Below, one piece after another: positions 1 through 46,578 of a DNA stretch of 46,578 nt (position 1 is the stretch's first letter; the number at the start of each line of letters is the position of its first letter). This stretch comes from Candidatus Coatesbacteria bacterium (GTDB taxonomy: Bacteria > RBG-13-66-14), in the NCBI GenBank assembly GCA_014728225.1, contig WJLX01000104.1, positions 1-46,578 on the forward strand. The letters run 5' to 3'. The translations under genes were made by a program, and so were the position numbers. The notes under the pieces were generated by a model, which was not told the origin of the DNA, made no database searches, and worked only from the letters and a program-made list of their open reading frames with translations.

Positions 1-27
1 GCTTGCCACCATTCGGTCATGAGTGAA

Positions 28-855
28 TTATCTGCTTTCTTTAGACTGGTGTTCTTGAACAGCCTTTAGCTTATCATAAAGATCATCTAGGCCCCTGTGT
101 CCGATTGTAATAGAGGTTGTTGGTTTCTTGTTATGTATAAAATTCATATAGTAGTTTTTTCCATTTGGGAAATATGAGTCAATTATCAGCGCTGTTTTAT
201 GAGCTAAATTATCCGAAATACAGTATTTAGCTTTTGTATACGTCTCACTTATTGCAATATGGGACTTGAGCAGCTCATTTATCGGGGGCTCTTCTATTAT
301 TTTATGCTTATTATTAAGCTTGTAGTATTCTCGCTTTTCAGTATCCGACCATTTTCTTAGAACCAAAGGAGTTCTATTAGATATGTTTTGTAGGATGCCC
401 ATTGCAGATACAAGCACCCATTCCATCACGTTAATAATCGGATATATTTGTTTAGTTGTTGCATATTCTTTATTTCTTATTATATTAACATACTTCTCTC
501 TTTCCTTTAAGGCTTTTCCCCATTCGATATGTACTCTCCATGATGAAATAGGAAAGCTAGAATCAAAGAGTATACACCCACGTAAGCTAAATACATATTG
601 ATCAATGCTGCTTATTAAGGTTATTATAGTATTTGTAGCGATCATGTCATTTTCTTTGTTGTCTACTATTAATGTTCTATAGCGGAGTAATTGAGAATAA
701 TGAAGTTGAGATTCTTTGTAAATATTAGATAAATCGTTTATTATTAAATTTTTAAATTGCTGGTTGTTTTCGTTTTGGTATTTCTTGATAGAATAAAGAA
801 GCGCTAGCACAGCCGCAAGTGATGAAATGCCAGCGAAAATGGATGCTTCGTTCAT
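28..855 (-). CDS. hypothetical membrane-anchored protein on AT-rich insert
   Basis: A 275-aa protein that I do not recognise. Residues about 5-24 form one hydrophobic segment, followed by a basic KKYQNENNQQ stretch and a long polar, helix-rich region, so an N-terminally anchored protein with a cytoplasmic body is likely. It has many Asn, Lys and Ile residues and AT-rich codons, unlike every other gene in the window, which are GC-rich. This composition and the abrupt change at about 930 point to recent horizontal acquisition. The ATG is preceded by AGGTGA at a usable distance and by a promoter at 881-907, so it is probably expressed from its own promoter. No catalytic motif was seen. A role in defence or mobile-element biology is possible but is only a guess. 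Confidence 0.75.
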   Translation of the reverse strand: MNEASIFAGISSLAAVLALLYSIKKYQNENNQQFKNLIINDLSNIYKESQLHYSQLLRYRTLIVDNKENDMIATNTIITLISSIDQYVFSLRGCILFDSSFPISSWRVHIEWGKALKEREKYVNIIRNKEYATTKQIYPIINVMEWVLVSAMGILQNISNRTPLVLRKWSDTEKREYYKLNNKHKIIEEPPINELLKSHIAISETYTKAKYCISDNLAHKTALIIDSYFPNGKNYYMNFIHNKKPTTSITIGHRGLDDLYDKLKAVQEHQSKESR

Positions 856-880
856 CTAGAATCACCTATACTTAAGTTTG

Positions 881-907
881 ATTATATATTGATAGTCTAA
901 GAGTCAA
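881..907 (-). promoter_or_regulatory. candidate sigma70 promoter of the AT-rich ORF
   Basis: Read on the minus strand, TTGACT (907-902) and TATAAT (886-881) are separated by 15 nt. The boxes are close to consensus but the spacing is short. The ORF start lies 26 nt downstream of the -10 box. Confidence 0.45.
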
Positions 908-950
908 GGTAAGCATAAAAACCATCTTTACTTCTTTGTGGGTAAGAATG

Positions 951-1193
951 GCGGGGTCGGAGACCCCGCGCTACAGGCCATCGAGAAAGCGCAATCAACA
1001 CCACTTCATTACAGTCATGCACGGCGTGGGGCGGAGCCCCCGCGCTACGTTTGTCGGTACAATCTGCCGATAGTGTTTGATCCGCAAGGTGATGATGATA
1101 ACGGCATTCCACGTAGGGCGGACCCTCTGCGGTCCGCCGCTGCGGGGGGCGGAGCCCCCGCGCTACTCTCCCCTAGCGGAGCCCCCGCGCTAC
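951..1193. repeat. cluster of short GC-rich hairpin repeats
   Basis: This is the gap between the AT-rich insert and the next gene. It holds four related units, beginning near 951, 1024, 1142 and 1176, of the form GCGGGG-CGGAGCCCC-CGCGCTAC. The GCGGGG and CCCCGC parts pair over a GGA-type loop, and each unit ends in GCTAC. The last two are joined by CTCTCCCCTA and the last runs almost into the stop codon of the 1200-1661 gene. A different hairpin, GGCGGACC/GGTCCGCC (1117-1138), lies between them. The arrangement is REP-like. No protein-coding signal was seen here. Confidence 0.6.
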
Positions 1194-1199
1194 TCTCCC

Positions 1200-1661
1200 C
1201 TACCTGTAGATCTCGAGATGCACCACGGGGTCCAGGCCGTCGGCCTCGTCGAGGTACTTGGCCGAGAGTTCGGCGTTCCAGCCGCCGCCGGACCAGCAGT
1301 CGAACCGGGGACCGCCGGTGGCGGACTTGGGCCCCATGAGTTCGGTCAGCTTCTCGGAGAGCTCGATCAGCACCGCGCTCCAGGAGTCGCCGGGGCAGCG
1401 GCGGTTGTATTCGACGGACAGCAGCTCGCCCTTGTCGTCGAAGCAGTAGGCGACGTCCTCGATATCGTCCTTCTCGCCCCACAGGCACCACTCGTCCCCG
1501 GTAAGCTTCCAGCCGTCGTTCTCGAGGTACTCGCGGTACTCGGCGCGGGAGTCGGTCAGGTTCATCCCGGGCAGGACGGGGTCTTCGAGCTCGAGGGCGG
1601 GAGCGCCCGCGGCCGTAGCCAGGGAGACGATCAGGAGGAGCAGAACGGCGGTACGGCGCAT
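1200..1661 (-). CDS. small secreted protein, paralogue A of a local family
   Basis: A 153-aa protein with a clear signal peptide (MRRTAVLLLLIVSLATAAGA) and a short mature domain that I cannot assign to a named family. The longer open frame upstream lies over yhhN, so I chose the ATG in front of the signal peptide. It is one of four related proteins (1200, 3593, 4082, 4577). All share a signal peptide, a GW/GF-centred first helix (here ENDGWKL), a middle strand of the type AYCFDDKG, a helix ending in a LTELMGP-type motif, and a final VVHLEIYR-like strand. Three Cys in the mature part (in EWCLW, YCFD and RRCPG) and one in DCWS could form disulphides. It follows yhhN by 11 nt, so the two are co-transcribed. 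Confidence 0.8.
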   Translation of the reverse strand: MRRTAVLLLLIVSLATAAGAPALELEDPVLPGMNLTDSRAEYREYLENDGWKLTGDEWCLWGEKDDIEDVAYCFDDKGELLSVEYNRRCPGDSWSAVLIELSEKLTELMGPKSATGGPRFDCWSGGGWNAELSAKYLDEADGLDPVVHLEIYR

Positions 1662-1672
1662 CGGGGCTCCTT

Positions 1673-2362
1673 TTAGCAGGCGAAGACGACGAAGCCGAAG
1701 CTGAGTTGGGCCAGGTAGTAGAGGATCAGCACCAGGACCTCGGGCAGGCGGCCCTCGTGGCGGGGCAGCTTGTCGCGCTCGAAGACGCCGACGGCCAGCA
1801 GGGCGTCGGAGAGCCAGAAGGCGGCGGCGCCGACGGTCACCGGCAGCAGGACGCCGAGAGACTCGCAGGAACCGAACCACAGCCCGAGCATGGCGGCGAC
1901 CATGGCGCTCAGAGCCAGGACGTAAACGGCGACGGGGATCCGGTAGCCGGTCATCCCGCGCCAGAGCAGGAGGTAGAGCAGGACTCCCGGGGCCAGGGCC
2001 GCGCCGAACAGCCACCAGGGGAAGGCGCCGAACTCGAGCAGCACGGCCAGCAGGTAGGCGACATGGCAGAGCAGGAAGGCGGCCAGACCGGCCATGAACA
2101 ACCCCTTGCGGCGGGGGTCGTCCTCGTCGGCGTAGTAGTAGCGGGCCAGCAGGTGGTCGCCGACGGCGGCCAGCAGCAGGCCGACGGTCAGCCAGAGGGT
2201 GAAGTCGGGCAGGGGGCTGTCGGCGAGGGACAGCCCCACCAGGAGCGCGATCAGCAGGGTGGCGCCGGTCTTGACCCAGGTGTGGGCGCGGCTTTCGAGC
2301 CCCGCCGTGGCCACGGCGGCGACGGCGGCCGCGCCGGCGGCGAGGAAGAGAACCGTCTGCAT
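1673..2362 (-). CDS. YhhN/TMEM86-family membrane protein (putative lysoplasmalogenase)
   Basis: A 229-aa polytopic inner-membrane protein with about eight hydrophobic segments. The family is recognised from GDHLLARYY followed by KGLFMAGLAAFLLCHVAYL, then FWLSDALLAV and the C-terminal LILYYLAQLSFGFV, which are the conserved acidic and His positions of YhhN/TMEM86 proteins. Characterised TMEM86 members hydrolyse the vinyl ether bond of lysoplasmalogens; the bacterial substrate is not established. The length fits the family. It is the first gene of a two-gene unit with the secreted protein A, driven by the promoter at 2393-2421, which is divergent from the GNAT gene. Confidence 0.85.
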   Translation of the reverse strand: MQTVLFLAAGAAAVAAVATAGLESRAHTWVKTGATLLIALLVGLSLADSPLPDFTLWLTVGLLLAAVGDHLLARYYYADEDDPRRKGLFMAGLAAFLLCHVAYLLAVLLEFGAFPWWLFGAALAPGVLLYLLLWRGMTGYRIPVAVYVLALSAMVAAMLGLWFGSCESLGVLLPVTVGAAAFWLSDALLAVGVFERDKLPRHEGRLPEVLVLILYYLAQLSFGFVVFAC

Positions 2363-2392
2363 GGCGAGCCTTCCGGGTCGTTACGTTTATTA

Positions 2393-2421
2393 ACTTTAGC
2401 CCCCCGGGGCGGGATAGTCAA
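2393..2421 (-). promoter_or_regulatory. sigma70 promoter of yhhN
   Basis: On the minus strand, TTGACT (2421-2416) is followed 17 nt later by TAAAGT (2398-2393). The yhhN ATG is 30 nt downstream of the -10 box. Confidence 0.6.
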
Positions 2422-2451
2422 CTGTGGGAAGCGTTTTTCATCACGAGGGAC

Positions 2452-2480
2452 TTGCCGGTCGGTCGTCATGCTGCTACAAT
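2452..2480 (+). promoter_or_regulatory. sigma70 promoter of the GNAT gene
   Basis: TTGCCG (2452-2457), 17 nt, TACAAT (2475-2480), with a TGc extended -10 just upstream of the hexamer. The predicted transcript start is near 2487, giving a leader of about 27 nt that contains the AAGGGGGG ribosome site. Confidence 0.65.
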
Positions 2481-2513
2481 GTATCTAACAGATATACAGA
2501 GCAAAGGGGGGCC

Positions 2514-3476
2514 GTGCGCATCCGTCGCTTCGAGAAAACCGATATACCCTTCGCCGTCGGGCTGGGCAACCTGATCTACCCCTTCAGCCCGCGCAACGTC
2601 GAGCTGGTCACCCGGGAGCACGAACGCCGCCGCTACCGCGTCGACCGCTACCACGAGGACTTCATCGGCGAGGTCGACGGCGCTCCCGCCGCCCGCCTGC
2701 AACTGGTGCATAACGAGCTGGCCGGCGAGCCCGGCACCTTCAACATCTCCATCGTCGTCGATCCCGCCCACCGGGGGCGGGGCTGCGGGCGCGAGCTGTG
2801 GGAGCTGGCCCGGCGACGCCTGAAACTGCTCGACTGGCACCGGCTGACCGCCTCCGTCGCCGCCGACCAGCGGGCCGCCCGGGACTGGCTGGAGCGCCTG
2901 GGCTTCGCCTGCGTCCACGAGGACCGCTTCTTCCGCCTGCGGCTGGCCGACTATCAGCGCCCGGCGGATTACGACGAACGCCTGGCCCGCGTCGCCGACC
3001 AGGGGATCGAGCTGGTCTACATCGGCGGGATCGACGACCTCGACGAGCGGACCAAACGCCGCAAACTCTGGGACATCTGGAGCTCCTGCGAGGCCGACGT
3101 GCCCCACGGGATGGAGTACGAGCGGATGCCCTACGAGCACTGGAAGCGGATGGTCGACAACCCCGTCTACGACCTCGACGGCATGCTGGTGGCCCGCGAC
3201 GGCGACGACTTCGTCGGCGTCACCGGGCTGATCTACCCCGGCGGACGGGCCCTGCCCGGCTTCGTCATCATCACCGGAGTCAGACCCGCCTACCGCCGCC
3301 GAGGCATCGCCACGGCGCTGAAGTACAGGGATATGGATGGCGCCGCGCAACGCGGCGTCGCCGAGCTGATCACCGGCAACGCCGTCGGCAACGAGGGCGT
3401 CCTGCGGATCAACCTGCGCCTGGGCTTCCAACACCTGCCCAGCAACCTGACCTACCTGCTGCGCCGGGAGGATTGA
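2514..3476 (+). CDS. tandem-domain GNAT-family N-acetyltransferase
   Basis: A 320-aa protein built from two GNAT folds. The first (about residues 1-150) contains VDPAHRGRGCGRELWE, the acetyl-CoA pyrophosphate-binding loop, and ends in ARDWLERLGF. The second (about 165-320) contains VRPAYRRRGIATALK and ends in LRINLRLGF, typical of GNAT motifs A and B. Two-domain GNATs usually modify small amines or peptides; the substrate cannot be read from sequence. I chose the GTG at 2514 because AAGGGGGG lies just upstream and the promoter places the transcript start at about 2487, which rules out the longer frame starting at 2424. It stands alone between divergent and convergent neighbours. Confidence 0.85.
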   Translation: MRIRRFEKTDIPFAVGLGNLIYPFSPRNVELVTREHERRRYRVDRYHEDFIGEVDGAPAARLQLVHNELAGEPGTFNISIVVDPAHRGRGCGRELWELARRRLKLLDWHRLTASVAADQRAARDWLERLGFACVHEDRFFRLRLADYQRPADYDERLARVADQGIELVYIGGIDDLDERTKRRKLWDIWSSCEADVPHGMEYERMPYEHWKRMVDNPVYDLDGMLVARDGDDFVGVTGLIYPGGRALPGFVIITGVRPAYRRRGIATALKYRDMDGAAQRGVAELITGNAVGNEGVLRINLRLGFQHLPSNLTYLLRRED

Positions 3477-3520
3477 GCGACCCGACGGGTGCGGCGGCGC
3501 GATAACGCAGGCGCCGGCGC

Positions 3521-3578
3521 GCTTGTTGCCCGCGGCCGCCCCGGTTTTGCGCCGGGGCGGCCGCGGTGTGCAAGAAGC
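3521..3578. terminator. long two-tier hairpin between convergent genes
   Basis: An inner 15-bp perfect stem (3530-3544 with 3552-3566, arms starting CCGCGGCC) has a 7-nt loop. It is extended by an outer stem GCTTGTTGC/GCAAGAAGC with one mismatch. It sits between the GNAT gene (+) and the convergent secreted-protein operon (-), so a bidirectional terminator is the likely role, although there is no T-run. The layout resembles the palindromes described elsewhere in this window. Confidence 0.55.
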
Positions 3579-3592
3579 GTGACGGCGCCGGA

Positions 3593-4078
3593 TCAGTCGC
3601 CGAAGTACAGCTCGACCTCCAGCCGCTGACCCCGCTCCGCCGTCTCCTGGTAGACGGCGACGCCGGAGTCAGGCGAGTGCTCGGGCCAGGCGCGATAGTA
3701 GTTGTGCTCGGCGTCCTCCCAGTCCTCGCCCGGTCCCCAGAGTTCGCTCAGGTGGTCGAAGATCCGCTGGGCGCGCTCTTTGAGCCGGTGGGCCTCGCTG
3801 TGGCCGCGAACGTGGAGGTCGTAGCTGTAGAACATTTCCCGCAGTCGGCCGTCGGCGAAGCTGTAGACGACCAGTTCCGTGCCGACGCCGTCTCCGTGGT
3901 AGGCGCCGAACTCGTCGGGGGCGTCCTGGAAGGTCGTCCAGCCGGCGTCGACGAGCTTATCGGCCAGGGCGACGACGTCGAAACCCTCGACGGGCAGCTC
4001 GAAGAGCGGCTCGGTCACCGGCTGAGCCGCGGTCGCGACGATGGGGAGGCACATGATCAGGGATAGCAGAGGGCGCAT
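3593..4078 (-). CDS. small secreted protein, paralogue B
   Basis: A 161-aa protein with a signal peptide (MRPLLSLIMCLPIVATAAQ) and a mature domain of about 140 residues. It aligns by eye with the products of 1200-1661, 4082-4543 and 4577-5125: a helix ending VDAGWTTF, a strand LVVYSFADGRLREMFYS, a helix IFDHLSELWGPGEDW, an aromatic segment NYYRAWP, and a terminal LEVELYFGD strand. No catalytic residues stand out. It is the last gene of the D-C-B operon and starts 3 nt after C ends, so translation is probably coupled. Function unknown; presumably periplasmic or exported. Confidence 0.8.
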   Translation of the reverse strand: MRPLLSLIMCLPIVATAAQPVTEPLFELPVEGFDVVALADKLVDAGWTTFQDAPDEFGAYHGDGVGTELVVYSFADGRLREMFYSYDLHVRGHSEAHRLKERAQRIFDHLSELWGPGEDWEDAEHNYYRAWPEHSPDSGVAVYQETAERGQRLEVELYFGD

Positions 4079-4081
4079 GGT

Positions 4082-4543
4082 TTACTCATTCGCTTCGGGC
4101 CAGTCGATGGTCAGCTCGACGCAGCGGCGGCCGTCCACCGTGCTGAAGGCCAGGTGCAGGTCAGCGTAAGACGTCGTCCAGTGATACTCGCCGTCGCCGG
4201 TGTAACCATCCGTGTAGTAGAGCTCACGGATGCGCGCCGCCCAGTCGGCGACGACGGCCTCCGCGTCCTCGTCGGGTTCCAGGGGCCGCCGGTACTCGAT
4301 CAGCACAGTTTCGTCGCCGACGAAGTGGTAGCGCAGCTCCTCCTCGCCGCGGCGTCCGATGATCAGCCCCTCGCTCTCGGCGAGCAGTACGAAGCCGTTG
4401 TCCTCGAAGCCCCGCAGCACTCCGACTGGGCTGAGCTTGCCCAGGGGGGAATCGACGAGGAAGGGATCGCTGACCCAGGTCATCGCGGCGGCGGTACCGA
4501 CCAGCAGCAGCATCGACAGCATAAGATACACCTTGGTTTTCAT
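4082..4543 (-). CDS. small secreted protein, paralogue C
   Basis: A 153-aa protein with a signal peptide (MKTKVYLMLSMLLLVGTAAA). It shares the local family pattern: EDNGFVLL in place of the GW helix, LRYHFVGDETVLIEYRR in the middle, AARIRELYYTDG, YHWTTSYADLHL, and a final CVELTIDWPE strand. It lies between D (33 nt upstream) and B (3 nt downstream) in one operon. The product is not recognisable beyond this family. Confidence 0.8.
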   Translation of the reverse strand: MKTKVYLMLSMLLLVGTAAAMTWVSDPFLVDSPLGKLSPVGVLRGFEDNGFVLLAESEGLIIGRRGEEELRYHFVGDETVLIEYRRPLEPDEDAEAVVADWAARIRELYYTDGYTGDGEYHWTTSYADLHLAFSTVDGRRCVELTIDWPEANE

Positions 4544-4576
4544 GCGGCGCCTCCGGCGTGATCGAGGGGCGGAAAA

Positions 4577-5125
4577 CTAATCCAGGGCGAGGAAGCTCAG
4601 CTCGCAGCGCAGCACCGTCTCACCCTCGACGGTGTTGCCCAGATAGACGAGGGAGTCCGGTTCCTCCCGCGGTCCCCAGTGGTAGAGGAGCCCGCTGTCA
4701 CCGACCACCTGATTACCGTCGCCCAGCAGCTCCCGGCAGTCGCCGACCAGGCGCTTGTAGCGCGAGGCCACGGCCAGCCAGCGCAGCTCGCTGAGCAGGG
4801 GTGAGCTGCGCACGAAGCGCATCCCGACGATGTCCGCGGTCAGCGCTCCGGAGCCGTCGAGGGCCGGCCGGGAGACCAGGTGGTACGCCAGCTCCTCCGT
4901 CCGTTCGCCAACCTCGCGACGGGCCTGGATGTACTCCTCGCGACCCTCGATAATCTCCCAGCCCTCGAGTTGCAGGGAGAAGATCAGGGTGTCGACATCG
5001 ACGCCGAAGAGCGGGATGCCGCGGACGGGCTCGCTGTAGACGCTGTGGAGGAAGTCCAACGCTCCCGCCGCGGGGACCGCGCCGAGAACGAGGACGATCA
5101 GCAGTACGCTTATGGAGTGTTTCAT
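4577..5125 (-). CDS. small secreted protein, paralogue D
   Basis: A 182-aa protein with a signal peptide (MKHSISVLLIVLVLGAVPAAG). It is the longest of the four paralogues. The shared landmarks are LQLEGWEIIEG, LAYHLVSR, YKRLVGDCRELLGDG, LLYHWGPREEPDSLVY and a terminal VLRCELSFLALD. The frame stays open far upstream over dxs, so the ATG at 5125 before the signal peptide is preferred. It begins 67 nt after dxs on the same strand, with no clear terminator between, so it may be read through from dxs. Function unknown. Confidence 0.8.
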   Translation of the reverse strand: MKHSISVLLIVLVLGAVPAAGALDFLHSVYSEPVRGIPLFGVDVDTLIFSLQLEGWEIIEGREEYIQARREVGERTEELAYHLVSRPALDGSGALTADIVGMRFVRSSPLLSELRWLAVASRYKRLVGDCRELLGDGNQVVGDSGLLYHWGPREEPDSLVYLGNTVEGETVLRCELSFLALD

Positions 5126-5192
5126 GGGGCCTCGGCTCGGGATGAGGTTAATCCAGTATAGCCGGACCGGGGTCATATTACCGGTTGGGGCG

Positions 5193-7079
5193 TCAGCCGA
5201 GCAATTCGCGCAGGGCGCCGGCGATGCCGGCGGCGTCCAGGCCCAGCTCGGCGCGCAGTTCGGCCTGGGTGCCCTGGGTGACGAAGCGGTCGGGGATGCC
5301 CAGACGCCGGAACTCGATCCGGGCGGGGAGTTCGGGGCGCCGCTCGTTGAAGTGCTCCAGCACGGCCGCACCGAAGCCCCCGGCGAGGACGTTCTCCTCG
5401 ACGGTCAGCAGCCGTCCGGTCCGCTCGGTCCACTCGGCGATCAACTCGCCGTCGAGGGGTTTGAGCCAACGGGCGTTAATCACCGCTACAGAAAGACCGT
5501 CCCGCTCCAGCTCCTCGGCGGCCTCGAGGGCCGGTGCGACCGTCGAGCCGAGGGCGGCGACGACGGCGTCGTTGCCTTCGCGCAGCAGTTCGCCCCGGCC
5601 GAGGGGCAGCTCGCGCAGCGGACCGGAGCGGTCGACGCCGCGACCCTTGCCCCGGGGGTAGCGCAGGGCGAAGGGACCGTCGTGACGGCAACCCGTGTAG
5701 AGCAGGTGGCGCAGCTCGTCCTCATCGGCCGGGGCGCAGACCGTCATGTTGGGCATCGAGCGCAGGTAGGAGAGGTCGAAGACGCCGTGGTGCGTCGGGC
5801 CGTCGGCGCCGACCAGGCCGCCGCGGTCCAAAGCGAAGACCACCGGCAGGTTCATCAGGCAGACGTCGATCAGCACCTGGTCGTAGGCCCGCTGGAGGAA
5901 GGTGGAGTAGATCGCCAGCACGGGCTTCTTGCCCGCGATCGCCAACCCGCCCGCCAGGCTGACGGCGTGCTGCTCGGCGATGCCGACGTCGATGAACTGC
6001 TCCGGCAGGGCCTCGGCCAGGATGACCGTGCCGGTGCCGTCGGGCATGGCGGCGGTGATGCCGACGACGTCGCCGTCGGCGGCGGCGACTTCGGTCAGCG
6101 TGCAGCCGAAGACCTCGGTGTAGGTCGGTACCTCCCCGGACGTCGGACAGCGACCCGTCGCCACGTCGAAGCGGCCCAGCCCGTGGAACTTGGTCGCGTC
6201 GCGCTCGGCCGGCTTGTAACCCTTGCCCTTCTGGGTATGGACGTGGAGCAGCACGGGGCGCTCGACGTCGCGCACCTGTTTGAGCGTCCCCACCAGCTTG
6301 GGCAGGTCGTGGCCGTCGATGGGGCCGAAGTAGAGGAAGCCCATCTCCTCGAAGATCATCCCCGGGGTGACCATGTTCTTCAGGCCCTCTTCCAGCTTGC
6401 GCGCCAGAGTGAAGATTCCCATCCCCACCCCAGGGATTTTCTTGACGACCTCCCGAACCTGCTTGCGCAGCGACAGATAACTGCGCGTGGTCATCATCCG
6501 GTTGAGGTAGTTGCTCAGCGCGCCGACGCTCTTGGAGATCGACATCTTGTTGTCGTTGAGCACCACCAGGAAGGGGAACTTCTGCTGCCCGGCGTGGTTG
6601 AGCGCCTCGAAGGACATCCCGCCGGTCAGCGAGCCGTCACCGACCACGGCGCAGACCCGGTACTCGTCCTCGCGCTCCCGGGCCAAAGCCATTCCCAGGG
6701 CCGCCGAGATGGCCGTCGAGGCGTGGCCCACGGCGTAGGTGTCGTAGGGCGACTCCGCGGGCTTGGGGAAACCGGAGATGCCACCGTACTGGCGGATGGT
6801 CCGCAGCTTGTCGCGCCTACCGGTCAGTACCTTGTGGGCGTAAGCCTGGTGACCGACGTCCCAGACCAGCTTGTCCCGCGGCGTCGTCAGGGCGTAGTGC
6901 AGGGCGATGGTCAGTTCCAGGGCGCCCAGGCTGGGGGCCAGGTGGCCCCCGGTCTGCGAGACCGTTTCGATGATGAAGCGCCGCAACTCGCCGGCCAGCT
7001 CCGCGAGCTCGAACATGTTCAACCGGCGCAGGTCCGCCGGGAAATCGATCTGTTTCAGCAAGCGGTAATCTTCGTCCAT
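5193..7079 (-). CDS. dxs: 1-deoxy-D-xylulose-5-phosphate synthase
   Basis: A 628-aa thiamine-diphosphate enzyme that condenses pyruvate with glyceraldehyde-3-phosphate, the first step of the MEP isoprenoid pathway, in the cytosol. His46 lies in SQTGGHLAPS and His119 in VGHAS. The ThDP/Mg motif GDGSLTGGMSFEALN starts at 147 and has its partner LNDN at 174-177. The catalytic Glu369 is in GIAEQH, and the C-terminal transketolase-C domain starts after about residue 490. The length matches the family. The start MDEDYRLLKQIDFP is the usual N-terminus. It lies downstream of murJ, with palindrome copy 1 in the 254-nt gap, so it could be transcribed either from murJ or from an unseen promoter. Confidence 0.97.
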   Translation of the reverse strand: MDEDYRLLKQIDFPADLRRLNMFELAELAGELRRFIIETVSQTGGHLAPSLGALELTIALHYALTTPRDKLVWDVGHQAYAHKVLTGRRDKLRTIRQYGGISGFPKPAESPYDTYAVGHASTAISAALGMALAREREDEYRVCAVVGDGSLTGGMSFEALNHAGQQKFPFLVVLNDNKMSISKSVGALSNYLNRMMTTRSYLSLRKQVREVVKKIPGVGMGIFTLARKLEEGLKNMVTPGMIFEEMGFLYFGPIDGHDLPKLVGTLKQVRDVERPVLLHVHTQKGKGYKPAERDATKFHGLGRFDVATGRCPTSGEVPTYTEVFGCTLTEVAAADGDVVGITAAMPDGTGTVILAEALPEQFIDVGIAEQHAVSLAGGLAIAGKKPVLAIYSTFLQRAYDQVLIDVCLMNLPVVFALDRGGLVGADGPTHHGVFDLSYLRSMPNMTVCAPADEDELRHLLYTGCRHDGPFALRYPRGKGRGVDRSGPLRELPLGRGELLREGNDAVVAALGSTVAPALEAAEELERDGLSVAVINARWLKPLDGELIAEWTERTGRLLTVEENVLAGGFGAAVLEHFNERRPELPARIEFRRLGIPDRFVTQGTQAELRAELGLDAAGIAGALRELLG

Positions 7080-7157
7080 GGGGATCCCAGCTTCCGAAGG
7101 GGGATATCGGCTGCGGCGGCGACCTCGGCAAGACCGTTGTTACGGCTCGAGGCTCCC

Positions 7158-7253
7158 GCCGGCCGGAACCGGCACGGTTTTTGCATCTCGGCGCCCGTTA
7201 AGCCCGGCCGGTAACGGTCCGCCTCCGCAAAAACCGTGCCGGTTCCGGCCGGC
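7158..7253 (+). repeat. intergenic palindrome family, copy 1
   Basis: Perfect 27-bp inverted arms (7158-7184 and 7227-7253) contain the core GGCACGGTTTTTGC. Inside them is the family's internal loop (ATCTCGG on the left, GCCTCC on the right) and an inner stem CCGTTA/TAACGG. It lies between the end of murJ and the start of dxs, both on the minus strand. It is the reference orientation for the family. Confidence 0.9.
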
Positions 7254-7333
7254 CTGGGGGTGACTGAGCCGGTCGAGGTCGGCCGCCGCCTTGCCGGGGT
7301 CGCCGTCGGGGGGTTCAGCAGAGGAAACGCGGC

Positions 7334-9019
7334 TCAGCGGCGGCGGGTTCCCCGGCGGGGGATCAGGCGGGTGATCTCGCCGAGCTCGCGAACGCCGAGG
7401 AGTTTGGCCGCGCCGAAATAGATCCCGGCGCCCAGCAGGACCCCGACGGCGCCGCCGAGGAGCTTTTCGCCCAGCAGGGCCGTGGCGGGATCGAAGGCGA
7501 TCCAGCGCAGGTAGAAGAACAGTCCGGCGCCCATCGCCACGGCGGCGCCGAGGATGCGCAGGCCGCTGTTGAGGATGCTGCGCAGGCCCAGGGGTCCCAT
7601 CCGGCGGCGCAGGATCACCAGCAGGATGCCCCAGTTGACGAAGGCGGCGGCGGCGCTGGCCAGGGCCAGGCCGCCCTGCTCCATCGACCACATCAGCGCC
7701 AGGTCGCCGCCGACATTGACGACCACGGCGACGGCGGCGGCGATCACCGGCGTCTTGGTGTCCTTCTGGGCGTAGAAGACGGGCACGGTGACGTGGACGC
7801 CGATGTAGGCCGTCAGGCCCAGGGCGTAGAACAGCAGGGCCCAGGCGGCCTCAGCCGTGGCGGCGGCGGTGAAGGCCCCGCGCTGGAAGAACAGGGCGAT
7901 CAGCGGCTCGCGCAGCACCACCAGGCCGACGGTCGCCGGCACGGCGACGAACAGGGCCAGGCGGACGGCGTCGTTGAAGGTGTCACGCAGGGGTCCCCAG
8001 TCGCGCTTGGCGGCGTAGCTGGACAGCGCGGGCAGGACGGCGGTGGCCATCGCGATGCCGAAGACGCCCAGGGGAAATTGCAGCAGACGCTCGGAGTAGT
8101 TGAGGGCGCTGATGGTGCCCTCGCCGAGCAGGCTGGCCAGGGCGTTGTCGACCAGCAGGTTGATCCGGGTGACGGCCAGGCCGAACAGCGCCGGGACCAT
8201 CAGCTTCATCACCTTGCGCAGGCCGGGGTGGCGGAAGTCCAGGCGCGGTTTCCAGCGCCAGCCCAGCCCGCGCGTCCCCGCGCCGAGGACGACGACCTGC
8301 AGCACCCCGCCGACCACGACGGCCACGGCCACGCCGTGGATCATCTCCGGTTTGCTCTCGCCGAACAGGGGCACCAGGGTGTAGAGCCCGGCGATGAAGA
8401 CCAGGTTGAGGATGATCGGGCCGCTCGAGGGCAGAGCGAAACGCCGGTGGGCGTTGAGCAGGGACATCAGCACCGCCGCCAGGCTCATGGTGACCATGAA
8501 GGGCACCATCTCCCGGGTCAGGCCGATGGCCAGGCGCAGGTTGCCCGTCTCGGTGAAGCCCGGGGCGATCACCCGCAGGATCTGCGGGGCGAACAGGGCG
8601 AACAGGCCGGCCAGCACCGCCGTCACCACCAACAGGGCGTTGAAGACGTTGTCGGCCAGCCGCCAGGCCTCCCGCGGTCCCTTGTTCTCCTTGTAGTCGA
8701 TGAACAGGGGCAGGAAGTAGGAGGCCATCGCGTTCTCGCCCAGCACCCGGCGGAAAAAGTAGGGGATGGCGTAGGCGATGCGAAAGGCGTCGTTGACGGC
8801 CCCGGCGCCGAAGATCGAGGCGTAGAGCATCTCCCGGGCCAGGCCCAGCACACGGCTGACCACGGTCATCCCGCCGACGGTCCCGGCGGAGCGGATCAGC
8901 CGACCGCGCTCCCGCTCGCGCTCGACGCCGACCGCCGCCGCGGAGACGCCGCTCAGGTCCCCCGGGGGGACGGCGCCGGGTTCGGGCGCCCCGTTGACGC
9001 TGTCGTCCCGTTCGTCCAT
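7334..9019 (-). CDS. murJ: lipid II flippase MurJ
   Basis: A 561-aa polytopic protein of the MVF/MOP superfamily, which moves lipid-linked peptidoglycan precursors across the inner membrane. Recognisable features are the first transmembrane region AGTVGGMTVVSRVLGLAREM with its conserved Arg residues, NDAFRIAYAIPYFFRRVLGENAM, the repeat-like LGVFGIAMATAVLPALSSYAA, and about 14 hydrophobic segments. The N-terminus has an unusual hydrophilic extension of about 40 residues before the first helix. The ATG sits only 8 nt after a strong extended -10 element (9028-9036), with no visible Shine-Dalgarno sequence, suggesting a leaderless message. If it is leaderless, the long N-terminus is real. Confidence 0.95.
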   Translation of the reverse strand: MDERDDSVNGAPEPGAVPPGDLSGVSAAAVGVERERERGRLIRSAGTVGGMTVVSRVLGLAREMLYASIFGAGAVNDAFRIAYAIPYFFRRVLGENAMASYFLPLFIDYKENKGPREAWRLADNVFNALLVVTAVLAGLFALFAPQILRVIAPGFTETGNLRLAIGLTREMVPFMVTMSLAAVLMSLLNAHRRFALPSSGPIILNLVFIAGLYTLVPLFGESKPEMIHGVAVAVVVGGVLQVVVLGAGTRGLGWRWKPRLDFRHPGLRKVMKLMVPALFGLAVTRINLLVDNALASLLGEGTISALNYSERLLQFPLGVFGIAMATAVLPALSSYAAKRDWGPLRDTFNDAVRLALFVAVPATVGLVVLREPLIALFFQRGAFTAAATAEAAWALLFYALGLTAYIGVHVTVPVFYAQKDTKTPVIAAAVAVVVNVGGDLALMWSMEQGGLALASAAAAFVNWGILLVILRRRMGPLGLRSILNSGLRILGAAVAMGAGLFFYLRWIAFDPATALLGEKLLGGAVGVLLGAGIYFGAAKLLGVRELGEITRLIPRRGTRRR

Positions 9020-9027
9020 AGACCGGG

Positions 9028-9036
9028 ATTATAACA
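9028..9036 (-). promoter_or_regulatory. extended -10 promoter of murJ, leaderless arrangement
   Basis: On the minus strand the sequence reads TGtTATAAT, with its 3' end 8 nt before the murJ ATG. Transcription would start at or within 2 nt of the start codon. No convincing -35 box is seen, which fits an extended -10 promoter. Confidence 0.55.
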
Positions 9037-9152
9037 TTAACGAGGGGTCGGGACAGCGGGAGGGCACAGCGGGAAGGAACGCAGCGGCGGCGCGGGTTCC
9101 GTCTGCCGGGCGGTCCCGGAGATAGCCGCCGTGGCTTGAGCCGGCGGGCGGG

Positions 9153-10667
9153 CTACTCGACGTGCCAGGTCGTGCCCCGGGGGGTGTCCTCGACGACGAC
9201 ACCGGCGGCGGCCAGCTCGTCGCGGATGGCGTCGGCGGCGGCGAAGTCGCGCTCCGCGCGGGCCCGTTTCCGCGCCGCCAGCCGTTCCTCGACCCAGGCG
9301 GCGTCGATCCCTCCGCCGTCGTCGACCGCCTCCAGCCCCAGGCCGAGGACCCGGTCGAAGTCCAGAACGGCCTTCTTGGCGGCCTCGATTTCCGTCCGCT
9401 GGATGATGCCGTCATCGAGCATTCGGTTTACCTTGCCGAGCATCCCGTAAACGGCGGCCAGGGCGACGGAGATGTTGAGATTGTCGGCCACGGCGGCCCG
9501 GAAGTCGCTGTCGGCGGCCGTAAGGACGGCGGAGACCCCCGTTCCGCCAAGCCCCAGCTCCTCGGCGGGCTCTTTCGGAGCCGCGTCCCTTTCCCGATCC
9601 AGGCGGCGGACGAACTCCCGCAACCGCTTGAGGTTGGCCGCGGCGGCGTCCAGACCGGCGAAGGTGAAGTTCAGCGGTTTGCGGTAGTGCGTGCCCAAGA
9701 GCAGCAGCCGGACGGCCAGGGGCTCGTAGCCCTTTTCCTCCAGGTTCCGCAGGGTGAAGAAGTTGCCCAGGGATTTGCTCATCTTCTGGTTTTCTACCAG
9801 CAGGTAACCGCAGTGCAGCCAGTGGCGAACGAACCGGACCCCGTTGGCGGCCTCGGACTGGGCGATCTCGTTCTCGTGGTGGGGGAAGATGTTGTCGTGG
9901 CCGCCGGAGTGCAGATCGATGGTCCGGCCCAGGTGCTCGGTGGACATCGCCGAGCACTCGAGGTGCCAGCCGGGGCGGCCGACGGGCAGGGGGCTGTCGG
10001 CGACGTAGTCCCGGGGGTCCCAGGCCGGTTCACCGGGCCGGTGGGCCTTCCAGAGGGCGAAGTCCCGGGCGTCCTGCTTGTCGTACTCGTCGGAATCGAC
10101 CCGGGCGCCGACGCGGATGTCGTCCAGGTCCAGTCCGGACAGGGCGCCGTAGTTCTCGAACCGGCGGATGGGGAAATACCAGTGGCCGTCCTCGCCCTCG
10201 TAGGCGCAGCCGTTTTCTATCAAGCGCTGGACCAGTCCGACCATCGGTCCGATGGTCTCGGTGGCCCGGGGGTAGACGGCGGCGGGCTTGATGTTGAGCT
10301 TGTCGATATCGGCGAAGAAGGCGTCGCGGTAGGTCTTGGTATGGGCGTCGAGGCGTTTGCGCAGCTCGGCGGCGGGCAGGTCGGCCCTCTCGGGGTTGGC
10401 GCCCTTGATGGTCTTGTCGTCGACGTCGGTCAGGTTCATCACCTGCTTGACCCGCCAGCCCAGGTACTCCAGCGCCCGCACGACCTGATCCTCGAAGATG
10501 TAGGCGCGGAAGTTGCCGATGTGGGCGTGGTCGTAGACCGTCGGTCCGCAGGTGTAGTAGGTGATCGGTTCTTCGGGGTTGCGCCGGGCGGGGGAATCCG
10601 CCGGGGGGAACTCCCGTCGGCCCTTGGTCAAGGTGTCGAAAAGCTGGAGAGGTTTCGGCGCGGTCAT
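9153..10667 (-). CDS. cysS: cysteinyl-tRNA synthetase
   Basis: A 504-aa class I aminoacyl-tRNA synthetase. Cys40 in YTCGPTVYDHAHIGN is the first zinc ligand and HIGN is the HIGH-type ATP motif. WHLECSAM and GGHDNIFPHHENE supply the remaining zinc and cysteine-recognition residues. KMSKSLGN is the KMSKS loop, and the C-terminal DALR-like region ends with a small domain (YGMLGKVNRML onwards). The ATG follows GAGGTGAGCC. It charges tRNA-Cys. The gene is monocistronic or read through towards murJ across a 133-nt gap; a candidate promoter is at 10882-10911, implying a leader of about 200 nt. Confidence 0.97.
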   Translation of the reverse strand: MTAPKPLQLFDTLTKGRREFPPADSPARRNPEEPITYYTCGPTVYDHAHIGNFRAYIFEDQVVRALEYLGWRVKQVMNLTDVDDKTIKGANPERADLPAAELRKRLDAHTKTYRDAFFADIDKLNIKPAAVYPRATETIGPMVGLVQRLIENGCAYEGEDGHWYFPIRRFENYGALSGLDLDDIRVGARVDSDEYDKQDARDFALWKAHRPGEPAWDPRDYVADSPLPVGRPGWHLECSAMSTEHLGRTIDLHSGGHDNIFPHHENEIAQSEAANGVRFVRHWLHCGYLLVENQKMSKSLGNFFTLRNLEEKGYEPLAVRLLLLGTHYRKPLNFTFAGLDAAAANLKRLREFVRRLDRERDAAPKEPAEELGLGGTGVSAVLTAADSDFRAAVADNLNISVALAAVYGMLGKVNRMLDDGIIQRTEIEAAKKAVLDFDRVLGLGLEAVDDGGGIDAAWVEERLAARKRARAERDFAAADAIRDELAAAGVVVEDTPRGTTWHVE

Positions 10668-10881
10668 GGCTCACCTCGTCGCGGAAACGCCGCAGCGTCC
10701 TGGGGGATCGGCTGTCGCAATAGAGAAGAAAAGCGCGGGGACGGCGGGCGGCGGCGGCTTGCGGGAGGGTACCCTAGCCCCGACCCCCCGCCGGGGTACA
10801 GCAGCAGCGGCGGGCGGCCCGGTGGCGGTTGGTGGGGGCGGGATAAGGGGGCATCGCGGCAGGGGGCGGCGGTTCGAGGGG

Positions 10882-10911
10882 ATAATAGCCCAGAACGGCC
10901 CCGGTTGTCCA
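10882..10911 (-). promoter_or_regulatory. candidate promoter of cysS with a long leader
   Basis: On the minus strand, TGGACA (10911-10906), 18 nt, TATTAT (10887-10882). The rest of the gap (10668-10881) would then be a GC-rich 5' leader of about 200 nt. It contains a stem GTACCC/GGGTAC (10769-10774 with 10794-10799) enclosing G/C-rich pairing. I saw no T-box or other riboswitch consensus in it. Confidence 0.4.
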
Positions 10912-10931
10912 GAGCGGGGAGGTCCGCCGCC

Positions 10932-10960
10932 TTGAAGGACCCGCCGGACCGTGCTATACT
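10932..10960 (+). promoter_or_regulatory. sigma70 promoter of the rbfA-ribF operon
   Basis: TTGAAG (10932-10937), 17 nt, TATACT (10955-10960), with TGc immediately upstream as an extended -10. The rbfA ATG lies 39 nt downstream. Confidence 0.7.
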
Positions 10961-10999
10961 GCCTTGCCGCACCACCCGAGACCCGAACCGGAAAGAAGC

Positions 11000-11344
11000 A
11001 TGAGCAAGCGCACCATCCAGGTCGGACGACAGCTCAAGACGGCCCTGACCGAATTGATCGACGAGCTGCGCGATCCCCGCATCGGCGAGCTGGTCCTAAC
11101 CGAGGTCGAGCTGTCCGTTGATCTACTCTACGCCAAGGTCTACTACGATTCCAACGAGCCCGGGGACGAGCTGGCCCAGACCCAGGCCGGGTTGGAGCAC
11201 GCCGTCCCCCACCTGCGTCGGAGACTGGCCCGAGAGCTCAACCTGCGCAACACCCCGGAGCTGACCTTCCACTTCGACAAGGACCTGCGTCGCGGCGAGC
11301 GCGTGCGGGAGCTGCTGGACGAGATCGCCGACGACGACGACTGA
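11000..11344 (+). CDS. rbfA: ribosome-binding factor A
   Basis: A 114-aa KH-type protein that binds the 30S subunit and helps mature the 5' end of 16S rRNA. Supporting segments are RVGRQLKTALTELIDELRDPRIGELVLT-like sequence, then VDLLYAKVYYDS and LRRRLARELNLRNTPELTFHFD, the usual order and length of RbfA. The start is the ATG after GAAAGAAGC, which removes a short upstream extension of the open frame. It is first in the rbfA - nrnA-like - truB - ribF operon, a gene order common near translation genes (nusA-infB-rbfA-truB-ribF) in many bacteria; nusA and infB are not here. Confidence 0.95.
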   Translation: MSKRTIQVGRQLKTALTELIDELRDPRIGELVLTEVELSVDLLYAKVYYDSNEPGDELAQTQAGLEHAVPHLRRRLARELNLRNTPELTFHFDKDLRRGERVRELLDEIADDDD

Positions 11345-11361
11345 GCACGGACGGTTGCCCG

Positions 11362-12354
11362 ATGGCCCGCGTGGATTACGCCGCGGCGGCGGAGCTGATC
11401 GAACGCCACGAGGCGCTCGGCTTCATCGCCCACCTCAACCCCGATGCCGACGCCGTCGGCAGCGTCGCCGCCCCGGCCCGACTCGCCCGACGGCGGGGCA
11501 AGCGGGTCGCCTGCTACTGTCAGGACCCGGTACCGGCCAACCAGCGCTTCATCGCCGGTTCCGAGCTGTTCAGCACCGACGTCGGCGTCCTCGACGGCTG
11601 CACCCTCCTGGTGGTCATCGATTGCAGCGAGGCCGACCGGATCGGCGAGCGGGCCGCCGAGCTCCTCGCCGGCGGGCGTCCCGTCATCCAGCTCGACCAC
11701 CACTCCGGCGGCCGCGCCTTCGGTACGCTGAACCTGATCGATCCCGGCGCCGCGGCCAGCGGCGTGCTGGTCTACGAGCTGCTGCGCACCCTGGGCTGGA
11801 AGCCGGATATTCCCGCCGCCGAGGCCCTCTACGCGGCCATCGAGACCGATACCGGCTCCTTCCATTATCCCAACACCACCCCGCGCTGCCTGCGCGTGGT
11901 CGCCGAGCTGCTCGAGATCGGCCTGGAGCCGCAGAAGGTGGCCCAGGCGCTCTACGAATCCCACCGGCCCGAACGCATCCGTCTGCTGGGCCGGGCCCTG
12001 CAGACCCTCGAGCTGCGCCTCGACGGGCGGCTGGCCCTGCTGAGCGTCAGCCGGTCCATGCTGGCCGAGACCGGGGCCGCCGTCGAGGACACCGACGAGA
12101 TCGTCGATTACGCCCGCGGTCTGGCCGGGGTCGAGGTCGGCGCCTTCCTGCGCGAGGAGCCCGACGGGAGCGTCAAACTCTCCCTGCGCAGCAAGGGGGC
12201 GGTCCGCGTCGACGAGCTGGCGCGCGGCATCGGCGGCGGGGGGCATCCCTGCGCCGCCGGGGCCTCCTTCGCCGGCGACCTGCTCACGGCGCGGGAGTGG
12301 ATCATCGAGACCGTCGGCCGCGCCCTGGAGCGGGCCGTCGGCGACGGCTGTTGA
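11362..12354 (+). CDS. DHH-family phosphoesterase, NrnA-like (oligoribonuclease / pAp phosphatase)
   Basis: A 330-aa cytoplasmic DHH/DHHA1 protein. The DHH domain shows HLNPDADAVGS (metal ligands, motif I), VVIDCSE (motif II), LDHHSGG (motif III, the DHH itself) and IETDTGSF (motif IV). The DHHA1 domain ends in IGGGGHPCAAGASF, the RNA/nucleotide-binding loop. Characterised NrnA enzymes degrade 2-5-mer RNAs and dephosphorylate pAp. The Asp-Ala-Asp in motif I (usually DGDA or DADA) is within family variation. It begins 17 nt after rbfA and is followed by truB, the same neighbourhood in which nrnA is often found. Confidence 0.93.
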   Translation: MARVDYAAAAELIERHEALGFIAHLNPDADAVGSVAAPARLARRRGKRVACYCQDPVPANQRFIAGSELFSTDVGVLDGCTLLVVIDCSEADRIGERAAELLAGGRPVIQLDHHSGGRAFGTLNLIDPGAAASGVLVYELLRTLGWKPDIPAAEALYAAIETDTGSFHYPNTTPRCLRVVAELLEIGLEPQKVAQALYESHRPERIRLLGRALQTLELRLDGRLALLSVSRSMLAETGAAVEDTDEIVDYARGLAGVEVGAFLREEPDGSVKLSLRSKGAVRVDELARGIGGGGHPCAAGASFAGDLLTAREWIIETVGRALERAVGDGC

Positions 12355-12400
12355 CGGAAAAGATGCTGGACCGGGATCGACTGACGACGGGGGAGATAGT

Positions 12401-13315
12401 TTGACCGCCGCCCGCGAGACGAAGCTCAACGGAGTGCTCAACTGCGACAAGCCGGCCGGCTGGTCGAGCTTCGACGTCATCCGCAAGCTGCGCCGGGCCT
12501 TGGGGGTCAAGCGCATGGGCCACACCGGCTCCCTGGACCCCATCGCCACCGGGGTGCTGGTGATCTGCGTCGGCCGAACGACGCGCATCGTCGAACTACT
12601 GATGGCCGCCGAGAAGGAGTACCGGGCCCGGGTGCGCTTCGGCGCGGCCACGCAGACCTACGACAGCGAGGGCCGGGTGACCCTGACGGGAGAGCCGCCG
12701 CCGAATCTGCGGGCCGCCGTCGAGGAGCTGCTGCCCAACTACCGCGGCAGGATCATGCAGAGTCCGCCGCCCTACTCCGCCGCCAAGAAGAACGGCGTGC
12801 CGTTGTACAAGCTGGCTCGTCAAGGCGAGTTGGTCGAGGCCCCACCCCGGGAGGTCGAGGTCCGCGAGCTGGAGTTGACCGGTGTCGAGGGCGACGAGGC
12901 GGAGCTGCGCGTGGTCTGCGGCAAGGGAACCTACGTCCGCGGTCTGGCCCACGATCTAGGCCAGGACCTGGGCTGCGGAGCCCACCTCGTCGGTCTGGTG
13001 CGCAGCCGCAACGGTATCTTCGGTGTCGAGGACGCCCTGAACGTCGACCGGCCGGCGGAAGAGCTGGCCCCGGCGGCCCTGGAGCGCCTGGTCCCACCGG
13101 AGCAGGCCCTGGCCTACCTGCCCTCGGCTGACCTGCTCGAGGGCGACGTGCCCAAGTACCTCAACGGCATGGCGGTCACTCTGGCGGTCAAGCGTCCCGT
13201 GGGGACGCTGCTGCGCGTCTTCGGCCCCGAGGGCTTCATCGGCGTGGGCCGGGTCGAGCCCGGCCCCGGTGGGGCCGCCGTCCAGCCCAGGATCACCCTC
13301 TCCAGGGGTCGTTGA
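12401..13315 (+). CDS. truB: tRNA pseudouridine-55 synthase
   Basis: A 304-aa pseudouridine synthase that modifies U55 in the T-loop of tRNAs. The start of the catalytic domain reads LNGVLNCDKPAGWSSFDVI. The catalytic Asp46 lies in GHTGSLDPIATGVL. GKGTYVRGLAHDLG is the conserved C-terminal catalytic-domain motif, and the last 60 residues resemble the short PUA-like tail. The start is a TTG preceded by GGGGGAG at the right distance; no ATG lies nearby. Its stop codon overlaps the ribF ATG (TGATG), so the two are translationally coupled. Confidence 0.95.
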   Translation: MTAARETKLNGVLNCDKPAGWSSFDVIRKLRRALGVKRMGHTGSLDPIATGVLVICVGRTTRIVELLMAAEKEYRARVRFGAATQTYDSEGRVTLTGEPPPNLRAAVEELLPNYRGRIMQSPPPYSAAKKNGVPLYKLARQGELVEAPPREVEVRELELTGVEGDEAELRVVCGKGTYVRGLAHDLGQDLGCGAHLVGLVRSRNGIFGVEDALNVDRPAEELAPAALERLVPPEQALAYLPSADLLEGDVPKYLNGMAVTLAVKRPVGTLLRVFGPEGFIGVGRVEPGPGGAAVQPRITLSRGR

Positions 13316-14271
13316 TGAACGTCTACCCCGGTCTCGCCGCCGCCCGACACCGCCTGGAACCCGGCGGGGCCTTGGCCGTCGGCACCTTCGACGGCGTCCA
13401 CCGGGGCCATCAGCGCCTGCTGGAGCTGCTCGAAGAAGAGGCCGGCGAGGGGCCCGCCGCCGTGCTGACCTTCCGCCGCCACCCCCTGGCCGTCTTCCAC
13501 CCCGAGCGGGCCCCCCAACCGCTGACCAGCGTCGAGCGCCGTCTGGAGCTGCTGGCCCTGGCCGGAGCCGACGCCGTAATCCTGGAGGAGTTCGACACCG
13601 ACTTCGGCGCCTTGACGGCGCGGGAGCTGCTGTTGCGGCTGCGCGACGAGTTGGGGATCGCGGCCCTGGTGCGGGGCTTCGACCATCACTTCGGCTCGGA
13701 CCGCGCCGGACCGGACGAGCTGGGGCGGTTCTGCAATGAGCTGAATCTGCGGGACCGCGTCCTCGAACCGGTGCGGGCCTGCAACCTGATCGCCAAGAGC
13801 CAGACCGTGCGCGAGCTGCTGGCCGCCGGCGAGGTGGCCAGGGCGGCCTGTCTGCTGGGCAAGCCCCACCGCCTGCTGGGCCGGATCGCCCGGGGGCTGG
13901 GGTTGGGCCGTGAGCTGGGCTTCCCGACGGCCAACATCCCCGACTACTACGAGATGCCGCCGCGGCCCGGGGTCTACGTCGTCCGGGGGCGGATGATCGG
14001 CCACACTTTCGCCGGCGTGGCCAACATCGGCCGCCGGCCGTCGGTCGAGGAGACCGAGCGGGAACGGCCCCTGCTCGAGGTGCACCTTTTCGGCCTGGAG
14101 CGCGAGGCCTACGGCGCCGCCCTGGCCGTCGACCTGCATCACCGCCTGCGTGACGAGGAGCGCTTCGACGAGCTGGACGAGTTGCGCGAGCAGATCGCCG
14201 CCGACATCGAGCGGGCCCGGGCCTGGTGGGCGGCTAATCCGACGGGCACCCGCATCCCCCTGCGGGGGTAG
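13315..14271 (+). CDS. ribF: bifunctional riboflavin kinase / FAD synthetase
   Basis: A 318-aa enzyme that makes FMN from riboflavin and FAD from FMN. The N-terminal nucleotidyltransferase carries AVGTFDGVHRGHQ and the GFDHHFG segment (the usual form is GxDFxFG, so His replaces Phe here). The C-terminal kinase domain contains GRELGFPTANI and PGVYVVRG, then VANIGRRPSV. Its length is typical. The ATG overlaps the truB stop. It is the last gene of the operon and is followed by a strong palindrome at 14301-14354. Confidence 0.95.
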   Translation: MNVYPGLAAARHRLEPGGALAVGTFDGVHRGHQRLLELLEEEAGEGPAAVLTFRRHPLAVFHPERAPQPLTSVERRLELLALAGADAVILEEFDTDFGALTARELLLRLRDELGIAALVRGFDHHFGSDRAGPDELGRFCNELNLRDRVLEPVRACNLIAKSQTVRELLAAGEVARAACLLGKPHRLLGRIARGLGLGRELGFPTANIPDYYEMPPRPGVYVVRGRMIGHTFAGVANIGRRPSVEETERERPLLEVHLFGLEREAYGAALAVDLHHRLRDEERFDELDELREQIAADIERARAWWAANPTGTRIPLRG

Positions 14272-14300
14272 TGAGCGCCGCCGCCCGCGCCCCGGCCCGT

Positions 14301-14354
14301 CACAGATATTGCATTCGCGCCGGACCCGGCCGGGTCCGGCGCGGCAATATCGTG
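14301..14354. terminator. two-tier palindrome after ribF
   Basis: The inner stem is a 14-bp perfect palindrome (14316-14329 with 14330-14343, arm CGCGCCGGACCCGG). It is enclosed by ATATTGC/GCAATAT arms with an unpaired ATT on the left side only. This is the same arm-TTGC-AT bulge-inner-stem layout as the six-copy family, but with a different sequence. It lies 30 nt past ribF and could end that operon. From 14355 to 14546 I see only a CCCTCACCCC...GGGGAGAGGG dispersed-repeat-like stretch at about 14410. Confidence 0.55.
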
Positions 14355-14546
14355 CGCCGGGCCTACATATCGTGCGTTAGGTTGAGGCTTCGGCGTATCG
14401 TGTAAAGGCCCCTCACCCCAACCCTCGCCCCCAGGGGAGAGGGAGCCCGTCCTCGACGTTCATTCCGGCCGAACACGTAAGACGGGCCGGTGGGATGAAA
14501 GCCCCGCGGGCCGCTGTGTGTTGGTGTCGGGTTGGGTTTATCGTTG

Positions 14547-15184
14547 GGGATAGCTTAACGCTCATGGGTCGTCATCTGTTGTGATTGTCTTGTCTTCACG
14601 AGAGTTGAGGGGATGCCGTCACGTCACGAGCAATGGAGGCGCTGTGGCCGCCGGCTCAAAGGGTAATCCCGACAGGCGCGTCAAGTGCGCGAAGTGTAAC
14701 TATCGCTATCACTACAGGTTAGGCGACGGGCGGCGGAAGTGCGAGCGCCTTGGAACAGCGCCGGTTGATCGCCGTGCTGCTTCGGCTTGAAGCAACCGCG
14801 GCCCGAGCGGCCAAAAAGGTCGGCGTCCATCCCAACACATTCGGCAAGTACTAGCGCATCGCCGCCGCTCGGGAGGCCGAGCTGGGCTCGAGCGTCTACT
14901 CCGACGGCTGACAGACCGATAACAAGCTGTCACTCAACGGCTTCCATCCCAGGCGCATCAATCATGACAAGACTCGGGTCAATGATAAAGTGCATAGCAA
15001 CGGCCTCGAGAGCTTCCGGGGCTATGCCAAACGCCGGCGAAAGGCCCACCACGCACGACGGTTTCAAGCGCAACGTCAGCCTCTCTATCAGGCAGATGGA
15101 GTTCAGATTCAACCAAAGAAACGATCCCGGCAGGCTAGACTACCTAAAATGCAGCCTGATTGGTCCATGATCGTGTGTGATCCC
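14547..15184 (+). mobile_element. decayed, internally deleted IS1595-type element, copy 1
   Basis: The element is bounded by imperfect inverted repeats: the left end starts GGGATAGCTTAACGCTCATGG, and the right end read inwards starts GGGATCACACACGATCATGG. It is flanked by 8-bp direct repeats TATCGTTG (14539-14546) and TATCGCTG (15185-15192) with one mismatch, the target duplication length of the IS1595 family. It encloses a broken transposase gene. The second copy at 21055 shares the ends and the same central deletion, so this is a non-autonomous derivative rather than an intact IS. Confidence 0.8.
14644..15170 (+). pseudogene. IS1595-family (ISXO2-like) transposase remnant, copy 1
   Basis: The reading begins at a GTG after GGAGGCGCT and gives a zinc-ribbon start VKCAKCNYRYHYRLGDGRRKC. 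It then loses about 50 nt compared with copy 2, shifts frame, and carries a stop within the VYSDG region. The C-terminus is still readable in pieces (FHPRRINHDKT, SNGLESFRGYAKRR, QMEFRFNQRND), which are the last blocks of ISXO2-like transposases. The central block, with the catalytic Asp of the ELDEAYFGG type, is missing. It cannot make an active enzyme. Confidence 0.8.
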
Positions 15185-15217
15185 TATCGCTGTTCCGAAC
15201 TGCTGACGATATACAAA

Positions 15218-15332
15218 ACGGGCGACTGGGGACAGTCGCCCGTACGGTTATCTTGGCGCTGTAATACGCGCCCCTGGGGGGGTGGGTTTTCATCCCGCCC
15301 GGTTTTTATCCCGCCCGGTTTTTATCCCGCCC
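15218..15332. repeat. hairpin plus three tandem 16-bp repeats
   Basis: An 11-bp hairpin ACGGGCGACTG/CAGTCGCCCGT (15218-15228 with 15233-15243) is followed by three head-to-tail 16-bp units GGTTTTTATCCCGCCC (15285-15300 with one change, 15301-15316, 15317-15332). A CGCCCGGGCG palindrome follows. No gene is present between the IS remnant and the DUF151 gene. Confidence 0.7.
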
Positions 15333-15492
15333 GGAGAACGCCCGGGCGGGGTCGAAGCAGCCGGCGTCACCCTGGGCGGGCCGGGGGGATGAGGCTCCCG
15401 CGGGCCGCCGTAGCGGAGTCAGCGGCCCCACCCCCAGGGCTTGGCGGTCGGTGGTGTTTGCGTTAACCGGCCCCCCGGGTTCTCAGGCGCCT

Positions 15493-15981
15493 TCAGGCGT
15501 CCTCGAAGTCGTCGGGGCTGATCTTGTCGATAAAGTCGGAGAGCTTCTCCGGCTCGAGCATGGTGGCCTGCTGCTTGGTCTCCTCGTGGGCCAGGACCTT
15601 CTCGGTGACGAAGATGGGGGCCTGAAAGCGCAGGGCCAGGGCGATACCATCGGAGGGTCGGCAGTCGACGGCGAGTTCTTCTTCGCCCAGCATCAGGTGC
15701 AGCTCGGCGTAGAAGGTATTCTCGCGGATATCGGTGACGACGAGGCGCTCGACGGCGCCACCCAGGGAGAGGACGACGCGCTTGAACAGGTCGTGGGTCA
15801 TCGGCCGGGGGCGCTTGATGTTCTCGCGCTCGGCGATGATGGCGTTGGCCTCGAAGTGCCCGACCCAGATGGGCAGAATGCGCTGCTGCTCCTCGTCGCG
15901 CAGGATGATAACCGGGGAGCGGCTCTTGGGGTCGAGGGCGATGCCGGCCAGGGAGACGGGGATTTCGCTGTCGGCTTGCAT
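15493..15981 (-). CDS. DUF151 / bifunctional nuclease family protein
   Basis: A 162-aa cytoplasmic protein. The family is recognised by VSLAGIALDPKSRSPVIILRD, ILPIWVGHFEANAI, RPMTHDLFKRV and the acidic/Ser motif VDCRPSDGIALALRFQAPIFV, all in the expected order. A plant relative has RNase and DNase activity, and a mycobacterial/Thermotoga type is structurally known. The bacterial role is unsettled. The C-terminal 30 residues are acidic and variable (DKISPDDFEDA). A TATACT box at 16015-16010 (minus strand) with a weak -35 TGGGAC 17 nt upstream may be its own promoter. Confidence 0.88.
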   Translation of the reverse strand: MQADSEIPVSLAGIALDPKSRSPVIILRDEEQQRILPIWVGHFEANAIIAERENIKRPRPMTHDLFKRVVLSLGGAVERLVVTDIRENTFYAELHLMLGEEELAVDCRPSDGIALALRFQAPIFVTEKVLAHEETKQQATMLEPEKLSDFIDKISPDDFEDA

Positions 15982-16054
15982 GGGCTGGTACCGGGGGGTT
16001 GCGTAGATAAGTATAGCGTCACCGGGGGATTAGTCCCAAAGTGTTTTCGGCGCT

Positions 16055-16402
16055 TCAGCCGCCGAGACCGCCGCCGAGGAGCTGGTCGGCCAGGGCGGGG
16101 GGCAGCCCGAGCTCCTGGGCCACGCGGCCCATCTCCTCGCGGGCCATCTCGTCGGCCTTGACGCGGGCGTCGGCCACACCGGCGACGATCAGATCCTCGA
16201 GCAGTTCGATGTCGTCGGGGTCGACGGCCTCTTCGTCCAGGTCGATCGAGGTCACCTCGTGGTGGCCGTTCATGGTGACCTTGACCATGCCGCCGCCGGA
16301 GAGGCCCTCGACGGTTTTATTCTTCAATTCAGCCTGGGCCTCGGCCAGCTTGGCCTGGAGCTGCTGGGCCCGGCCCATCAGGTTGCCGAATCCACCGGCC
16401 AT
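16055..16402 (-). CDS. ybaB: YbaB/EbfC-family nucleoid-associated protein
   Basis: A 115-aa dimeric DNA-binding protein. The sequence MAGGFGNLMGRAQQLQAKLAEAQAELKNKTVEG is the typical coiled N-terminus, followed by VKVTMNGHHEVTSIDLDEEAVDP and LEDLIVAGVADAR. Members of the family bind DNA as tweezers-like dimers and are almost always encoded next to dnaX, as here (2-nt gap after dnaX), often with recR following; recR is not present. Two in-frame ATGs exist (16408 and 16402). The second is preferred because AAAGG then sits 6 nt upstream, whereas it abuts the first. Confidence 0.95.
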   Translation of the reverse strand: MAGGFGNLMGRAQQLQAKLAEAQAELKNKTVEGLSGGGMVKVTMNGHHEVTSIDLDEEAVDPDDIELLEDLIVAGVADARVKADEMAREEMGRVAQELGLPPALADQLLGGGLGG

Positions 16403-16404
16403 CG

Positions 16405-18015
16405 TCATCCTTTCTTGTCGATACGGATCAATCGGGCGTCGAAGTAATCCCGTACGGTCTCGACGGCTCGCCGCTCGGCGGCGGGAAGGCCGGCGATGTC
16501 GGCGTCGCCGCGGCCCGCGGACGGCTCGGGAGCGTCGTCGTCCCCGCCGAGGGCGTCGTCGAGGACGGACTCGGGGATCAGCCGTCGGCCGTAGAGCTCG
16601 GCGGTGACGTCTTCGAAGAGACGGACGTTCTCCAGCTTGCGCAGGCCACGCTGATGAAAGGCGTTGCGCGGGGCGAAACGCAGGCGGACGACGTCGTCGT
16701 CCAGTAGCTCGAGTTCGGCGGCGCCGGCGCACAGCGCCCCCAGGGTGGCGTTGCGGCGCTTGATCCGCCGCAGGAACTCCCGGCCGTCGAAGGGCTCCAG
16801 CGCGACGGGGGGCTCGCCGGCCGCCGGGCGGGGCTCCGGCGGGGCCGCTTCCTCAGCGTCTAGGGGCTTTTTTTTTACGTCGGCGGGCTGCGGCGCCGGG
16901 GCGCTCGCGGCCAACCGGCGGGCCAGCTCGGCCACGGGGATCAGCCTGGGCAACTGGGACAGCTCGACCAGGGCCAGCTCGAGGACCAACCGGGGCTGGC
17001 GCGAGGCCTTGAGCTCGACCAGGGTTCGGCGCAGCGAGGACAACAGGGCCAGCCAGGCCTCGGTCTCCAGGCCGGCGGCGACCTCGGCGTCGGCCAACTC
17101 GGCCGTTTTTGCACTCTCGCCGCCCAGACTGAGCAGGAAGCAGTCGCGCCAGTAGGCCAGCAGCTCCTCGGCCAACACCCGGGGATCGACGCCGGAATCG
17201 ACGATCGCCCCACAGCGGGCGACCACGGCGGCGGCCTCGCCGGCCTGGACCTCCCCGGTCAGGGCGGCCAGCTCGTCCAGGTTGACCTTGCCCAGCACCG
17301 AACGGGCGTCGTCGGCGGTGATGCCGCCCTCGGCGTAGGCGAAGAGCTGCTCGAGGGCGCTCTCAGCGTCGCGGATGGCCCCGCCGGCGGAACGGGCGAC
17401 GAGGAGCGCCGCCTCCTCCTCCAGCTCATAGCCCTCCTCGGCGGCGATACGCCGCAGCAGCTCGGCGATCTCCGGCGTCGGGATGCGGCGGAAGGTCAAC
17501 AACTGGCAGCGGGAGAGGATCGTCGGCGGCAGGCGGTCCGGATCCGTAGTCGCCAGGATGAACAGGGCGTGCGCCGGCGGCTCCTCCAGCGTCTTCAACA
17601 GCGCGTTGAAGGCCTCCCGGGTCAGCATGTGGACCTCGTCGATGATGTAGACCTTGTAGCGGGAAGCGGCAGGTGCGAACTTGACGTTCTCGCGCAGGGA
17701 GCGGATCTCGTCGATGCCCCGATTCGACGCGGCGTCGATCTCGATGACGTCGACGTCGGCGCCGGCGGCGATCGCCCGGCAGTGCTCGCAAGAATTGCAG
17801 GGGTCCGGTGTCGGACCCTCGACGCAGTTGAGCGCCTTGGCCAGCAGCCGCGCCGTGGTCGTCTTGCCCACACCGCGCGGCCCGGCGAACAGATAGGCGT
17901 GCCCGACACGGTCGCGCTCGACGGCGTGACGCAGGGTGGTGGTGATGTGGGACTGGCCGACGACCTCGCCGAAAAGCTGGGGCCGCCACTTGCGGGCGAT
18001 GACCTGGTAGCTCAT
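16405..18015 (-). CDS. dnaX: DNA polymerase III subunits tau/gamma (clamp loader)
   Basis: A 536-aa AAA+ ATPase, the motor of the sliding-clamp loader. Walker A GPRGVGKT is at 45-52, zinc-binding Cys64, Cys73, Cys76 and Cys79 are in ALNC and CNSCEHC, Walker B YIIDEVH is near 123-129, and the SRC motif is at 168-170. The collar domain follows to about residue 370. After a Pro/Ala linker comes the tau-specific C-terminal domain, which in other bacteria binds DnaB and the polymerase. At codons 380-383 the gene has nine consecutive A residues. Both shifted frames end within a few codons, so a short gamma-like form of about 385 residues is expected. It is co-transcribed with ybaB. Confidence 0.95.
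   Translation of the reverse strand: MSYQVIARKWRPQLFGEVVGQSHITTTLRHAVERDRVGHAYLFAGPRGVGKTTTARLLAKALNCVEGPTPDPCNSCEHCRAIAAGADVDVIEIDAASNRGIDEIRSLRENVKFAPAASRYKVYIIDEVHMLTREAFNALLKTLEEPPAHALFILATTDPDRLPPTILSRCQLLTFRRIPTPEIAELLRRIAAEEGYELEEEAALLVARSAGGAIRDAESALEQLFAYAEGGITADDARSVLGKVNLDELAALTGEVQAGEAAAVVARCGAIVDSGVDPRVLAEELLAYWRDCFLLSLGGESAKTAELADAEVAAGLETEAWLALLSSLRRTLVELKASRQPRLVLELALVELSQLPRLIPVAELARRLAASAPAPQPADVKKKPLDAEEAAPPEPRPAAGEPPVALEPFDGREFLRRIKRRNATLGALCAGAAELELLDDDVVRLRFAPRNAFHQRGLRKLENVRLFEDVTAELYGRRLIPESVLDDALGGDDDAPEPSAGRGDADIAGLPAAERRAVETVRDYFDARLIRIDKKG
16867..16878 (-). promoter_or_regulatory. A9 slippery site in dnaX (predicted gamma frameshift)
   Basis: On the coding strand the codons GTA AAA AAA AAG give a run of nine A (16876-16868). 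Read one base back (as with a tenth A), translation continues as Lys-Ala-Pro-Arg-Arg and stops at TGA. Read with one base fewer, it goes Lys-Ser-Pro and stops at TAG. A CCGCCGG/CCGGCGG stem lies about 30 nt downstream. This matches the placement of dnaX slippage sites in E. coli (ribosomal) and Thermus (transcriptional). Confidence 0.75.
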
Positions 18016-18047
18016 CTTACCTCGTTGCGGCTGATTGCGGAGCTCTG

Positions 18048-18076
18048 ATTATAGCCCAGGCGCGTCGTTAATCCAA
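18048..18076 (-). promoter_or_regulatory. sigma70 promoter of dnaX-ybaB
   Basis: On the minus strand, TTGGAT (18076-18071), 17 nt, TATAAT (18053-18048). The dnaX ATG is 32 nt downstream. It lies beside palindrome copy 2. Confidence 0.7.
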
Positions 18077-18091
18077 GGCGCGGCTCGCCGA

Positions 18092-18285
18092 CCGCGACCG
18101 TTGAAAACGATGCAGCCCGAACGGCGCCGCTCGGGACGAACCCGGCCGGAACCGGCACGGTTTTTGCGGAGGCCGACCGTTATCCTCAGTTCGTAACGGT
18201 CGCCGAGCTGCAAAAACCGTGCCGGTTCCGGCCCGCTGGGTCGTCGAGGATGCCGACGGTGCCGGAACGTTTTCAACGGTCGCGG
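18092..18285 (-). repeat. intergenic palindrome family, copy 2 (composite)
   Basis: Inner arms of 24 bp (18144-18167 and 18210-18233) are perfect and carry the GGCACGGTTTTTGC core. The inner loop is in the reverse orientation relative to copy 1 (GGAGGCC on the left, GCCGAGCT on the right), with inner stem GACCGTTA/TAACGGTC. An additional outer inverted repeat of 18 bp, also perfect (18092-18109, CCGCGACCGTTGAAAACG, with 18268-18285), encloses the whole. It lies between the divergent dnaX and bcp promoters. Confidence 0.9.
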
Positions 18286-18307
18286 CCTCCGGCTGGGCGG
18301 GTTGCTA

Positions 18308-18336
18308 ATGACATTATCTCTCAACTAGGCTATAAT
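18308..18336 (+). promoter_or_regulatory. sigma70 promoter P1 of bcp-rsgA
   Basis: ATGACA (18308-18313), 17 nt, TATAAT (18331-18336). It lies just outside palindrome copy 2 and points to bcp, giving a leader of about 69 nt. Confidence 0.65.
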
Positions 18337-18361
18337 GGGTTTGCGTGACAGCGTCTGACCC

Positions 18362-18390
18362 GAGACACGGCGACGCCGATCTGCTACACT
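18362..18390 (+). promoter_or_regulatory. possible second promoter P2 of bcp
   Basis: GAGACA (18362-18367), 17 nt, TACACT (18385-18390) with an upstream TGc. Weaker than P1. The AAGGAGG ribosome site of bcp follows. Confidence 0.4.
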
Positions 18391-18411
18391 GACGCCCACC
18401 AAGGAGGCTCC

Positions 18412-18864
18412 ATGGAACCCCTCGCCCCCGGCGCCGCGGCACCGGACTGGAAGCTGCCCGCCGCCGACGGTGCGGAACGCTCCGCCGCCGAACTCGACGG
18501 CAAGCGCTATGTGATCTACTTCTACCCCCGGGACAACACCCCGGGCTGCACCCGCGAAGCCTGCGACTTCCGCGACAGTTTCGCTCGCGTCGAGGCTCTC
18601 GGCGTTCCCGTCTTCGGCGTCTCGACGGATTCGATCAAGCGCCACCGGAACTTCCAGGCCAAGTACGAGCTGCCCTTCACCTTGCTCAGCGACGAGGAAC
18701 AGCAGGTGATCAACGCCTTCGGTGCGGGCAAGGGCGGCAAGAGCGCCCGCCGGATGACCTTTATCGTCGGTCCCGACGGCCTCGTCGAGGCGGCCTGGCC
18801 CAAGGTCAAGGTCAAGGGCCATGTCGACGAGGTCCTCGCCAAGCTGGAGGAACTCAACGGATAA
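18412..18864 (+). CDS. bcp: thioredoxin-dependent peroxiredoxin, Bcp/PrxQ type
   Basis: A 150-aa cytoplasmic thiol peroxidase that reduces hydrogen peroxide and organic hydroperoxides. The peroxidatic Cys46 is in YPRDNTPGCTREACDF and the resolving Cys51 is five residues later, the PrxQ/Bcp spacing. The rest (GVSTDSIKRHRNF, LPFTLLSDEEQQVI, TFIVGPDGLV) follows the family. A strong AAGGAGG precedes the ATG. The end of the gene overlaps the most upstream possible start of rsgA. Confidence 0.95.
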   Translation: MEPLAPGAAAPDWKLPAADGAERSAAELDGKRYVIYFYPRDNTPGCTREACDFRDSFARVEALGVPVFGVSTDSIKRHRNFQAKYELPFTLLSDEEQQVINAFGAGKGGKSARRMTFIVGPDGLVEAAWPKVKVKGHVDEVLAKLEELNG

Positions 18865-19810
18865 CAAAAACAAAGCCGAGTCCAGCCTCGCCGGTATCGT
18901 GATGCGTCTCGAGGGCAACGACAGCCTCGTCCAGACGGACGAGGGGCGGCGGTTGAGCTGTTTCTTGCCCAAGACACTGCGCCGTGAGGCCCGACAACGC
19001 GGCGCCACGGCCCTGGCCGTCGGCGACCGGGTCATACTGGAGCCCGCCGGCGAGGATTGGCGGATCGTCGAGGTCGAACCCCGACGCAGCAGCCTCTCGC
19101 GTCGGCGCAGCGACCGGCGGCACCCCTTCGAGGATGTCCTGGTCGCCAACCCGGACCGCCTGTTGGTCGTCGCCGCCTGCGATCAACCGCGGCTCAACCC
19201 CCGCTTCGTCGACCGGCTGCTCTGCGCCGGGGAGCACGCCGGGCTGGAGTGCGTCCTGGTAGTCAACAAGCTGGACCTGGCCGAACCGGTTGTTTACGAT
19301 GAACTGACCGCCCCCTACCGAGCCGCCGGCTACCCGACCCTGGGCGCCAGCGTCGTCGACGGTCGGGGGATCGACGAGCTGCGCGGCTTGCTGGCCGTCG
19401 GCCTGAGCCTGCTGGCCGGCAAGAGCGGCACCGGCAAGTCCAGCCTGCTCAACGCCTGCGACCCCACCTTCGAGCGCCGGGTCGGCAGCGTCTCCGATTA
19501 TTCCAGCAAGGGCCGGCACACCACCACCAGCCCGGAGCTGCTGCCCGTGGCCGGCGGTTACGTCGCCGATACCCCGGGGGTGCGGGTCTTCGGTCTATGG
19601 GACGTCCGAGCCGCCGAGCTGGCCGAGCTGTTCCCCGAGTTCGCCGGACTGGTGGACGGCTGCCGCTTCGCCGACTGCCTGCACCGGCGCGAGCCGGGCT
19701 GCGCCGTGCGTGACGCCGTCGAGACCGGACGGGTCTATCCTCAGCGTTACGCCAGCTATCTCGCCCTGCTCGAGGAGCTGGAGGCCGAGGCCCGGCTGGA
19801 ATATAAGTGA
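18821..19810 (+). CDS. rsgA: small ribosomal subunit biogenesis GTPase RsgA
   Basis: A circularly permuted GTPase that acts late in 30S maturation. In order: an OB-fold (LAGIVMRLEGNDSL to VGDRVILEP), G4 NKLD at about 149-152, G1 GKSGTGKS at 200-207, then DTPG as G3, and a C-terminal zinc-binding region CRFADCLHRREPGC. The start is uncertain. The only ATG before the OB-fold is 18821, inside bcp (44-nt overlap); GTG 18899 or ATG 18902 would cut the first OB strand. I keep 18821 with that caution. An RNA-binding function through the OB domain is known for the family. Confidence 0.92.
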   Translation: MSTRSSPSWRNSTDNKNKAESSLAGIVMRLEGNDSLVQTDEGRRLSCFLPKTLRREARQRGATALAVGDRVILEPAGEDWRIVEVEPRRSSLSRRRSDRRHPFEDVLVANPDRLLVVAACDQPRLNPRFVDRLLCAGEHAGLECVLVVNKLDLAEPVVYDELTAPYRAAGYPTLGASVVDGRGIDELRGLLAVGLSLLAGKSGTGKSSLLNACDPTFERRVGSVSDYSSKGRHTTTSPELLPVAGGYVADTPGVRVFGLWDVRAAELAELFPEFAGLVDGCRFADCLHRREPGCAVRDAVETGRVYPQRYASYLALLEELEAEARLEYK

Positions 19811-19862
19811 TGACTAATATATACTACGGGGGCAACCGCAGCAAAAACCGGTGAGATTGTAT

Positions 19863-20495
19863 ATGAGAAGAACCCTCGTTTATATCATCCTGCTCCTCGT
19901 CGTCACGGCGACGGCGGAGACCCTCGTGCTGCAGCCCGGCTCCGAGGGCGTCGACGCCGAGGTCAACACCGACAACCCCGACGACAACAACGGCGACGCG
20001 GAATTTCTGCTGACCGACTGGCCCGTCGGGTGAAACCCCTGGAGCTACGGGCTGATCAGGTTTGATCTGGCCGACCTCCCCGATGACATCGTCGTCGATG
20101 CAGCCGTCCTGACCCTCTACCACTATGCCGTCTATCAGCCCGGCACGGGCTGGACAATCCAGCGCCTGACCGAGGACTGGCAGGAGGACGCCGTAACCTA
20201 TAACACGCTACCGACTTACGATCCCGCTATCTACGCCAAAGCCTATATGCTCGGCGAGGCTGGTCCGGTAATCTTCGATGTCCGCGACCTGATCGCCGAG
20301 TGGGTCGCCGGCGCATCACCCAACTATGGACTGTTGGTGACCAACGACTTCCAGATCTACGGCGAGTGGCCCGGCGTGGCCTCCTCGGACCATCCCCAGG
20401 CCGACTGGCGACCCGAGCTGGTCATCGAATACCACGAATCCGGACCCGGGGTCCAAACCTCCAGTTGGGGTAGGCTCAAGGTCCGGGGCGGGTAG
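19863..20495 (+). pseudogene. DNRLRE-domain secreted protein with in-frame TGA
   Basis: A signal peptide (MRRTLVYIILLLVVTATAE) leads into a DNRLRE/CBM96-like jelly-roll domain: TLVLQPGSEGVDAEVNTDNP, GLIRFDLADLPDDIVVDAAVLTLY, RLTEDWQEDAVTYNTLPTY, FDVRDLIAEWVAGASPNYGLLV and a closing ELVIEYHES. One TGA (20031-20033) falls in the middle of this otherwise unbroken frame, between WPVG and NPWSYG, where a TGG (Trp) would be natural. The frame is the same on both sides and the rest of the domain is intact, so this is a recent nonsense mutation or a sequencing error. TGA is an ordinary stop elsewhere in the window. Such domains occur in surface and carbohydrate-associated proteins. A ribosome site GGTGAG precedes the ATG. 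Confidence 0.8.
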
Positions 20496-20564
20496 GGCCC
20501 CCTCGCGGTTCGAGAGGGACGGGCTGCCGGCCGGAATCTGCTGGTCAAGCCGTCACAGAAGCGT

Positions 20565-20737
20565 CGGGCGGGGCACCAAGTGCCCCGCCCGTGTCCGTAT
20601 TGGTCGAGAAAGACTCAAGCCGCCCGCCAAGGGCTGATCGCCCCACCGCTGTCAGGCGCTCCTGCGGGATGAGGTTCGCGAAAAGGATGTGTGACGATCG
20701 TAAACCCGCCCTGCTGCGCTGCGGGGCGGGGTTTTAC
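20565..20737. repeat. two hairpins after the DNRLRE gene
   Basis: First, CGGGCGGGGCAC/GTGCCCCGCCCG (20565-20576 with 20580-20591), a 12-bp perfect stem with a 3-nt loop. Second, GTAAACCCGCCC/GGGCGGGGTTTTAC (20700-20737), an imperfect stem. The first may end transcription from the DNRLRE gene. No intact gene lies between 20496 and 20835. Confidence 0.5.
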
Positions 20738-20835
20738 GGTGGGTCGGCGCGCGTTGGTGTGAGGACGACCAGGGCTTGTTCATCGTCGCGCGGTCTGTTG
20801 AGTGTTCCCTCCGCCCTTCGCCCGGCGCAGCGGCG

Positions 20836-21054
20836 CTACCAGCTAAAGATTTGCAGGCTAACTCCCACAAAGCAGGAGACCTGGACAAAGCGATCCCAAA
20901 GAAACGTTTCCACTTCGTTGCGCTCTTCGGGCTTCGGGGTCATCGTCGACAGCTTGTCGCCGATCGTGCCACTCGTTTCGGAAAACGTTGTGAAGATCGC
21001 CTGGGAGGCTTCGAGCGCGTCCGCGTACTCGTCTGGCGTCCCGAGATTAAGCAA
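20836..21054 (-). pseudogene. C-terminal gene fragment cut by the IS remnant
   Basis: An open frame of about 72 codons ends in a natural stop and begins exactly at the end of the mobile element. It reads LNLGTPDEYADALEASQAIF, then ETSGTIGDKLSTMTPKPEERN, and ends VSLQIFSW. The composition looks protein-like (acidic helix, then a hydrophobic tail) and the frame has no start of its own apart from an internal ATG/TTG. It is probably the tail of a gene interrupted by the element. Family not recognised. Confidence 0.4.
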
Positions 21055-21741
21055 GGGATACCTTAACGCTTATGGATCATCATATATTGTGATTGTCTTG
21101 TAGTCACGAGAGTTACCAGGATGCTTTCAAGCCACAAGTAAAGGAGGCGCTGTGGCCGCCGGATCAAAGAGTAATCCTGACAGGCACGTCAAGTGTGCGA
21201 AGTGTAACTTTCGCTATCAGTAGAGGTTTGGCGACGGGCGGCGGATGTGTAAGCGCTGTCGCAAGCGCTTCACCTATAAACGGGCTCGCCGTGGGCTTTC
21301 AGAAAAAGAGCGTGAATTGATTGCCGCGCTGTTGTGGCTTGAAGCAACCGCGGCCCGAGCGGCCAAGAGGGTCGGCGTCCATCCCAATACGGTCGCCAAG
21401 AATTATCGTATCATTGGCGAGCGTATCGCCGCGGATCGAGAGGCCGAGCTGGACTCGAGCGTCTACTCCGACGGCTGGAAGGCCTATTACAAGCTGTCTC
21501 ATTCAACAGCTTCCATCACAGGCGCATCAACCACGATAAGACCCTGGTTGGCGGCAAGCAACGGCCTCGAGCACTTCCGGGGCTACGCCAAACGCCGGCT
21601 AATATCCGACCATGGCTGCTTCAAGCACAAGTTCAGGCTCTTCATCAGGGAGATGGAGTTCCGATTCAACCAACGAAACGATCCCGGCAGGCTAGACTAC
21701 CCCAACAGCAGCCTGATTGGTCCATGATCGTGTGTGATCCT
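21055..21741 (+). mobile_element. decayed, internally deleted IS1595-type element, copy 2
   Basis: The left end GGGATACCTTAACGCTTATGG (21055 on) and the right end (TCCATGATCGTGTGTGATCC, to about 21741) match copy 1. At about 687 bp it is slightly longer than copy 1, because copy 1 lost a further 50 nt near the zinc ribbon. The flanks TTAAGCAA and GCGGTTTT do not match, so no target duplication remains and the surroundings were probably rearranged after insertion. It encloses a transposase pseudogene. Confidence 0.8.
21152..21727 (+). pseudogene. IS1595-family (ISXO2-like) transposase remnant, copy 2
   Basis: It starts at a GTG after AAAGGAGGCGCT. The zinc ribbon VKCAKCNFRYQ is followed by an in-frame TAG (a Tyr codon in copy 1), then MCKRCRKRFTYK. 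Next come KERELIAALLWLEATAARAAKRVGVHPNTV and a jump from AELDSS straight to VYSDGWKAYYKL, so the catalytic core of about 100 residues is missing. The C-terminal blocks NGLEHFRGYAKRRL, GCFKHKFRLFIREMEFRFNQRND and LIGP are clear. The same internal deletion is present in copy 1. Confidence 0.85.
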
Positions 21742-21742
21742 G

Positions 21743-21829
21743 CGGTTTTATCCAGTAGCTCAACGCCTCGACCACGTCTTCCTCGAAGACGTAGATCTCC
21801 TGCAGCACCGCCCACTGCTCTTCGGTAAA
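21743..21829 (-). pseudogene. short gene fragment beside the IS remnant
   Basis: Read towards the element, this gives FTEEQWAVLQEIYVFEEDVVEALSYWIKP in pieces (FTEEQWAVLQEIYVF, then EEDVVEALSYWIKP). It is strongly protein-like, in the same direction as the fragment at 20836-21054. It may be the other side of the same interrupted gene. There is no start codon. Confidence 0.3.
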
Positions 21830-21846
21830 ACAACAGCGGCGGACAC

Positions 21847-22203
21847 GGCGGCGGCCCCTATCTTGCCGACCTGGTCTACTATCAGAACCAGGACCGCTTC
21901 GGCGTGGACCACCTGGACCTCGCGTCGGGGACGGAGCTGGACATCCACATCCCGGACCGGCGCAAGAAGGTCGTCGTGCCGGCTCTCCGGGCCTACGCCG
22001 GGCAAATGGGCGTCGGCGCCTCGGCCCTGGGCTGGACCTTCCAGCGGGCGGCCCAGGCCGAGTTCGGCCCCCAGGCCCTGGCGCGCTACCTGATCCGCGA
22101 GGAGGGCAACGACGTGCCCGAGTCCGGTTGGCCGCAGACCGGCCGGGTTGTTTACATCAATGCAATAACCTTGTTCTGGTACTACTGCGCAGCATTGGAG
22201 TTT
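21847..22203 (+). pseudogene. orphan coding fragment of unknown family
   Basis: The plus strand reads GGGPYLADLVYYQNQDRFGV, DHLDLASGTELDIHIPDRRK and KVVVPALRAYAGQMGVGASA, then LGWTFQRAAQAEFGPQALAR, before losing protein-like character near 22140. It has no ribosome site or convincing start, and the same frame runs into the butyrate kinase gene only by accident. It looks like a piece of a larger gene left behind by rearrangement. I do not recognise it. Confidence 0.4.
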
Positions 22204-22246
22204 CGTCATACGACAAAACTCCGGGCCGCCGGGGCGAGTCACAACC

Positions 22247-22579
22247 TCAATGCAACCGGCCCTGCCAGGCGTGACCGCCCTCCCAGCCGGCGTTGTACTT
22301 CGAATCGACGAAGTAGATCAGCAGCTCGGCGTTGTACTTCGAATCGACGTAGTAAACCTGGACGTCGGCGTCGTACTTCGACTCGACGAAGTACCACAAG
22401 CCGTCGTCGTCATCGGCGTCGTACTTGGAGTCGACGACGTAGACCAGCAGGTCGGCGTTGTACTTCGAATCGACGACGTAGACCAACACGTCGGCGTCGT
22501 ACTTGGAATCGCAAACGTGGATGCTGCCGGCTGGCACGGGTGGCACGACCAGTAAGAGGATCAGCGGCACCAGTTTCAT
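22247..22579 (-). CDS. secreted six-repeat SKYDAD protein, DUF6150/Septknot-like
   Basis: A 110-aa protein with a signal peptide (MKLVPLILLLVVPPVPAG) and six copies of a 13-residue motif of the form VDSKY(D/N)ADxxVYV. The third and fourth copies are separated by a DDDDGLW insert. The motif and the GLW-type insert match what I know of DUF6150 (named Septknot in Pfam), in which a small member from Ureaplasma folds into a seven-crossing (7_1) knot. I infer the same fold here but cannot model it. The ATG follows GGGAGAG and a TGcTATTCT promoter at 22609-22617. Biochemical function is unknown. It is divergent from butyrate kinase. Confidence 0.8.
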   Translation of the reverse strand: MKLVPLILLLVVPPVPAGSIHVCDSKYDADVLVYVVDSKYNADLLVYVVDSKYDADDDDGLWYFVESKYDADVQVYYVDSKYNAELLIYFVDSKYNAGWEGGHAWQGRLH

Positions 22580-22608
22580 CTTTACTCTCCCGTCAAGCTT
22601 GCAGTAAT

Positions 22609-22617
22609 AGAATAGCA
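22609..22617 (-). promoter_or_regulatory. extended -10 promoter of the SKYDAD gene
   Basis: On the minus strand the sequence reads TGcTATTCT. The start codon is 29 nt downstream with GGGAGAG in between. No clear -35 box. Confidence 0.5.
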
Positions 22618-22725
22618 GGAACGATCCGGCGCGACCAGGGGTCTGGCGGCTCGGCGGGCCGCTGTGGTATCCTTGGCGCGTTGTCTGGTCACCCTTTGCC
22701 CACCCCGGCGAAAGCGGAGAAGACG

Positions 22726-23835
22726 ATGCCCGAACACCACATCCTGGTCATCAATCCCGGCTCGACCTCGACCAAGGTCGCCGTCTACGGCGATGAGGAG
22801 CTGCTCCACGAGCAGACCTTGCGCCATTCCAAGCTGGAGCTCGAGGAGTTCGAGCGGGTCTGGGACCAGTACGGTTTCCGCAAGCAGATCATCCTCGAGT
22901 TCCTCGAGGAGCTCGGCTTCGACCCGGCGACGCTCTCGGCCGTCGTCGGACGCGGCGGACTTTTCCAGCCCGTCATCAGCGGCACCTACGCCGTCAACCA
23001 GCAGATGATCAACGACGGCCGCCGGGGGGTGCTGGGCGAGCACGCCAGCAACCTGGGCTGCGCCCTGGCCTACGGCATCGCCTGGGACCTGGGTATCCCC
23101 AGCTACATCTGCGATCCACCCTCCGTCGACGAGTTCCCGCCCCTGTCCCGGCTCTCCGGCCACACCATCATCCCCCGGGTCAGCCTGTTCCACTGCCTCA
23201 ACGTCAAGGCCACGGCGCGCCGGACGGCCGCCGACCTCGGCAAGCCCCTCGAGGAGCTCAACCTGATCATCGGTCACCTCGGCGGCGGCATCTCGATCGT
23301 GGCCCTCGAGGGCGGCCGGGCCATCGAGGCCCACAACGCACTCCACGACGGTCCCTACACCCCGGAGCGCGCCGGAACCCTGCCCACCTTCCCGTTGATG
23401 GACTGGGTCTATCGCGAGGCGCGCAACGGCACCCCGCTGGGCAAGCTGAAGAAGACGCTCACCGGCGGCGGGGGCCTGGTGGCCTACATGGGCACCAACT
23501 CCGCCAAGGACGTCGAGGACATGGTCCTGGCCGGCGACAAGAAGGCCGAGCTGTACTTCAAGGGCATGGCCTACCAGATCAGCTACTACATCGGCGCCGT
23601 CGCCGTGGCACTCAAGGGCGAGGTCGACGCTATCGCCCTGACCGGCGGCCTGGCTTACGGCGACATCATGATGGAGTGGATCCGCGACTGGACCGGTTGG
23701 ATCGCGCCGCTGAAGATCTACCCCGGACAGGATGAGATGGGGGCCCTGGCCGCGGCTGCCCTGCGCGCCCTGCGCGGCGAAGAAGAGGTTCTCGAGTATC
23801 CGACCTACGTCAAGGACGACGGCGACGGGGGCTAG
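22726..23835 (+). CDS. buk: butyrate kinase
   Basis: A 369-aa acetate/propionate-kinase superfamily enzyme that interconverts butyryl phosphate and butyrate, making ATP at the end of butyrate fermentation (or activating butyrate or branched-chain acids). Evidence: LVINPGSTSTKVAVY (phosphate-binding start), VGRGGLFQPVISGTYAVN, FHCLNVKATARRTA, IGHLGGGISIVAL, and LTGGLAYGDIMMEWI near the end. I chose the ATG at 22726 because it starts just before the phosphate motif. The open frame extends far upstream only by chance through the pseudogene and the SKYDAD gene. No phosphate butyryltransferase is nearby. Confidence 0.95.
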   Translation: MPEHHILVINPGSTSTKVAVYGDEELLHEQTLRHSKLELEEFERVWDQYGFRKQIILEFLEELGFDPATLSAVVGRGGLFQPVISGTYAVNQQMINDGRRGVLGEHASNLGCALAYGIAWDLGIPSYICDPPSVDEFPPLSRLSGHTIIPRVSLFHCLNVKATARRTAADLGKPLEELNLIIGHLGGGISIVALEGGRAIEAHNALHDGPYTPERAGTLPTFPLMDWVYREARNGTPLGKLKKTLTGGGGLVAYMGTNSAKDVEDMVLAGDKKAELYFKGMAYQISYYIGAVAVALKGEVDAIALTGGLAYGDIMMEWIRDWTGWIAPLKIYPGQDEMGALAAAALRALRGEEEVLEYPTYVKDDGDGG

Positions 23836-23979
23836 TAGCGCTCCCTTTGCGGGCTTCAGTGCGAGCGGCGGGGTCCAGCGACTCCGCCGTAGCTGTATCA
23901 CCACATCCTGCCGGTCTAGGCCTTGAATACCCCGACCGGGATAATGAAGGCCGGGGCGGGGTGTTGATCTCGCCCGCGG

Positions 23980-23999
23980 ACCCCCGTGGCGGGGGTTTT
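23980..23999 (+). terminator. possible intrinsic terminator after buk
   Basis: CCCCCG/CGGGGG with a TGG loop (23981-23995), followed by TTTT. It lies 145 nt past the buk stop. Between the stop and this hairpin I see no gene. Confidence 0.5.
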
Positions 24000-24027
24000 C
24001 GTCGCAAGGCGCAACTCCATCGCTGCG

Positions 24028-24107
24028 AACCCCGGGCCGGCGCATTTCTTGCATTCCCGAGGTCGTCGGTCGACGACCTCGGGCAAGAAATGCGCCGGCC
24101 CGGGGTT
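24028..24107. repeat. 80-nt two-tier perfect palindrome
   Basis: Outer arms of 25 bp (24028-24052 and 24083-24107) pair perfectly and include GGCGCATTTCTTGC. They are followed on the left only by an ATT bulge, and then an inner 13-bp perfect stem CCCGAGGTCGTCG/CGACGACCTCGGG (24056-24068 with 24071-24083) with a 2-nt loop. It has the same plan as the six-copy family but an unrelated sequence. It lies between buk and the convergent secreted-repeat gene. Confidence 0.8.
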
Positions 24108-24402
24108 GTGGGCGGTGTTATCCCGTTTGGCGCTATGTAATGCGTGTGGTTGGGGACAGCCGCTCCTAGGGTATCTCGCTGGTGTAGCAATAATCCAGCA
24201 TCACATTGGATGTCCCGTGGGCTGAATCCCCGGCGTGTCGCCGCGGTGGTGACAGAGTCCCCATCTTACGGGGTTATCGGTTTACGGCGGGGGGCTCAAG
24301 CTCCGCCGCCTACGTGGGTTGCCGTTTTCTCCTCCCACTGACCAGTCGGCGATGCCCTCCTCCCGGGGGAGAGGGTATGCATCCCAGCCGTTGATTGCGT
24401 CT

Positions 24403-24440
24403 AAAAACCCAGGGTGGGGGCCATGGCCCCCGCCCTGGGT
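24403..24440 (-). terminator. intrinsic terminator of the secreted-repeat gene
   Basis: On the minus strand a 16-bp near-perfect stem (arms ACCCAGGGCGGGGGCC and GGCCCCCACCCTGGGT) is followed directly by TTTTT. It begins 19 nt after the stop codon at 24460. Confidence 0.8.
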
Positions 24441-24459
24441 GGGTAATGGCAACGGCACC

Positions 24460-26622
24460 TTAGCGACCGACGACCACCCGGCGGCTGAGGGCGCGGTTTT
24501 CGCTCTCCAGGCGCAGCAGATAGAGCCCGGCGGACTCGCCGGAGCAATCCCAGGTCAACTGGTGGCGTCCGGGGCCGAGTTCGCCCCGGGTCAGCTGGGC
24601 CACCCGGCGGCCGGACAGGTCGTAAACGGCCAGGCTGACGTGACGGGCCTCGGGCAGGGTGAAGGCCAGGCTGACGCTCTCGACGGCGGGGCAGGGCCAG
24701 GGCTCTTCGAGGCTGAAGATCAGCTCCGGTTCGGGAACGAGAAGCTCTTCGGTGGGGCCGAAGCGCCGGGTGTTGCCGTTGGGCATGGTCAGCTCGAGCC
24801 AGTAGCTGTAGCTGTGTCCGGCGTCGGCGCGGCGGTCGAGGTAGCGGGTGACGCGGCCGTCGAAGGACGGACCGACGTAGGCGGGTTCTCCGGAGCCATC
24901 GTTGCGCAGCAGGCGCACGGCGGCGGGACTGCCGCCCTCGACGGTCCAGCTCAACAGGACGCCGTCGTCGGCAAGAGTGGAGGTCAGTTCGGCCTCGAGG
25001 GTGCTCAGATCGGGCGGCACGGTGAAGCTCCAGGTCTCGGCGGACCAGAAGCTGCTGCTGCTTTGCCAGGCCTGGACCTTCCAGTAGTAGGTCAGCCCGC
25101 GCCGCAGTTCGAGGGGCCCGAACTGGTATTCGGAGTTGATCAGGCCGGTGATGGTCTGGTGGGGGGCGAAGTCGGGCTCGGTCGAGAACCACAGATCGTA
25201 GGTCGGACTAACGGCCAGCGGCAGGTCCTCCCAGTCGACCCGGGGCCAGTCGGGGACCTGTTGGCCGTCGGGTGGGGAGAGGAGGTGGAAGGTCGGCGAG
25301 ACCTGGAAGCTCCAGGTTTCGTTGGAGATGGTCTCGGCGAAGCCGTCGGTGGCCCGGACCTTCCAGTAGTAGAGGGGGCCGATGACCAGTTCGTCGCCGG
25401 AGAAGGTGTAGTTGGTCGTGTCGAGGTCGGTGATCTCGTTGTAAGTGCTGAAGTCGGGGTCCGTCGAGTAGAGCAGGGCGTAGCCGACCGCGGGGAAGTC
25501 GACGACCTCCTCCCAGCTGACCTCGGGCCAGGTTTCGAAGATCGAGCCGTCCTCGGGGCCGAGGAGGCTGAAGGGCGGCGGCGGGTTGTTGGTCCAGAGG
25601 AAGTTGAGGTCCAGTCCGCCGGCGTCGAAGTAGCTGACGACGGGGTTGTCGTTCTCGTCGAGAGCCAGGGATGTGTGTTTACCGACGACGTCCTCCTCGT
25701 CGAGGATCTCGCTGGTCCAGGCGGCGCCGTCCCACCAGGTGTAGACCAGATCGTCGTTCTCGTTGTCGTAATGGGCGACGTGGGGGTAATCGTTCTCGTC
25801 GAGGACCAGGGAGCTGTAGAGGCCCATCTGCAGCTCCGTGGTGACCTGTTCGGTCTGCCAGGCGGCGCCGTCGTAATAGGCGTAGCAGAGCGCGTTTTCA
25901 TCGCCGTCGTTGTAGACGAAGTGAGGGTTGTCGTTGAAGTCGACGGCGATGTCGTAGTTGGTCAGCATCGTTCCGTAGGCCGGGGTGGCGGTTTGCCAGG
26001 CGGCGCCGTCCCAGTGATAGTAGTCGGCGCCCATGCCGTAGCTCTGGAAGACGAGGTGGGGCAGGTCGTTGGAGTCGAGGGCGATGTGGCCGTCGAGGCC
26101 GATGTAGCCGCCGTCGACGACGGTTTCGATCGTCCAGTCGACGCCGTCCCAGTGGGCGTACTTGACCGCTCCCAGACCGATGTCGTAGTAGATGAGGTGG
26201 GGGTAGTCGTTGGAGTCCAGGGCCAGGTCGGAGTGGCTGCCGGCGGAGTTGTCGGCCTCGAGGGTCTCGATGACCCACTCGGCGCCGTTCCAATGGGCGT
26301 AGCGCATATCCACCGGGTCCTCGGCGAAGTAGGAGATGTGCGGGCGACCCTGGGAGTCGAGGGCCAGCGAGGTGTACTTGCCGGGAAAGCCCTCGTCGTC
26401 GACGATCTCGATGACCCACTGGGCGCCGTCCCAGTACGCATAGCGCAATTCGCAATCCGGGTTGGTCTTCTGATAGGCGATGTGTGGATATCCCAGGTCG
26501 TCGAGGGTCAGGGAGGTCCACAAGCCGACGACATCCTCGGTGTCGACGGCGATGATCTGTCTCTCCTGGGCGCCGGCCGTCGCCAGGCAGACAAGAAGGA
26601 TGAGAATGGACAGTTTCTTCAT
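24460..26622 (-). CDS. secreted repeat protein with FlgD-Ig / type-IX-like C-terminus
   Basis: A 720-aa exported protein with a signal peptide (MKKLSILILLVCLATAGA). Residues about 25-370 hold seven repeats of roughly 45 residues of the form TSLALDSNGYPHISYYD-LRYAHWDG-AAWVIETVD, suggesting a beta-propeller or related repeat fold. Two fibronectin/Ig-like domains follow, each ending in YYWKVRA or YYWKVQA. Next is a domain of about 110 residues with a SYWLELTMPNG segment. The C-terminus (VSLAVYDLSGRRVAQL, GRHQLTWDCSGESAGLYLLRLES, RRVVVGR) is of the FlgD-Ig/type IX sorting kind, used for surface export in FCB-group bacteria. The ATG follows GGAGG; an 18-codon upstream extension of the frame is ignored. 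A terminator follows. Confidence 0.88.
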   Translation of the reverse strand: MKKLSILILLVCLATAGAQERQIIAVDTEDVVGLWTSLTLDDLGYPHIAYQKTNPDCELRYAYWDGAQWVIEIVDDEGFPGKYTSLALDSQGRPHISYFAEDPVDMRYAHWNGAEWVIETLEADNSAGSHSDLALDSNDYPHLIYYDIGLGAVKYAHWDGVDWTIETVVDGGYIGLDGHIALDSNDLPHLVFQSYGMGADYYHWDGAAWQTATPAYGTMLTNYDIAVDFNDNPHFVYNDGDENALCYAYYDGAAWQTEQVTTELQMGLYSSLVLDENDYPHVAHYDNENDDLVYTWWDGAAWTSEILDEEDVVGKHTSLALDENDNPVVSYFDAGGLDLNFLWTNNPPPPFSLLGPEDGSIFETWPEVSWEEVVDFPAVGYALLYSTDPDFSTYNEITDLDTTNYTFSGDELVIGPLYYWKVRATDGFAETISNETWSFQVSPTFHLLSPPDGQQVPDWPRVDWEDLPLAVSPTYDLWFSTEPDFAPHQTITGLINSEYQFGPLELRRGLTYYWKVQAWQSSSSFWSAETWSFTVPPDLSTLEAELTSTLADDGVLLSWTVEGGSPAAVRLLRNDGSGEPAYVGPSFDGRVTRYLDRRADAGHSYSYWLELTMPNGNTRRFGPTEELLVPEPELIFSLEEPWPCPAVESVSLAFTLPEARHVSLAVYDLSGRRVAQLTRGELGPGRHQLTWDCSGESAGLYLLRLESENRALSRRVVVGR

Positions 26623-26668
26623 TTTGACCTCCAGGAAAAGCGCGAAAACTGTAAAATTCGAAAGAGGC

Positions 26669-26677
26669 TTATCCACA
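26669..26677 (+). promoter_or_regulatory. perfect DnaA-box match
   Basis: TTATCCACA is the consensus DnaA box. It lies in the AT-rich upstream region of the secreted-repeat gene and close to its likely promoter (TATACT on the minus strand about 20 nt further upstream). It is isolated, so it is more likely chance or local regulation than an origin. The rest of the gap, 26678-26940, shows nothing I can name. Confidence 0.35.
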
Positions 26678-26940
26678 GATTATTACACTAGTATAAGAAA
26701 ACCCGGGTGACAAGGTTTTTCCGTTGTCCCCGCGAGAGCCGGGGGCGCTGCTGGATAACGTGCCCGCTCGTGCACTCCTCGACTGCCGCGGCCCAAGCGG
26801 TTCCCCGACCGGAAAACGGCCCGAAAACACGCCTGCTCCAATTGAGCTGACCGCAGCCGCCGCTCCGGAAGCGTGCCCTTATCCCTGATTGAATCTGGGC
26901 GGCTCCGACCGGGGCGCGCATAGTCCGCCGGCGCGCGGCG

Positions 26941-26949
26941 TGCTATAAT
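26941..26949 (+). promoter_or_regulatory. extended -10 promoter of the GT9 gene, leaderless arrangement
   Basis: TGcTATAAT ends 6 nt before the ATG at 26956, so the transcript should start at or next to the A of the start codon. There is no ribosome site. The arrangement is the same as at murJ. Confidence 0.6.
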
Positions 26950-26955
26950 CATCCC

Positions 26956-28032
26956 ATGGTCGCCGAAGAGAACAGCCGCGCTCTGGTGATCAACACCGCC
27001 TTCCTGGGCGACGTCGCCTTGACGACGCCGCTGCCGCGCCTGCTGGCCGAAAACGGCTGGACGGTGGACGCCCTGGTGATCCCGCAGACCGCCGAGTTGC
27101 TGGAGGATTCACCGGATATCGACCAGGTGCTGACCTACGACAAGCGCCGCGACCGCAGCCTGGCCGGACTCAAGCGCCGCGCCCGGACCCTGCGCGGCCG
27201 TTACGACGCCGTGCTGGTGCCCCACCGCAGCGCCCGCAGCGCCCTGTTGGCCTTCCACAGCCGCACACCGCTGCGCGTCGGCTACCGTCCGCCGCGGCCG
27301 CCCTGGCCGCCGGGTTTCGCCGACCGCCGCCTGCGCCCCCACTTCACCAGTTTGGCTCGGCTGTGCTTTAATCGACGGGTGGACTACCTGCTCGGCCGCT
27401 GGGAGGGGCTGCGGATGGCGGACCTGGCCCGGGGCCTGGGCATCGAAGTCCCGCCAGACCTCAACGGACGGCTGGGCGTCAATCCCGCCGACCGCCGCTG
27501 GGCCGCAGCCGAGTTGGAACGACTGCCGCGTCCGTTGGTGATCTGTTTTCCGGGCAGCGTCTGGCCCAGCAAGCGCTACCCCGCCCAGAGCTGGTCCGAG
27601 GTGGGCTGGATGCTGGTCCATGAACGGCACTGCGGCCTGCTCGCCGCCGGCTCGGCGGCCGAACGGGAGCAGGTCGAGACGTTGCGTAGCGAGGTGCCGG
27701 GCTGCCGGGCCGCCGTCGACCTCAATCTCGGACGGCTCAAGGCCCTCATCGCCGCCGCCGATCTCGTCATCTGCAACGACTCCGCCCCCCTGCACCTGGC
27801 CGTCTGCCTGTCGACCCCCGTCGTCGCAGTCTACGGACCGACCGACCCCCGTTTCGGTTTCCGCGCCCCGGCCGCCCATCCCCATCACCATGTCCGACTC
27901 GAGGGGTTGGAATGTCGGCCCTGCCGTTTGCGGCCGCCCCGGCGCTGCCCCCTGGACCATCACAACTGCCTGAAACGACTGCCGCCGGAGACCATCGCCG
28001 CCGCCGCCCTCCAACTGCTCGATTCACCCTAG
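26956..28032 (+). CDS. glycosyltransferase family 9, heptosyltransferase-like
   Basis: A 358-aa cytoplasmic or membrane-peripheral enzyme of the ADP-heptose:LPS heptosyltransferase type. The N-terminal Rossmann half reads ALVINTAFLGDVALTTPLPRLLA. The C-terminal half has ICFPGSVWPSKRYPAQSW (nucleotide-sugar loop) and LVICNDSAPLHLAVCLSTPVVAVYGPTDP, the family's donor-binding signature. It adds heptose or a related sugar to the lipopolysaccharide core, supporting a diderm envelope. The C-terminal CRPCRLRPPRRCPLDHHNC resembles the Cys-containing GT9 tail. It probably shares a message with rlpA, which starts 11 nt later. Confidence 0.9.
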   Translation: MVAEENSRALVINTAFLGDVALTTPLPRLLAENGWTVDALVIPQTAELLEDSPDIDQVLTYDKRRDRSLAGLKRRARTLRGRYDAVLVPHRSARSALLAFHSRTPLRVGYRPPRPPWPPGFADRRLRPHFTSLARLCFNRRVDYLLGRWEGLRMADLARGLGIEVPPDLNGRLGVNPADRRWAAAELERLPRPLVICFPGSVWPSKRYPAQSWSEVGWMLVHERHCGLLAAGSAAEREQVETLRSEVPGCRAAVDLNLGRLKALIAAADLVICNDSAPLHLAVCLSTPVVAVYGPTDPRFGFRAPAAHPHHHVRLEGLECRPCRLRPPRRCPLDHHNCLKRLPPETIAAAALQLLDSP

Positions 28033-28043
28033 GAGACAGCGGA

Positions 28044-28433
28044 ATGCGAAACCGGATACCCACCGTCGTTATCGTGGTCGCGCTACTTACCAGCTTAACA
28101 CTCACCGCCGGCTGCTACCGCAGACGTCCCGAAAACGGCGGCGTCGACCAGGTCGGACGGGCCTCCTGGTACGGCGACGCCTTCCAGGGTCGACCGACGG
28201 CCTCGGGCGAACCCTTCGACATGTACGCCCACACCGCCGCCCACCGCAACCTGCCCTTCGGCACCCGGGTCCGGGTGACCAATCTCGAGAACGGCCGCAG
28301 CGTGGTCGTGCGCATCAACGACCGCGGCCCCTGGGTCGAGGGCCGGATCATCGACCTCGCCTACGCCGCCGCCCGGGAGCTGGGGATGATCGAGGCCGGG
28401 GTGGTGCGCGTCGAACTGCGGCTGCTCGACTAA
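28044..28433 (+). CDS. rlpA: RlpA-like septal-ring lipoprotein
   Basis: A 129-aa lipoprotein: the signal peptide ends in LTAGC, a lipobox with Cys at about position 24. The remaining domain is a double-psi beta-barrel: GRASWYGDAFQGRPTASGEPFD, TAAHRNLPFGTRVRVTNL, VVVRINDRGPWVEGRIIDLAYAAARELGMI. In Pseudomonas RlpA is a lytic transglycosylase acting on stem-peptide-free glycan; the catalytic Asp of the INDRGP motif is present. It lacks the SPOR domain found in the longer form, so septal recruitment may differ. AGGAGA precedes the ATG. Confidence 0.92.
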   Translation: MRNRIPTVVIVVALLTSLTLTAGCYRRRPENGGVDQVGRASWYGDAFQGRPTASGEPFDMYAHTAAHRNLPFGTRVRVTNLENGRSVVVRINDRGPWVEGRIIDLAYAAARELGMIEAGVVRVELRLLD

Positions 28434-28452
28434 CTCCCTGCGGTCCGGCCGA

Positions 28453-28638
28453 CCGTTGAAAAACGACGCCTCCGGCACCGCCGCAACCCGCCGGCCCCCG
28501 AGCCGGAACTGGCACGGTTTTTTCGGAGGCGGACCGTTACCCTCCGCCGTAACGGTCGCCGAGATGCAAAAACCGTGCCAGTTCCGGCGGCGCAGCCGCG
28601 TGAGTGTGCGGTACGGCTGGAACGTCGTTTTTCAACGG
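28453..28638 (-). repeat. intergenic palindrome family, copy 3 (composite)
   Basis: Inner arms (28502-28524 and 28566-28588) carry GGCACGG on one side and CCGTGCC on the other, with the variant GAACTGG paired to CCAGTTC, a two-sided change from copy 1. One base (TTTTTTC instead of TTTTTGC) is unpaired. The internal loop is in the reverse orientation and the inner stem is GACCGTTA/TAACGGTC. A 16-bp outer inverted repeat CCGTTGAAAAACGACG (28453-28468 with 28623-28638) encloses it. It lies between rlpA and the permease gene. Confidence 0.9.
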
Positions 28639-28716
28639 GCCGCTTGACGCAGCGGCCGTTTGCTTTCAATACTGTGGTCATGCAGTGCGAGGCCTTTTTC
28701 GGGGTGGACTCGAGCG

Positions 28717-29946
28717 ATGGATGGTTTTTTCGGCGAATTGTTGCAGGTGTTGAAGACCGCCGCCGTTGACAGCTTCATGAGCGTCGGCACCTGGGTGGCG
28801 GTGATGCTGCTCGTCTTCGGCTGGCTCGAGGTGCGCACCTCGGGGGGCATCGTGCGGGCGATGAGGCGTCATCGCGCCTGGCAGCCTCTCTTCGGCGCGC
28901 TGTTCGGCGTCATCCCGGGTTGTGGCGGGGCCATCTTCATGATGCCGCTCTACATCAACGGCACGGTCAGTTTCAGCACGGTGGTGGCCACCCTGCTGGC
29001 CACGATGGGCGACAGCTCCTGGGTCATATTCAGCCAGTTGCCCGGTCACGCCCTGGTGATTCACGGGATCAGCTTCGCTGTGGGGGTGGCGGCGGGTTAT
29101 CTGGTCGACGCCCTGGGGATCGGCCACGGACTGCTCAAGGGGCGCGAAAAGCAGGCTTTGGCCGCCGTCGGCGAACACGCCGCCGCCCTGGACGGCGCCG
29201 GGGTCTGCCTGCTGTCCGGCTTCGAGCACAGCGAGCCGCCGGAGCTGGTCGCCGCGCTGCACAAGCGCTCGCACATCCGTCCCAAAAGCCTGTTCTACCG
29301 CATCACCCACAACCTGCACTGGCTGATCTGGGGGCTGTTCCTGGTGGGCTTCGTCTTCACCGTGCTCAGTCAGCTGTTCCGCTTCGATCCGGCGACCATC
29401 GACGGCTGGTTCGGCGGTTTTCCCCTCTTCGAGACTCTGGGCGTCGTCGGCGCGGCGGTCAGTTTGTTGTGGATGATCTTCGCCCGCAAGTTCCTCCGCG
29501 ACGACACGCACGAAGAGGATGAGGAGAAGGCCCAGAGCGGCCGGGAGATGCTGATCCATAACGCCGAGGACACGGCCTTCGTCGTCGTCTGGGTCACCGT
29601 GGCCTATTTCGTCTTCTACGCCTTCGAGGCCTGGAGCGGCGTCGACGTTACCGAGCTGGTCCGGGGCGCCGGGGCCTGGGCCGTCGTCGGTGCGGCGCTG
29701 ATCGGTTTGATTCCGGGCTGCGGGCCGCAGATCGTCATCACCAGCCTGTTCATCAGCGGCGCCGTACCCTTCGCCGCCCTGCTGGCCAACGTCCTCTCCC
29801 AGGACGGCGACGCCCTGTTCCCGCTGATCAGCCTGCACAAGAAGAGTGCCCTGCTGGCCACCCTGGTGACCACGGTACCGGCGATCGCTGTCGGGCTGCT
29901 GGTCCATTATCTGCTACCCGGCTTCATGGCCGCGCCGGGGGGTTGA
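28717..29946 (+). CDS. ArsP_2-type 10-TM putative metal (Mn/As) exporter
   Basis: A 409-aa inner-membrane protein with about ten hydrophobic segments and an internal duplication. The first half contains LFGVIPGCGGAIFMMPLY and SFSTVVATLLATMGDSSWV; the second half repeats the signature as LIGLIPGCGPQIVITSLF. This Gly-Cys-Gly pattern is that of the ArsP_2 / putative manganese transporter family (Pfam PF11449). Members have been linked to arsenic or manganese efflux, largely from gene context, so substrate is inferred only. A charged loop (RKFLRDDTHEEDEEKAQ) separates the halves. The ATG at 28717 is chosen over an upstream frame extension. No metal riboswitch is visible in the leader, which instead holds palindrome copy 3. 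Confidence 0.85.
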   Translation: MDGFFGELLQVLKTAAVDSFMSVGTWVAVMLLVFGWLEVRTSGGIVRAMRRHRAWQPLFGALFGVIPGCGGAIFMMPLYINGTVSFSTVVATLLATMGDSSWVIFSQLPGHALVIHGISFAVGVAAGYLVDALGIGHGLLKGREKQALAAVGEHAAALDGAGVCLLSGFEHSEPPELVAALHKRSHIRPKSLFYRITHNLHWLIWGLFLVGFVFTVLSQLFRFDPATIDGWFGGFPLFETLGVVGAAVSLLWMIFARKFLRDDTHEEDEEKAQSGREMLIHNAEDTAFVVVWVTVAYFVFYAFEAWSGVDVTELVRGAGAWAVVGAALIGLIPGCGPQIVITSLFISGAVPFAALLANVLSQDGDALFPLISLHKKSALLATLVTTVPAIAVGLLVHYLLPGFMAAPGG

Positions 29947-30081
29947 GGCGGGCGCGGGCGGGAGAAACGGGGCCCGGACGATTGGTTGTTGCGGTATGTC
30001 GCCGTCCGGGTCGGGCCGGTTGTCGTTTCTAGGTTGTACTGCGGCCGGGGGCTCAACCGCCCCGGGTCGGGTTGTCGCTGG

Positions 30082-30117
30082 TGAAAACAAACGGGCCCGT
30101 GGGCCCGTTTGTTTTCA
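30082..30117. terminator. bidirectional intrinsic terminator
   Basis: A 17-bp perfect stem: TGAAAACAAACGGGCCC (30082-30098), a GT centre, and its complement (30101-30117). An A-run leads in and a T-run ends it on either strand. It sits between the convergent ArsP_2-type gene (+) and rsmI (-). Confidence 0.85.
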
Positions 30118-30136
30118 TGAAAGCGGCGGCTGCCCC

Positions 30137-30290
30137 CTAGCGTGGCGGGCGTTGCTTGATGAGTAGCGAGGCCGGGTGGGGTATCTCTTGCTTGGGGAGG
30201 TTCGTTGGAGAGTCGGCCCCTAGCGTGGCGGGCGTTGCTTGGGGATCATCGAAGCCAGGTGGTAGATCTCCTGCTTGGGGATGCCCAGCA
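30137..30290. repeat. degraded tandem duplication of the rsmI 3' end
   Basis: The 3' end of rsmI (30220 to about 30290) is repeated in diverged form 83 nt further on (30137 to about 30206). Both units begin CCCCTAGCGTGGCGGGCGTTG. On the minus strand the extra unit reads LPKQEIPHPASLLIKQRPPR and a stop, against LGIPKQEIYHLASMIPKQRPPR and a stop in rsmI. The spacing is not a multiple of three, so it is not a readable extension of rsmI. Confidence 0.75.
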
Positions 30291-31101
30291 GGGCGGAGAC
30301 GACCTTGGCGGCCTCGTTGGAGCTCATCTCGAAGTTTTGGATGCAGACCCGCAGCGCCCGCTCGATGCGGTCGTTGGGGATGTTGTCCATCTTGAAGCGG
30401 TTTTCTTCGCTCTCCGGAGCGCGGTCGACGACGAGGACGAACTCACCGCGGGTGCGGTCCTCGTCCAGTTCGAGATTGACCTCCTCGGAGGTTCCGCGCA
30501 GGATGTCCTCGTTGATCTTGGTCATCTCGCGGCAGATGACGACCTCGCGGTCGGGGGTTTCGGCGGCGATTTCGGCCAGGATGCGCTTGATGCGGTGGGG
30601 CGAGGCGTAGACGACGATCGGCATCTCCATGCTTTTGAGGCGCTGGATGCGGGCCAGGCGTTCCTGGGGCTTGCGCGGCAGGTAGCCCTCGAAGATGAAG
30701 CTGGAGCTGGAGAAGCCGGAGATGGCCAGGGCGGTGACGGCGGCGTTGGGTCCGGGGACGGGTACGACGTCGATACCGTTGTCGGTGCACAGCCGGACCA
30801 GGGCGGTGCCGGGGTCGCTGATGGCGGGCATGCCGGCGTCGGAGACGTAGGCGATGTTGATGCCCTGGTTGAACAGCTCGACGAGCTCGCGCCCGACGGC
30901 GTAGGTGATATGCTGATCGCAGCGCAACAGGCGTTTCTTGTTGATCTTGTAGTGGGAGAGCAGCTTGCGCGTGCGACGGGTATCCTCGCAAGCGATGACA
31001 TCCACTCGGCGCAGGGTTTCCACGGCCCGGGCGGTGATGTCGTCCAGGTTGCCGATCGGAGTGCCGACCAGGAAGAGGACGCCCTTTTTCTTCGGGGACA
31101 T
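30220..31101 (-). CDS. rsmI: 16S rRNA (cytidine-1402-2'-O)-methyltransferase RsmI
   Basis: A 293-aa SAM-dependent, tetrapyrrole-methylase-fold enzyme that 2'-O-methylates C1402 in the decoding centre of 16S rRNA. Evidence: LVGTPIGNLDDITARAVETL, ACEDTRRTRKLLSHY, YVSDAGMPAISDPGTALV, PVPGPNAAVTALAISGF and RGEFVLVVDRAP, all in order. The C-terminal 60 residues form the extra domain of the family. The start ATG is preceded by a 52-nt leader from the promoter at 31161-31189. The stop is followed by a diverged duplicate of its own 3' end. Confidence 0.96.
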   Translation of the reverse strand: MSPKKKGVLFLVGTPIGNLDDITARAVETLRRVDVIACEDTRRTRKLLSHYKINKKRLLRCDQHITYAVGRELVELFNQGINIAYVSDAGMPAISDPGTALVRLCTDNGIDVVPVPGPNAAVTALAISGFSSSSFIFEGYLPRKPQERLARIQRLKSMEMPIVVYASPHRIKRILAEIAAETPDREVVICREMTKINEDILRGTSEEVNLELDEDRTRGEFVLVVDRAPESEENRFKMDNIPNDRIERALRVCIQNFEMSSNEAAKVVSALLGIPKQEIYHLASMIPKQRPPR

Positions 31102-31160
31102 ATTGTTTTCTAAGATCCGGAGGATTTAGTGAAAGGGTCGACGAATAAAAGTACCATTGT

Positions 31161-31189
31161 ATTATATCATCCTTTGCCGGCTTAATCAA
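31161..31189 (-). promoter_or_regulatory. sigma70 promoter of rsmI
   Basis: On the minus strand, TTGATT (31189-31184), 17 nt, TATAAT (31166-31161). The predicted leader is about 50 nt. Confidence 0.75.
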
Positions 31190-31264
31190 CAGGTACGCCG
31201 GGCGCCGGGGTGTCGTCGGTCTACTCCCGGCCTGGCGGGGGGATCGCTGGAGCGGTCGCCTAAA

Positions 31265-31290
31265 CCAGACCGCCCCTAGGGGCGGTCTGG
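31265..31290. terminator. 26-nt perfect palindrome after the HEAT-repeat gene
   Basis: CCAGACCGCCCCT is followed by its exact complement with no loop bases. It lies 57 nt past the stop of the HEAT-repeat gene, with TTTA following on the minus strand. Probably a terminator; a dyad binding site is an alternative. Confidence 0.5.
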
Positions 31291-31347
31291 TAGTCGGGAT
31301 AGCTGCGGTTTTGCAGGAGTTTGCGCTGTTGCTGAGGAGCCGGCGCG

Positions 31348-34300
31348 TCAGGCTGCTTCTTCGACCGCGGTGTCCTCGGCTTCTCCCGCTTCGGCTTCAC
31401 CCGCTTCCGCGGTCTCTTCCGCCGTCGCCAGGGCGGGTTCCTCGGCGGTTGGAACCGGTGGGAGGGGCTCGCCGGCCAGGGCGGCGGCGGCGGCGGCGGA
31501 GAGTTCGGGCGGATAGAGTTCGGCGGTGTTATCGACCAGGACCTGCAGGTAGGCGTCGCCCACGCCGGTGGTGTCGGCGGCCAGGGAATCGAGGACCTCC
31601 CAGCGGACGGCCAGGCTGGGTTCCTGTTCGGGGGTGGCCGTGGCTATCTGGCCCCAGAGCAGGACCATGCGCTTGTCCTCGCGACCGGCCATGTAGCGGG
31701 CCACCAGGACGCGTACGGGCTCTTCCGCGGTACGGAAGAGCTCGCGCAGGCGGGTGTTGGCGTTGTTGGCGGCCAGGGCGTCGATGACGGCGGGAGCGTC
31801 GGCGGGTTCCTCGTCGAGATGGGCCACCAGACGATTGAGCGAAGTGGCGTCGCCGATCCAGCTCAACACCTGGATGCCGATGCGGCGCAGCTCGGTGTCG
31901 GGCTCGAGGAGCAGCGGGGCGAAGGACTCGAAGGCCGTAGAGTCGTAGTACGGTGTCAGGGTGGCGATCTCGCCGTTGTAGACATCGAGGAAGCGCCCGC
32001 GGAGCCTGTCGTCTTCGGTGAGTTTTTCGGCCAGCAGGGAGTAGAGCTTGTTGCTCTCGATTTCGGTCAGACGGTCGATGGCCAGGGTCCAGGCCGGGAC
32101 CGTCGGCAGGTCGGGCACCTCGGGCTGGATCTCGCTGCCGGCTCCGGTCAGTTCCCGGGCCAGCAGACGCAGGCCGAACTCGTAGGGCGTTTCGGCGGGA
32201 CGGTGGGGCAAGCGCTCGACGGGTTCGTCCGAATCGAGGGCCTCGGCGAGGAAGTTGATACCGCGTTCGTCGCCGAAGCCGGCCAGCAGCTGGGCGGCGT
32301 TGAAACTGACCATCGGGTGCTGGTCCTCGCCGAGGAGCTCGGCGAGGTCGTCGTTGAAGCCCCGGTCGCGCAGCCGGCGGACGAAGTTGAGCACGGCCAG
32401 CTTGGTCTCGGCTGCGGTGCCTTCGCGGGACAGCAGATCGACGGCGACGGCCAGGGTGTTCTTGTCGCCGATGGACAGCAGGGCGTCGATCAGGGCCACG
32501 TTGGTCCAGACGTCGCCCTCGCCGAGGTTGCGGGTCAGAAAGCTGATCGTGCGTTGATCGGCGAAGTCGGCCAGGACGTTCGCCGCGGCCCAGCGCACGT
32601 TGGAGGTCGGATCGTTGAGGATGTCGACGACGGGCATCACGCCCCGGGAATGGCCGATACGGCCCAGGGCTTCGATGGCCAGGATCCGGCGTCCCTCGCT
32701 GTCGGATTCGAGCTGGTCGATGAAGTAGCTGAGGCCGGTGCGGTTGTCGTCGAGCTGCAGCAGCATCCGGGTGGCCTGGATCCGCAGGGAGTAGAGGCTG
32801 TCGAGGACGGGGGTCAGGGCTTCGGCGTCGTCGTTGGCGGCGGCGTAGTCGTCGAAGGAATCGGGCTCACGGTTGAACAGCAAGACGAGTCCGTCGGTGT
32901 CGCCGGTGTAATCGTATCCGGCCAGGGTTTCCACGGCCTTGCTCACCAGCTCCAGACTGGCGCTGTCGGCGAGGATGGCTACGACTTCGTCGGGGGCTTC
33001 GCGGTCGGGGGTGGCGCGCAGGCCTAGGGAGGCGAGGACCAGCAGGCGCACCTGCTCTGTCTCGTCATCCTCCAGGTAGATGAGTAGGTCCTCGTCGGCG
33101 GCTAGTTCGGCCAGTGACTGAATGATCGACGGGCCGAGTGCCGGATTATCCCGGGACAGCTCGATCAGTTCGGCGATGTCGGCCTGAGCTCCCAACTGAC
33201 CGACGGCCATTACGGCGGCCTTGGCGACATCGAGGTCTGGGTCGTCCAGGTACTCGCGGATAACGTCGAGGTGGCCCTCTTCGCCGATGTTGCCCAGGGC
33301 GTTGATCAGCTGCAGCTTGACGAACCAGAACTCGTCCTCGTACTCCAGGGCCTTGACGAGTTGCTCGACGCCACGGGACAGGCGTCCCAGGACGAGGGCG
33401 GCCATCATCCGCTTCTGGGCGTTGGCCGGACCGCGATCGGTGAGCTCTTCGCCGCACTGGGCGACGGTCTCGTTGACGAACTCGGGAGCGGTGAACTGGG
33501 TCAGGGTCTCGAGGGCGGCGATGCGGAAGCGTTCGTTGGCGTCGTCGAGGCGCTCCACCAGGGGCTCGATGACGGCGAGGTCGTCGAAGCGTCGCAAGCC
33601 GCGGGCCGCGGCGATGCGTACCGCGGGTTCGTGGTCGTCGAGGGCCTTGAGGAGGATGCTCTGGGTCGATTCGGTCAGGGTCTCGTACTTACCGAGGGCC
33701 AGTTCCGCGGCCTCCTCGTCCTTCAGCCGCAGGGCTTCGAAGTGGGCGTCCTGGTAGTAGCCGGCGATGGTGGTGATGGCCTGGACGGCCGCGGCGCGGA
33801 CCGCCGGGACCTCGTCACGACTGAGCTGGTTCAGCGACAGGTTGGCCTTGAACAGGTGCAGATTGGCGATGGCGCCGGCCGCCGCGCTGCGCACGCCGGG
33901 ATCGGGATCGACCACGCCGTGTTCGAGCATCGTGAGGACTTCGATCCGGTCCTCGTCCTCGACCACGTTGAGATTGCCCAGGGCGGCGATGACCTCCTCG
34001 CGGAAGCGGGCGTTCTGCTCGGCGATGGGGCCGTCTTCATCGCTCGGTCCGGCGCCGCCTTCGCCGTAGGCGCTCTCGTGGAGCGGGCTGGCGGCGGAAG
34101 CGGAGCCGATTTCGGCCAGGCCGCGCACCGCGGCGATCCGGATGCGGTTGACCTCGGCCAACAGCTCCTCGTCATCGAGTTCCTCGGCGCCCGAAACGTT
34201 GTCGAGGTAAAGATCCTCGACAGCGTCATAATCGAGGAGGTCGGTCAATACGCTGACACCGTCCCCGCCCGCGGCGACGACTTCGTCGATCGCCTGGGCC

Positions 34301-34419
34301 AAGGTTCGCATGTTGTCGGCGGTGACGATTCGGATCTTGAGCTCGGTGCTGTCGAGACCGCAACCGGCGATCAACAGGCTCAGCACGGCGAGCAGCGCTA
34401 AAGGGCGACTCAGGCGCAT
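31348..34419 (-). CDS. HEAT-repeat lipoprotein
   Basis: A 1023-aa lipoprotein. The signal peptide ends in LLIAGC (lipobox, Cys about 19). From about residue 90 to 950 it consists of HEAT/PBS-lyase-type helical repeats; typical units are PDPGVRSAAAGAIANLH, HEPAVRIAAARGLRRFDD, DPDLDVAKAAVMAVGQLG and PTSNVRWAAANVLADF. The C-terminal 30 residues are Ala/Glu-rich and low complexity. Such repeats are protein-binding scaffolds; there is no catalytic motif. I chose the start with AAAGGGG upstream and removed a 15-codon extension. A candidate promoter overlaps the end of miaA. Partner unknown. Confidence 0.88.
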   Translation of the reverse strand: MRLSRPLALLAVLSLLIAGCGLDSTELKIRIVTADNMRTLAQAIDEVVAAGGDGVSVLTDLLDYDAVEDLYLDNVSGAEELDDEELLAEVNRIRIAAVRGLAEIGSASAASPLHESAYGEGGAGPSDEDGPIAEQNARFREEVIAALGNLNVVEDEDRIEVLTMLEHGVVDPDPGVRSAAAGAIANLHLFKANLSLNQLSRDEVPAVRAAAVQAITTIAGYYQDAHFEALRLKDEEAAELALGKYETLTESTQSILLKALDDHEPAVRIAAARGLRRFDDLAVIEPLVERLDDANERFRIAALETLTQFTAPEFVNETVAQCGEELTDRGPANAQKRMMAALVLGRLSRGVEQLVKALEYEDEFWFVKLQLINALGNIGEEGHLDVIREYLDDPDLDVAKAAVMAVGQLGAQADIAELIELSRDNPALGPSIIQSLAELAADEDLLIYLEDDETEQVRLLVLASLGLRATPDREAPDEVVAILADSASLELVSKAVETLAGYDYTGDTDGLVLLFNREPDSFDDYAAANDDAEALTPVLDSLYSLRIQATRMLLQLDDNRTGLSYFIDQLESDSEGRRILAIEALGRIGHSRGVMPVVDILNDPTSNVRWAAANVLADFADQRTISFLTRNLGEGDVWTNVALIDALLSIGDKNTLAVAVDLLSREGTAAETKLAVLNFVRRLRDRGFNDDLAELLGEDQHPMVSFNAAQLLAGFGDERGINFLAEALDSDEPVERLPHRPAETPYEFGLRLLARELTGAGSEIQPEVPDLPTVPAWTLAIDRLTEIESNKLYSLLAEKLTEDDRLRGRFLDVYNGEIATLTPYYDSTAFESFAPLLLEPDTELRRIGIQVLSWIGDATSLNRLVAHLDEEPADAPAVIDALAANNANTRLRELFRTAEEPVRVLVARYMAGREDKRMVLLWGQIATATPEQEPSLAVRWEVLDSLAADTTGVGDAYLQVLVDNTAELYPPELSAAAAAALAGEPLPPVPTAEEPALATAEETAEAGEAEAGEAEDTAVEEAA

Positions 34420-34488
34420 CGTATCCCCTTTCAACTCGAAAAACCTCAACGCGGGCTCGTTCAATACGGGGCAAGGTTAGGGACGAAG

Positions 34489-34516
34489 TTTATCAGAGCT
34501 AGCCCTTGATCGTCAA
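34489..34516 (-). promoter_or_regulatory. candidate promoter of the HEAT-repeat gene
   Basis: On the minus strand, TTGACG (34516-34511), 16 nt, GATAAA (34494-34489). It overlaps the last codons of miaA. It would give a leader of about 65 nt. Confidence 0.45.
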
Positions 34517-35460
34517 GAAGATAGCCCGGCCAGCAATCGCCGGGCGAGCGCCGCCGGTGTTTCCCCGGTGGCGGCGGTCAGGCGGTGGAACCGATCGTCG
34601 GAGCGCAGCCAGCTGAGCTGGCGCTTGGCCAGCCGCCGTGTGGCCCGGGCCGTCAGTTCGACGGCTTCCTCGTAATCCAGGCGGCCCAGCAGGTGGGTCG
34701 CGGCCTGAGCGTAGCCGATGACGCCCAGGGCGGGGCTGTCCGGCGTCAAGCCCCGTTCCAGCAACGCCGCCGTTTCCTCGAGCAGGCCGCCGGCGAACAT
34801 CCGCCGGGTGCGCTCGTTGATGCGTTCGTACAGCTCGGCTCGCGGTCGCAACAGGGCGAAGCGCGCCACGGGGGTCCCGTGGTCGGGAACCGGAGTGGCG
34901 GCGCGCCAGTCGCTCAGGCTGCGGCCGCTCTGCCGCCAGACCGCCAGCGCCCGCACCAGGCGTTGACGGTCGTGGGGGGTGATCCGGGCCGCCGCGGCGG
35001 GGTCGACCCGCTGCAACTCGCCGCGCAGTTCGGCCTCGCTCAGCCGCTCCAGTTCCTTCGCCACGGTAGGATCCGTCGGCGGCGCCGGGCAGAGACCGTC
35101 GAAGAGGGCGGCGGCGAACAGCAGGGTACCGCCGACGACGACGGGCAGTCGACCGCGACGGCGGATTTCCGCCAGGGCGCGGCCGGCGAGGCGGGCGTAC
35201 TCCCCGGCGCTGAAGCGCTCCTCGGGCCCGCAGACGTCGAGCAGGTGGTACCGATGGCGCCGGCGCTGCTCCGGCGTGGGTTTGTTCGCCCCCACCCCCA
35301 GGTCGCGGTAGACCTTGGCCGAATCACACAGCACCAGCTCGGCGTCGACGAGATCGGCCAAAGCCCGGGACACGGCGCCCTTGCCCGCTGCCGTGGGGCC
35401 GCCGAGAAGCAAGATCGCCTCACCCCCGGCGGGATCGTCGATGGCGGCGCAACGCGGCAA
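34513..35460 (-). CDS. miaA: tRNA dimethylallyltransferase (divergent)
   Basis: A 315-aa enzyme that adds a dimethylallyl group to A37 of tRNAs reading UNN codons. Supporting segments are GPTAAGKGAVSRAL (P-loop, 21-28), CDSAKVYRDLGVGANKPT with the catalytic Asp46, HRYHLLDV, FSAGEYARLA, VVGGTLLFAAALFDGL, DRQRLVRALAVWRQSGRSLSDW, and the C-terminal TRRLAKRQLSWLRS. The P-loop ends in Gly (GKG) where almost all MiaA proteins have Thr or Ser (GKT/GKS), and GGTLLF replaces GGTGLY. The rest is well kept, so function is likely but nucleotide binding may differ. It starts 4 nt after the MMPL gene. Confidence 0.88.
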   Translation of the reverse strand: MPRCAAIDDPAGGEAILLLGGPTAAGKGAVSRALADLVDAELVLCDSAKVYRDLGVGANKPTPEQRRRHRYHLLDVCGPEERFSAGEYARLAGRALAEIRRRGRLPVVVGGTLLFAAALFDGLCPAPPTDPTVAKELERLSEAELRGELQRVDPAAAARITPHDRQRLVRALAVWRQSGRSLSDWRAATPVPDHGTPVARFALLRPRAELYERINERTRRMFAGGLLEETAALLERGLTPDSPALGVIGYAQAATHLLGRLDYEEAVELTARATRRLAKRQLSWLRSDDRFHRLTAATGETPAALARRLLAGLSS

Positions 35461-35464
35461 CCGG

Positions 35465-38248
35465 CTAGACCTTCAGGCCCAGGCGCTCGAGGACCTTGAT
35501 CAGCGCCGGCAGCAGCAGAGTGCTGGTCAGGAAGCAGGCGACGACGCCGATGGTCAGCGACAGTCCCATGCTGGCGAAGCCCTGCATCCGGGCGAAGAGC
35601 ATCGAGGCGAAACCGATCCCCGTAGTGATGCTGGTCAGCATCACCGCCCGGCCGGTGCGCGACAGGGTGCGCTCCATCGGTGAGCCCTCGCCGACGGCCC
35701 GGCCGGCGGCGGCCAGATCGCGCTCCCGTCGGTAGCGGTGGATGATGTGCACCCCGTCGTCGATGCCGATGCCCAGGATCAACGGCAGGGCGAAGTAGTT
35801 CATGAAGTTGATCTTGATACCGAACAGGGCCATCGTGCCGAAGAGGATCACCCCACCCAGGGCCAGGGGCAGCAGGGCCAGGATGACGGTGTGCAACTTA
35901 CGGAAGTCGATGAGCAGCAGCAGGAAAATGGCCCCCAGGGCGTAGAGGGAAACCTGAACGCCGTCCTCGGTGAACTGGTCCATCATGGTGTGGAACAGGG
36001 GGCCGACGCCGACGGCGCCGGGCTCGATCTGCTCCACGCCCTCGACGAAGGTGTTGAGGTTCTCCTGGGACTTCCAGAGGTCGAAGCGGGGGAAGATGGT
36101 GACCAGGAATTCCTTGCGGCTGTGTCCCTGGTAACGGGCCAGCATGTCCGGAGTCAGGTCGTCCAGGGCCACCGGGCCCGGGTTGGCGAAGCCGGCCTCG
36201 GGACCGGAGCCCAGCATCCAGGCCCGCTGCTCCCGGTAGTAGGGCTCGCTGAGTTCGTTGTAGCGCTCGATTACCGCGGGTGATGCGTCGCGCAGCTCGG
36301 CGGCCAGCAGCTCCAAGGGCCCTCCATCCGCGGCGCCGTAGTCGGTGTAGTCGGCGCAGCGGGTCTGCAGCTTGGATTGGCCGCCCAGTTCGGCCAGGGT
36401 CCGCATCTCCAGCAGGTTGAGGTGCAGGCGCTCCAGCTCGGCGGCCAGCCGGGCGGGCGCCGGCGAATCCGGCGGCAGGGACGGCGGCGTCTCCCAGCTC
36501 CGGATGCGTTCATTGTAGTCGCGCAGCACGGCGGAGCGGCGTTCGTACTCGGCGCTGGTGGGGATGAAGCGGGCGATGCAGTCAACATCACCGACGTAAC
36601 CCTTGTCCTTGAGCTGGTCGTAAACCCGGCGCGATTCATCGACGGTGTCGGTCACCACCAGGGAATAGTCGGGCGACAGGTCGAATTTCTCTTCGATCAT
36701 GTGCGCCAGCTCGATGGACTTGAGGCCTTTGGGCTCCAGGTTGTAGAAGTTCCAGTCGAACTCGCTCCAGCTCAGGGCCGCGAACAGCAGGAAGCCGCAC
36801 AGGGCCCCGCCCACGGCGACGAAGATCCAGGAACGCCGGTTGATCGCCCGGCCCAGGCGCCCCAGCACACGGAACTCCACGGCGGAGCCGCCCAGCTTGG
36901 GCTTCTTGCCCCGTTTCTCCCGGATTCTCTCCCGGACGGCCAGTAGCGCCGGCAGCAGCAGCAGCATGGCCAGCAGGGCGAAGATTATCGCCACGCCGCT
37001 GACGAAACCCATGTCCTGGACGCCCTGCATGTCGCCGACCAACAGGGCGAAGAAGGCCGCCGCCGTGGTCAGCGCCCCGGTGATGATCCCGGTTCCCGAA
37101 CGCTGCAGACCCTCGGCCAGGGCCTCGCCGACGTCCAATCCCTCGGAGCGGGCCTCGTTGACCCCGGCGATGATGTGGATGGCGTAATCGATGCCCAGAC
37201 CGATGATGAACAGGGAGAAGAACATCGACATCATGTTCAGGTTGCCGGAGTAGAGAAAGACCGCGCCCGCCGTCCAACTGATGGCGAAGACCAAAGGCAC
37301 GGCGGCCATCAGCGGCGCCGTCAGCATGCGGAAGAAGAACATCAGCGTCAGCAGCACCAGGGCCAGGGCGACGATGCTGGAGATCTTCATGTCGCCGATC
37401 CCGGCGTCCATCTCGTCGCGCTGCAGGGCCAGAGAGCCGGCCAGGCCGACCTCGAGCTTCCCCGCGTAGGGCTCGGTGTCCGCCGCCGCCTTGACGGCGG
37501 CTTCGATATCATTGACGGCCCGGTAGAGATAGTCGACGTCGCCGACGTTGAAGGTCGGCTGGATCCACAGCAGCAGGAACTGGTAATCCGGACTGAAGAT
37601 GTAGGGCTCGCCGAGGAACATGTCGCGCACGGCCTCCGCGGCGACCTCCCCGGCCGGGTCGTCTTCCTCTCCCAGGAGGTAGTCCGCCGTCAGCCAGGCG
37701 AAGTTGTACATCCCATCGATGCGCAGCAGGGCCTCGCTCTCCCGCTCACGATCGGCCACCCCCTCGCCGATATAACTCGACTCCAGCGAATCGTTGAGCG
37801 CCGTCAGATGGGTCACGAGGTCCGGATCGTCGAAAAAACCCTCCAGGCGCACCAGGTCGGATTCCCCGAGCATCATCAAGCCGTGGTTGGCGATGAACTC
37901 GTCGTCGGTGCGGTAGTTGACCCAGCGGACGTACTCCTCCATCGACTCCAGCCGCGGGGCCAGGTCCTCGGCGAAAGCCTTCATCAACTCCTTGTCTTCG
38001 CCCTCGACGACGACGGTGATGAAGTTGGCCGAATCGTATTCCTCGATGATGCGCTCGAAGGCCTCGACCTTGGGATTGTCCGCCGGCAGCACGTCCGACA
38101 TGTGGGTCTGGAAGGTCAGCTTATCCGCCAGGTAGCCGGCGCCGACGGTCAGCAACACCGCCCCGCCGATGATCCACCAGCGGCGCCGGGCGGCGAAACG
38201 ACCCAGACGGGCCAGAAAGCGGCTGCGCTTGCTGTCGGTGGTAGGCAA
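35465..38248 (-). CDS. RND/MMPL-family exporter
   Basis: A 927-aa inner-membrane transporter with two homologous halves. Each half has one N-terminal helix, a large periplasmic loop, and a sterol-sensing-like block of about five helices. The signatures are LFIIGLGIDYAIHIIAGVNEARSEG in the first half and LGIGIDDGVHIIHRYRRERDL followed by RAVMLTSITTGIGFASMLFA in the second. Such proteins move lipids, hopanoids or hydrophobic compounds out of the cytoplasmic membrane. I set the start at a TTG (38248) because GAGGAG lies 8 nt upstream and the N-terminus PTTDSKRSRFLARLGRFAARRRWW fits. The longer open frame runs into the intergenic palindrome and is rejected. miaA follows by 4 nt. Confidence 0.9.
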   Translation of the reverse strand: MPTTDSKRSRFLARLGRFAARRRWWIIGGAVLLTVGAGYLADKLTFQTHMSDVLPADNPKVEAFERIIEEYDSANFITVVVEGEDKELMKAFAEDLAPRLESMEEYVRWVNYRTDDEFIANHGLMMLGESDLVRLEGFFDDPDLVTHLTALNDSLESSYIGEGVADRERESEALLRIDGMYNFAWLTADYLLGEEDDPAGEVAAEAVRDMFLGEPYIFSPDYQFLLLWIQPTFNVGDVDYLYRAVNDIEAAVKAAADTEPYAGKLEVGLAGSLALQRDEMDAGIGDMKISSIVALALVLLTLMFFFRMLTAPLMAAVPLVFAISWTAGAVFLYSGNLNMMSMFFSLFIIGLGIDYAIHIIAGVNEARSEGLDVGEALAEGLQRSGTGIITGALTTAAAFFALLVGDMQGVQDMGFVSGVAIIFALLAMLLLLPALLAVRERIREKRGKKPKLGGSAVEFRVLGRLGRAINRRSWIFVAVGGALCGFLLFAALSWSEFDWNFYNLEPKGLKSIELAHMIEEKFDLSPDYSLVVTDTVDESRRVYDQLKDKGYVGDVDCIARFIPTSAEYERRSAVLRDYNERIRSWETPPSLPPDSPAPARLAAELERLHLNLLEMRTLAELGGQSKLQTRCADYTDYGAADGGPLELLAAELRDASPAVIERYNELSEPYYREQRAWMLGSGPEAGFANPGPVALDDLTPDMLARYQGHSRKEFLVTIFPRFDLWKSQENLNTFVEGVEQIEPGAVGVGPLFHTMMDQFTEDGVQVSLYALGAIFLLLLIDFRKLHTVILALLPLALGGVILFGTMALFGIKINFMNYFALPLILGIGIDDGVHIIHRYRRERDLAAAGRAVGEGSPMERTLSRTGRAVMLTSITTGIGFASMLFARMQGFASMGLSLTIGVVACFLTSTLLLPALIKVLERLGLKV

Positions 38249-38324
38249 AGCGACTGCTCCTCGCGTTATACAACTGTTCCAAACCGGCGGCGCCCGTCGC
38301 CCCGGAGACCGACACACCCGCCGG

Positions 38325-38419
38325 CACGCCCCGGAGTTGGCACGGTTTTTGCAACCCCTGCGATCGCCGTCGTCCGGGCCGGGTCGGTTTCGCAAAAACC
38401 GTGCCAACTCCGGGGCGTG
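38325..38419 (+). repeat. intergenic palindrome family, copy 4
   Basis: Perfect 28-bp arms (38325-38352 and 38392-38419). The variable part reads GGAGTTGGCACGG on the left and CCGTGCCAACTCC on the right, so three arm positions differ from copy 1 on both sides. The internal loop is the most diverged of the family, keeping only TTTCGC near the right arm. It lies between the response-regulator gene and the MMPL gene. Confidence 0.9.
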
Positions 38420-38469
38420 TTAGTTGTAGCCGTCGAGGTTGGTGTTTTGGGGGGCGCCGGGCGCCGCGG

Positions 38470-38886
<417 letters not shown>

Positions 38887-38897
38887 GGATTGCTGCT

Positions 38898-40202
38898 CTA
38901 GTAGGGCTGGGAGGGTTTGGAGAGGTGGTATCCCTGGCCCAACTCTACGCCCATGCGGCGTAGGACCTCCAGCTCCTCGGCGGTTTCGATGCCCTCGGCG
39001 ATGACCCGGCTGCCGGTGCGCACGGCGAGCTCGAGCAGGGTTTCCAGGAGTTCCTGCTTGATTTTGTTGTCCTGGATGCCGGTGACCATCACCCGGTCGA
39101 ACTTGAGAAAGTCGGGCTGGAGCTGGACGATGGTGTTCAGGGAGGAGTATCCGGCGCCGGCGTCGTCGATAGCGATCTTGAAGCCCTCGCGCTTGAAGAC
39201 TTCGAGGTTCTTGCAGAAGCGGTCCAGGTCGCCGATGGCCGAGCGTTCGGTCAGTTCGAGGACGATGTGGTCCTTATCGACGCCCAGTCCGGATTCGAAG
39301 CTGCTGCGGAAGCTTGGATCGGCGAAGTTGTGGGGCAGTGTGTTGAGGAACAGCAGGGCGCCGTTGTCGATTTGCTTGTCGGCGGTCAGCACGGCGTGGC
39401 GCAGGCAGATGCGGTCCAGGGTGTGGGAGAAGCCGGAGCGGGCGGCGAAGCTGAACAGGCGTTCGGCGTCGTCGAAGACGGTGTCCGGGGGACCGACGCT
39501 GAGGGCCTCGTAGCCGAGTACGGAGAGGTCGCTGATGAAGTGGATGGGCTGGAAGCGGGTACGGATGCGCTCTCCGGCGATGATGTGGGCCAGCTCGCGG
39601 TCCTGGAGCATCTCCTCGCGTTTTTCGGCGTCGGTGGCCATCTCCTTGGCCTCGCGCACGGCCTGGTAGACCAGACGCTCGAAGCGGATCAGGGGGTCGT
39701 TGACGATCAGCGAGTAGCCGATCTTGACCTCCAGTCCGGCGTCGGCCAGCTCCCGGCCGACCGAGGAGAGGGAGATGAACTCCTCGACGAGGCCGGAGAT
39801 TTCTTTCAGGCGTTCGGCGGTCAGCTCGTCGCGCCGGTAGAAGAAGAAGAAGCTGCCGGTGCGGATGGCCTCTTCGTAGAGAGACAGCCGGCTGTTCATC
39901 ACCTGGCTGTTGAACAGCTCCAACACCCGGGAGAGGTTCTTGATCAGTTCGTCGGTGGACTGCCAGCCGAAGGAGTTCTCCAGACCGAGGGTTCGTGACA
40001 GGTCGATGCAGATCACCCCGACGGTGCTGGTTTCATCCTCGAGCATACCCCGCAGCTCATCGAGGGCCATCGGCAGCGTCGGCAAACCGGTCAGGCGGTC
40101 GTGGAGCAGATTGCGGTAGCGCAGCAGCTCGGCGCGCAGCCGCAGGGGGATCTGCTCCTCGCCCTGTTTGGAGGGGTTGTCGTTGGCCGGCGTTCGACTC
40201 AT
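38898..40202 (-). CDS. GGDEF(degenerate)-EAL cyclic-di-GMP phosphodiesterase
   Basis: A 434-aa cytoplasmic protein. The N-terminal half (about 30-200) has a GGDEF-like fold (HDRLTGLPTLPMAL, VICIDLSR), but the active-site turn reads SFFFFYRRDEL, so diguanylate cyclase activity is unlikely. The C-terminal EAL domain keeps all metal and catalytic positions: GYEALS, FLNTLP, LELTERS, IDDAGAGYSS, LKFDR, AEGIET and GQGYHLSKP. It should therefore hydrolyse cyclic di-GMP, perhaps allosterically controlled by the dead GGDEF domain. It has no membrane segment. It is first in a two-gene operon with the response regulator, under the promoter at 40302-40330. Confidence 0.92.
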   Translation of the reverse strand: MSRTPANDNPSKQGEEQIPLRLRAELLRYRNLLHDRLTGLPTLPMALDELRGMLEDETSTVGVICIDLSRTLGLENSFGWQSTDELIKNLSRVLELFNSQVMNSRLSLYEEAIRTGSFFFFYRRDELTAERLKEISGLVEEFISLSSVGRELADAGLEVKIGYSLIVNDPLIRFERLVYQAVREAKEMATDAEKREEMLQDRELAHIIAGERIRTRFQPIHFISDLSVLGYEALSVGPPDTVFDDAERLFSFAARSGFSHTLDRICLRHAVLTADKQIDNGALLFLNTLPHNFADPSFRSSFESGLGVDKDHIVLELTERSAIGDLDRFCKNLEVFKREGFKIAIDDAGAGYSSLNTIVQLQPDFLKFDRVMVTGIQDNKIKQELLETLLELAVRTGSRVIAEGIETAEELEVLRRMGVELGQGYHLSKPSQPY

Positions 40203-40301
40203 CGCTTGTTTATTTGCGGACGACGCCGCGAATCAGCGGCACACGGCTCCAGCCTGGATCGGTCTACGAGGGAATGGTGAATTATCCACCAAACTACTAC
40301 A

Positions 40302-40330
40302 AGTATGCTTGATAAATCAAGCGCTGGCAA
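40302..40330 (-). promoter_or_regulatory. promoter of the EAL operon with an embedded operator-like dyad
   Basis: On the minus strand, TTGCCA (40330-40325), 17 nt, CATACT (40307-40302). The spacer contains a perfect 16-nt inverted repeat GCTTGAT-TT-ATCAAGC (40307-40322) that reaches the -10 box. A protein bound here would block RNA polymerase, so this is a good repressor site. The predicted leader is about 95 nt. A TTATCCACC near-match to a DnaA box lies downstream. Confidence 0.6.
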
Positions 40331-40371
40331 GGGTAAAGGGAAGTCGTTCCAGCGTCCTTCGCCGTGGAGGC

Positions 40372-41478
40372 CTAGGCCCCGTTGTCGCGGGCGATGTGCA
40401 GGGTCTGCGTCGGGAAGGGGATTTCCATGCCGTGCTCGGCGAAGGCCGCGTGGAGGTTGAGCATCAGGTCGTTCTGAACGACCCAGCTGACGCTGTAGGT
40501 CTCGCACCAGGCCAGCAGGACGAAGTTCAGCGAGGAGTCGCCGAATTCGAGGAAGAAGGCCGCCGGCTCGGGGTTGTTCAGGACGCCCTTGGTCGCTCGG
40601 GCCGTCTGGACCATCACTTCGAGGGCCTTGTTGGGATCGGTGCCGTAAGCCAGACCCAGATCGAGTTTGATGCGGTAGGTGGTGTCGGGGTAGGAATAGT
40701 TCTCGATGTACTCGGCGGCCACCTTGGAGTTGGGCAGCACGATGACGGTGTTGCCCAGGGTCTTGACGTCGGTGGAGCGCATACCGATGCGGGTGACGTC
40801 GCCGTAGATGTCGCCGATCTTGACCCGGTCGCCCTTGCGGAAGGGGCGGTCAGTCATCAGCACGAAGCCCGAGATCATGTTGGACAGCGTCTCCTGGGCC
40901 GCCATGGCCACGGCCAGGGAGGCCACACCCAGGGTGGTCACCAGGGCGACGATGTCGACGCCGAAGTGCTCGAGGACGATGATCGCCCCGATGGTGTAGA
41001 CGGCGACCGTCAGCAGTTTGCGGATCAGGGGGATGAAGTCCGTCGAGATCGGCATCCCGGAGCGGGTCTCGGCCTCCTCGCCGTACCAGCGGATGATCGC
41101 CAGCAAGGGATTGAGCACCATGCGGATACCCACCAGGGCCGCCAGGACGAAGAGTACGCCATAGACGACACCGTCGATGCCGAAGTGGCTATAGGGGTAG
41201 AGGGCCCAGGCGGTGTAGAGGGTGCCCAGTAGCAGCCCCCGGTAGACCGGTTTGTTGAGCGAGTCCAGGACGTACTCGTCCAGGTTGGTCCGGGTACGCG
41301 CCTCCAGGTGGCGGGATACTCGATGCAGCACCGCGCGGACGATCCGAGCGACGATGAAGCCCAAAACCAGGATCGCCAGGCAGTAGATCACGGCGATGAT
41401 GTAGTGTTCCCAGGTCAGCGTCGCCGTTTCCGCGGCGCCGAACATGTGGCTGAAAACCTCGGCGAACGGGAATGTCAC
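40372..41478 (-). CDS. mscS: MscS-family mechanosensitive channel
   Basis: A 368-aa inner-membrane channel with four N-terminal hydrophobic segments before the pore helix, more than the three of E. coli MscS. The pore helix is LGVASLAVAMAAQETLSNMISG, followed by the beta domain FRKGDRVKIGDIYGDVTRIGMRST and the cytoplasmic vestibule with TVIVLPNSKV. It opens under membrane tension to release solutes. The start is GTG (VTFPFAEVF), preceded by GAGGGG and AAGG. It lies downstream of yggS, with palindrome copy 5 between them. Confidence 0.93.
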   Translation of the reverse strand: MTFPFAEVFSHMFGAAETATLTWEHYIIAVIYCLAILVLGFIVARIVRAVLHRVSRHLEARTRTNLDEYVLDSLNKPVYRGLLLGTLYTAWALYPYSHFGIDGVVYGVLFVLAALVGIRMVLNPLLAIIRWYGEEAETRSGMPISTDFIPLIRKLLTVAVYTIGAIIVLEHFGVDIVALVTTLGVASLAVAMAAQETLSNMISGFVLMTDRPFRKGDRVKIGDIYGDVTRIGMRSTDVKTLGNTVIVLPNSKVAAEYIENYSYPDTTYRIKLDLGLAYGTDPNKALEVMVQTARATKGVLNNPEPAAFFLEFGDSSLNFVLLAWCETYSVSWVVQNDLMLNLHAAFAEHGMEIPFPTQTLHIARDNGA

Positions 41479-41616
41479 GGCCTTACCCCCTCTAGCCTGT
41501 GGCTTGCTTGTCAGTGGTAGATATTCTCAACTAATGATCGCAATCGCCGTCGCTCGCTCCGAGCGCCGAGACCCGCCCGGCCCCGGAGACGGCGCTCAGC
41601 CGACGCGGGCTTTCCC

Positions 41617-41707
41617 GCCCCGGAACCGGCACGGTTTTTGCATCTCGGCGACCCTCGAGGCGGCCGTCGGCGGTGCGCCTCCGCAAAAACCGTGCCGGTT
41701 CCGGGGC
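41617..41707 (+). repeat. intergenic palindrome family, copy 5
   Basis: Perfect 25-bp arms (41617-41641 and 41683-41707) carry the same CCGGAACCGG core as copy 1 but a GCCC/GGGC end in place of GGCC. The conserved left loop CATCTCGGCGACC and right GCGCCTCCGC are present. The inner stem is replaced by a different pairing. It lies between the end of yggS and the start of mscS. Confidence 0.9.
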
Positions 41708-41769
41708 TGACGGCGGCGGTGTTCCGGCGCTGTTGCGGAGTGTTCCCGCCGTCTACGGGGCCGGGAGTT

Positions 41770-42471
41770 CTAGAGCAGTCCCTCGTAGAGGGCCGAGCCG
41801 ACGCGGACCAGGGTGGCGCCCTCTTCGACGGCGATTTCGTAGTCGTTGGTCATGCCCATCGACAGCTCGGTGAAGTCGTCGAGGGCGTGCTCGACGGCCA
41901 GCTCGTCGCGCAGCTCGCGCAGGGCGGCGAAGACGGGCCGGGTCAGCTCGACGTCCTCGAGGAGGGGGGCCATGGTCATCAGGCCCCGGGGTCTGAGTTG
42001 TTCCAGGCGCAGCAGGGCGGGAAAGTCGTTCTTGAGCTGCTGCGGCGTGAAGCCGTGTTTGGAAGCCTCGCCGGCGACGTTGACCTCGAACATCACGGGA
42101 ACCCGTCGCTGCCCGGCGACGCGCTTGTCGACGTCGCGGGCGTGCTTGAGCGAATCGATGGAGTGGATGGTGGAGAAGATCGCCAGGATGTCGTTGACCT
42201 TGTTGGACTGGATGGTGCCGATGAAGTGCCAGTCGAGCCCGGCGGGGCCGTCGAGGGCGGCGTGTTTCTCGGCGGCGGGCTGCAGGCGGTTCTCGCCGAT
42301 GGTCTCGACGCCGGCGGCGGCCAGTTGGGGCAGCACCTCGGGGCCGACGTACTTGGTGACGGCGACGAGGCGGACGTGGTCGGCGGCGTTGGCGGAGCGT
42401 CCGCGGGCGGCCTCGATGTGGGCGAGGACGCGGCGGACGTTGCTTTCCAGCAGGGTCTGATCGAGGCTCAT
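41770..42471 (-). CDS. yggS: pyridoxal-phosphate homeostasis protein YggS/PROSC
   Basis: A 233-aa TIM-barrel protein that binds PLP and keeps vitamin B6 and amino acid pools balanced; no enzymatic activity is known for the family. Lys40 in RLVAVTKYVG is the PLP-linked residue. GENRLQPAAEKH, DWHFIGTIQSNKV and ELSMGMTNDYEIAVEEGATLVRVGSALYEG are the other family blocks. Its ATG overlaps the stop of the upstream namZ-like gene by 4 nt. The long open frame continuing upstream in the same phase is a shadow over the DUF1343 gene. Confidence 0.95.
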   Translation of the reverse strand: MSLDQTLLESNVRRVLAHIEAARGRSANAADHVRLVAVTKYVGPEVLPQLAAAGVETIGENRLQPAAEKHAALDGPAGLDWHFIGTIQSNKVNDILAIFSTIHSIDSLKHARDVDKRVAGQRRVPVMFEVNVAGEASKHGFTPQQLKNDFPALLRLEQLRPRGLMTMAPLLEDVELTRPVFAALRELRDELAVEHALDDFTELSMGMTNDYEIAVEEGATLVRVGSALYEGLL

Positions 42472-43703
42472 GGCGTCTCGGTGTAGAGCAGGTAGGGTCG
42501 GCGCTGCTCGGCGAAGGCGGCGGCGTCGGCGGCCCAGGTGTCCAGCAGGACTGCCGGCTCGAGCTCGCCGGCGAAGACACGCCCCAAGGCGTCGTCGCCC
42601 AGCATGGCCCGCAGGAAGGTGGTTTGCGGGCGGGTCCGGTCGGGGTGGCGGCGGCCGAGGTAGGCGTAGCCGTAGGCGGCCAGCCGCAGAGGATCGAAGG
42701 CGTCCCGATCGTTGAGGCTGATCTCGACGCCGCGACAGGTCGCCGCGGTGTGCTTGCCGTCGCTGGGGGCCCGCGGGGTGAATGCGACGACGCGGTAGTC
42801 GGCGCCGGGGCAGTTCTCCGTCCAGACGTCGCGCAGGCCGACGGCGTCGAGCCAGGGGGCGCCGAGGACTTCGAAGGGCCGCTCCGTCCCCCGACCGACG
42901 CTGAGATTGGTCGGCTCGAACAGGCCCGTTCCCGGGTAGCAGACGACGCCCGCGAGGCGGGGCAGGTTGGGTGAGGTCGGGCGCCAGGGCGGGGCGGGGG
43001 TTTGTGCGTCGAGATAGGTCGCGGGATCGTAGCCGGTCAGGGGTGCGACTTCGACCTCGGCCCCGGGCAGCAGCTCGCCGGCGATCCAGCGCGCCGTCTC
43101 TCCGGGCGTCAGCCCGTAGCGCACCGGCAGCGGCAGCTTGCCGACGAAGCTGTCGGCGACGCCGGGGGGCAGGGGACCGCTGACGGTGTTGCCCAGGGGA
43201 TTGGGTCGGTCGAGGACCACCAGGGGGATACCGGCCTCCCGGCAGGCCTCCAGGCAGAGGTAGAGCGTACTGGTGTAGGTGTAGAAGCGGACGCCGACGT
43301 CGGGCAGGTCGTAAACCAGGGCGTCGAGATCGGCCAGTCCGGCGGGGTCCGGTGCGCGGCGCTCGCCGTAGAGGCTGACGATCTCGAGGCCGGTGGCGGG
43401 CTCGACGGTGTCGCCGACAGCGCCGGAGCGGTCGGCGCCCAGGCCGTGTTCCGGTGAATACAGGCGCACCAGCTCGACGTTCTCCGCGGCGGCCAGCAAC
43501 CCCCAGGCCGGTTCGCCGGCGGCGTTGCGGGCGGCGTTGTTGACGACCAGGCCGATCCGTCGACCGGCCAGCGTGGCGCAATCGGCGGCGAGGAGGGCGT
43601 CCAGCCCCGTGGTGAAGAGCGCGGCTTCGGTGTCCGGTTCCGGGACGACGGCCTCCTCGTCCGCCCCGCAGGAACCGGCGAGGAGGGCGCAGGTCAACGC
43701 CAC
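42468..43703 (-). CDS. NamZ-type exo-N-acetylmuramidase (DUF1343), lipoprotein
   Basis: A 411-aa protein of DUF1343, known from Bacillus NamZ to release N-acetylmuramic acid from peptidoglycan (glycoside hydrolase family 171). Motifs: IGLVVNNAARN, LYSPEHGLGADRSGAV, ALVYDLPDVGVRFYTYTSTL, VVLDRPNPLGN, PLPVRYGLTPGETA, TSPNLPRLAGVVCYPGTGLFEPTNLSVGRGTERPFEVLGAPWLD. The N-terminus VALTCALLAGSC looks like a lipobox, so it is probably anchored to the outer or inner membrane and acts in the periplasm. The start is GTG at 43703, since no ATG lies in frame; a TTG at 43697 is an alternative. It is coupled to yggS by a 4-nt overlap. Confidence 0.88.
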   Translation of the reverse strand: MALTCALLAGSCGADEEAVVPEPDTEAALFTTGLDALLAADCATLAGRRIGLVVNNAARNAAGEPAWGLLAAAENVELVRLYSPEHGLGADRSGAVGDTVEPATGLEIVSLYGERRAPDPAGLADLDALVYDLPDVGVRFYTYTSTLYLCLEACREAGIPLVVLDRPNPLGNTVSGPLPPGVADSFVGKLPLPVRYGLTPGETARWIAGELLPGAEVEVAPLTGYDPATYLDAQTPAPPWRPTSPNLPRLAGVVCYPGTGLFEPTNLSVGRGTERPFEVLGAPWLDAVGLRDVWTENCPGADYRVVAFTPRAPSDGKHTAATCRGVEISLNDRDAFDPLRLAAYGYAYLGRRHPDRTRPQTTFLRAMLGDDALGRVFAGELEPAVLLDTWAADAAAFAEQRRPYLLYTETP

Positions 43704-43764
43704 GGCGGCCTGGCTGCATCGCTGCCTGATGGGTTGCTCCCGGTAAGGTCTCGACGCGCCGATT

Positions 43765-44547
43765 CTACGTCAACGGTCCGGGCTGCGCAAGCGGGCCGGG
43801 GTCGGGTCGGTAGGCGAACTCCGGGTAGGAGACGCGGTAGAGGTAGAGGCCGTGGGCCGGGGCGGCGGGGGCGCGGTCGGGGTCTTCTCCGGCCAGCAGG
43901 CGCGCCAGCAGCTCGCCGTCCCAGCGGCGCCGCCCGAGGCGCAGCAGGGTGCCGACGATCCGGCGGACCATGCGGTAGAGGAAGGCTTCGGCGCCGATGC
44001 GCAGCCAGTGCAGCGGCGGACGATGGACGAGGCCGCACTCGTCGACGGTGCGAACCGTGCCGCCGCGACCGCCGACGGGGCCGCCGAAGGAGCCGAAGTC
44101 CCGGGTGCCGACGAAGCGGGTGGCCGCCCGCTCCATCAACTCCCAGTCCGGGGTCTCGTCGAGGATCAGAGCCCGGTCGCGCCACAGCAGGGCGTCGCCC
44201 TCGCGCAGCAGGTAGCGGTACTCGCGCCGCAGGGCGTCGTAGCGGGGATGGAAGCCGGCGGGAACGACGCGGCAGCTCACCAGGCGCAGGTCGTCGGGCA
44301 GCAGGGTCGCCAAGGCGCGCTCCAGCACCTCGTCGGGGTACTCGCGCGGCGGATCCCAAGCCGCGACCTGACCCAGGGCGTGGACGCCGGCGTCGGTACG
44401 TCCGGCGGCGACGAGGTCGACCGGCTCGGCGTAGAAGCGTCCCAGGGCTTCCTCGAAGACTCCCTGTACCGTACGTCCGGCGGGTTGGCGCTGGAAACCG
44501 GCGAAGCCCGCGCCGTGGTAGGCCAGAACGGCGACGCGACGGCTCAT
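43765..44547 (-). CDS. truA: tRNA pseudouridine(38-40) synthase
   Basis: A 260-aa pseudouridine synthase acting at positions 38-40 of tRNA anticodon arms. Evidence: AYHGAGFAGFQRQPAGRTVQG, the catalytic Asp52 in AAGRTDAGVHALGQVA, FHPRYDALRREYRY, FLYRMVRRIVGTLLRLGRRR and the C-terminal GLYLYRVSYPEF. Its ATG overlaps the stop of the EcfT-like gene by 4 nt (ATGA), a pairing seen in many bacteria where ecfT precedes truA. It is followed 61 nt later by the namZ-like gene. Confidence 0.95.
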   Translation of the reverse strand: MSRRVAVLAYHGAGFAGFQRQPAGRTVQGVFEEALGRFYAEPVDLVAAGRTDAGVHALGQVAAWDPPREYPDEVLERALATLLPDDLRLVSCRVVPAGFHPRYDALRREYRYLLREGDALLWRDRALILDETPDWELMERAATRFVGTRDFGSFGGPVGGRGGTVRTVDECGLVHRPPLHWLRIGAEAFLYRMVRRIVGTLLRLGRRRWDGELLARLLAGEDPDRAPAAPAHGLYLYRVSYPEFAYRPDPGPLAQPGPLT

Positions 44548-45098
44548 CGCCCCGGCTCCCCGGCGGCGGCTCGCAGCTCGGCCCGGCGGCGGGCCGCTTC
44601 GTCACCGGCGGCCAGCAGGCGGCGGGCGAAGGCCGTCAGTCGACCCCGGCGGGCGTGGACCCGCCAGCCGTCGTGCAGCAGTGCGCGGCCGCGCTCCAGC
44701 GTCGCCTGGTAACCGGCGAAAGTCTCGGCCAGTCGACGCCGCAGGAGCCGTCCCGGACGTCCGGGCACCAGGCCGGCGATCCCGTCCGGGCCGGCCGCGG
44801 CCAGCACCCCGGCGCAGAGGAAGACGGCCAGCAGACGAGCCGCCGACAATCCCGCCTCCAGGTAGTCCGTCGCCGTCAAGGGGCCGGCCAGGGCCGCCGC
44901 GACCAGGCGCAGCCCGCCGGTCAGCAGCACCAGCCACAGCCCGAGTCCCAGCGCCCGGGGCACGGCGCGCCAGCCGGAGCTTCCGACGAGCAGAACCAGG
45001 GCGGCCAGGGTCAACCCGCCCACGGGCCAGGGTCCGGAAACCAGGGCCGCCGCGGCGATCCCCGCGCAGGCGAGCAGGGCCCGCAGCCGGGGGCTCAC
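44544..45098 (-). CDS. small membrane protein, possibly EcfT/CbiQ-like
   Basis: A 184-aa protein with four or five hydrophobic segments (LLACAGIAAAALVSG, LTLAALVLLV, ALGLGLWLVLLTGGL, LLAVFLCAGVLAAAG) and a basic C-terminal half with LLRRRLAETFAGYQATLERGR. Only weak similarity to the EcfT transmembrane subunit of energy-coupling-factor transporters is visible. The position next to truA supports that call, since ecfT-truA is a common pair, but the ATPase genes are absent. The GTG start overlaps the upstream transglutaminase stop (GTGA) and its own stop overlaps the truA ATG, so it is translated as a coupled unit. A longer frame upstream is rejected. Confidence 0.6.
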   Translation of the reverse strand: MSPRLRALLACAGIAAAALVSGPWPVGGLTLAALVLLVGSSGWRAVPRALGLGLWLVLLTGGLRLVAAALAGPLTATDYLEAGLSAARLLAVFLCAGVLAAAGPDGIAGLVPGRPGRLLRRRLAETFAGYQATLERGRALLHDGWRVHARRGRLTAFARRLLAAGDEAARRRAELRAAAGEPGR

Positions 45099-46429
45099 TC
45101 CGCCTCCCGTACGACCAGGCCGTCGACGGCGGCGAAGAAGGACCGGCGCTCGTCGGCTCGGGGATCGTAGGCCAGACCGAGCCGGGCGGCGTCGGCGGGC
45201 AGTTGGTTCAGATAGGCGTCCAGGCTGCGCCATTGACCGTCGGCCCAGGCCTCGTTCCAGGCGTGGTAGTAGAAGGCGCCCTCCAGGTACAGCAGGCCGA
45301 CGACGGTGCGGCAGTGCAAACCGGCGCGCCGGGCCAGGTCCGTCACCAGGGCGGCGTGCTCCGAGCAGTCGCCCCGGCGGCGGGCGTAGATCTCCGGCGC
45401 CGTCAGCTCGACACCGACGGGCAGCTCGGCCAGGTTGTCGCCGACCCAGTCGGCGATATCGGCCAGGGTGTCGTAGGGATCGTCCGAGGTCAGCGAGGCG
45501 GCCAGGTTGTCCAGGGCGCGGTCGAACTCCGGCCGCTCGGGTTCGATCGCCGGCGGCGGCGCCTCGAGGGCGTAGTTGGTCACCGTCACCCGCCAGCGGC
45601 CGTCATCGAGATCCGCCACGACCTGGAAAGGCCCCTCAGGCGGGCGCCGACCGCCCTCGACCTCGAGCACCAGCCGCCGGGTTCGGCGGGGATCCTCGAT
45701 GACGCCCGTCGGGAAGATCGCTGCGCTGGCCGTCGGGTCGACCCAACCGACGTCGGCCTTCGCCGCGGTCTCGTCGGCCGCCGGGCGGATGCGCATCCCG
45801 CCGGGCAGCTCGATCAGCACCAGCTCCCCCGCCGCCGTCAGATAGATGTCCCGGGGTACGCCGTCGAGGAGGTTGATGTTGTGGTAGCCTGTAAAGCTGT
45901 CCCCGTCGATCTCGAGGATCTCCAACACGCCCCGACTCAGAGTGCCCTCGATGATCCGTGAGTAGTCGCTGGCGTAACAGCGATAGTCGACGCTCTCGCC
46001 GGGGCCCGCACCGCCGGTGACGAAGTGGGTCCCCAGGGAGCCGGGCAGACCGCCCTCGAGGTAGTCCTTGCCCTGGATGACCCCCCGGGTGCTGCTCACC
46101 GCCAGCACACCGCCCTCCAGCGCGGCGGTGATGATCGTGGTCTCCGTACCCGACAGCTGGTGGTCCGAAGCCTTCAACAACTCGCCCGCTGCATTGTAGA
46201 GCTCGCGGCGGCGGGAACTGGTCAGCATCGAGCGCCCGTCGCGCATCAACTGCATCGTCGAGTAACTCTCGATCCATACTCCGCCGGCGTTCTCCCCCGT
46301 GGTGATCGGCACGCTGTTGGAGTAGGAGTAGCCGATCTTCTCACCGTTCAGGTAGAGGGAGTACCAGTTGACGGCCGTCGCCACGGCGACGGTCAGCAGC
46401 AGAAAGAGGATTGTCAGGCTTCGACGCAT
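45095..46429 (-). CDS. transglutaminase-like exported protein
   Basis: A 444-aa protein with a signal peptide (MRRSLTILFLLLTVAVATAV) and a long N-terminal domain of about 290 residues made of beta-strands (NWYSLYLNGEKIGYSYS onwards) found in similar exported transglutaminase-like proteins. The C-terminal transglutaminase/protease-like fold has Cys355 (RRGDCSEHAALV), His389 (YYHAWNEAW) and Asp404 (WRSLDAYLNQ), the full triad. Substrate unknown. It heads a run of coupled genes (transglutaminase, EcfT-like, truA). GAGGTGA lies 9 nt before the ATG. Confidence 0.9.
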   Translation of the reverse strand: MRRSLTILFLLLTVAVATAVNWYSLYLNGEKIGYSYSNSVPITTGENAGGVWIESYSTMQLMRDGRSMLTSSRRRELYNAAGELLKASDHQLSGTETTIITAALEGGVLAVSSTRGVIQGKDYLEGGLPGSLGTHFVTGGAGPGESVDYRCYASDYSRIIEGTLSRGVLEILEIDGDSFTGYHNINLLDGVPRDIYLTAAGELVLIELPGGMRIRPAADETAAKADVGWVDPTASAAIFPTGVIEDPRRTRRLVLEVEGGRRPPEGPFQVVADLDDGRWRVTVTNYALEAPPPAIEPERPEFDRALDNLAASLTSDDPYDTLADIADWVGDNLAELPVGVELTAPEIYARRRGDCSEHAALVTDLARRAGLHCRTVVGLLYLEGAFYYHAWNEAWADGQWRSLDAYLNQLPADAARLGLAYDPRADERRSFFAAVDGLVVREAE

Positions 46430-46460
46430 GGACGATCACCTCGGCGGCTGCGGTGCGCGA

Positions 46461-46578
46461 GACCTTTGAAAAACCCCGCCAAAACCCGGCGCACGGTACT
46501 CACAGGCCCCGGAACTGGCACGGTTTTTGCATCTCAGCGACCGTTGGAGCGGCGGCAACGCTGCGCTTCCGCAAAAAC
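46461..46578 (+). repeat. intergenic palindrome family, copy 6 (cut by the window end)
   Basis: The left arm (46505-46530) ends GGCACGGTTTTTGC and has the GAACTGG variant of copy 3. The inner part CATCTCAGCGACCGTT follows, and the right arm starts GCAAAAAC at 46571 before the window ends. Upstream, GACCTTTGAAAAACCCCG (46461 on) matches the outer inverted repeat of copies 2 and 3. The copy lies upstream of the transglutaminase gene. Confidence 0.85.

What the first reader, a model, noticed from the sequence alone, without database searches (positions are those of the whole stretch)
7158..46578. A family of long intergenic palindromes with compensatory arm changes
Six copies occur in 46 kb (7158-7253, 18092-18285, 28453-28638, 38325-38419, 41617-41707, 46461 to the window end). 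All have the core GGCACGGTTTTTGC and its complement in 23-28 bp arms, all are between genes, and they occur in both orientations. Arm bases that differ between copies differ on both sides: GGAACCGG in copies 1, 2 and 5, GGAACTGG in 3 and 6, GGAGTTGG in 4, each matched by its complement. Selection or a copying mechanism has kept the pairing. The internal loop (ATCTCGG opposite GCCTCC) is conserved, which a simple terminator would not require. A structured RNA, a protein-bound DNA hairpin, or a non-autonomous element moved by a TnpA(REP)-like enzyme are all possible. I know of no named family with this core.
Basis: partly seen in the sequence, partly recalled or inferred. Interest (0 to 1): 0.82.

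Follow-up and report, generated by a model that had tools for sequence, protein, structure and literature searches.

The report
Intergenic palindromes built from RpoN promoters
About 250 long palindromes lie between the genes of this uncultured bacterium, mostly just after gene ends, and their conserved arms match the start signal read by the sigma factor RpoN, facing each other in pairs; I found no described repeat family of this design, and its function is untested.

Summary
The genome carries 265 forward and 260 reverse exact cores (control 0), nearly all paired, about one palindrome per 11 kb. A sister genus has 155 with a diverged core, two other family members have 1-2, and about 380 further genomes essentially none. 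The positions kept between genera are TGGCAC-N5-TTGC, the sigma-54 (RpoN) -24/-12 promoter; in this genome, sites of that form outside the elements lie 28-84 nt ahead of genes, among them Hsp20 and an NtrC-type activator. Each element is thus two RpoN promoters facing inward in a hairpin, usually enclosed by an outer hairpin that differs at every locus yet pairs. Inner arms have 1 mismatch in 2663 pairs and no wobble. A second, asymmetric subfamily has locus-specific apical stems. Elements follow stop codons or terminators and are under-represented between divergent genes. No Y1 (REP) transposase in the genome; no Rfam match in the window. Most likely this is a proliferated non-autonomous repeat whose core is an RpoN-polymerase docking site and convergent promoter pair at gene 3' ends. 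Its function and its mover are not demonstrated.

The parts
7158..7184 (+). copy 1, left inner arm with sigma-54 promoter GGCACGGTTTTTGC, pointing right into the centre
7227..7253 (-). copy 1, right inner arm, facing promoter on the other strand
   Evidence: 27/27 paired
7114..7132 (.). copy 1, left outer arm (imperfect)
   Evidence: score 14.0 against a control maximum of 11
7290..7308 (.). copy 1, right outer arm
18092..18109 (.). copy 2, left outer arm CCGCGACCGTTGAAAACG
18144..18167 (+). copy 2, left inner arm / sigma-54 promoter
18210..18233 (-). copy 2, right inner arm / sigma-54 promoter
18268..18285 (.). copy 2, right outer arm, 18/18 paired with 18092-18109
28453..28468 (.). copy 3, left outer arm
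28502..28524 (+). copy 3, left inner arm; -12 GC lost (TTTTTTC)
28566..28588 (-). copy 3, right inner arm / intact sigma-54 promoter
28623..28638 (.). copy 3, right outer arm
   Evidence: the same gene junction in the sister genus holds a type B element
38287..38303 (.). copy 4, left outer arm (imperfect)
38325..38352 (+). copy 4, left inner arm, GGAGTTGGCACGGTTTTTGC
38392..38419 (-). copy 4, right inner arm, 28/28 paired
38451..38467 (.). copy 4, right outer arm
41576..41594 (.). copy 5, left outer arm
41617..41641 (+). copy 5, left inner arm / sigma-54 promoter
41683..41707 (-). copy 5, right inner arm / sigma-54 promoter
41747..41765 (.). copy 5, right outer arm
46506..46530 (+). copy 6, left inner arm / sigma-54 promoter
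46531..46578 (.). copy 6, centre and start of right arm (GCAAAAAC), cut off by the contig end
24028..24052 (+). seventh palindrome (short, related form): left arm with GGCGCATTTCTTGC
24083..24107 (-). seventh palindrome, right arm, 25/25 paired

Best explanation
The palindromes are one lineage-restricted family of non-autonomous intergenic repeats whose functional core is a pair of sigma-54 (RpoN) promoters facing each other. Shown: copy number, architecture, paired variation, position after gene 3' ends, turnover of subfamilies between genera, and a core equal to the RpoN promoter motif used in front of genes in the same genome. Inferred: RNA polymerase with sigma-54 docks on the arms as a closed complex and, when one of the activators fires, starts short convergent transcripts in the centre that run out over both flanks, often antisense to the gene end. 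Also inferred: the family spread by copying the inner module of about 91-97 bp, and the arms stay perfect because the element acts, or is copied, as a DNA hairpin. Not explained: why the outer arms pair while the 32-nt spacers do not, and what moves the element.
For: Copy number 265/260 exact cores, control 0. Paired pattern: 249 in this genome, 155 in the sister genus, two isolated hits in about 380 others. Sister-genus cores TGGCACGTTTCTTGC, TGGCACATTTCTTGC, TGGCACACTTTTTGC, TGGCACGCTTTTTGC keep the RpoN positions and change others on both arms. In 1.16 Mb, TGGCAC-N5-TTGCW outside recognised elements occurs 12 times, all between genes, against 0-2 for any other spacing; 4 of the 12 are element halves missed by the finder, and the other 8 all lie 28-84 nt before a gene: a sigma-70-type factor, FecR domain protein, Hsp20, NtrC-type activator, response regulator, Lcl_C protein, an unknown, and a zinc-ribbon protein whose sister-genus counterpart has the site at the same 28 nt. 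Salmonella's rpoH sigma-54 site is TGGCACGGTTGTTGC (PMC3844500). rpoN is present with the RpoN box ARRTVAKYRK. Pairing: inner extension -8..-12 pairs 0.83 against 0.56 when arms are permuted; outer arms median score 19 against 7.5 with another copy's flank; class II stems 9.76/10 against 4.29. Occupied junctions: 32% convergent, 13% tandem, 10% divergent. Conservation stops at the inner arms and spacers are at background. Orthologous junctions are mostly not shared.
Against: No transcript or binding data. RpoN and activators exist in relatives without the repeat. In E. coli, sigma-54 bound inside genes did not act as a roadblock (PMC4591121). Class II arms have degenerate -24 boxes (GGCGC, GTCAC), poor for RpoN. 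Non-consensus bases (CCGGAAC, GGTTT) are also nearly invariant here, which RpoN alone does not demand. The centre of type A shows no locus-specific pairing (4.75 own against 5.05 permuted). No mover identified.
Confidence: 0.45

Rival explanations
1. A purely selfish mobile palindrome (MITE- or REP-like) moved by an unidentified enzyme that recognises the hairpin; the RpoN promoter was captured or serves only the element and has no host role.
For: Different subfamilies amplified in two genera, with a few copies of each type in the other; turnover at orthologous junctions; avoidance of genes and of divergent promoter regions; abrupt end of homology at the inner arms; conserved mismatches and a bulge in class II, as in hairpins recognised by HUH enzymes (the comparison is from general knowledge).
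Against: No Y1 transposase or IS110 transposase; no longer relative sharing the arms in the 39% of the genome read, since lone arms occur only at contig ends; no copies in phage, plasmid or viral collections; few decayed copies although the spacers are fully randomised.
Confidence: 0.27
2. A DNA-structure element: a cruciform or hairpin bound by an architectural protein, acting as insulator or supercoil sink at the ends of transcription units; the RpoN match is secondary.
For: Nearly perfect Watson-Crick pairing with no wobble (1 mismatch in 2663 inner pairs; outer arms G-T 10, A-C 13); locus-specific outer and apical stems; placement at gene ends and between convergent genes; no bias in orientation to the gene.
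Against: Does not predict the exact TGGCAC-N5-TTGC shared with gene promoters; no candidate protein.
Confidence: 0.13
3. Bidirectional transcription terminators, or a structured 3' UTR RNA that protects transcripts.
For: The outer arm starts a median of 24-27 nt after the stop codon; outer arms often carry an A-run/T-run; a hairpin ends within 2 nt of the T-run in 69% of halves against 54% in shuffles.
Against: 31 of 48 gene ends with the element at 40 nt or more already have an ordinary hairpin-plus-T terminator before it; no T-tract after the inner hairpin; spacers have no structure beyond their composition; no G-U tolerance; 11 copies lie between divergent genes.
Confidence: 0.1
4. REP elements moved by a TnpA(REP) (RAYT) Y1 transposase.
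For: High copy number, extragenic, palindromic, both orientations.
Against: No PF01797 in the genome while the control search rang; size, double layer and core unlike REPs.
Confidence: 0.03

Closest known systems
REP / BIME / REPIN elements (with RAYT transposases; PMC2817692 abstract)
   Same: High-copy, palindromic, extragenic, often just after stop codons, non-coding
   Different: No Y1 transposase in the genome; arms are a sigma-54 promoter; about 91-bp inner hairpin inside a 200-bp double-layer palindrome
Sigma-54 (RpoN) -24/-12 promoters (Salmonella set in PMC3844500)
   Same: TGGCAC-N5-TTGC with 10 bases between GG and GC; same motif in front of genes in this genome; Salmonella rpoH site nearly identical
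   Different: Here in facing pairs inside palindromes, about 500 sites, after gene ends rather than upstream of genes
MITEs / ERIC / Correia-type intergenic repeats (from general knowledge)
   Same: Short, non-autonomous, inverted-repeat, lineage-specific bursts
   Different: No related full-length IS found in the DNA read; outer arms locus-specific
Inverted DNA uptake sequences used as terminators (Neisseria, from general knowledge)
   Same: Conserved word in inverted pairs after stop codons
   Different: No single copies; inner hairpin not followed by a T-tract
Integron attC sites (from general knowledge)
   Same: Conserved imperfect stem with a locus-specific terminal stem, as in class II
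   Different: Dispersed in both orientations over the genome, not a cassette array

Membership tests
Sigma-54 promoter | GG and GC dinucleotides 10 bp apart in TGGCACN5TTGC context | tested here: met
   Both arms of type A and B copies; class II only partly
Sigma-54 promoter | rpoN and enhancer-binding proteins in the genome | tested here: met
Sigma-54 promoter | same motif ahead of genes in this organism | tested here: met
Sigma-54 promoter | RpoN-dependent transcription start | not testable with these tools
   no RNA data
REP element / RAYT system | Y1 transposase TnpA(REP) in the genome | tested here: not met
REP element / RAYT system | high-copy extragenic palindrome | tested here: met
Intrinsic terminator | GC hairpin directly followed by a T-run, serving as the terminator of the gene | tested here: not met
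   31 of 48 more distant elements lie behind an ordinary terminator; no T-run after the inner hairpin
Rfam RNA family | match above gathering score | tested here: not met
   whole window, 0 matches
MITE of a known IS | ends shared with a full-length transposon | tested here: inconclusive
   no lone arms except at contig ends in 1.16 of 2.96 Mb
Phage or plasmid repeat | occurs in phages, plasmids or viral contigs | tested here: not met
Integron attC | cassette array of one orientation | tested here: not met
   dispersed, both orientations

The most novel reading that the evidence does not exclude
A bacterial lineage has seeded its chromosome with about 250 paired, inward-facing RpoN promoters at gene 3' ends, forming a genome-wide, activator-triggered layer of antisense transcription or polymerase parking that is spread and kept by a hairpin-forming repeat.
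Probability: 0.28. Interest if true: 0.88.

Novelty: new variant of a known kind. Interest (0 to 1): 0.72.

Why it matters
Known interspersed palindromes are explained by transposases or terminators; none that I could find carries a sigma-factor promoter as its conserved core. If RpoN binds these sites, most of the cell's RpoN sites are not gene promoters. That would change how sigma-54 regulons are predicted, and would make RpoN titration, antisense control or polymerase parking at gene ends testable. The paired variation without wobble is also a natural test case for whether selection or template-directed copying keeps long palindromes perfect.

Tried and rejected
REP/RAYT: no Y1 transposase. 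IS110: none. Y2 (IS91 type): none, but the control rang nowhere, so uninformative. Rfam: none. Phage, plasmid or viral origin: no matches. The only GTDB contig with the core plus GGAGG is a chance match inside an alphaproteobacterial gene. Spacers as decayed palindrome arms: no residual complementarity. Spacers as local terminator hairpins: no excess stability, a small excess next to T-runs. Centre of type A as a locus-specific stem: rejected. Regular spacing along the chromosome: not distinguishable from random intergenic placement. Single-stranded promoter like Frpo of the F plasmid: considered, but the promoters point to the hairpin tip, so it would not prime outward. Assembly artefact: rejected, because left and right spacers and the centre are asymmetric and the family recurs in an independent genome. 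Autonomous element with the arms as its ends: no lone arms except at contig ends. Literature searches for sigma-54 with palindromic or interspersed repeats gave nothing relevant.
Full report
Scope. The window is contig C104 of a 2.96-Mb, 181-contig, 96.8% complete genome. I read 1.16 Mb of it and 0.29 Mb of a sister genus, G001. Counts for whole genomes come from pattern searches. Genes come from my own simple codon-usage caller, so contexts are approximate.

Observation. All six copies are present with the arms as described. The core occurs 265 times forward and 260 times reverse in the genome, and 0 times when read backwards. A strict paired pattern finds 249 elements here, 155 in G001, 1 in G002, 2 in G006, and two isolated hits in about 380 further genomes. 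Of 150 long inverted repeats in the first 812 kb, 139 belong to these elements. Elements cause assembly breaks: the window itself ends inside copy 6, and ten other lone arms are all at contig ends.

Anatomy of type A. From outside in: an outer arm of about 16-29 bp; a spacer of 32+-6 nt on each side; an inner arm of 22-30 bp carrying the core; an unpaired patch (GGA on one side, GAGAT on the other); and a central segment with the consensus GACCGTTA...TAACGGTC. The two cores together span 67-70 bp. Outer arms scored 13 or more in 93 of 104 elements; random places in the genome reach at most 11. All 93 left outer arms are different. Many share GACCKTTGAAAAAC but many do not. Spacers show no similarity between copies beyond shuffled sequence and no complementarity across the element.

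Subfamilies. G001's type B has cores TGGCACGTTTCTTGC and variants, arms of 20 bp, a centre GGAG...CCCGCCCTGCT, and outer arms in 24 of 28. At least one type B copy is in this genome (L062:1899), and G001 has one exact type A copy, at the same gene junction as a type A copy here. Class II (37 in 1.16 Mb) has one arm GGCGCGNTTNTTGC, the other (read on its own strand) GTCACGNTTNTTGC, usually a 3-nt bulge next to the -12 GC, no clear outer arms, and an apical stem that pairs 9.76 of 10 on average against 4.29 with another copy's half. The window's 24028-24107 palindrome is a symmetric relative of this short form.

Pairing. In 103 type A copies, positions -9 to 13 pair in at least 98% of copies at each position. 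Over the inner arms there is 1 mismatch in 2663 pairs and no G-T pair. At position -1 there are 56 C-G and 47 T-A copies and no intermediate. In outer arms G-T (10) and A-C (13) mismatches are about equal, so there is no RNA-type wobble tolerance. Permuting arms between copies lowers pairing well beyond chance for the inner extension and the outer arms, but not for the type A centre, which is simply conserved. Pairing is therefore maintained at DNA level or by selection acting on both strands. Processive copying across the whole element is unlikely, because the spacers are not complementary.

What the core is. Between genera the kept positions are TGGCAC and TTGC five bases apart: the -24/-12 promoter of sigma-54. 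In this genome, outside recognised elements, TGGCAC-N5-TTGCW occurs 12 times, always between genes, while neighbouring spacings occur 0-2 times. Four of the 12 are element halves that the finder missed; the other eight all lie 28-84 nt before a gene: a sigma-70-type factor, a FecR-domain protein, Hsp20, an NtrC-type activator, a response regulator, an Lcl_C protein, a zinc-ribbon protein and an unknown; a TGGCAT variant precedes a ClpC-type ATPase. The zinc-ribbon gene has the site at the same 28 nt in G001. The published Salmonella list contains TGGCACGGTTGTTGC at rpoH (PMC3844500). The genome has rpoN with the box ARRTVAKYRK and about eight full-length activators. In each subfamily one arm reads TTGCA, as the gene promoters do, and the other TTGCG or TTGCC, so the element may have a stronger and a weaker promoter; its orientation to neighbouring genes shows no bias.

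Where they sit. Occupied junctions: 36 of 111 convergent, 90 of 693 tandem, 11 of 115 divergent. Per kb of free intergenic DNA, type A: 0.81 tandem, 0.74 convergent, 0.28 divergent; class II: 0.19, 0.47, 0. The outer arm begins a median of 24-27 nt after the stop codon. Where it starts 40 nt or more away, 31 of 48 gene ends have an ordinary terminator before the element. An element directly follows rpoN itself. Among gene ends with conserved neighbours in both genera, two junctions hold elements in both (one is type A in both; the other is window copy 3, type A here and type B there), two only here, three only in G001, and about 46 comparisons have neither.

Interpretation. Shown: a lineage-restricted, high-copy family with RpoN-promoter arms, strict arm pairing, turnover between genera and 3' placement. 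Inferred: RpoN polymerase binds; it may wait as a closed complex and start convergent transcripts on activation. A roadblock role was looked for at sigma-54 sites inside E. coli genes and not seen (PMC4591121), which lowers that version. The inner module looks like the unit that spreads, because conservation ends at its arms, yet unoccupied outer hairpins are almost absent (one, L079:16898). So the outer arms seem to belong to the element while evolving freely in sequence. I leave that unexplained.

Confidence. That the arms are sigma-54 promoter sequences: about 0.85. That the family proliferated as a repeat: about 0.85. That RpoN binding is why the core is conserved: about 0.55. Specific roles (antisense, parking, insulation): each below 0.3.

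Noticed in passing
window 14547-15183 and 21055-21740: Two stretches 6.5 kb apart are 81-87% identical over several blocks, a local duplication around poorly scoring short genes.
   Followed up: no
window 25624-26447: Repeat units of about 141 bp inside the 738-aa ORF 24460-26676, suggesting a repeat protein.
   Followed up: no
window 22247-22579: 39-nt repeats (GTCGGCGTTGTACTTCGAATCGACG...) inside a 110-aa ORF on the minus strand.
   Followed up: no
L066:13956-14093: An element whose centre is deleted: outer arms kept, inner arms fused into a 19-bp stem with a 3-nt loop.
   Followed up: partly
L079:16898-16984: Outer arms AGCGTTGAAAAACAGCC paired over a 52-nt loop with no inner hairpin: a possible empty or precursor site.
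   Followed up: partly
L082:3949 and 4094: Two class II palindromes only about 145 bp apart.
   Followed up: no
L072:11960 and L181:2879: An RpoN promoter 28 nt before an 83-84 aa zinc-ribbon protein, kept in two genera.
   Followed up: partly

Follow-up and report, generated by a model that had tools for sequence, protein, structure and literature searches.

The DUF6150 gene and described knotted proteins

A 7_1 knot was predicted for the Ureaplasma protein Q9PR55 (89 aa) and a 5_1 knot for its homologue P73136 (112 aa) (PMC9278004); the former has been confirmed by crystal structure 8IWA (PMC13352647, PMC11223836). The Knotted Solenoid 3_1 fold (PMC13123833) likewise concerns a class of small bacterial beta-repeat proteins of unknown function, but as described it represents a family other than DUF6150, with pentapeptide repeats as its nearest unknotted kin. 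The window, i.e., the whole stretch of DNA analysed here (46,578 nt of Candidatus Coatesbacteria contig WJLX01000104.1), encodes a DUF6150 protein that resembles Q9PR55 (PDB 8IWA) and P73136 in being small, bacterial and uncharacterised, but no sequence link between it and these two proteins was detected.

The original prediction had placed the protein in DUF6150 and proposed a search against the PF19647 profile. That search (hmmscan) returned 115 bits (cut-off 27, E = 1.7e-33) with near-complete coverage (residues 17–100 on positions 8–90 of 98), and the gene scored 114.3 bits in a six-frame PF19647 search. With a family match of this strength, the outcome that would have spoken against the prediction, a missing PF19647 match together with unknotted models of low confidence, did not arise. 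In common with its DUF6150 relatives, the window protein shows a full-length profile match, six units, a central Trp insert (at the junction of units 3 and 4) and a terminal (A)GW, but it carries an SKYD tetrad in all six units where most relatives have YESQ or YEYQ. Weak matches to ExbD, a sugar-binding protein, a 30K protein and lipoprotein LA7/P22 (E 0.004–0.4) were attributed to chance. Two relatives were retrieved from a species-genome collection, a protein of a Candidatus Coatesbacteria MAG (L001, 72% identity by alignment) and one of Aureispira (56%); the former, as the closest relative, bears out the suggestion that the gene belongs to an uncultured-type lineage.

The small repeat-protein ORF is real, and its strand (minus), absent from the original prediction, is added here. 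A 101-aa antisense ORF on the plus strand and transposase remnants nearby on the contig could be taken to indicate a chance open frame or a low-complexity antisense of another gene. Such an origin is extremely improbable and was ruled out by the PF19647 match, the L001 ortholog, a conserved neighbouring gene, a site resembling a ribosome-binding site and a dN/dS of ~0.29 relative to L001 (dN 0.19, dS 0.66). The gene is under purifying selection.

Features of the locus are listed in Table 1. The N-terminal leader, MKLVPLILLLVVPPVPA followed by GS, reads as a Sec-type signal peptide, and relatives carry leaders equivalent to residues 1–17. This agrees with the earlier description of the protein as secreted, and the mature chain would be exported after leader cleavage. 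Units begin at residues 22, 35, 48, 64, 77 and 90, a spacing of 13, 13, 16, 13 and 13, so that the DDDDGLW stretch amounts to a net gain of three residues within a regular 13-residue period. The unit pattern is hydrophobic-V-D-tetrad-A-D, and in units 1, 2, 4 and 5 a strand of four residues (e.g., LLVY) comes next. Six SKYDAD repeats had been described; six units are indeed present, but SKYDAD is strict only in units 1, 3 and 4, while units 2, 5 and 6 have SKYN. Similarly, the 13-residue period of the proposed consensus VDSKYDADxxVYV holds (bar unit 3, with three extra residues), but unit 1 starts with CD, not VD.

Table 1. Features of the DUF6150 gene and its divergent neighbour (positions are those of the window).
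Feature	Position	Strand	Basis
DUF6150 (PF19647) gene, secreted-type, 110 aa	22247..22579	-	ORF (ATG 22579, stop 22247); hmmscan; dN/dS vs L001
Signal-peptide-like N-terminus, residues 1–17	22529..22579	-	Lys2, hydrophobic core LVPLILLLVV, PVPA before G
GGGAG, ribosome-binding-site-like	22587..22591	-	7 nt upstream of ATG; read from sequence
Unit 1, residues 22–34, VCDSKYDADVLVY	22478..22516	-	Translation, unit table
Unit 2, residues 35–47, VVDSKYNADLLVY	22439..22477	-	Translation, unit table
Unit 3, residues 48–63, with +3 insert, VVDSKYDADDDDGLWY	22391..22438	-	Translation, unit table
DDDDGLW stretch, residues 56–62	22394..22414	-	Trp (W62) invariant across 23 sequences (alignment A1)
Unit 4, residues 64–76, FVESKYDADVQVY	22352..22390	-	Translation, unit table
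Unit 5, residues 77–89, YVDSKYNAELLIY	22313..22351	-	Translation, unit table
Unit 6, residues 90–99, FVDSKYNAGW	22283..22312	-	G98, W99 invariant across 23 sequences (alignment A1)
C-terminal tail, residues 100–110, EGGHAWQGRLH	22250..22282	-	GGHAWQGRLH identical in L001
Acetate/butyrate kinase family gene, divergent neighbour	22726..23835	+	PF00871 E 7.5e-18

Distribution and number of units

Six-frame searches detected DUF6150 in the window's phylum (8 of 14 genomes), in a second (36 of 42) and a third phylum (10 of 125) and in that of Aureispira (20 of the 396 genomes drawn from it), as well as in three small groups; none of the 14 control genomes gave a match. A phage or plasmid gene was ruled out, as phage records, plasmid records and viral contigs all lacked a match. 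Members are 87–92 aa long without a signal peptide and ~110 aa with one. Leaderless, presumably cytosolic proteins form a subfamily (L010, L021–L024, L028, L036, L050, L054, L056, L057) that coexists with the secreted form in some genomes, indicating that export is not intrinsic to the role of the fold. The genome of the window carries three copies: besides the window gene, contig 102 holds two in tandem (L090, nt 6164–6541 and 6589–6924, minus strand), and this pair is surrounded by genes for predicted exported proteins that have no Pfam match. A tandem triple occurs in genome G012 (L092, nt 5253–6320, plus strand), and the copies within the pair and the triple differ in tetrads or in degree of divergence.

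The number of units was compared among 85 distinct DUF6150 genes from about six phyla, of which 65 align in all six units. The phylum of genome G292 contributes eight intact genes and one fragment, also with six units, the first being one residue short; the remaining genes are diverged members or fragments, some of these cut off at contig ends. There are two clear exceptions. A gene of a sister genus (L008, nt 1414–1698; G003, contig 92) has four units and, compared with L005, lacks exactly two (78 nt), through what may be a real deletion or an assembly collapse; a contig of the sister genome (L009) ends inside the same gene, suggesting that the repeats trouble short-read assembly. The other exception (L084, nt 1420–2136, minus strand; G591) has five units of the KYAYEAD type, lacks the Trp insert and carries a long extension at its C-terminus. 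By eye, a Ser-rich linker comes after the units, then a hydrophobic stretch, and the C-terminus looks SH3-like. This survey mostly contradicts the proposal of an easily changing repeat number: six is the rule, and the count is therefore strongly constrained. Three contigs (L009, L018 and L026) stop within a DUF6150 gene, and short-read assemblies therefore probably give too low a count and a distorted picture of the family.

Tetrads within and between genes

A pattern newly recognised here is that, within any one protein, all six units carry almost the same tetrad, whereas the residues at other positions depend on the unit. Tetrads differ from gene to gene: SKYD in the window gene, L001 and Aureispira, AEYQ in L005, YESY in L016 and L017, YESQ in many others, and YEYQ throughout a whole phylum. 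Among 12 Coatesbacteria genes, tetrad identity is 0.894 within a gene, against 0.457 when the same unit is compared across genes (shuffle maximum 0.600), and across 64 genes the corresponding values are 0.742 and 0.433 (shuffle maximum 0.462). Unit position 1 behaves in the opposite manner, with an identity of 0.15 within genes and 0.39 between them; its residues run V, V, V, F, Y and F through units 1–6. The array can thus be separated into a unit-specific scaffold component and a protein-wide tetrad component. In a paralog from the window's genome (L015, nt 1465–1797 on its minus strand) the tetrads are distributed half by half, with YESQ/YESS in units 1–3 and YEAQ in units 4–6.

SKYD was found in this sample only in two Coatesbacteria genera and in Aureispira. 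Six SKYD tetrads occur on two scaffolds in two phyla. A FastTree reconstruction with the tetrads masked, the alignment retaining only 68 columns, gave placements that are suggestive: the window gene and L001, both with SKYD, are joined by L005 (AEYQ), and the Aureispira SKYD gene groups with the YESQ genes of its own phylum. Nearest-neighbour comparison agrees with this tree. The Aureispira scaffold is 0.64 identical to that of L071 and 0.50 to that of the window protein, the corresponding tetrad identities being 0.00 and 0.88. The simplest reading of these sequences involves more than one change of tetrad across an entire array, with SKYD arrived at twice.

The DNA of the repeats had been called near-identical, which overstates the case, as the complete 39-nt units are 72–90% identical (mean 80%); similarity above expectation is nevertheless evident. 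The 24-nt cores of the window units are 71–96% identical (mean 85%), against 74 ± 3% expected for the same protein with the codon usage of the window, and only 0.05% of simulations reach 85%. This is in line with the Coatesbacteria genes as a whole, in which codon match is higher within a gene (0.811) than between genes (0.722–0.738), and some homogenisation of the DNA has probably occurred there. Gene conversion rather than selection may therefore lie behind part of the within-gene identity of Coatesbacteria. These conclusions rely on the between-gene codon comparison and the codon-usage simulation, which replace a within-gene codon permutation; the latter carries little weight, since amino acids found at one unit position only cannot change the match.

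It could be argued from the same codon figures that the repeats are alike solely through DNA homogenisation, by short-tract gene conversion or unequal exchange, with no shared structural role and with neutral motif switches. The apparent exact two-unit loss in L008 and the divided tetrads of the paralog L015 would fit such a process. We consider this explanation unlikely, as the tetrad alone is homogenised and unit position 1 has kept the unit-specific residues that whole-unit exchange would erase, and the unit number remains six. Moreover, in a set of 24 genes from one phylum the codons are scrambled, being no more alike within genes (0.585) than between them (0.575, GC3-matched), yet the tetrads are still identical, which indicates that there they are held by selection on the protein. 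The two processes may be combined: short-tract exchange would spread a new tetrad, and selection for equal tetrads, probably owing to their part in a ladder or a repeated surface, would then keep the array uniform.

Putative fold and gene neighbourhood

The explanation we favour, at roughly even odds, is that of an exported DUF6150 protein with a fixed six-unit, probably knotted beta structure and a scaffold or binding role, in which the tetrads supply a periodic element. After cleavage of the leader, six beta-arch units, three to each side of the invariant Trp insert, would most likely form a compact, very stable and probably knotted structure outside the cytoplasm. Its most likely role would be that of a rigid scaffold or binding module, to judge from the leader and from an architecture that is symmetric and constant. 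Unit-specific residues, such as those of unit position 1, would define the fold and explain the fixed number of units, and the tetrad (SKYD here), alike in all six units, would provide either a ladder of side chains or a six-fold, ligand-facing surface. A more specific version, in which the number of units sets the complexity of the knot (six giving a 7_1-type knot, the four-unit L008 and five-unit L084 simpler knots or none) and the six tetrads must stay alike as one continuous ladder, so that the array switches motif together, seems improbable.

That the DUF6150 chain is knotted is a plausible hypothesis. The AlphaFold models, built from a three-sequence alignment, reached pLDDT values of only 39.5 and 37.1 and are unusable on this point; the weak AF2 model places strands at most 'ADxxVYVV' stretches, and a Foldseek search with the model of pLDDT 39.5, which is too poor for a meaningful fold search, returned nothing at E <= 0.001. 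An alternative that is possible, although rather doubtful, is that the published 7_1-knot proteins belong to another family and DUF6150 forms an unknotted beta-solenoid or beta-roll. The number of coils in an open solenoid usually varies, and the fixed unit number and unit-specific residues of DUF6150 are unlike such a structure. PF19647 is also named for a 7(1) knot in UniProt and InterPro, and the original prediction likewise tied the family to a 7_1 knot. In length the members are similar to Q9PR55 and P73136, an agreement that is compatible with a link and no more. For the unknotted form speaks that DUF6150 is named nowhere in the literature searched, and that none of six queries (P0001, L071, L084, A1, A4 and A5, three of them profiles) found a significant PDB chain although 8IWA is reported as solved (PMC13352647), with the reservation that the searched copy may lack this entry.

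If DUF6150 is the 7_1-knot family, the ~85 genes compared here offer a test of whether repeat number dictates knot type and of how a deeply knotted chain evolves; if the chain is unknotted, the pattern would even so be that of an unusual symmetric beta protein without a solved structure. Any folding or functional model has to account for the fixed count of six, for the likeness of the tetrads within one protein and for the occurrence of SKYD arrays on two scaffolds in two phyla.

The divergent arrangement of the kinase and DUF6150 genes is kept in L001, which comes from another genus, and the kinase genes are 69% identical (tblastn). In a sister genus, the nearest relative of the window gene lies elsewhere, adjoining a Memo/AMMECR1 gene, so that the kinase is a local neighbour carrying little functional information. 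Neighbours are not conserved beyond the two closest genera, and gene context thus gives no functional clue. Two IS1595-like transposase remnants are present in the window, one at nt 21,245–21,727 (plus strand; DDE_Tnp_IS1595, E 1.1e-5, just below cut-off) and one at nt 14,990–15,466 (plus strand), the latter judged by eye from similar translated text. The window also encodes a 738-aa exported repeat protein (nt 24,460–26,676, minus strand) whose C-terminus gives a Por_Secre_tail-like match (E 8.4e-6, slightly below cut-off), hinting at type 9-like secretion.
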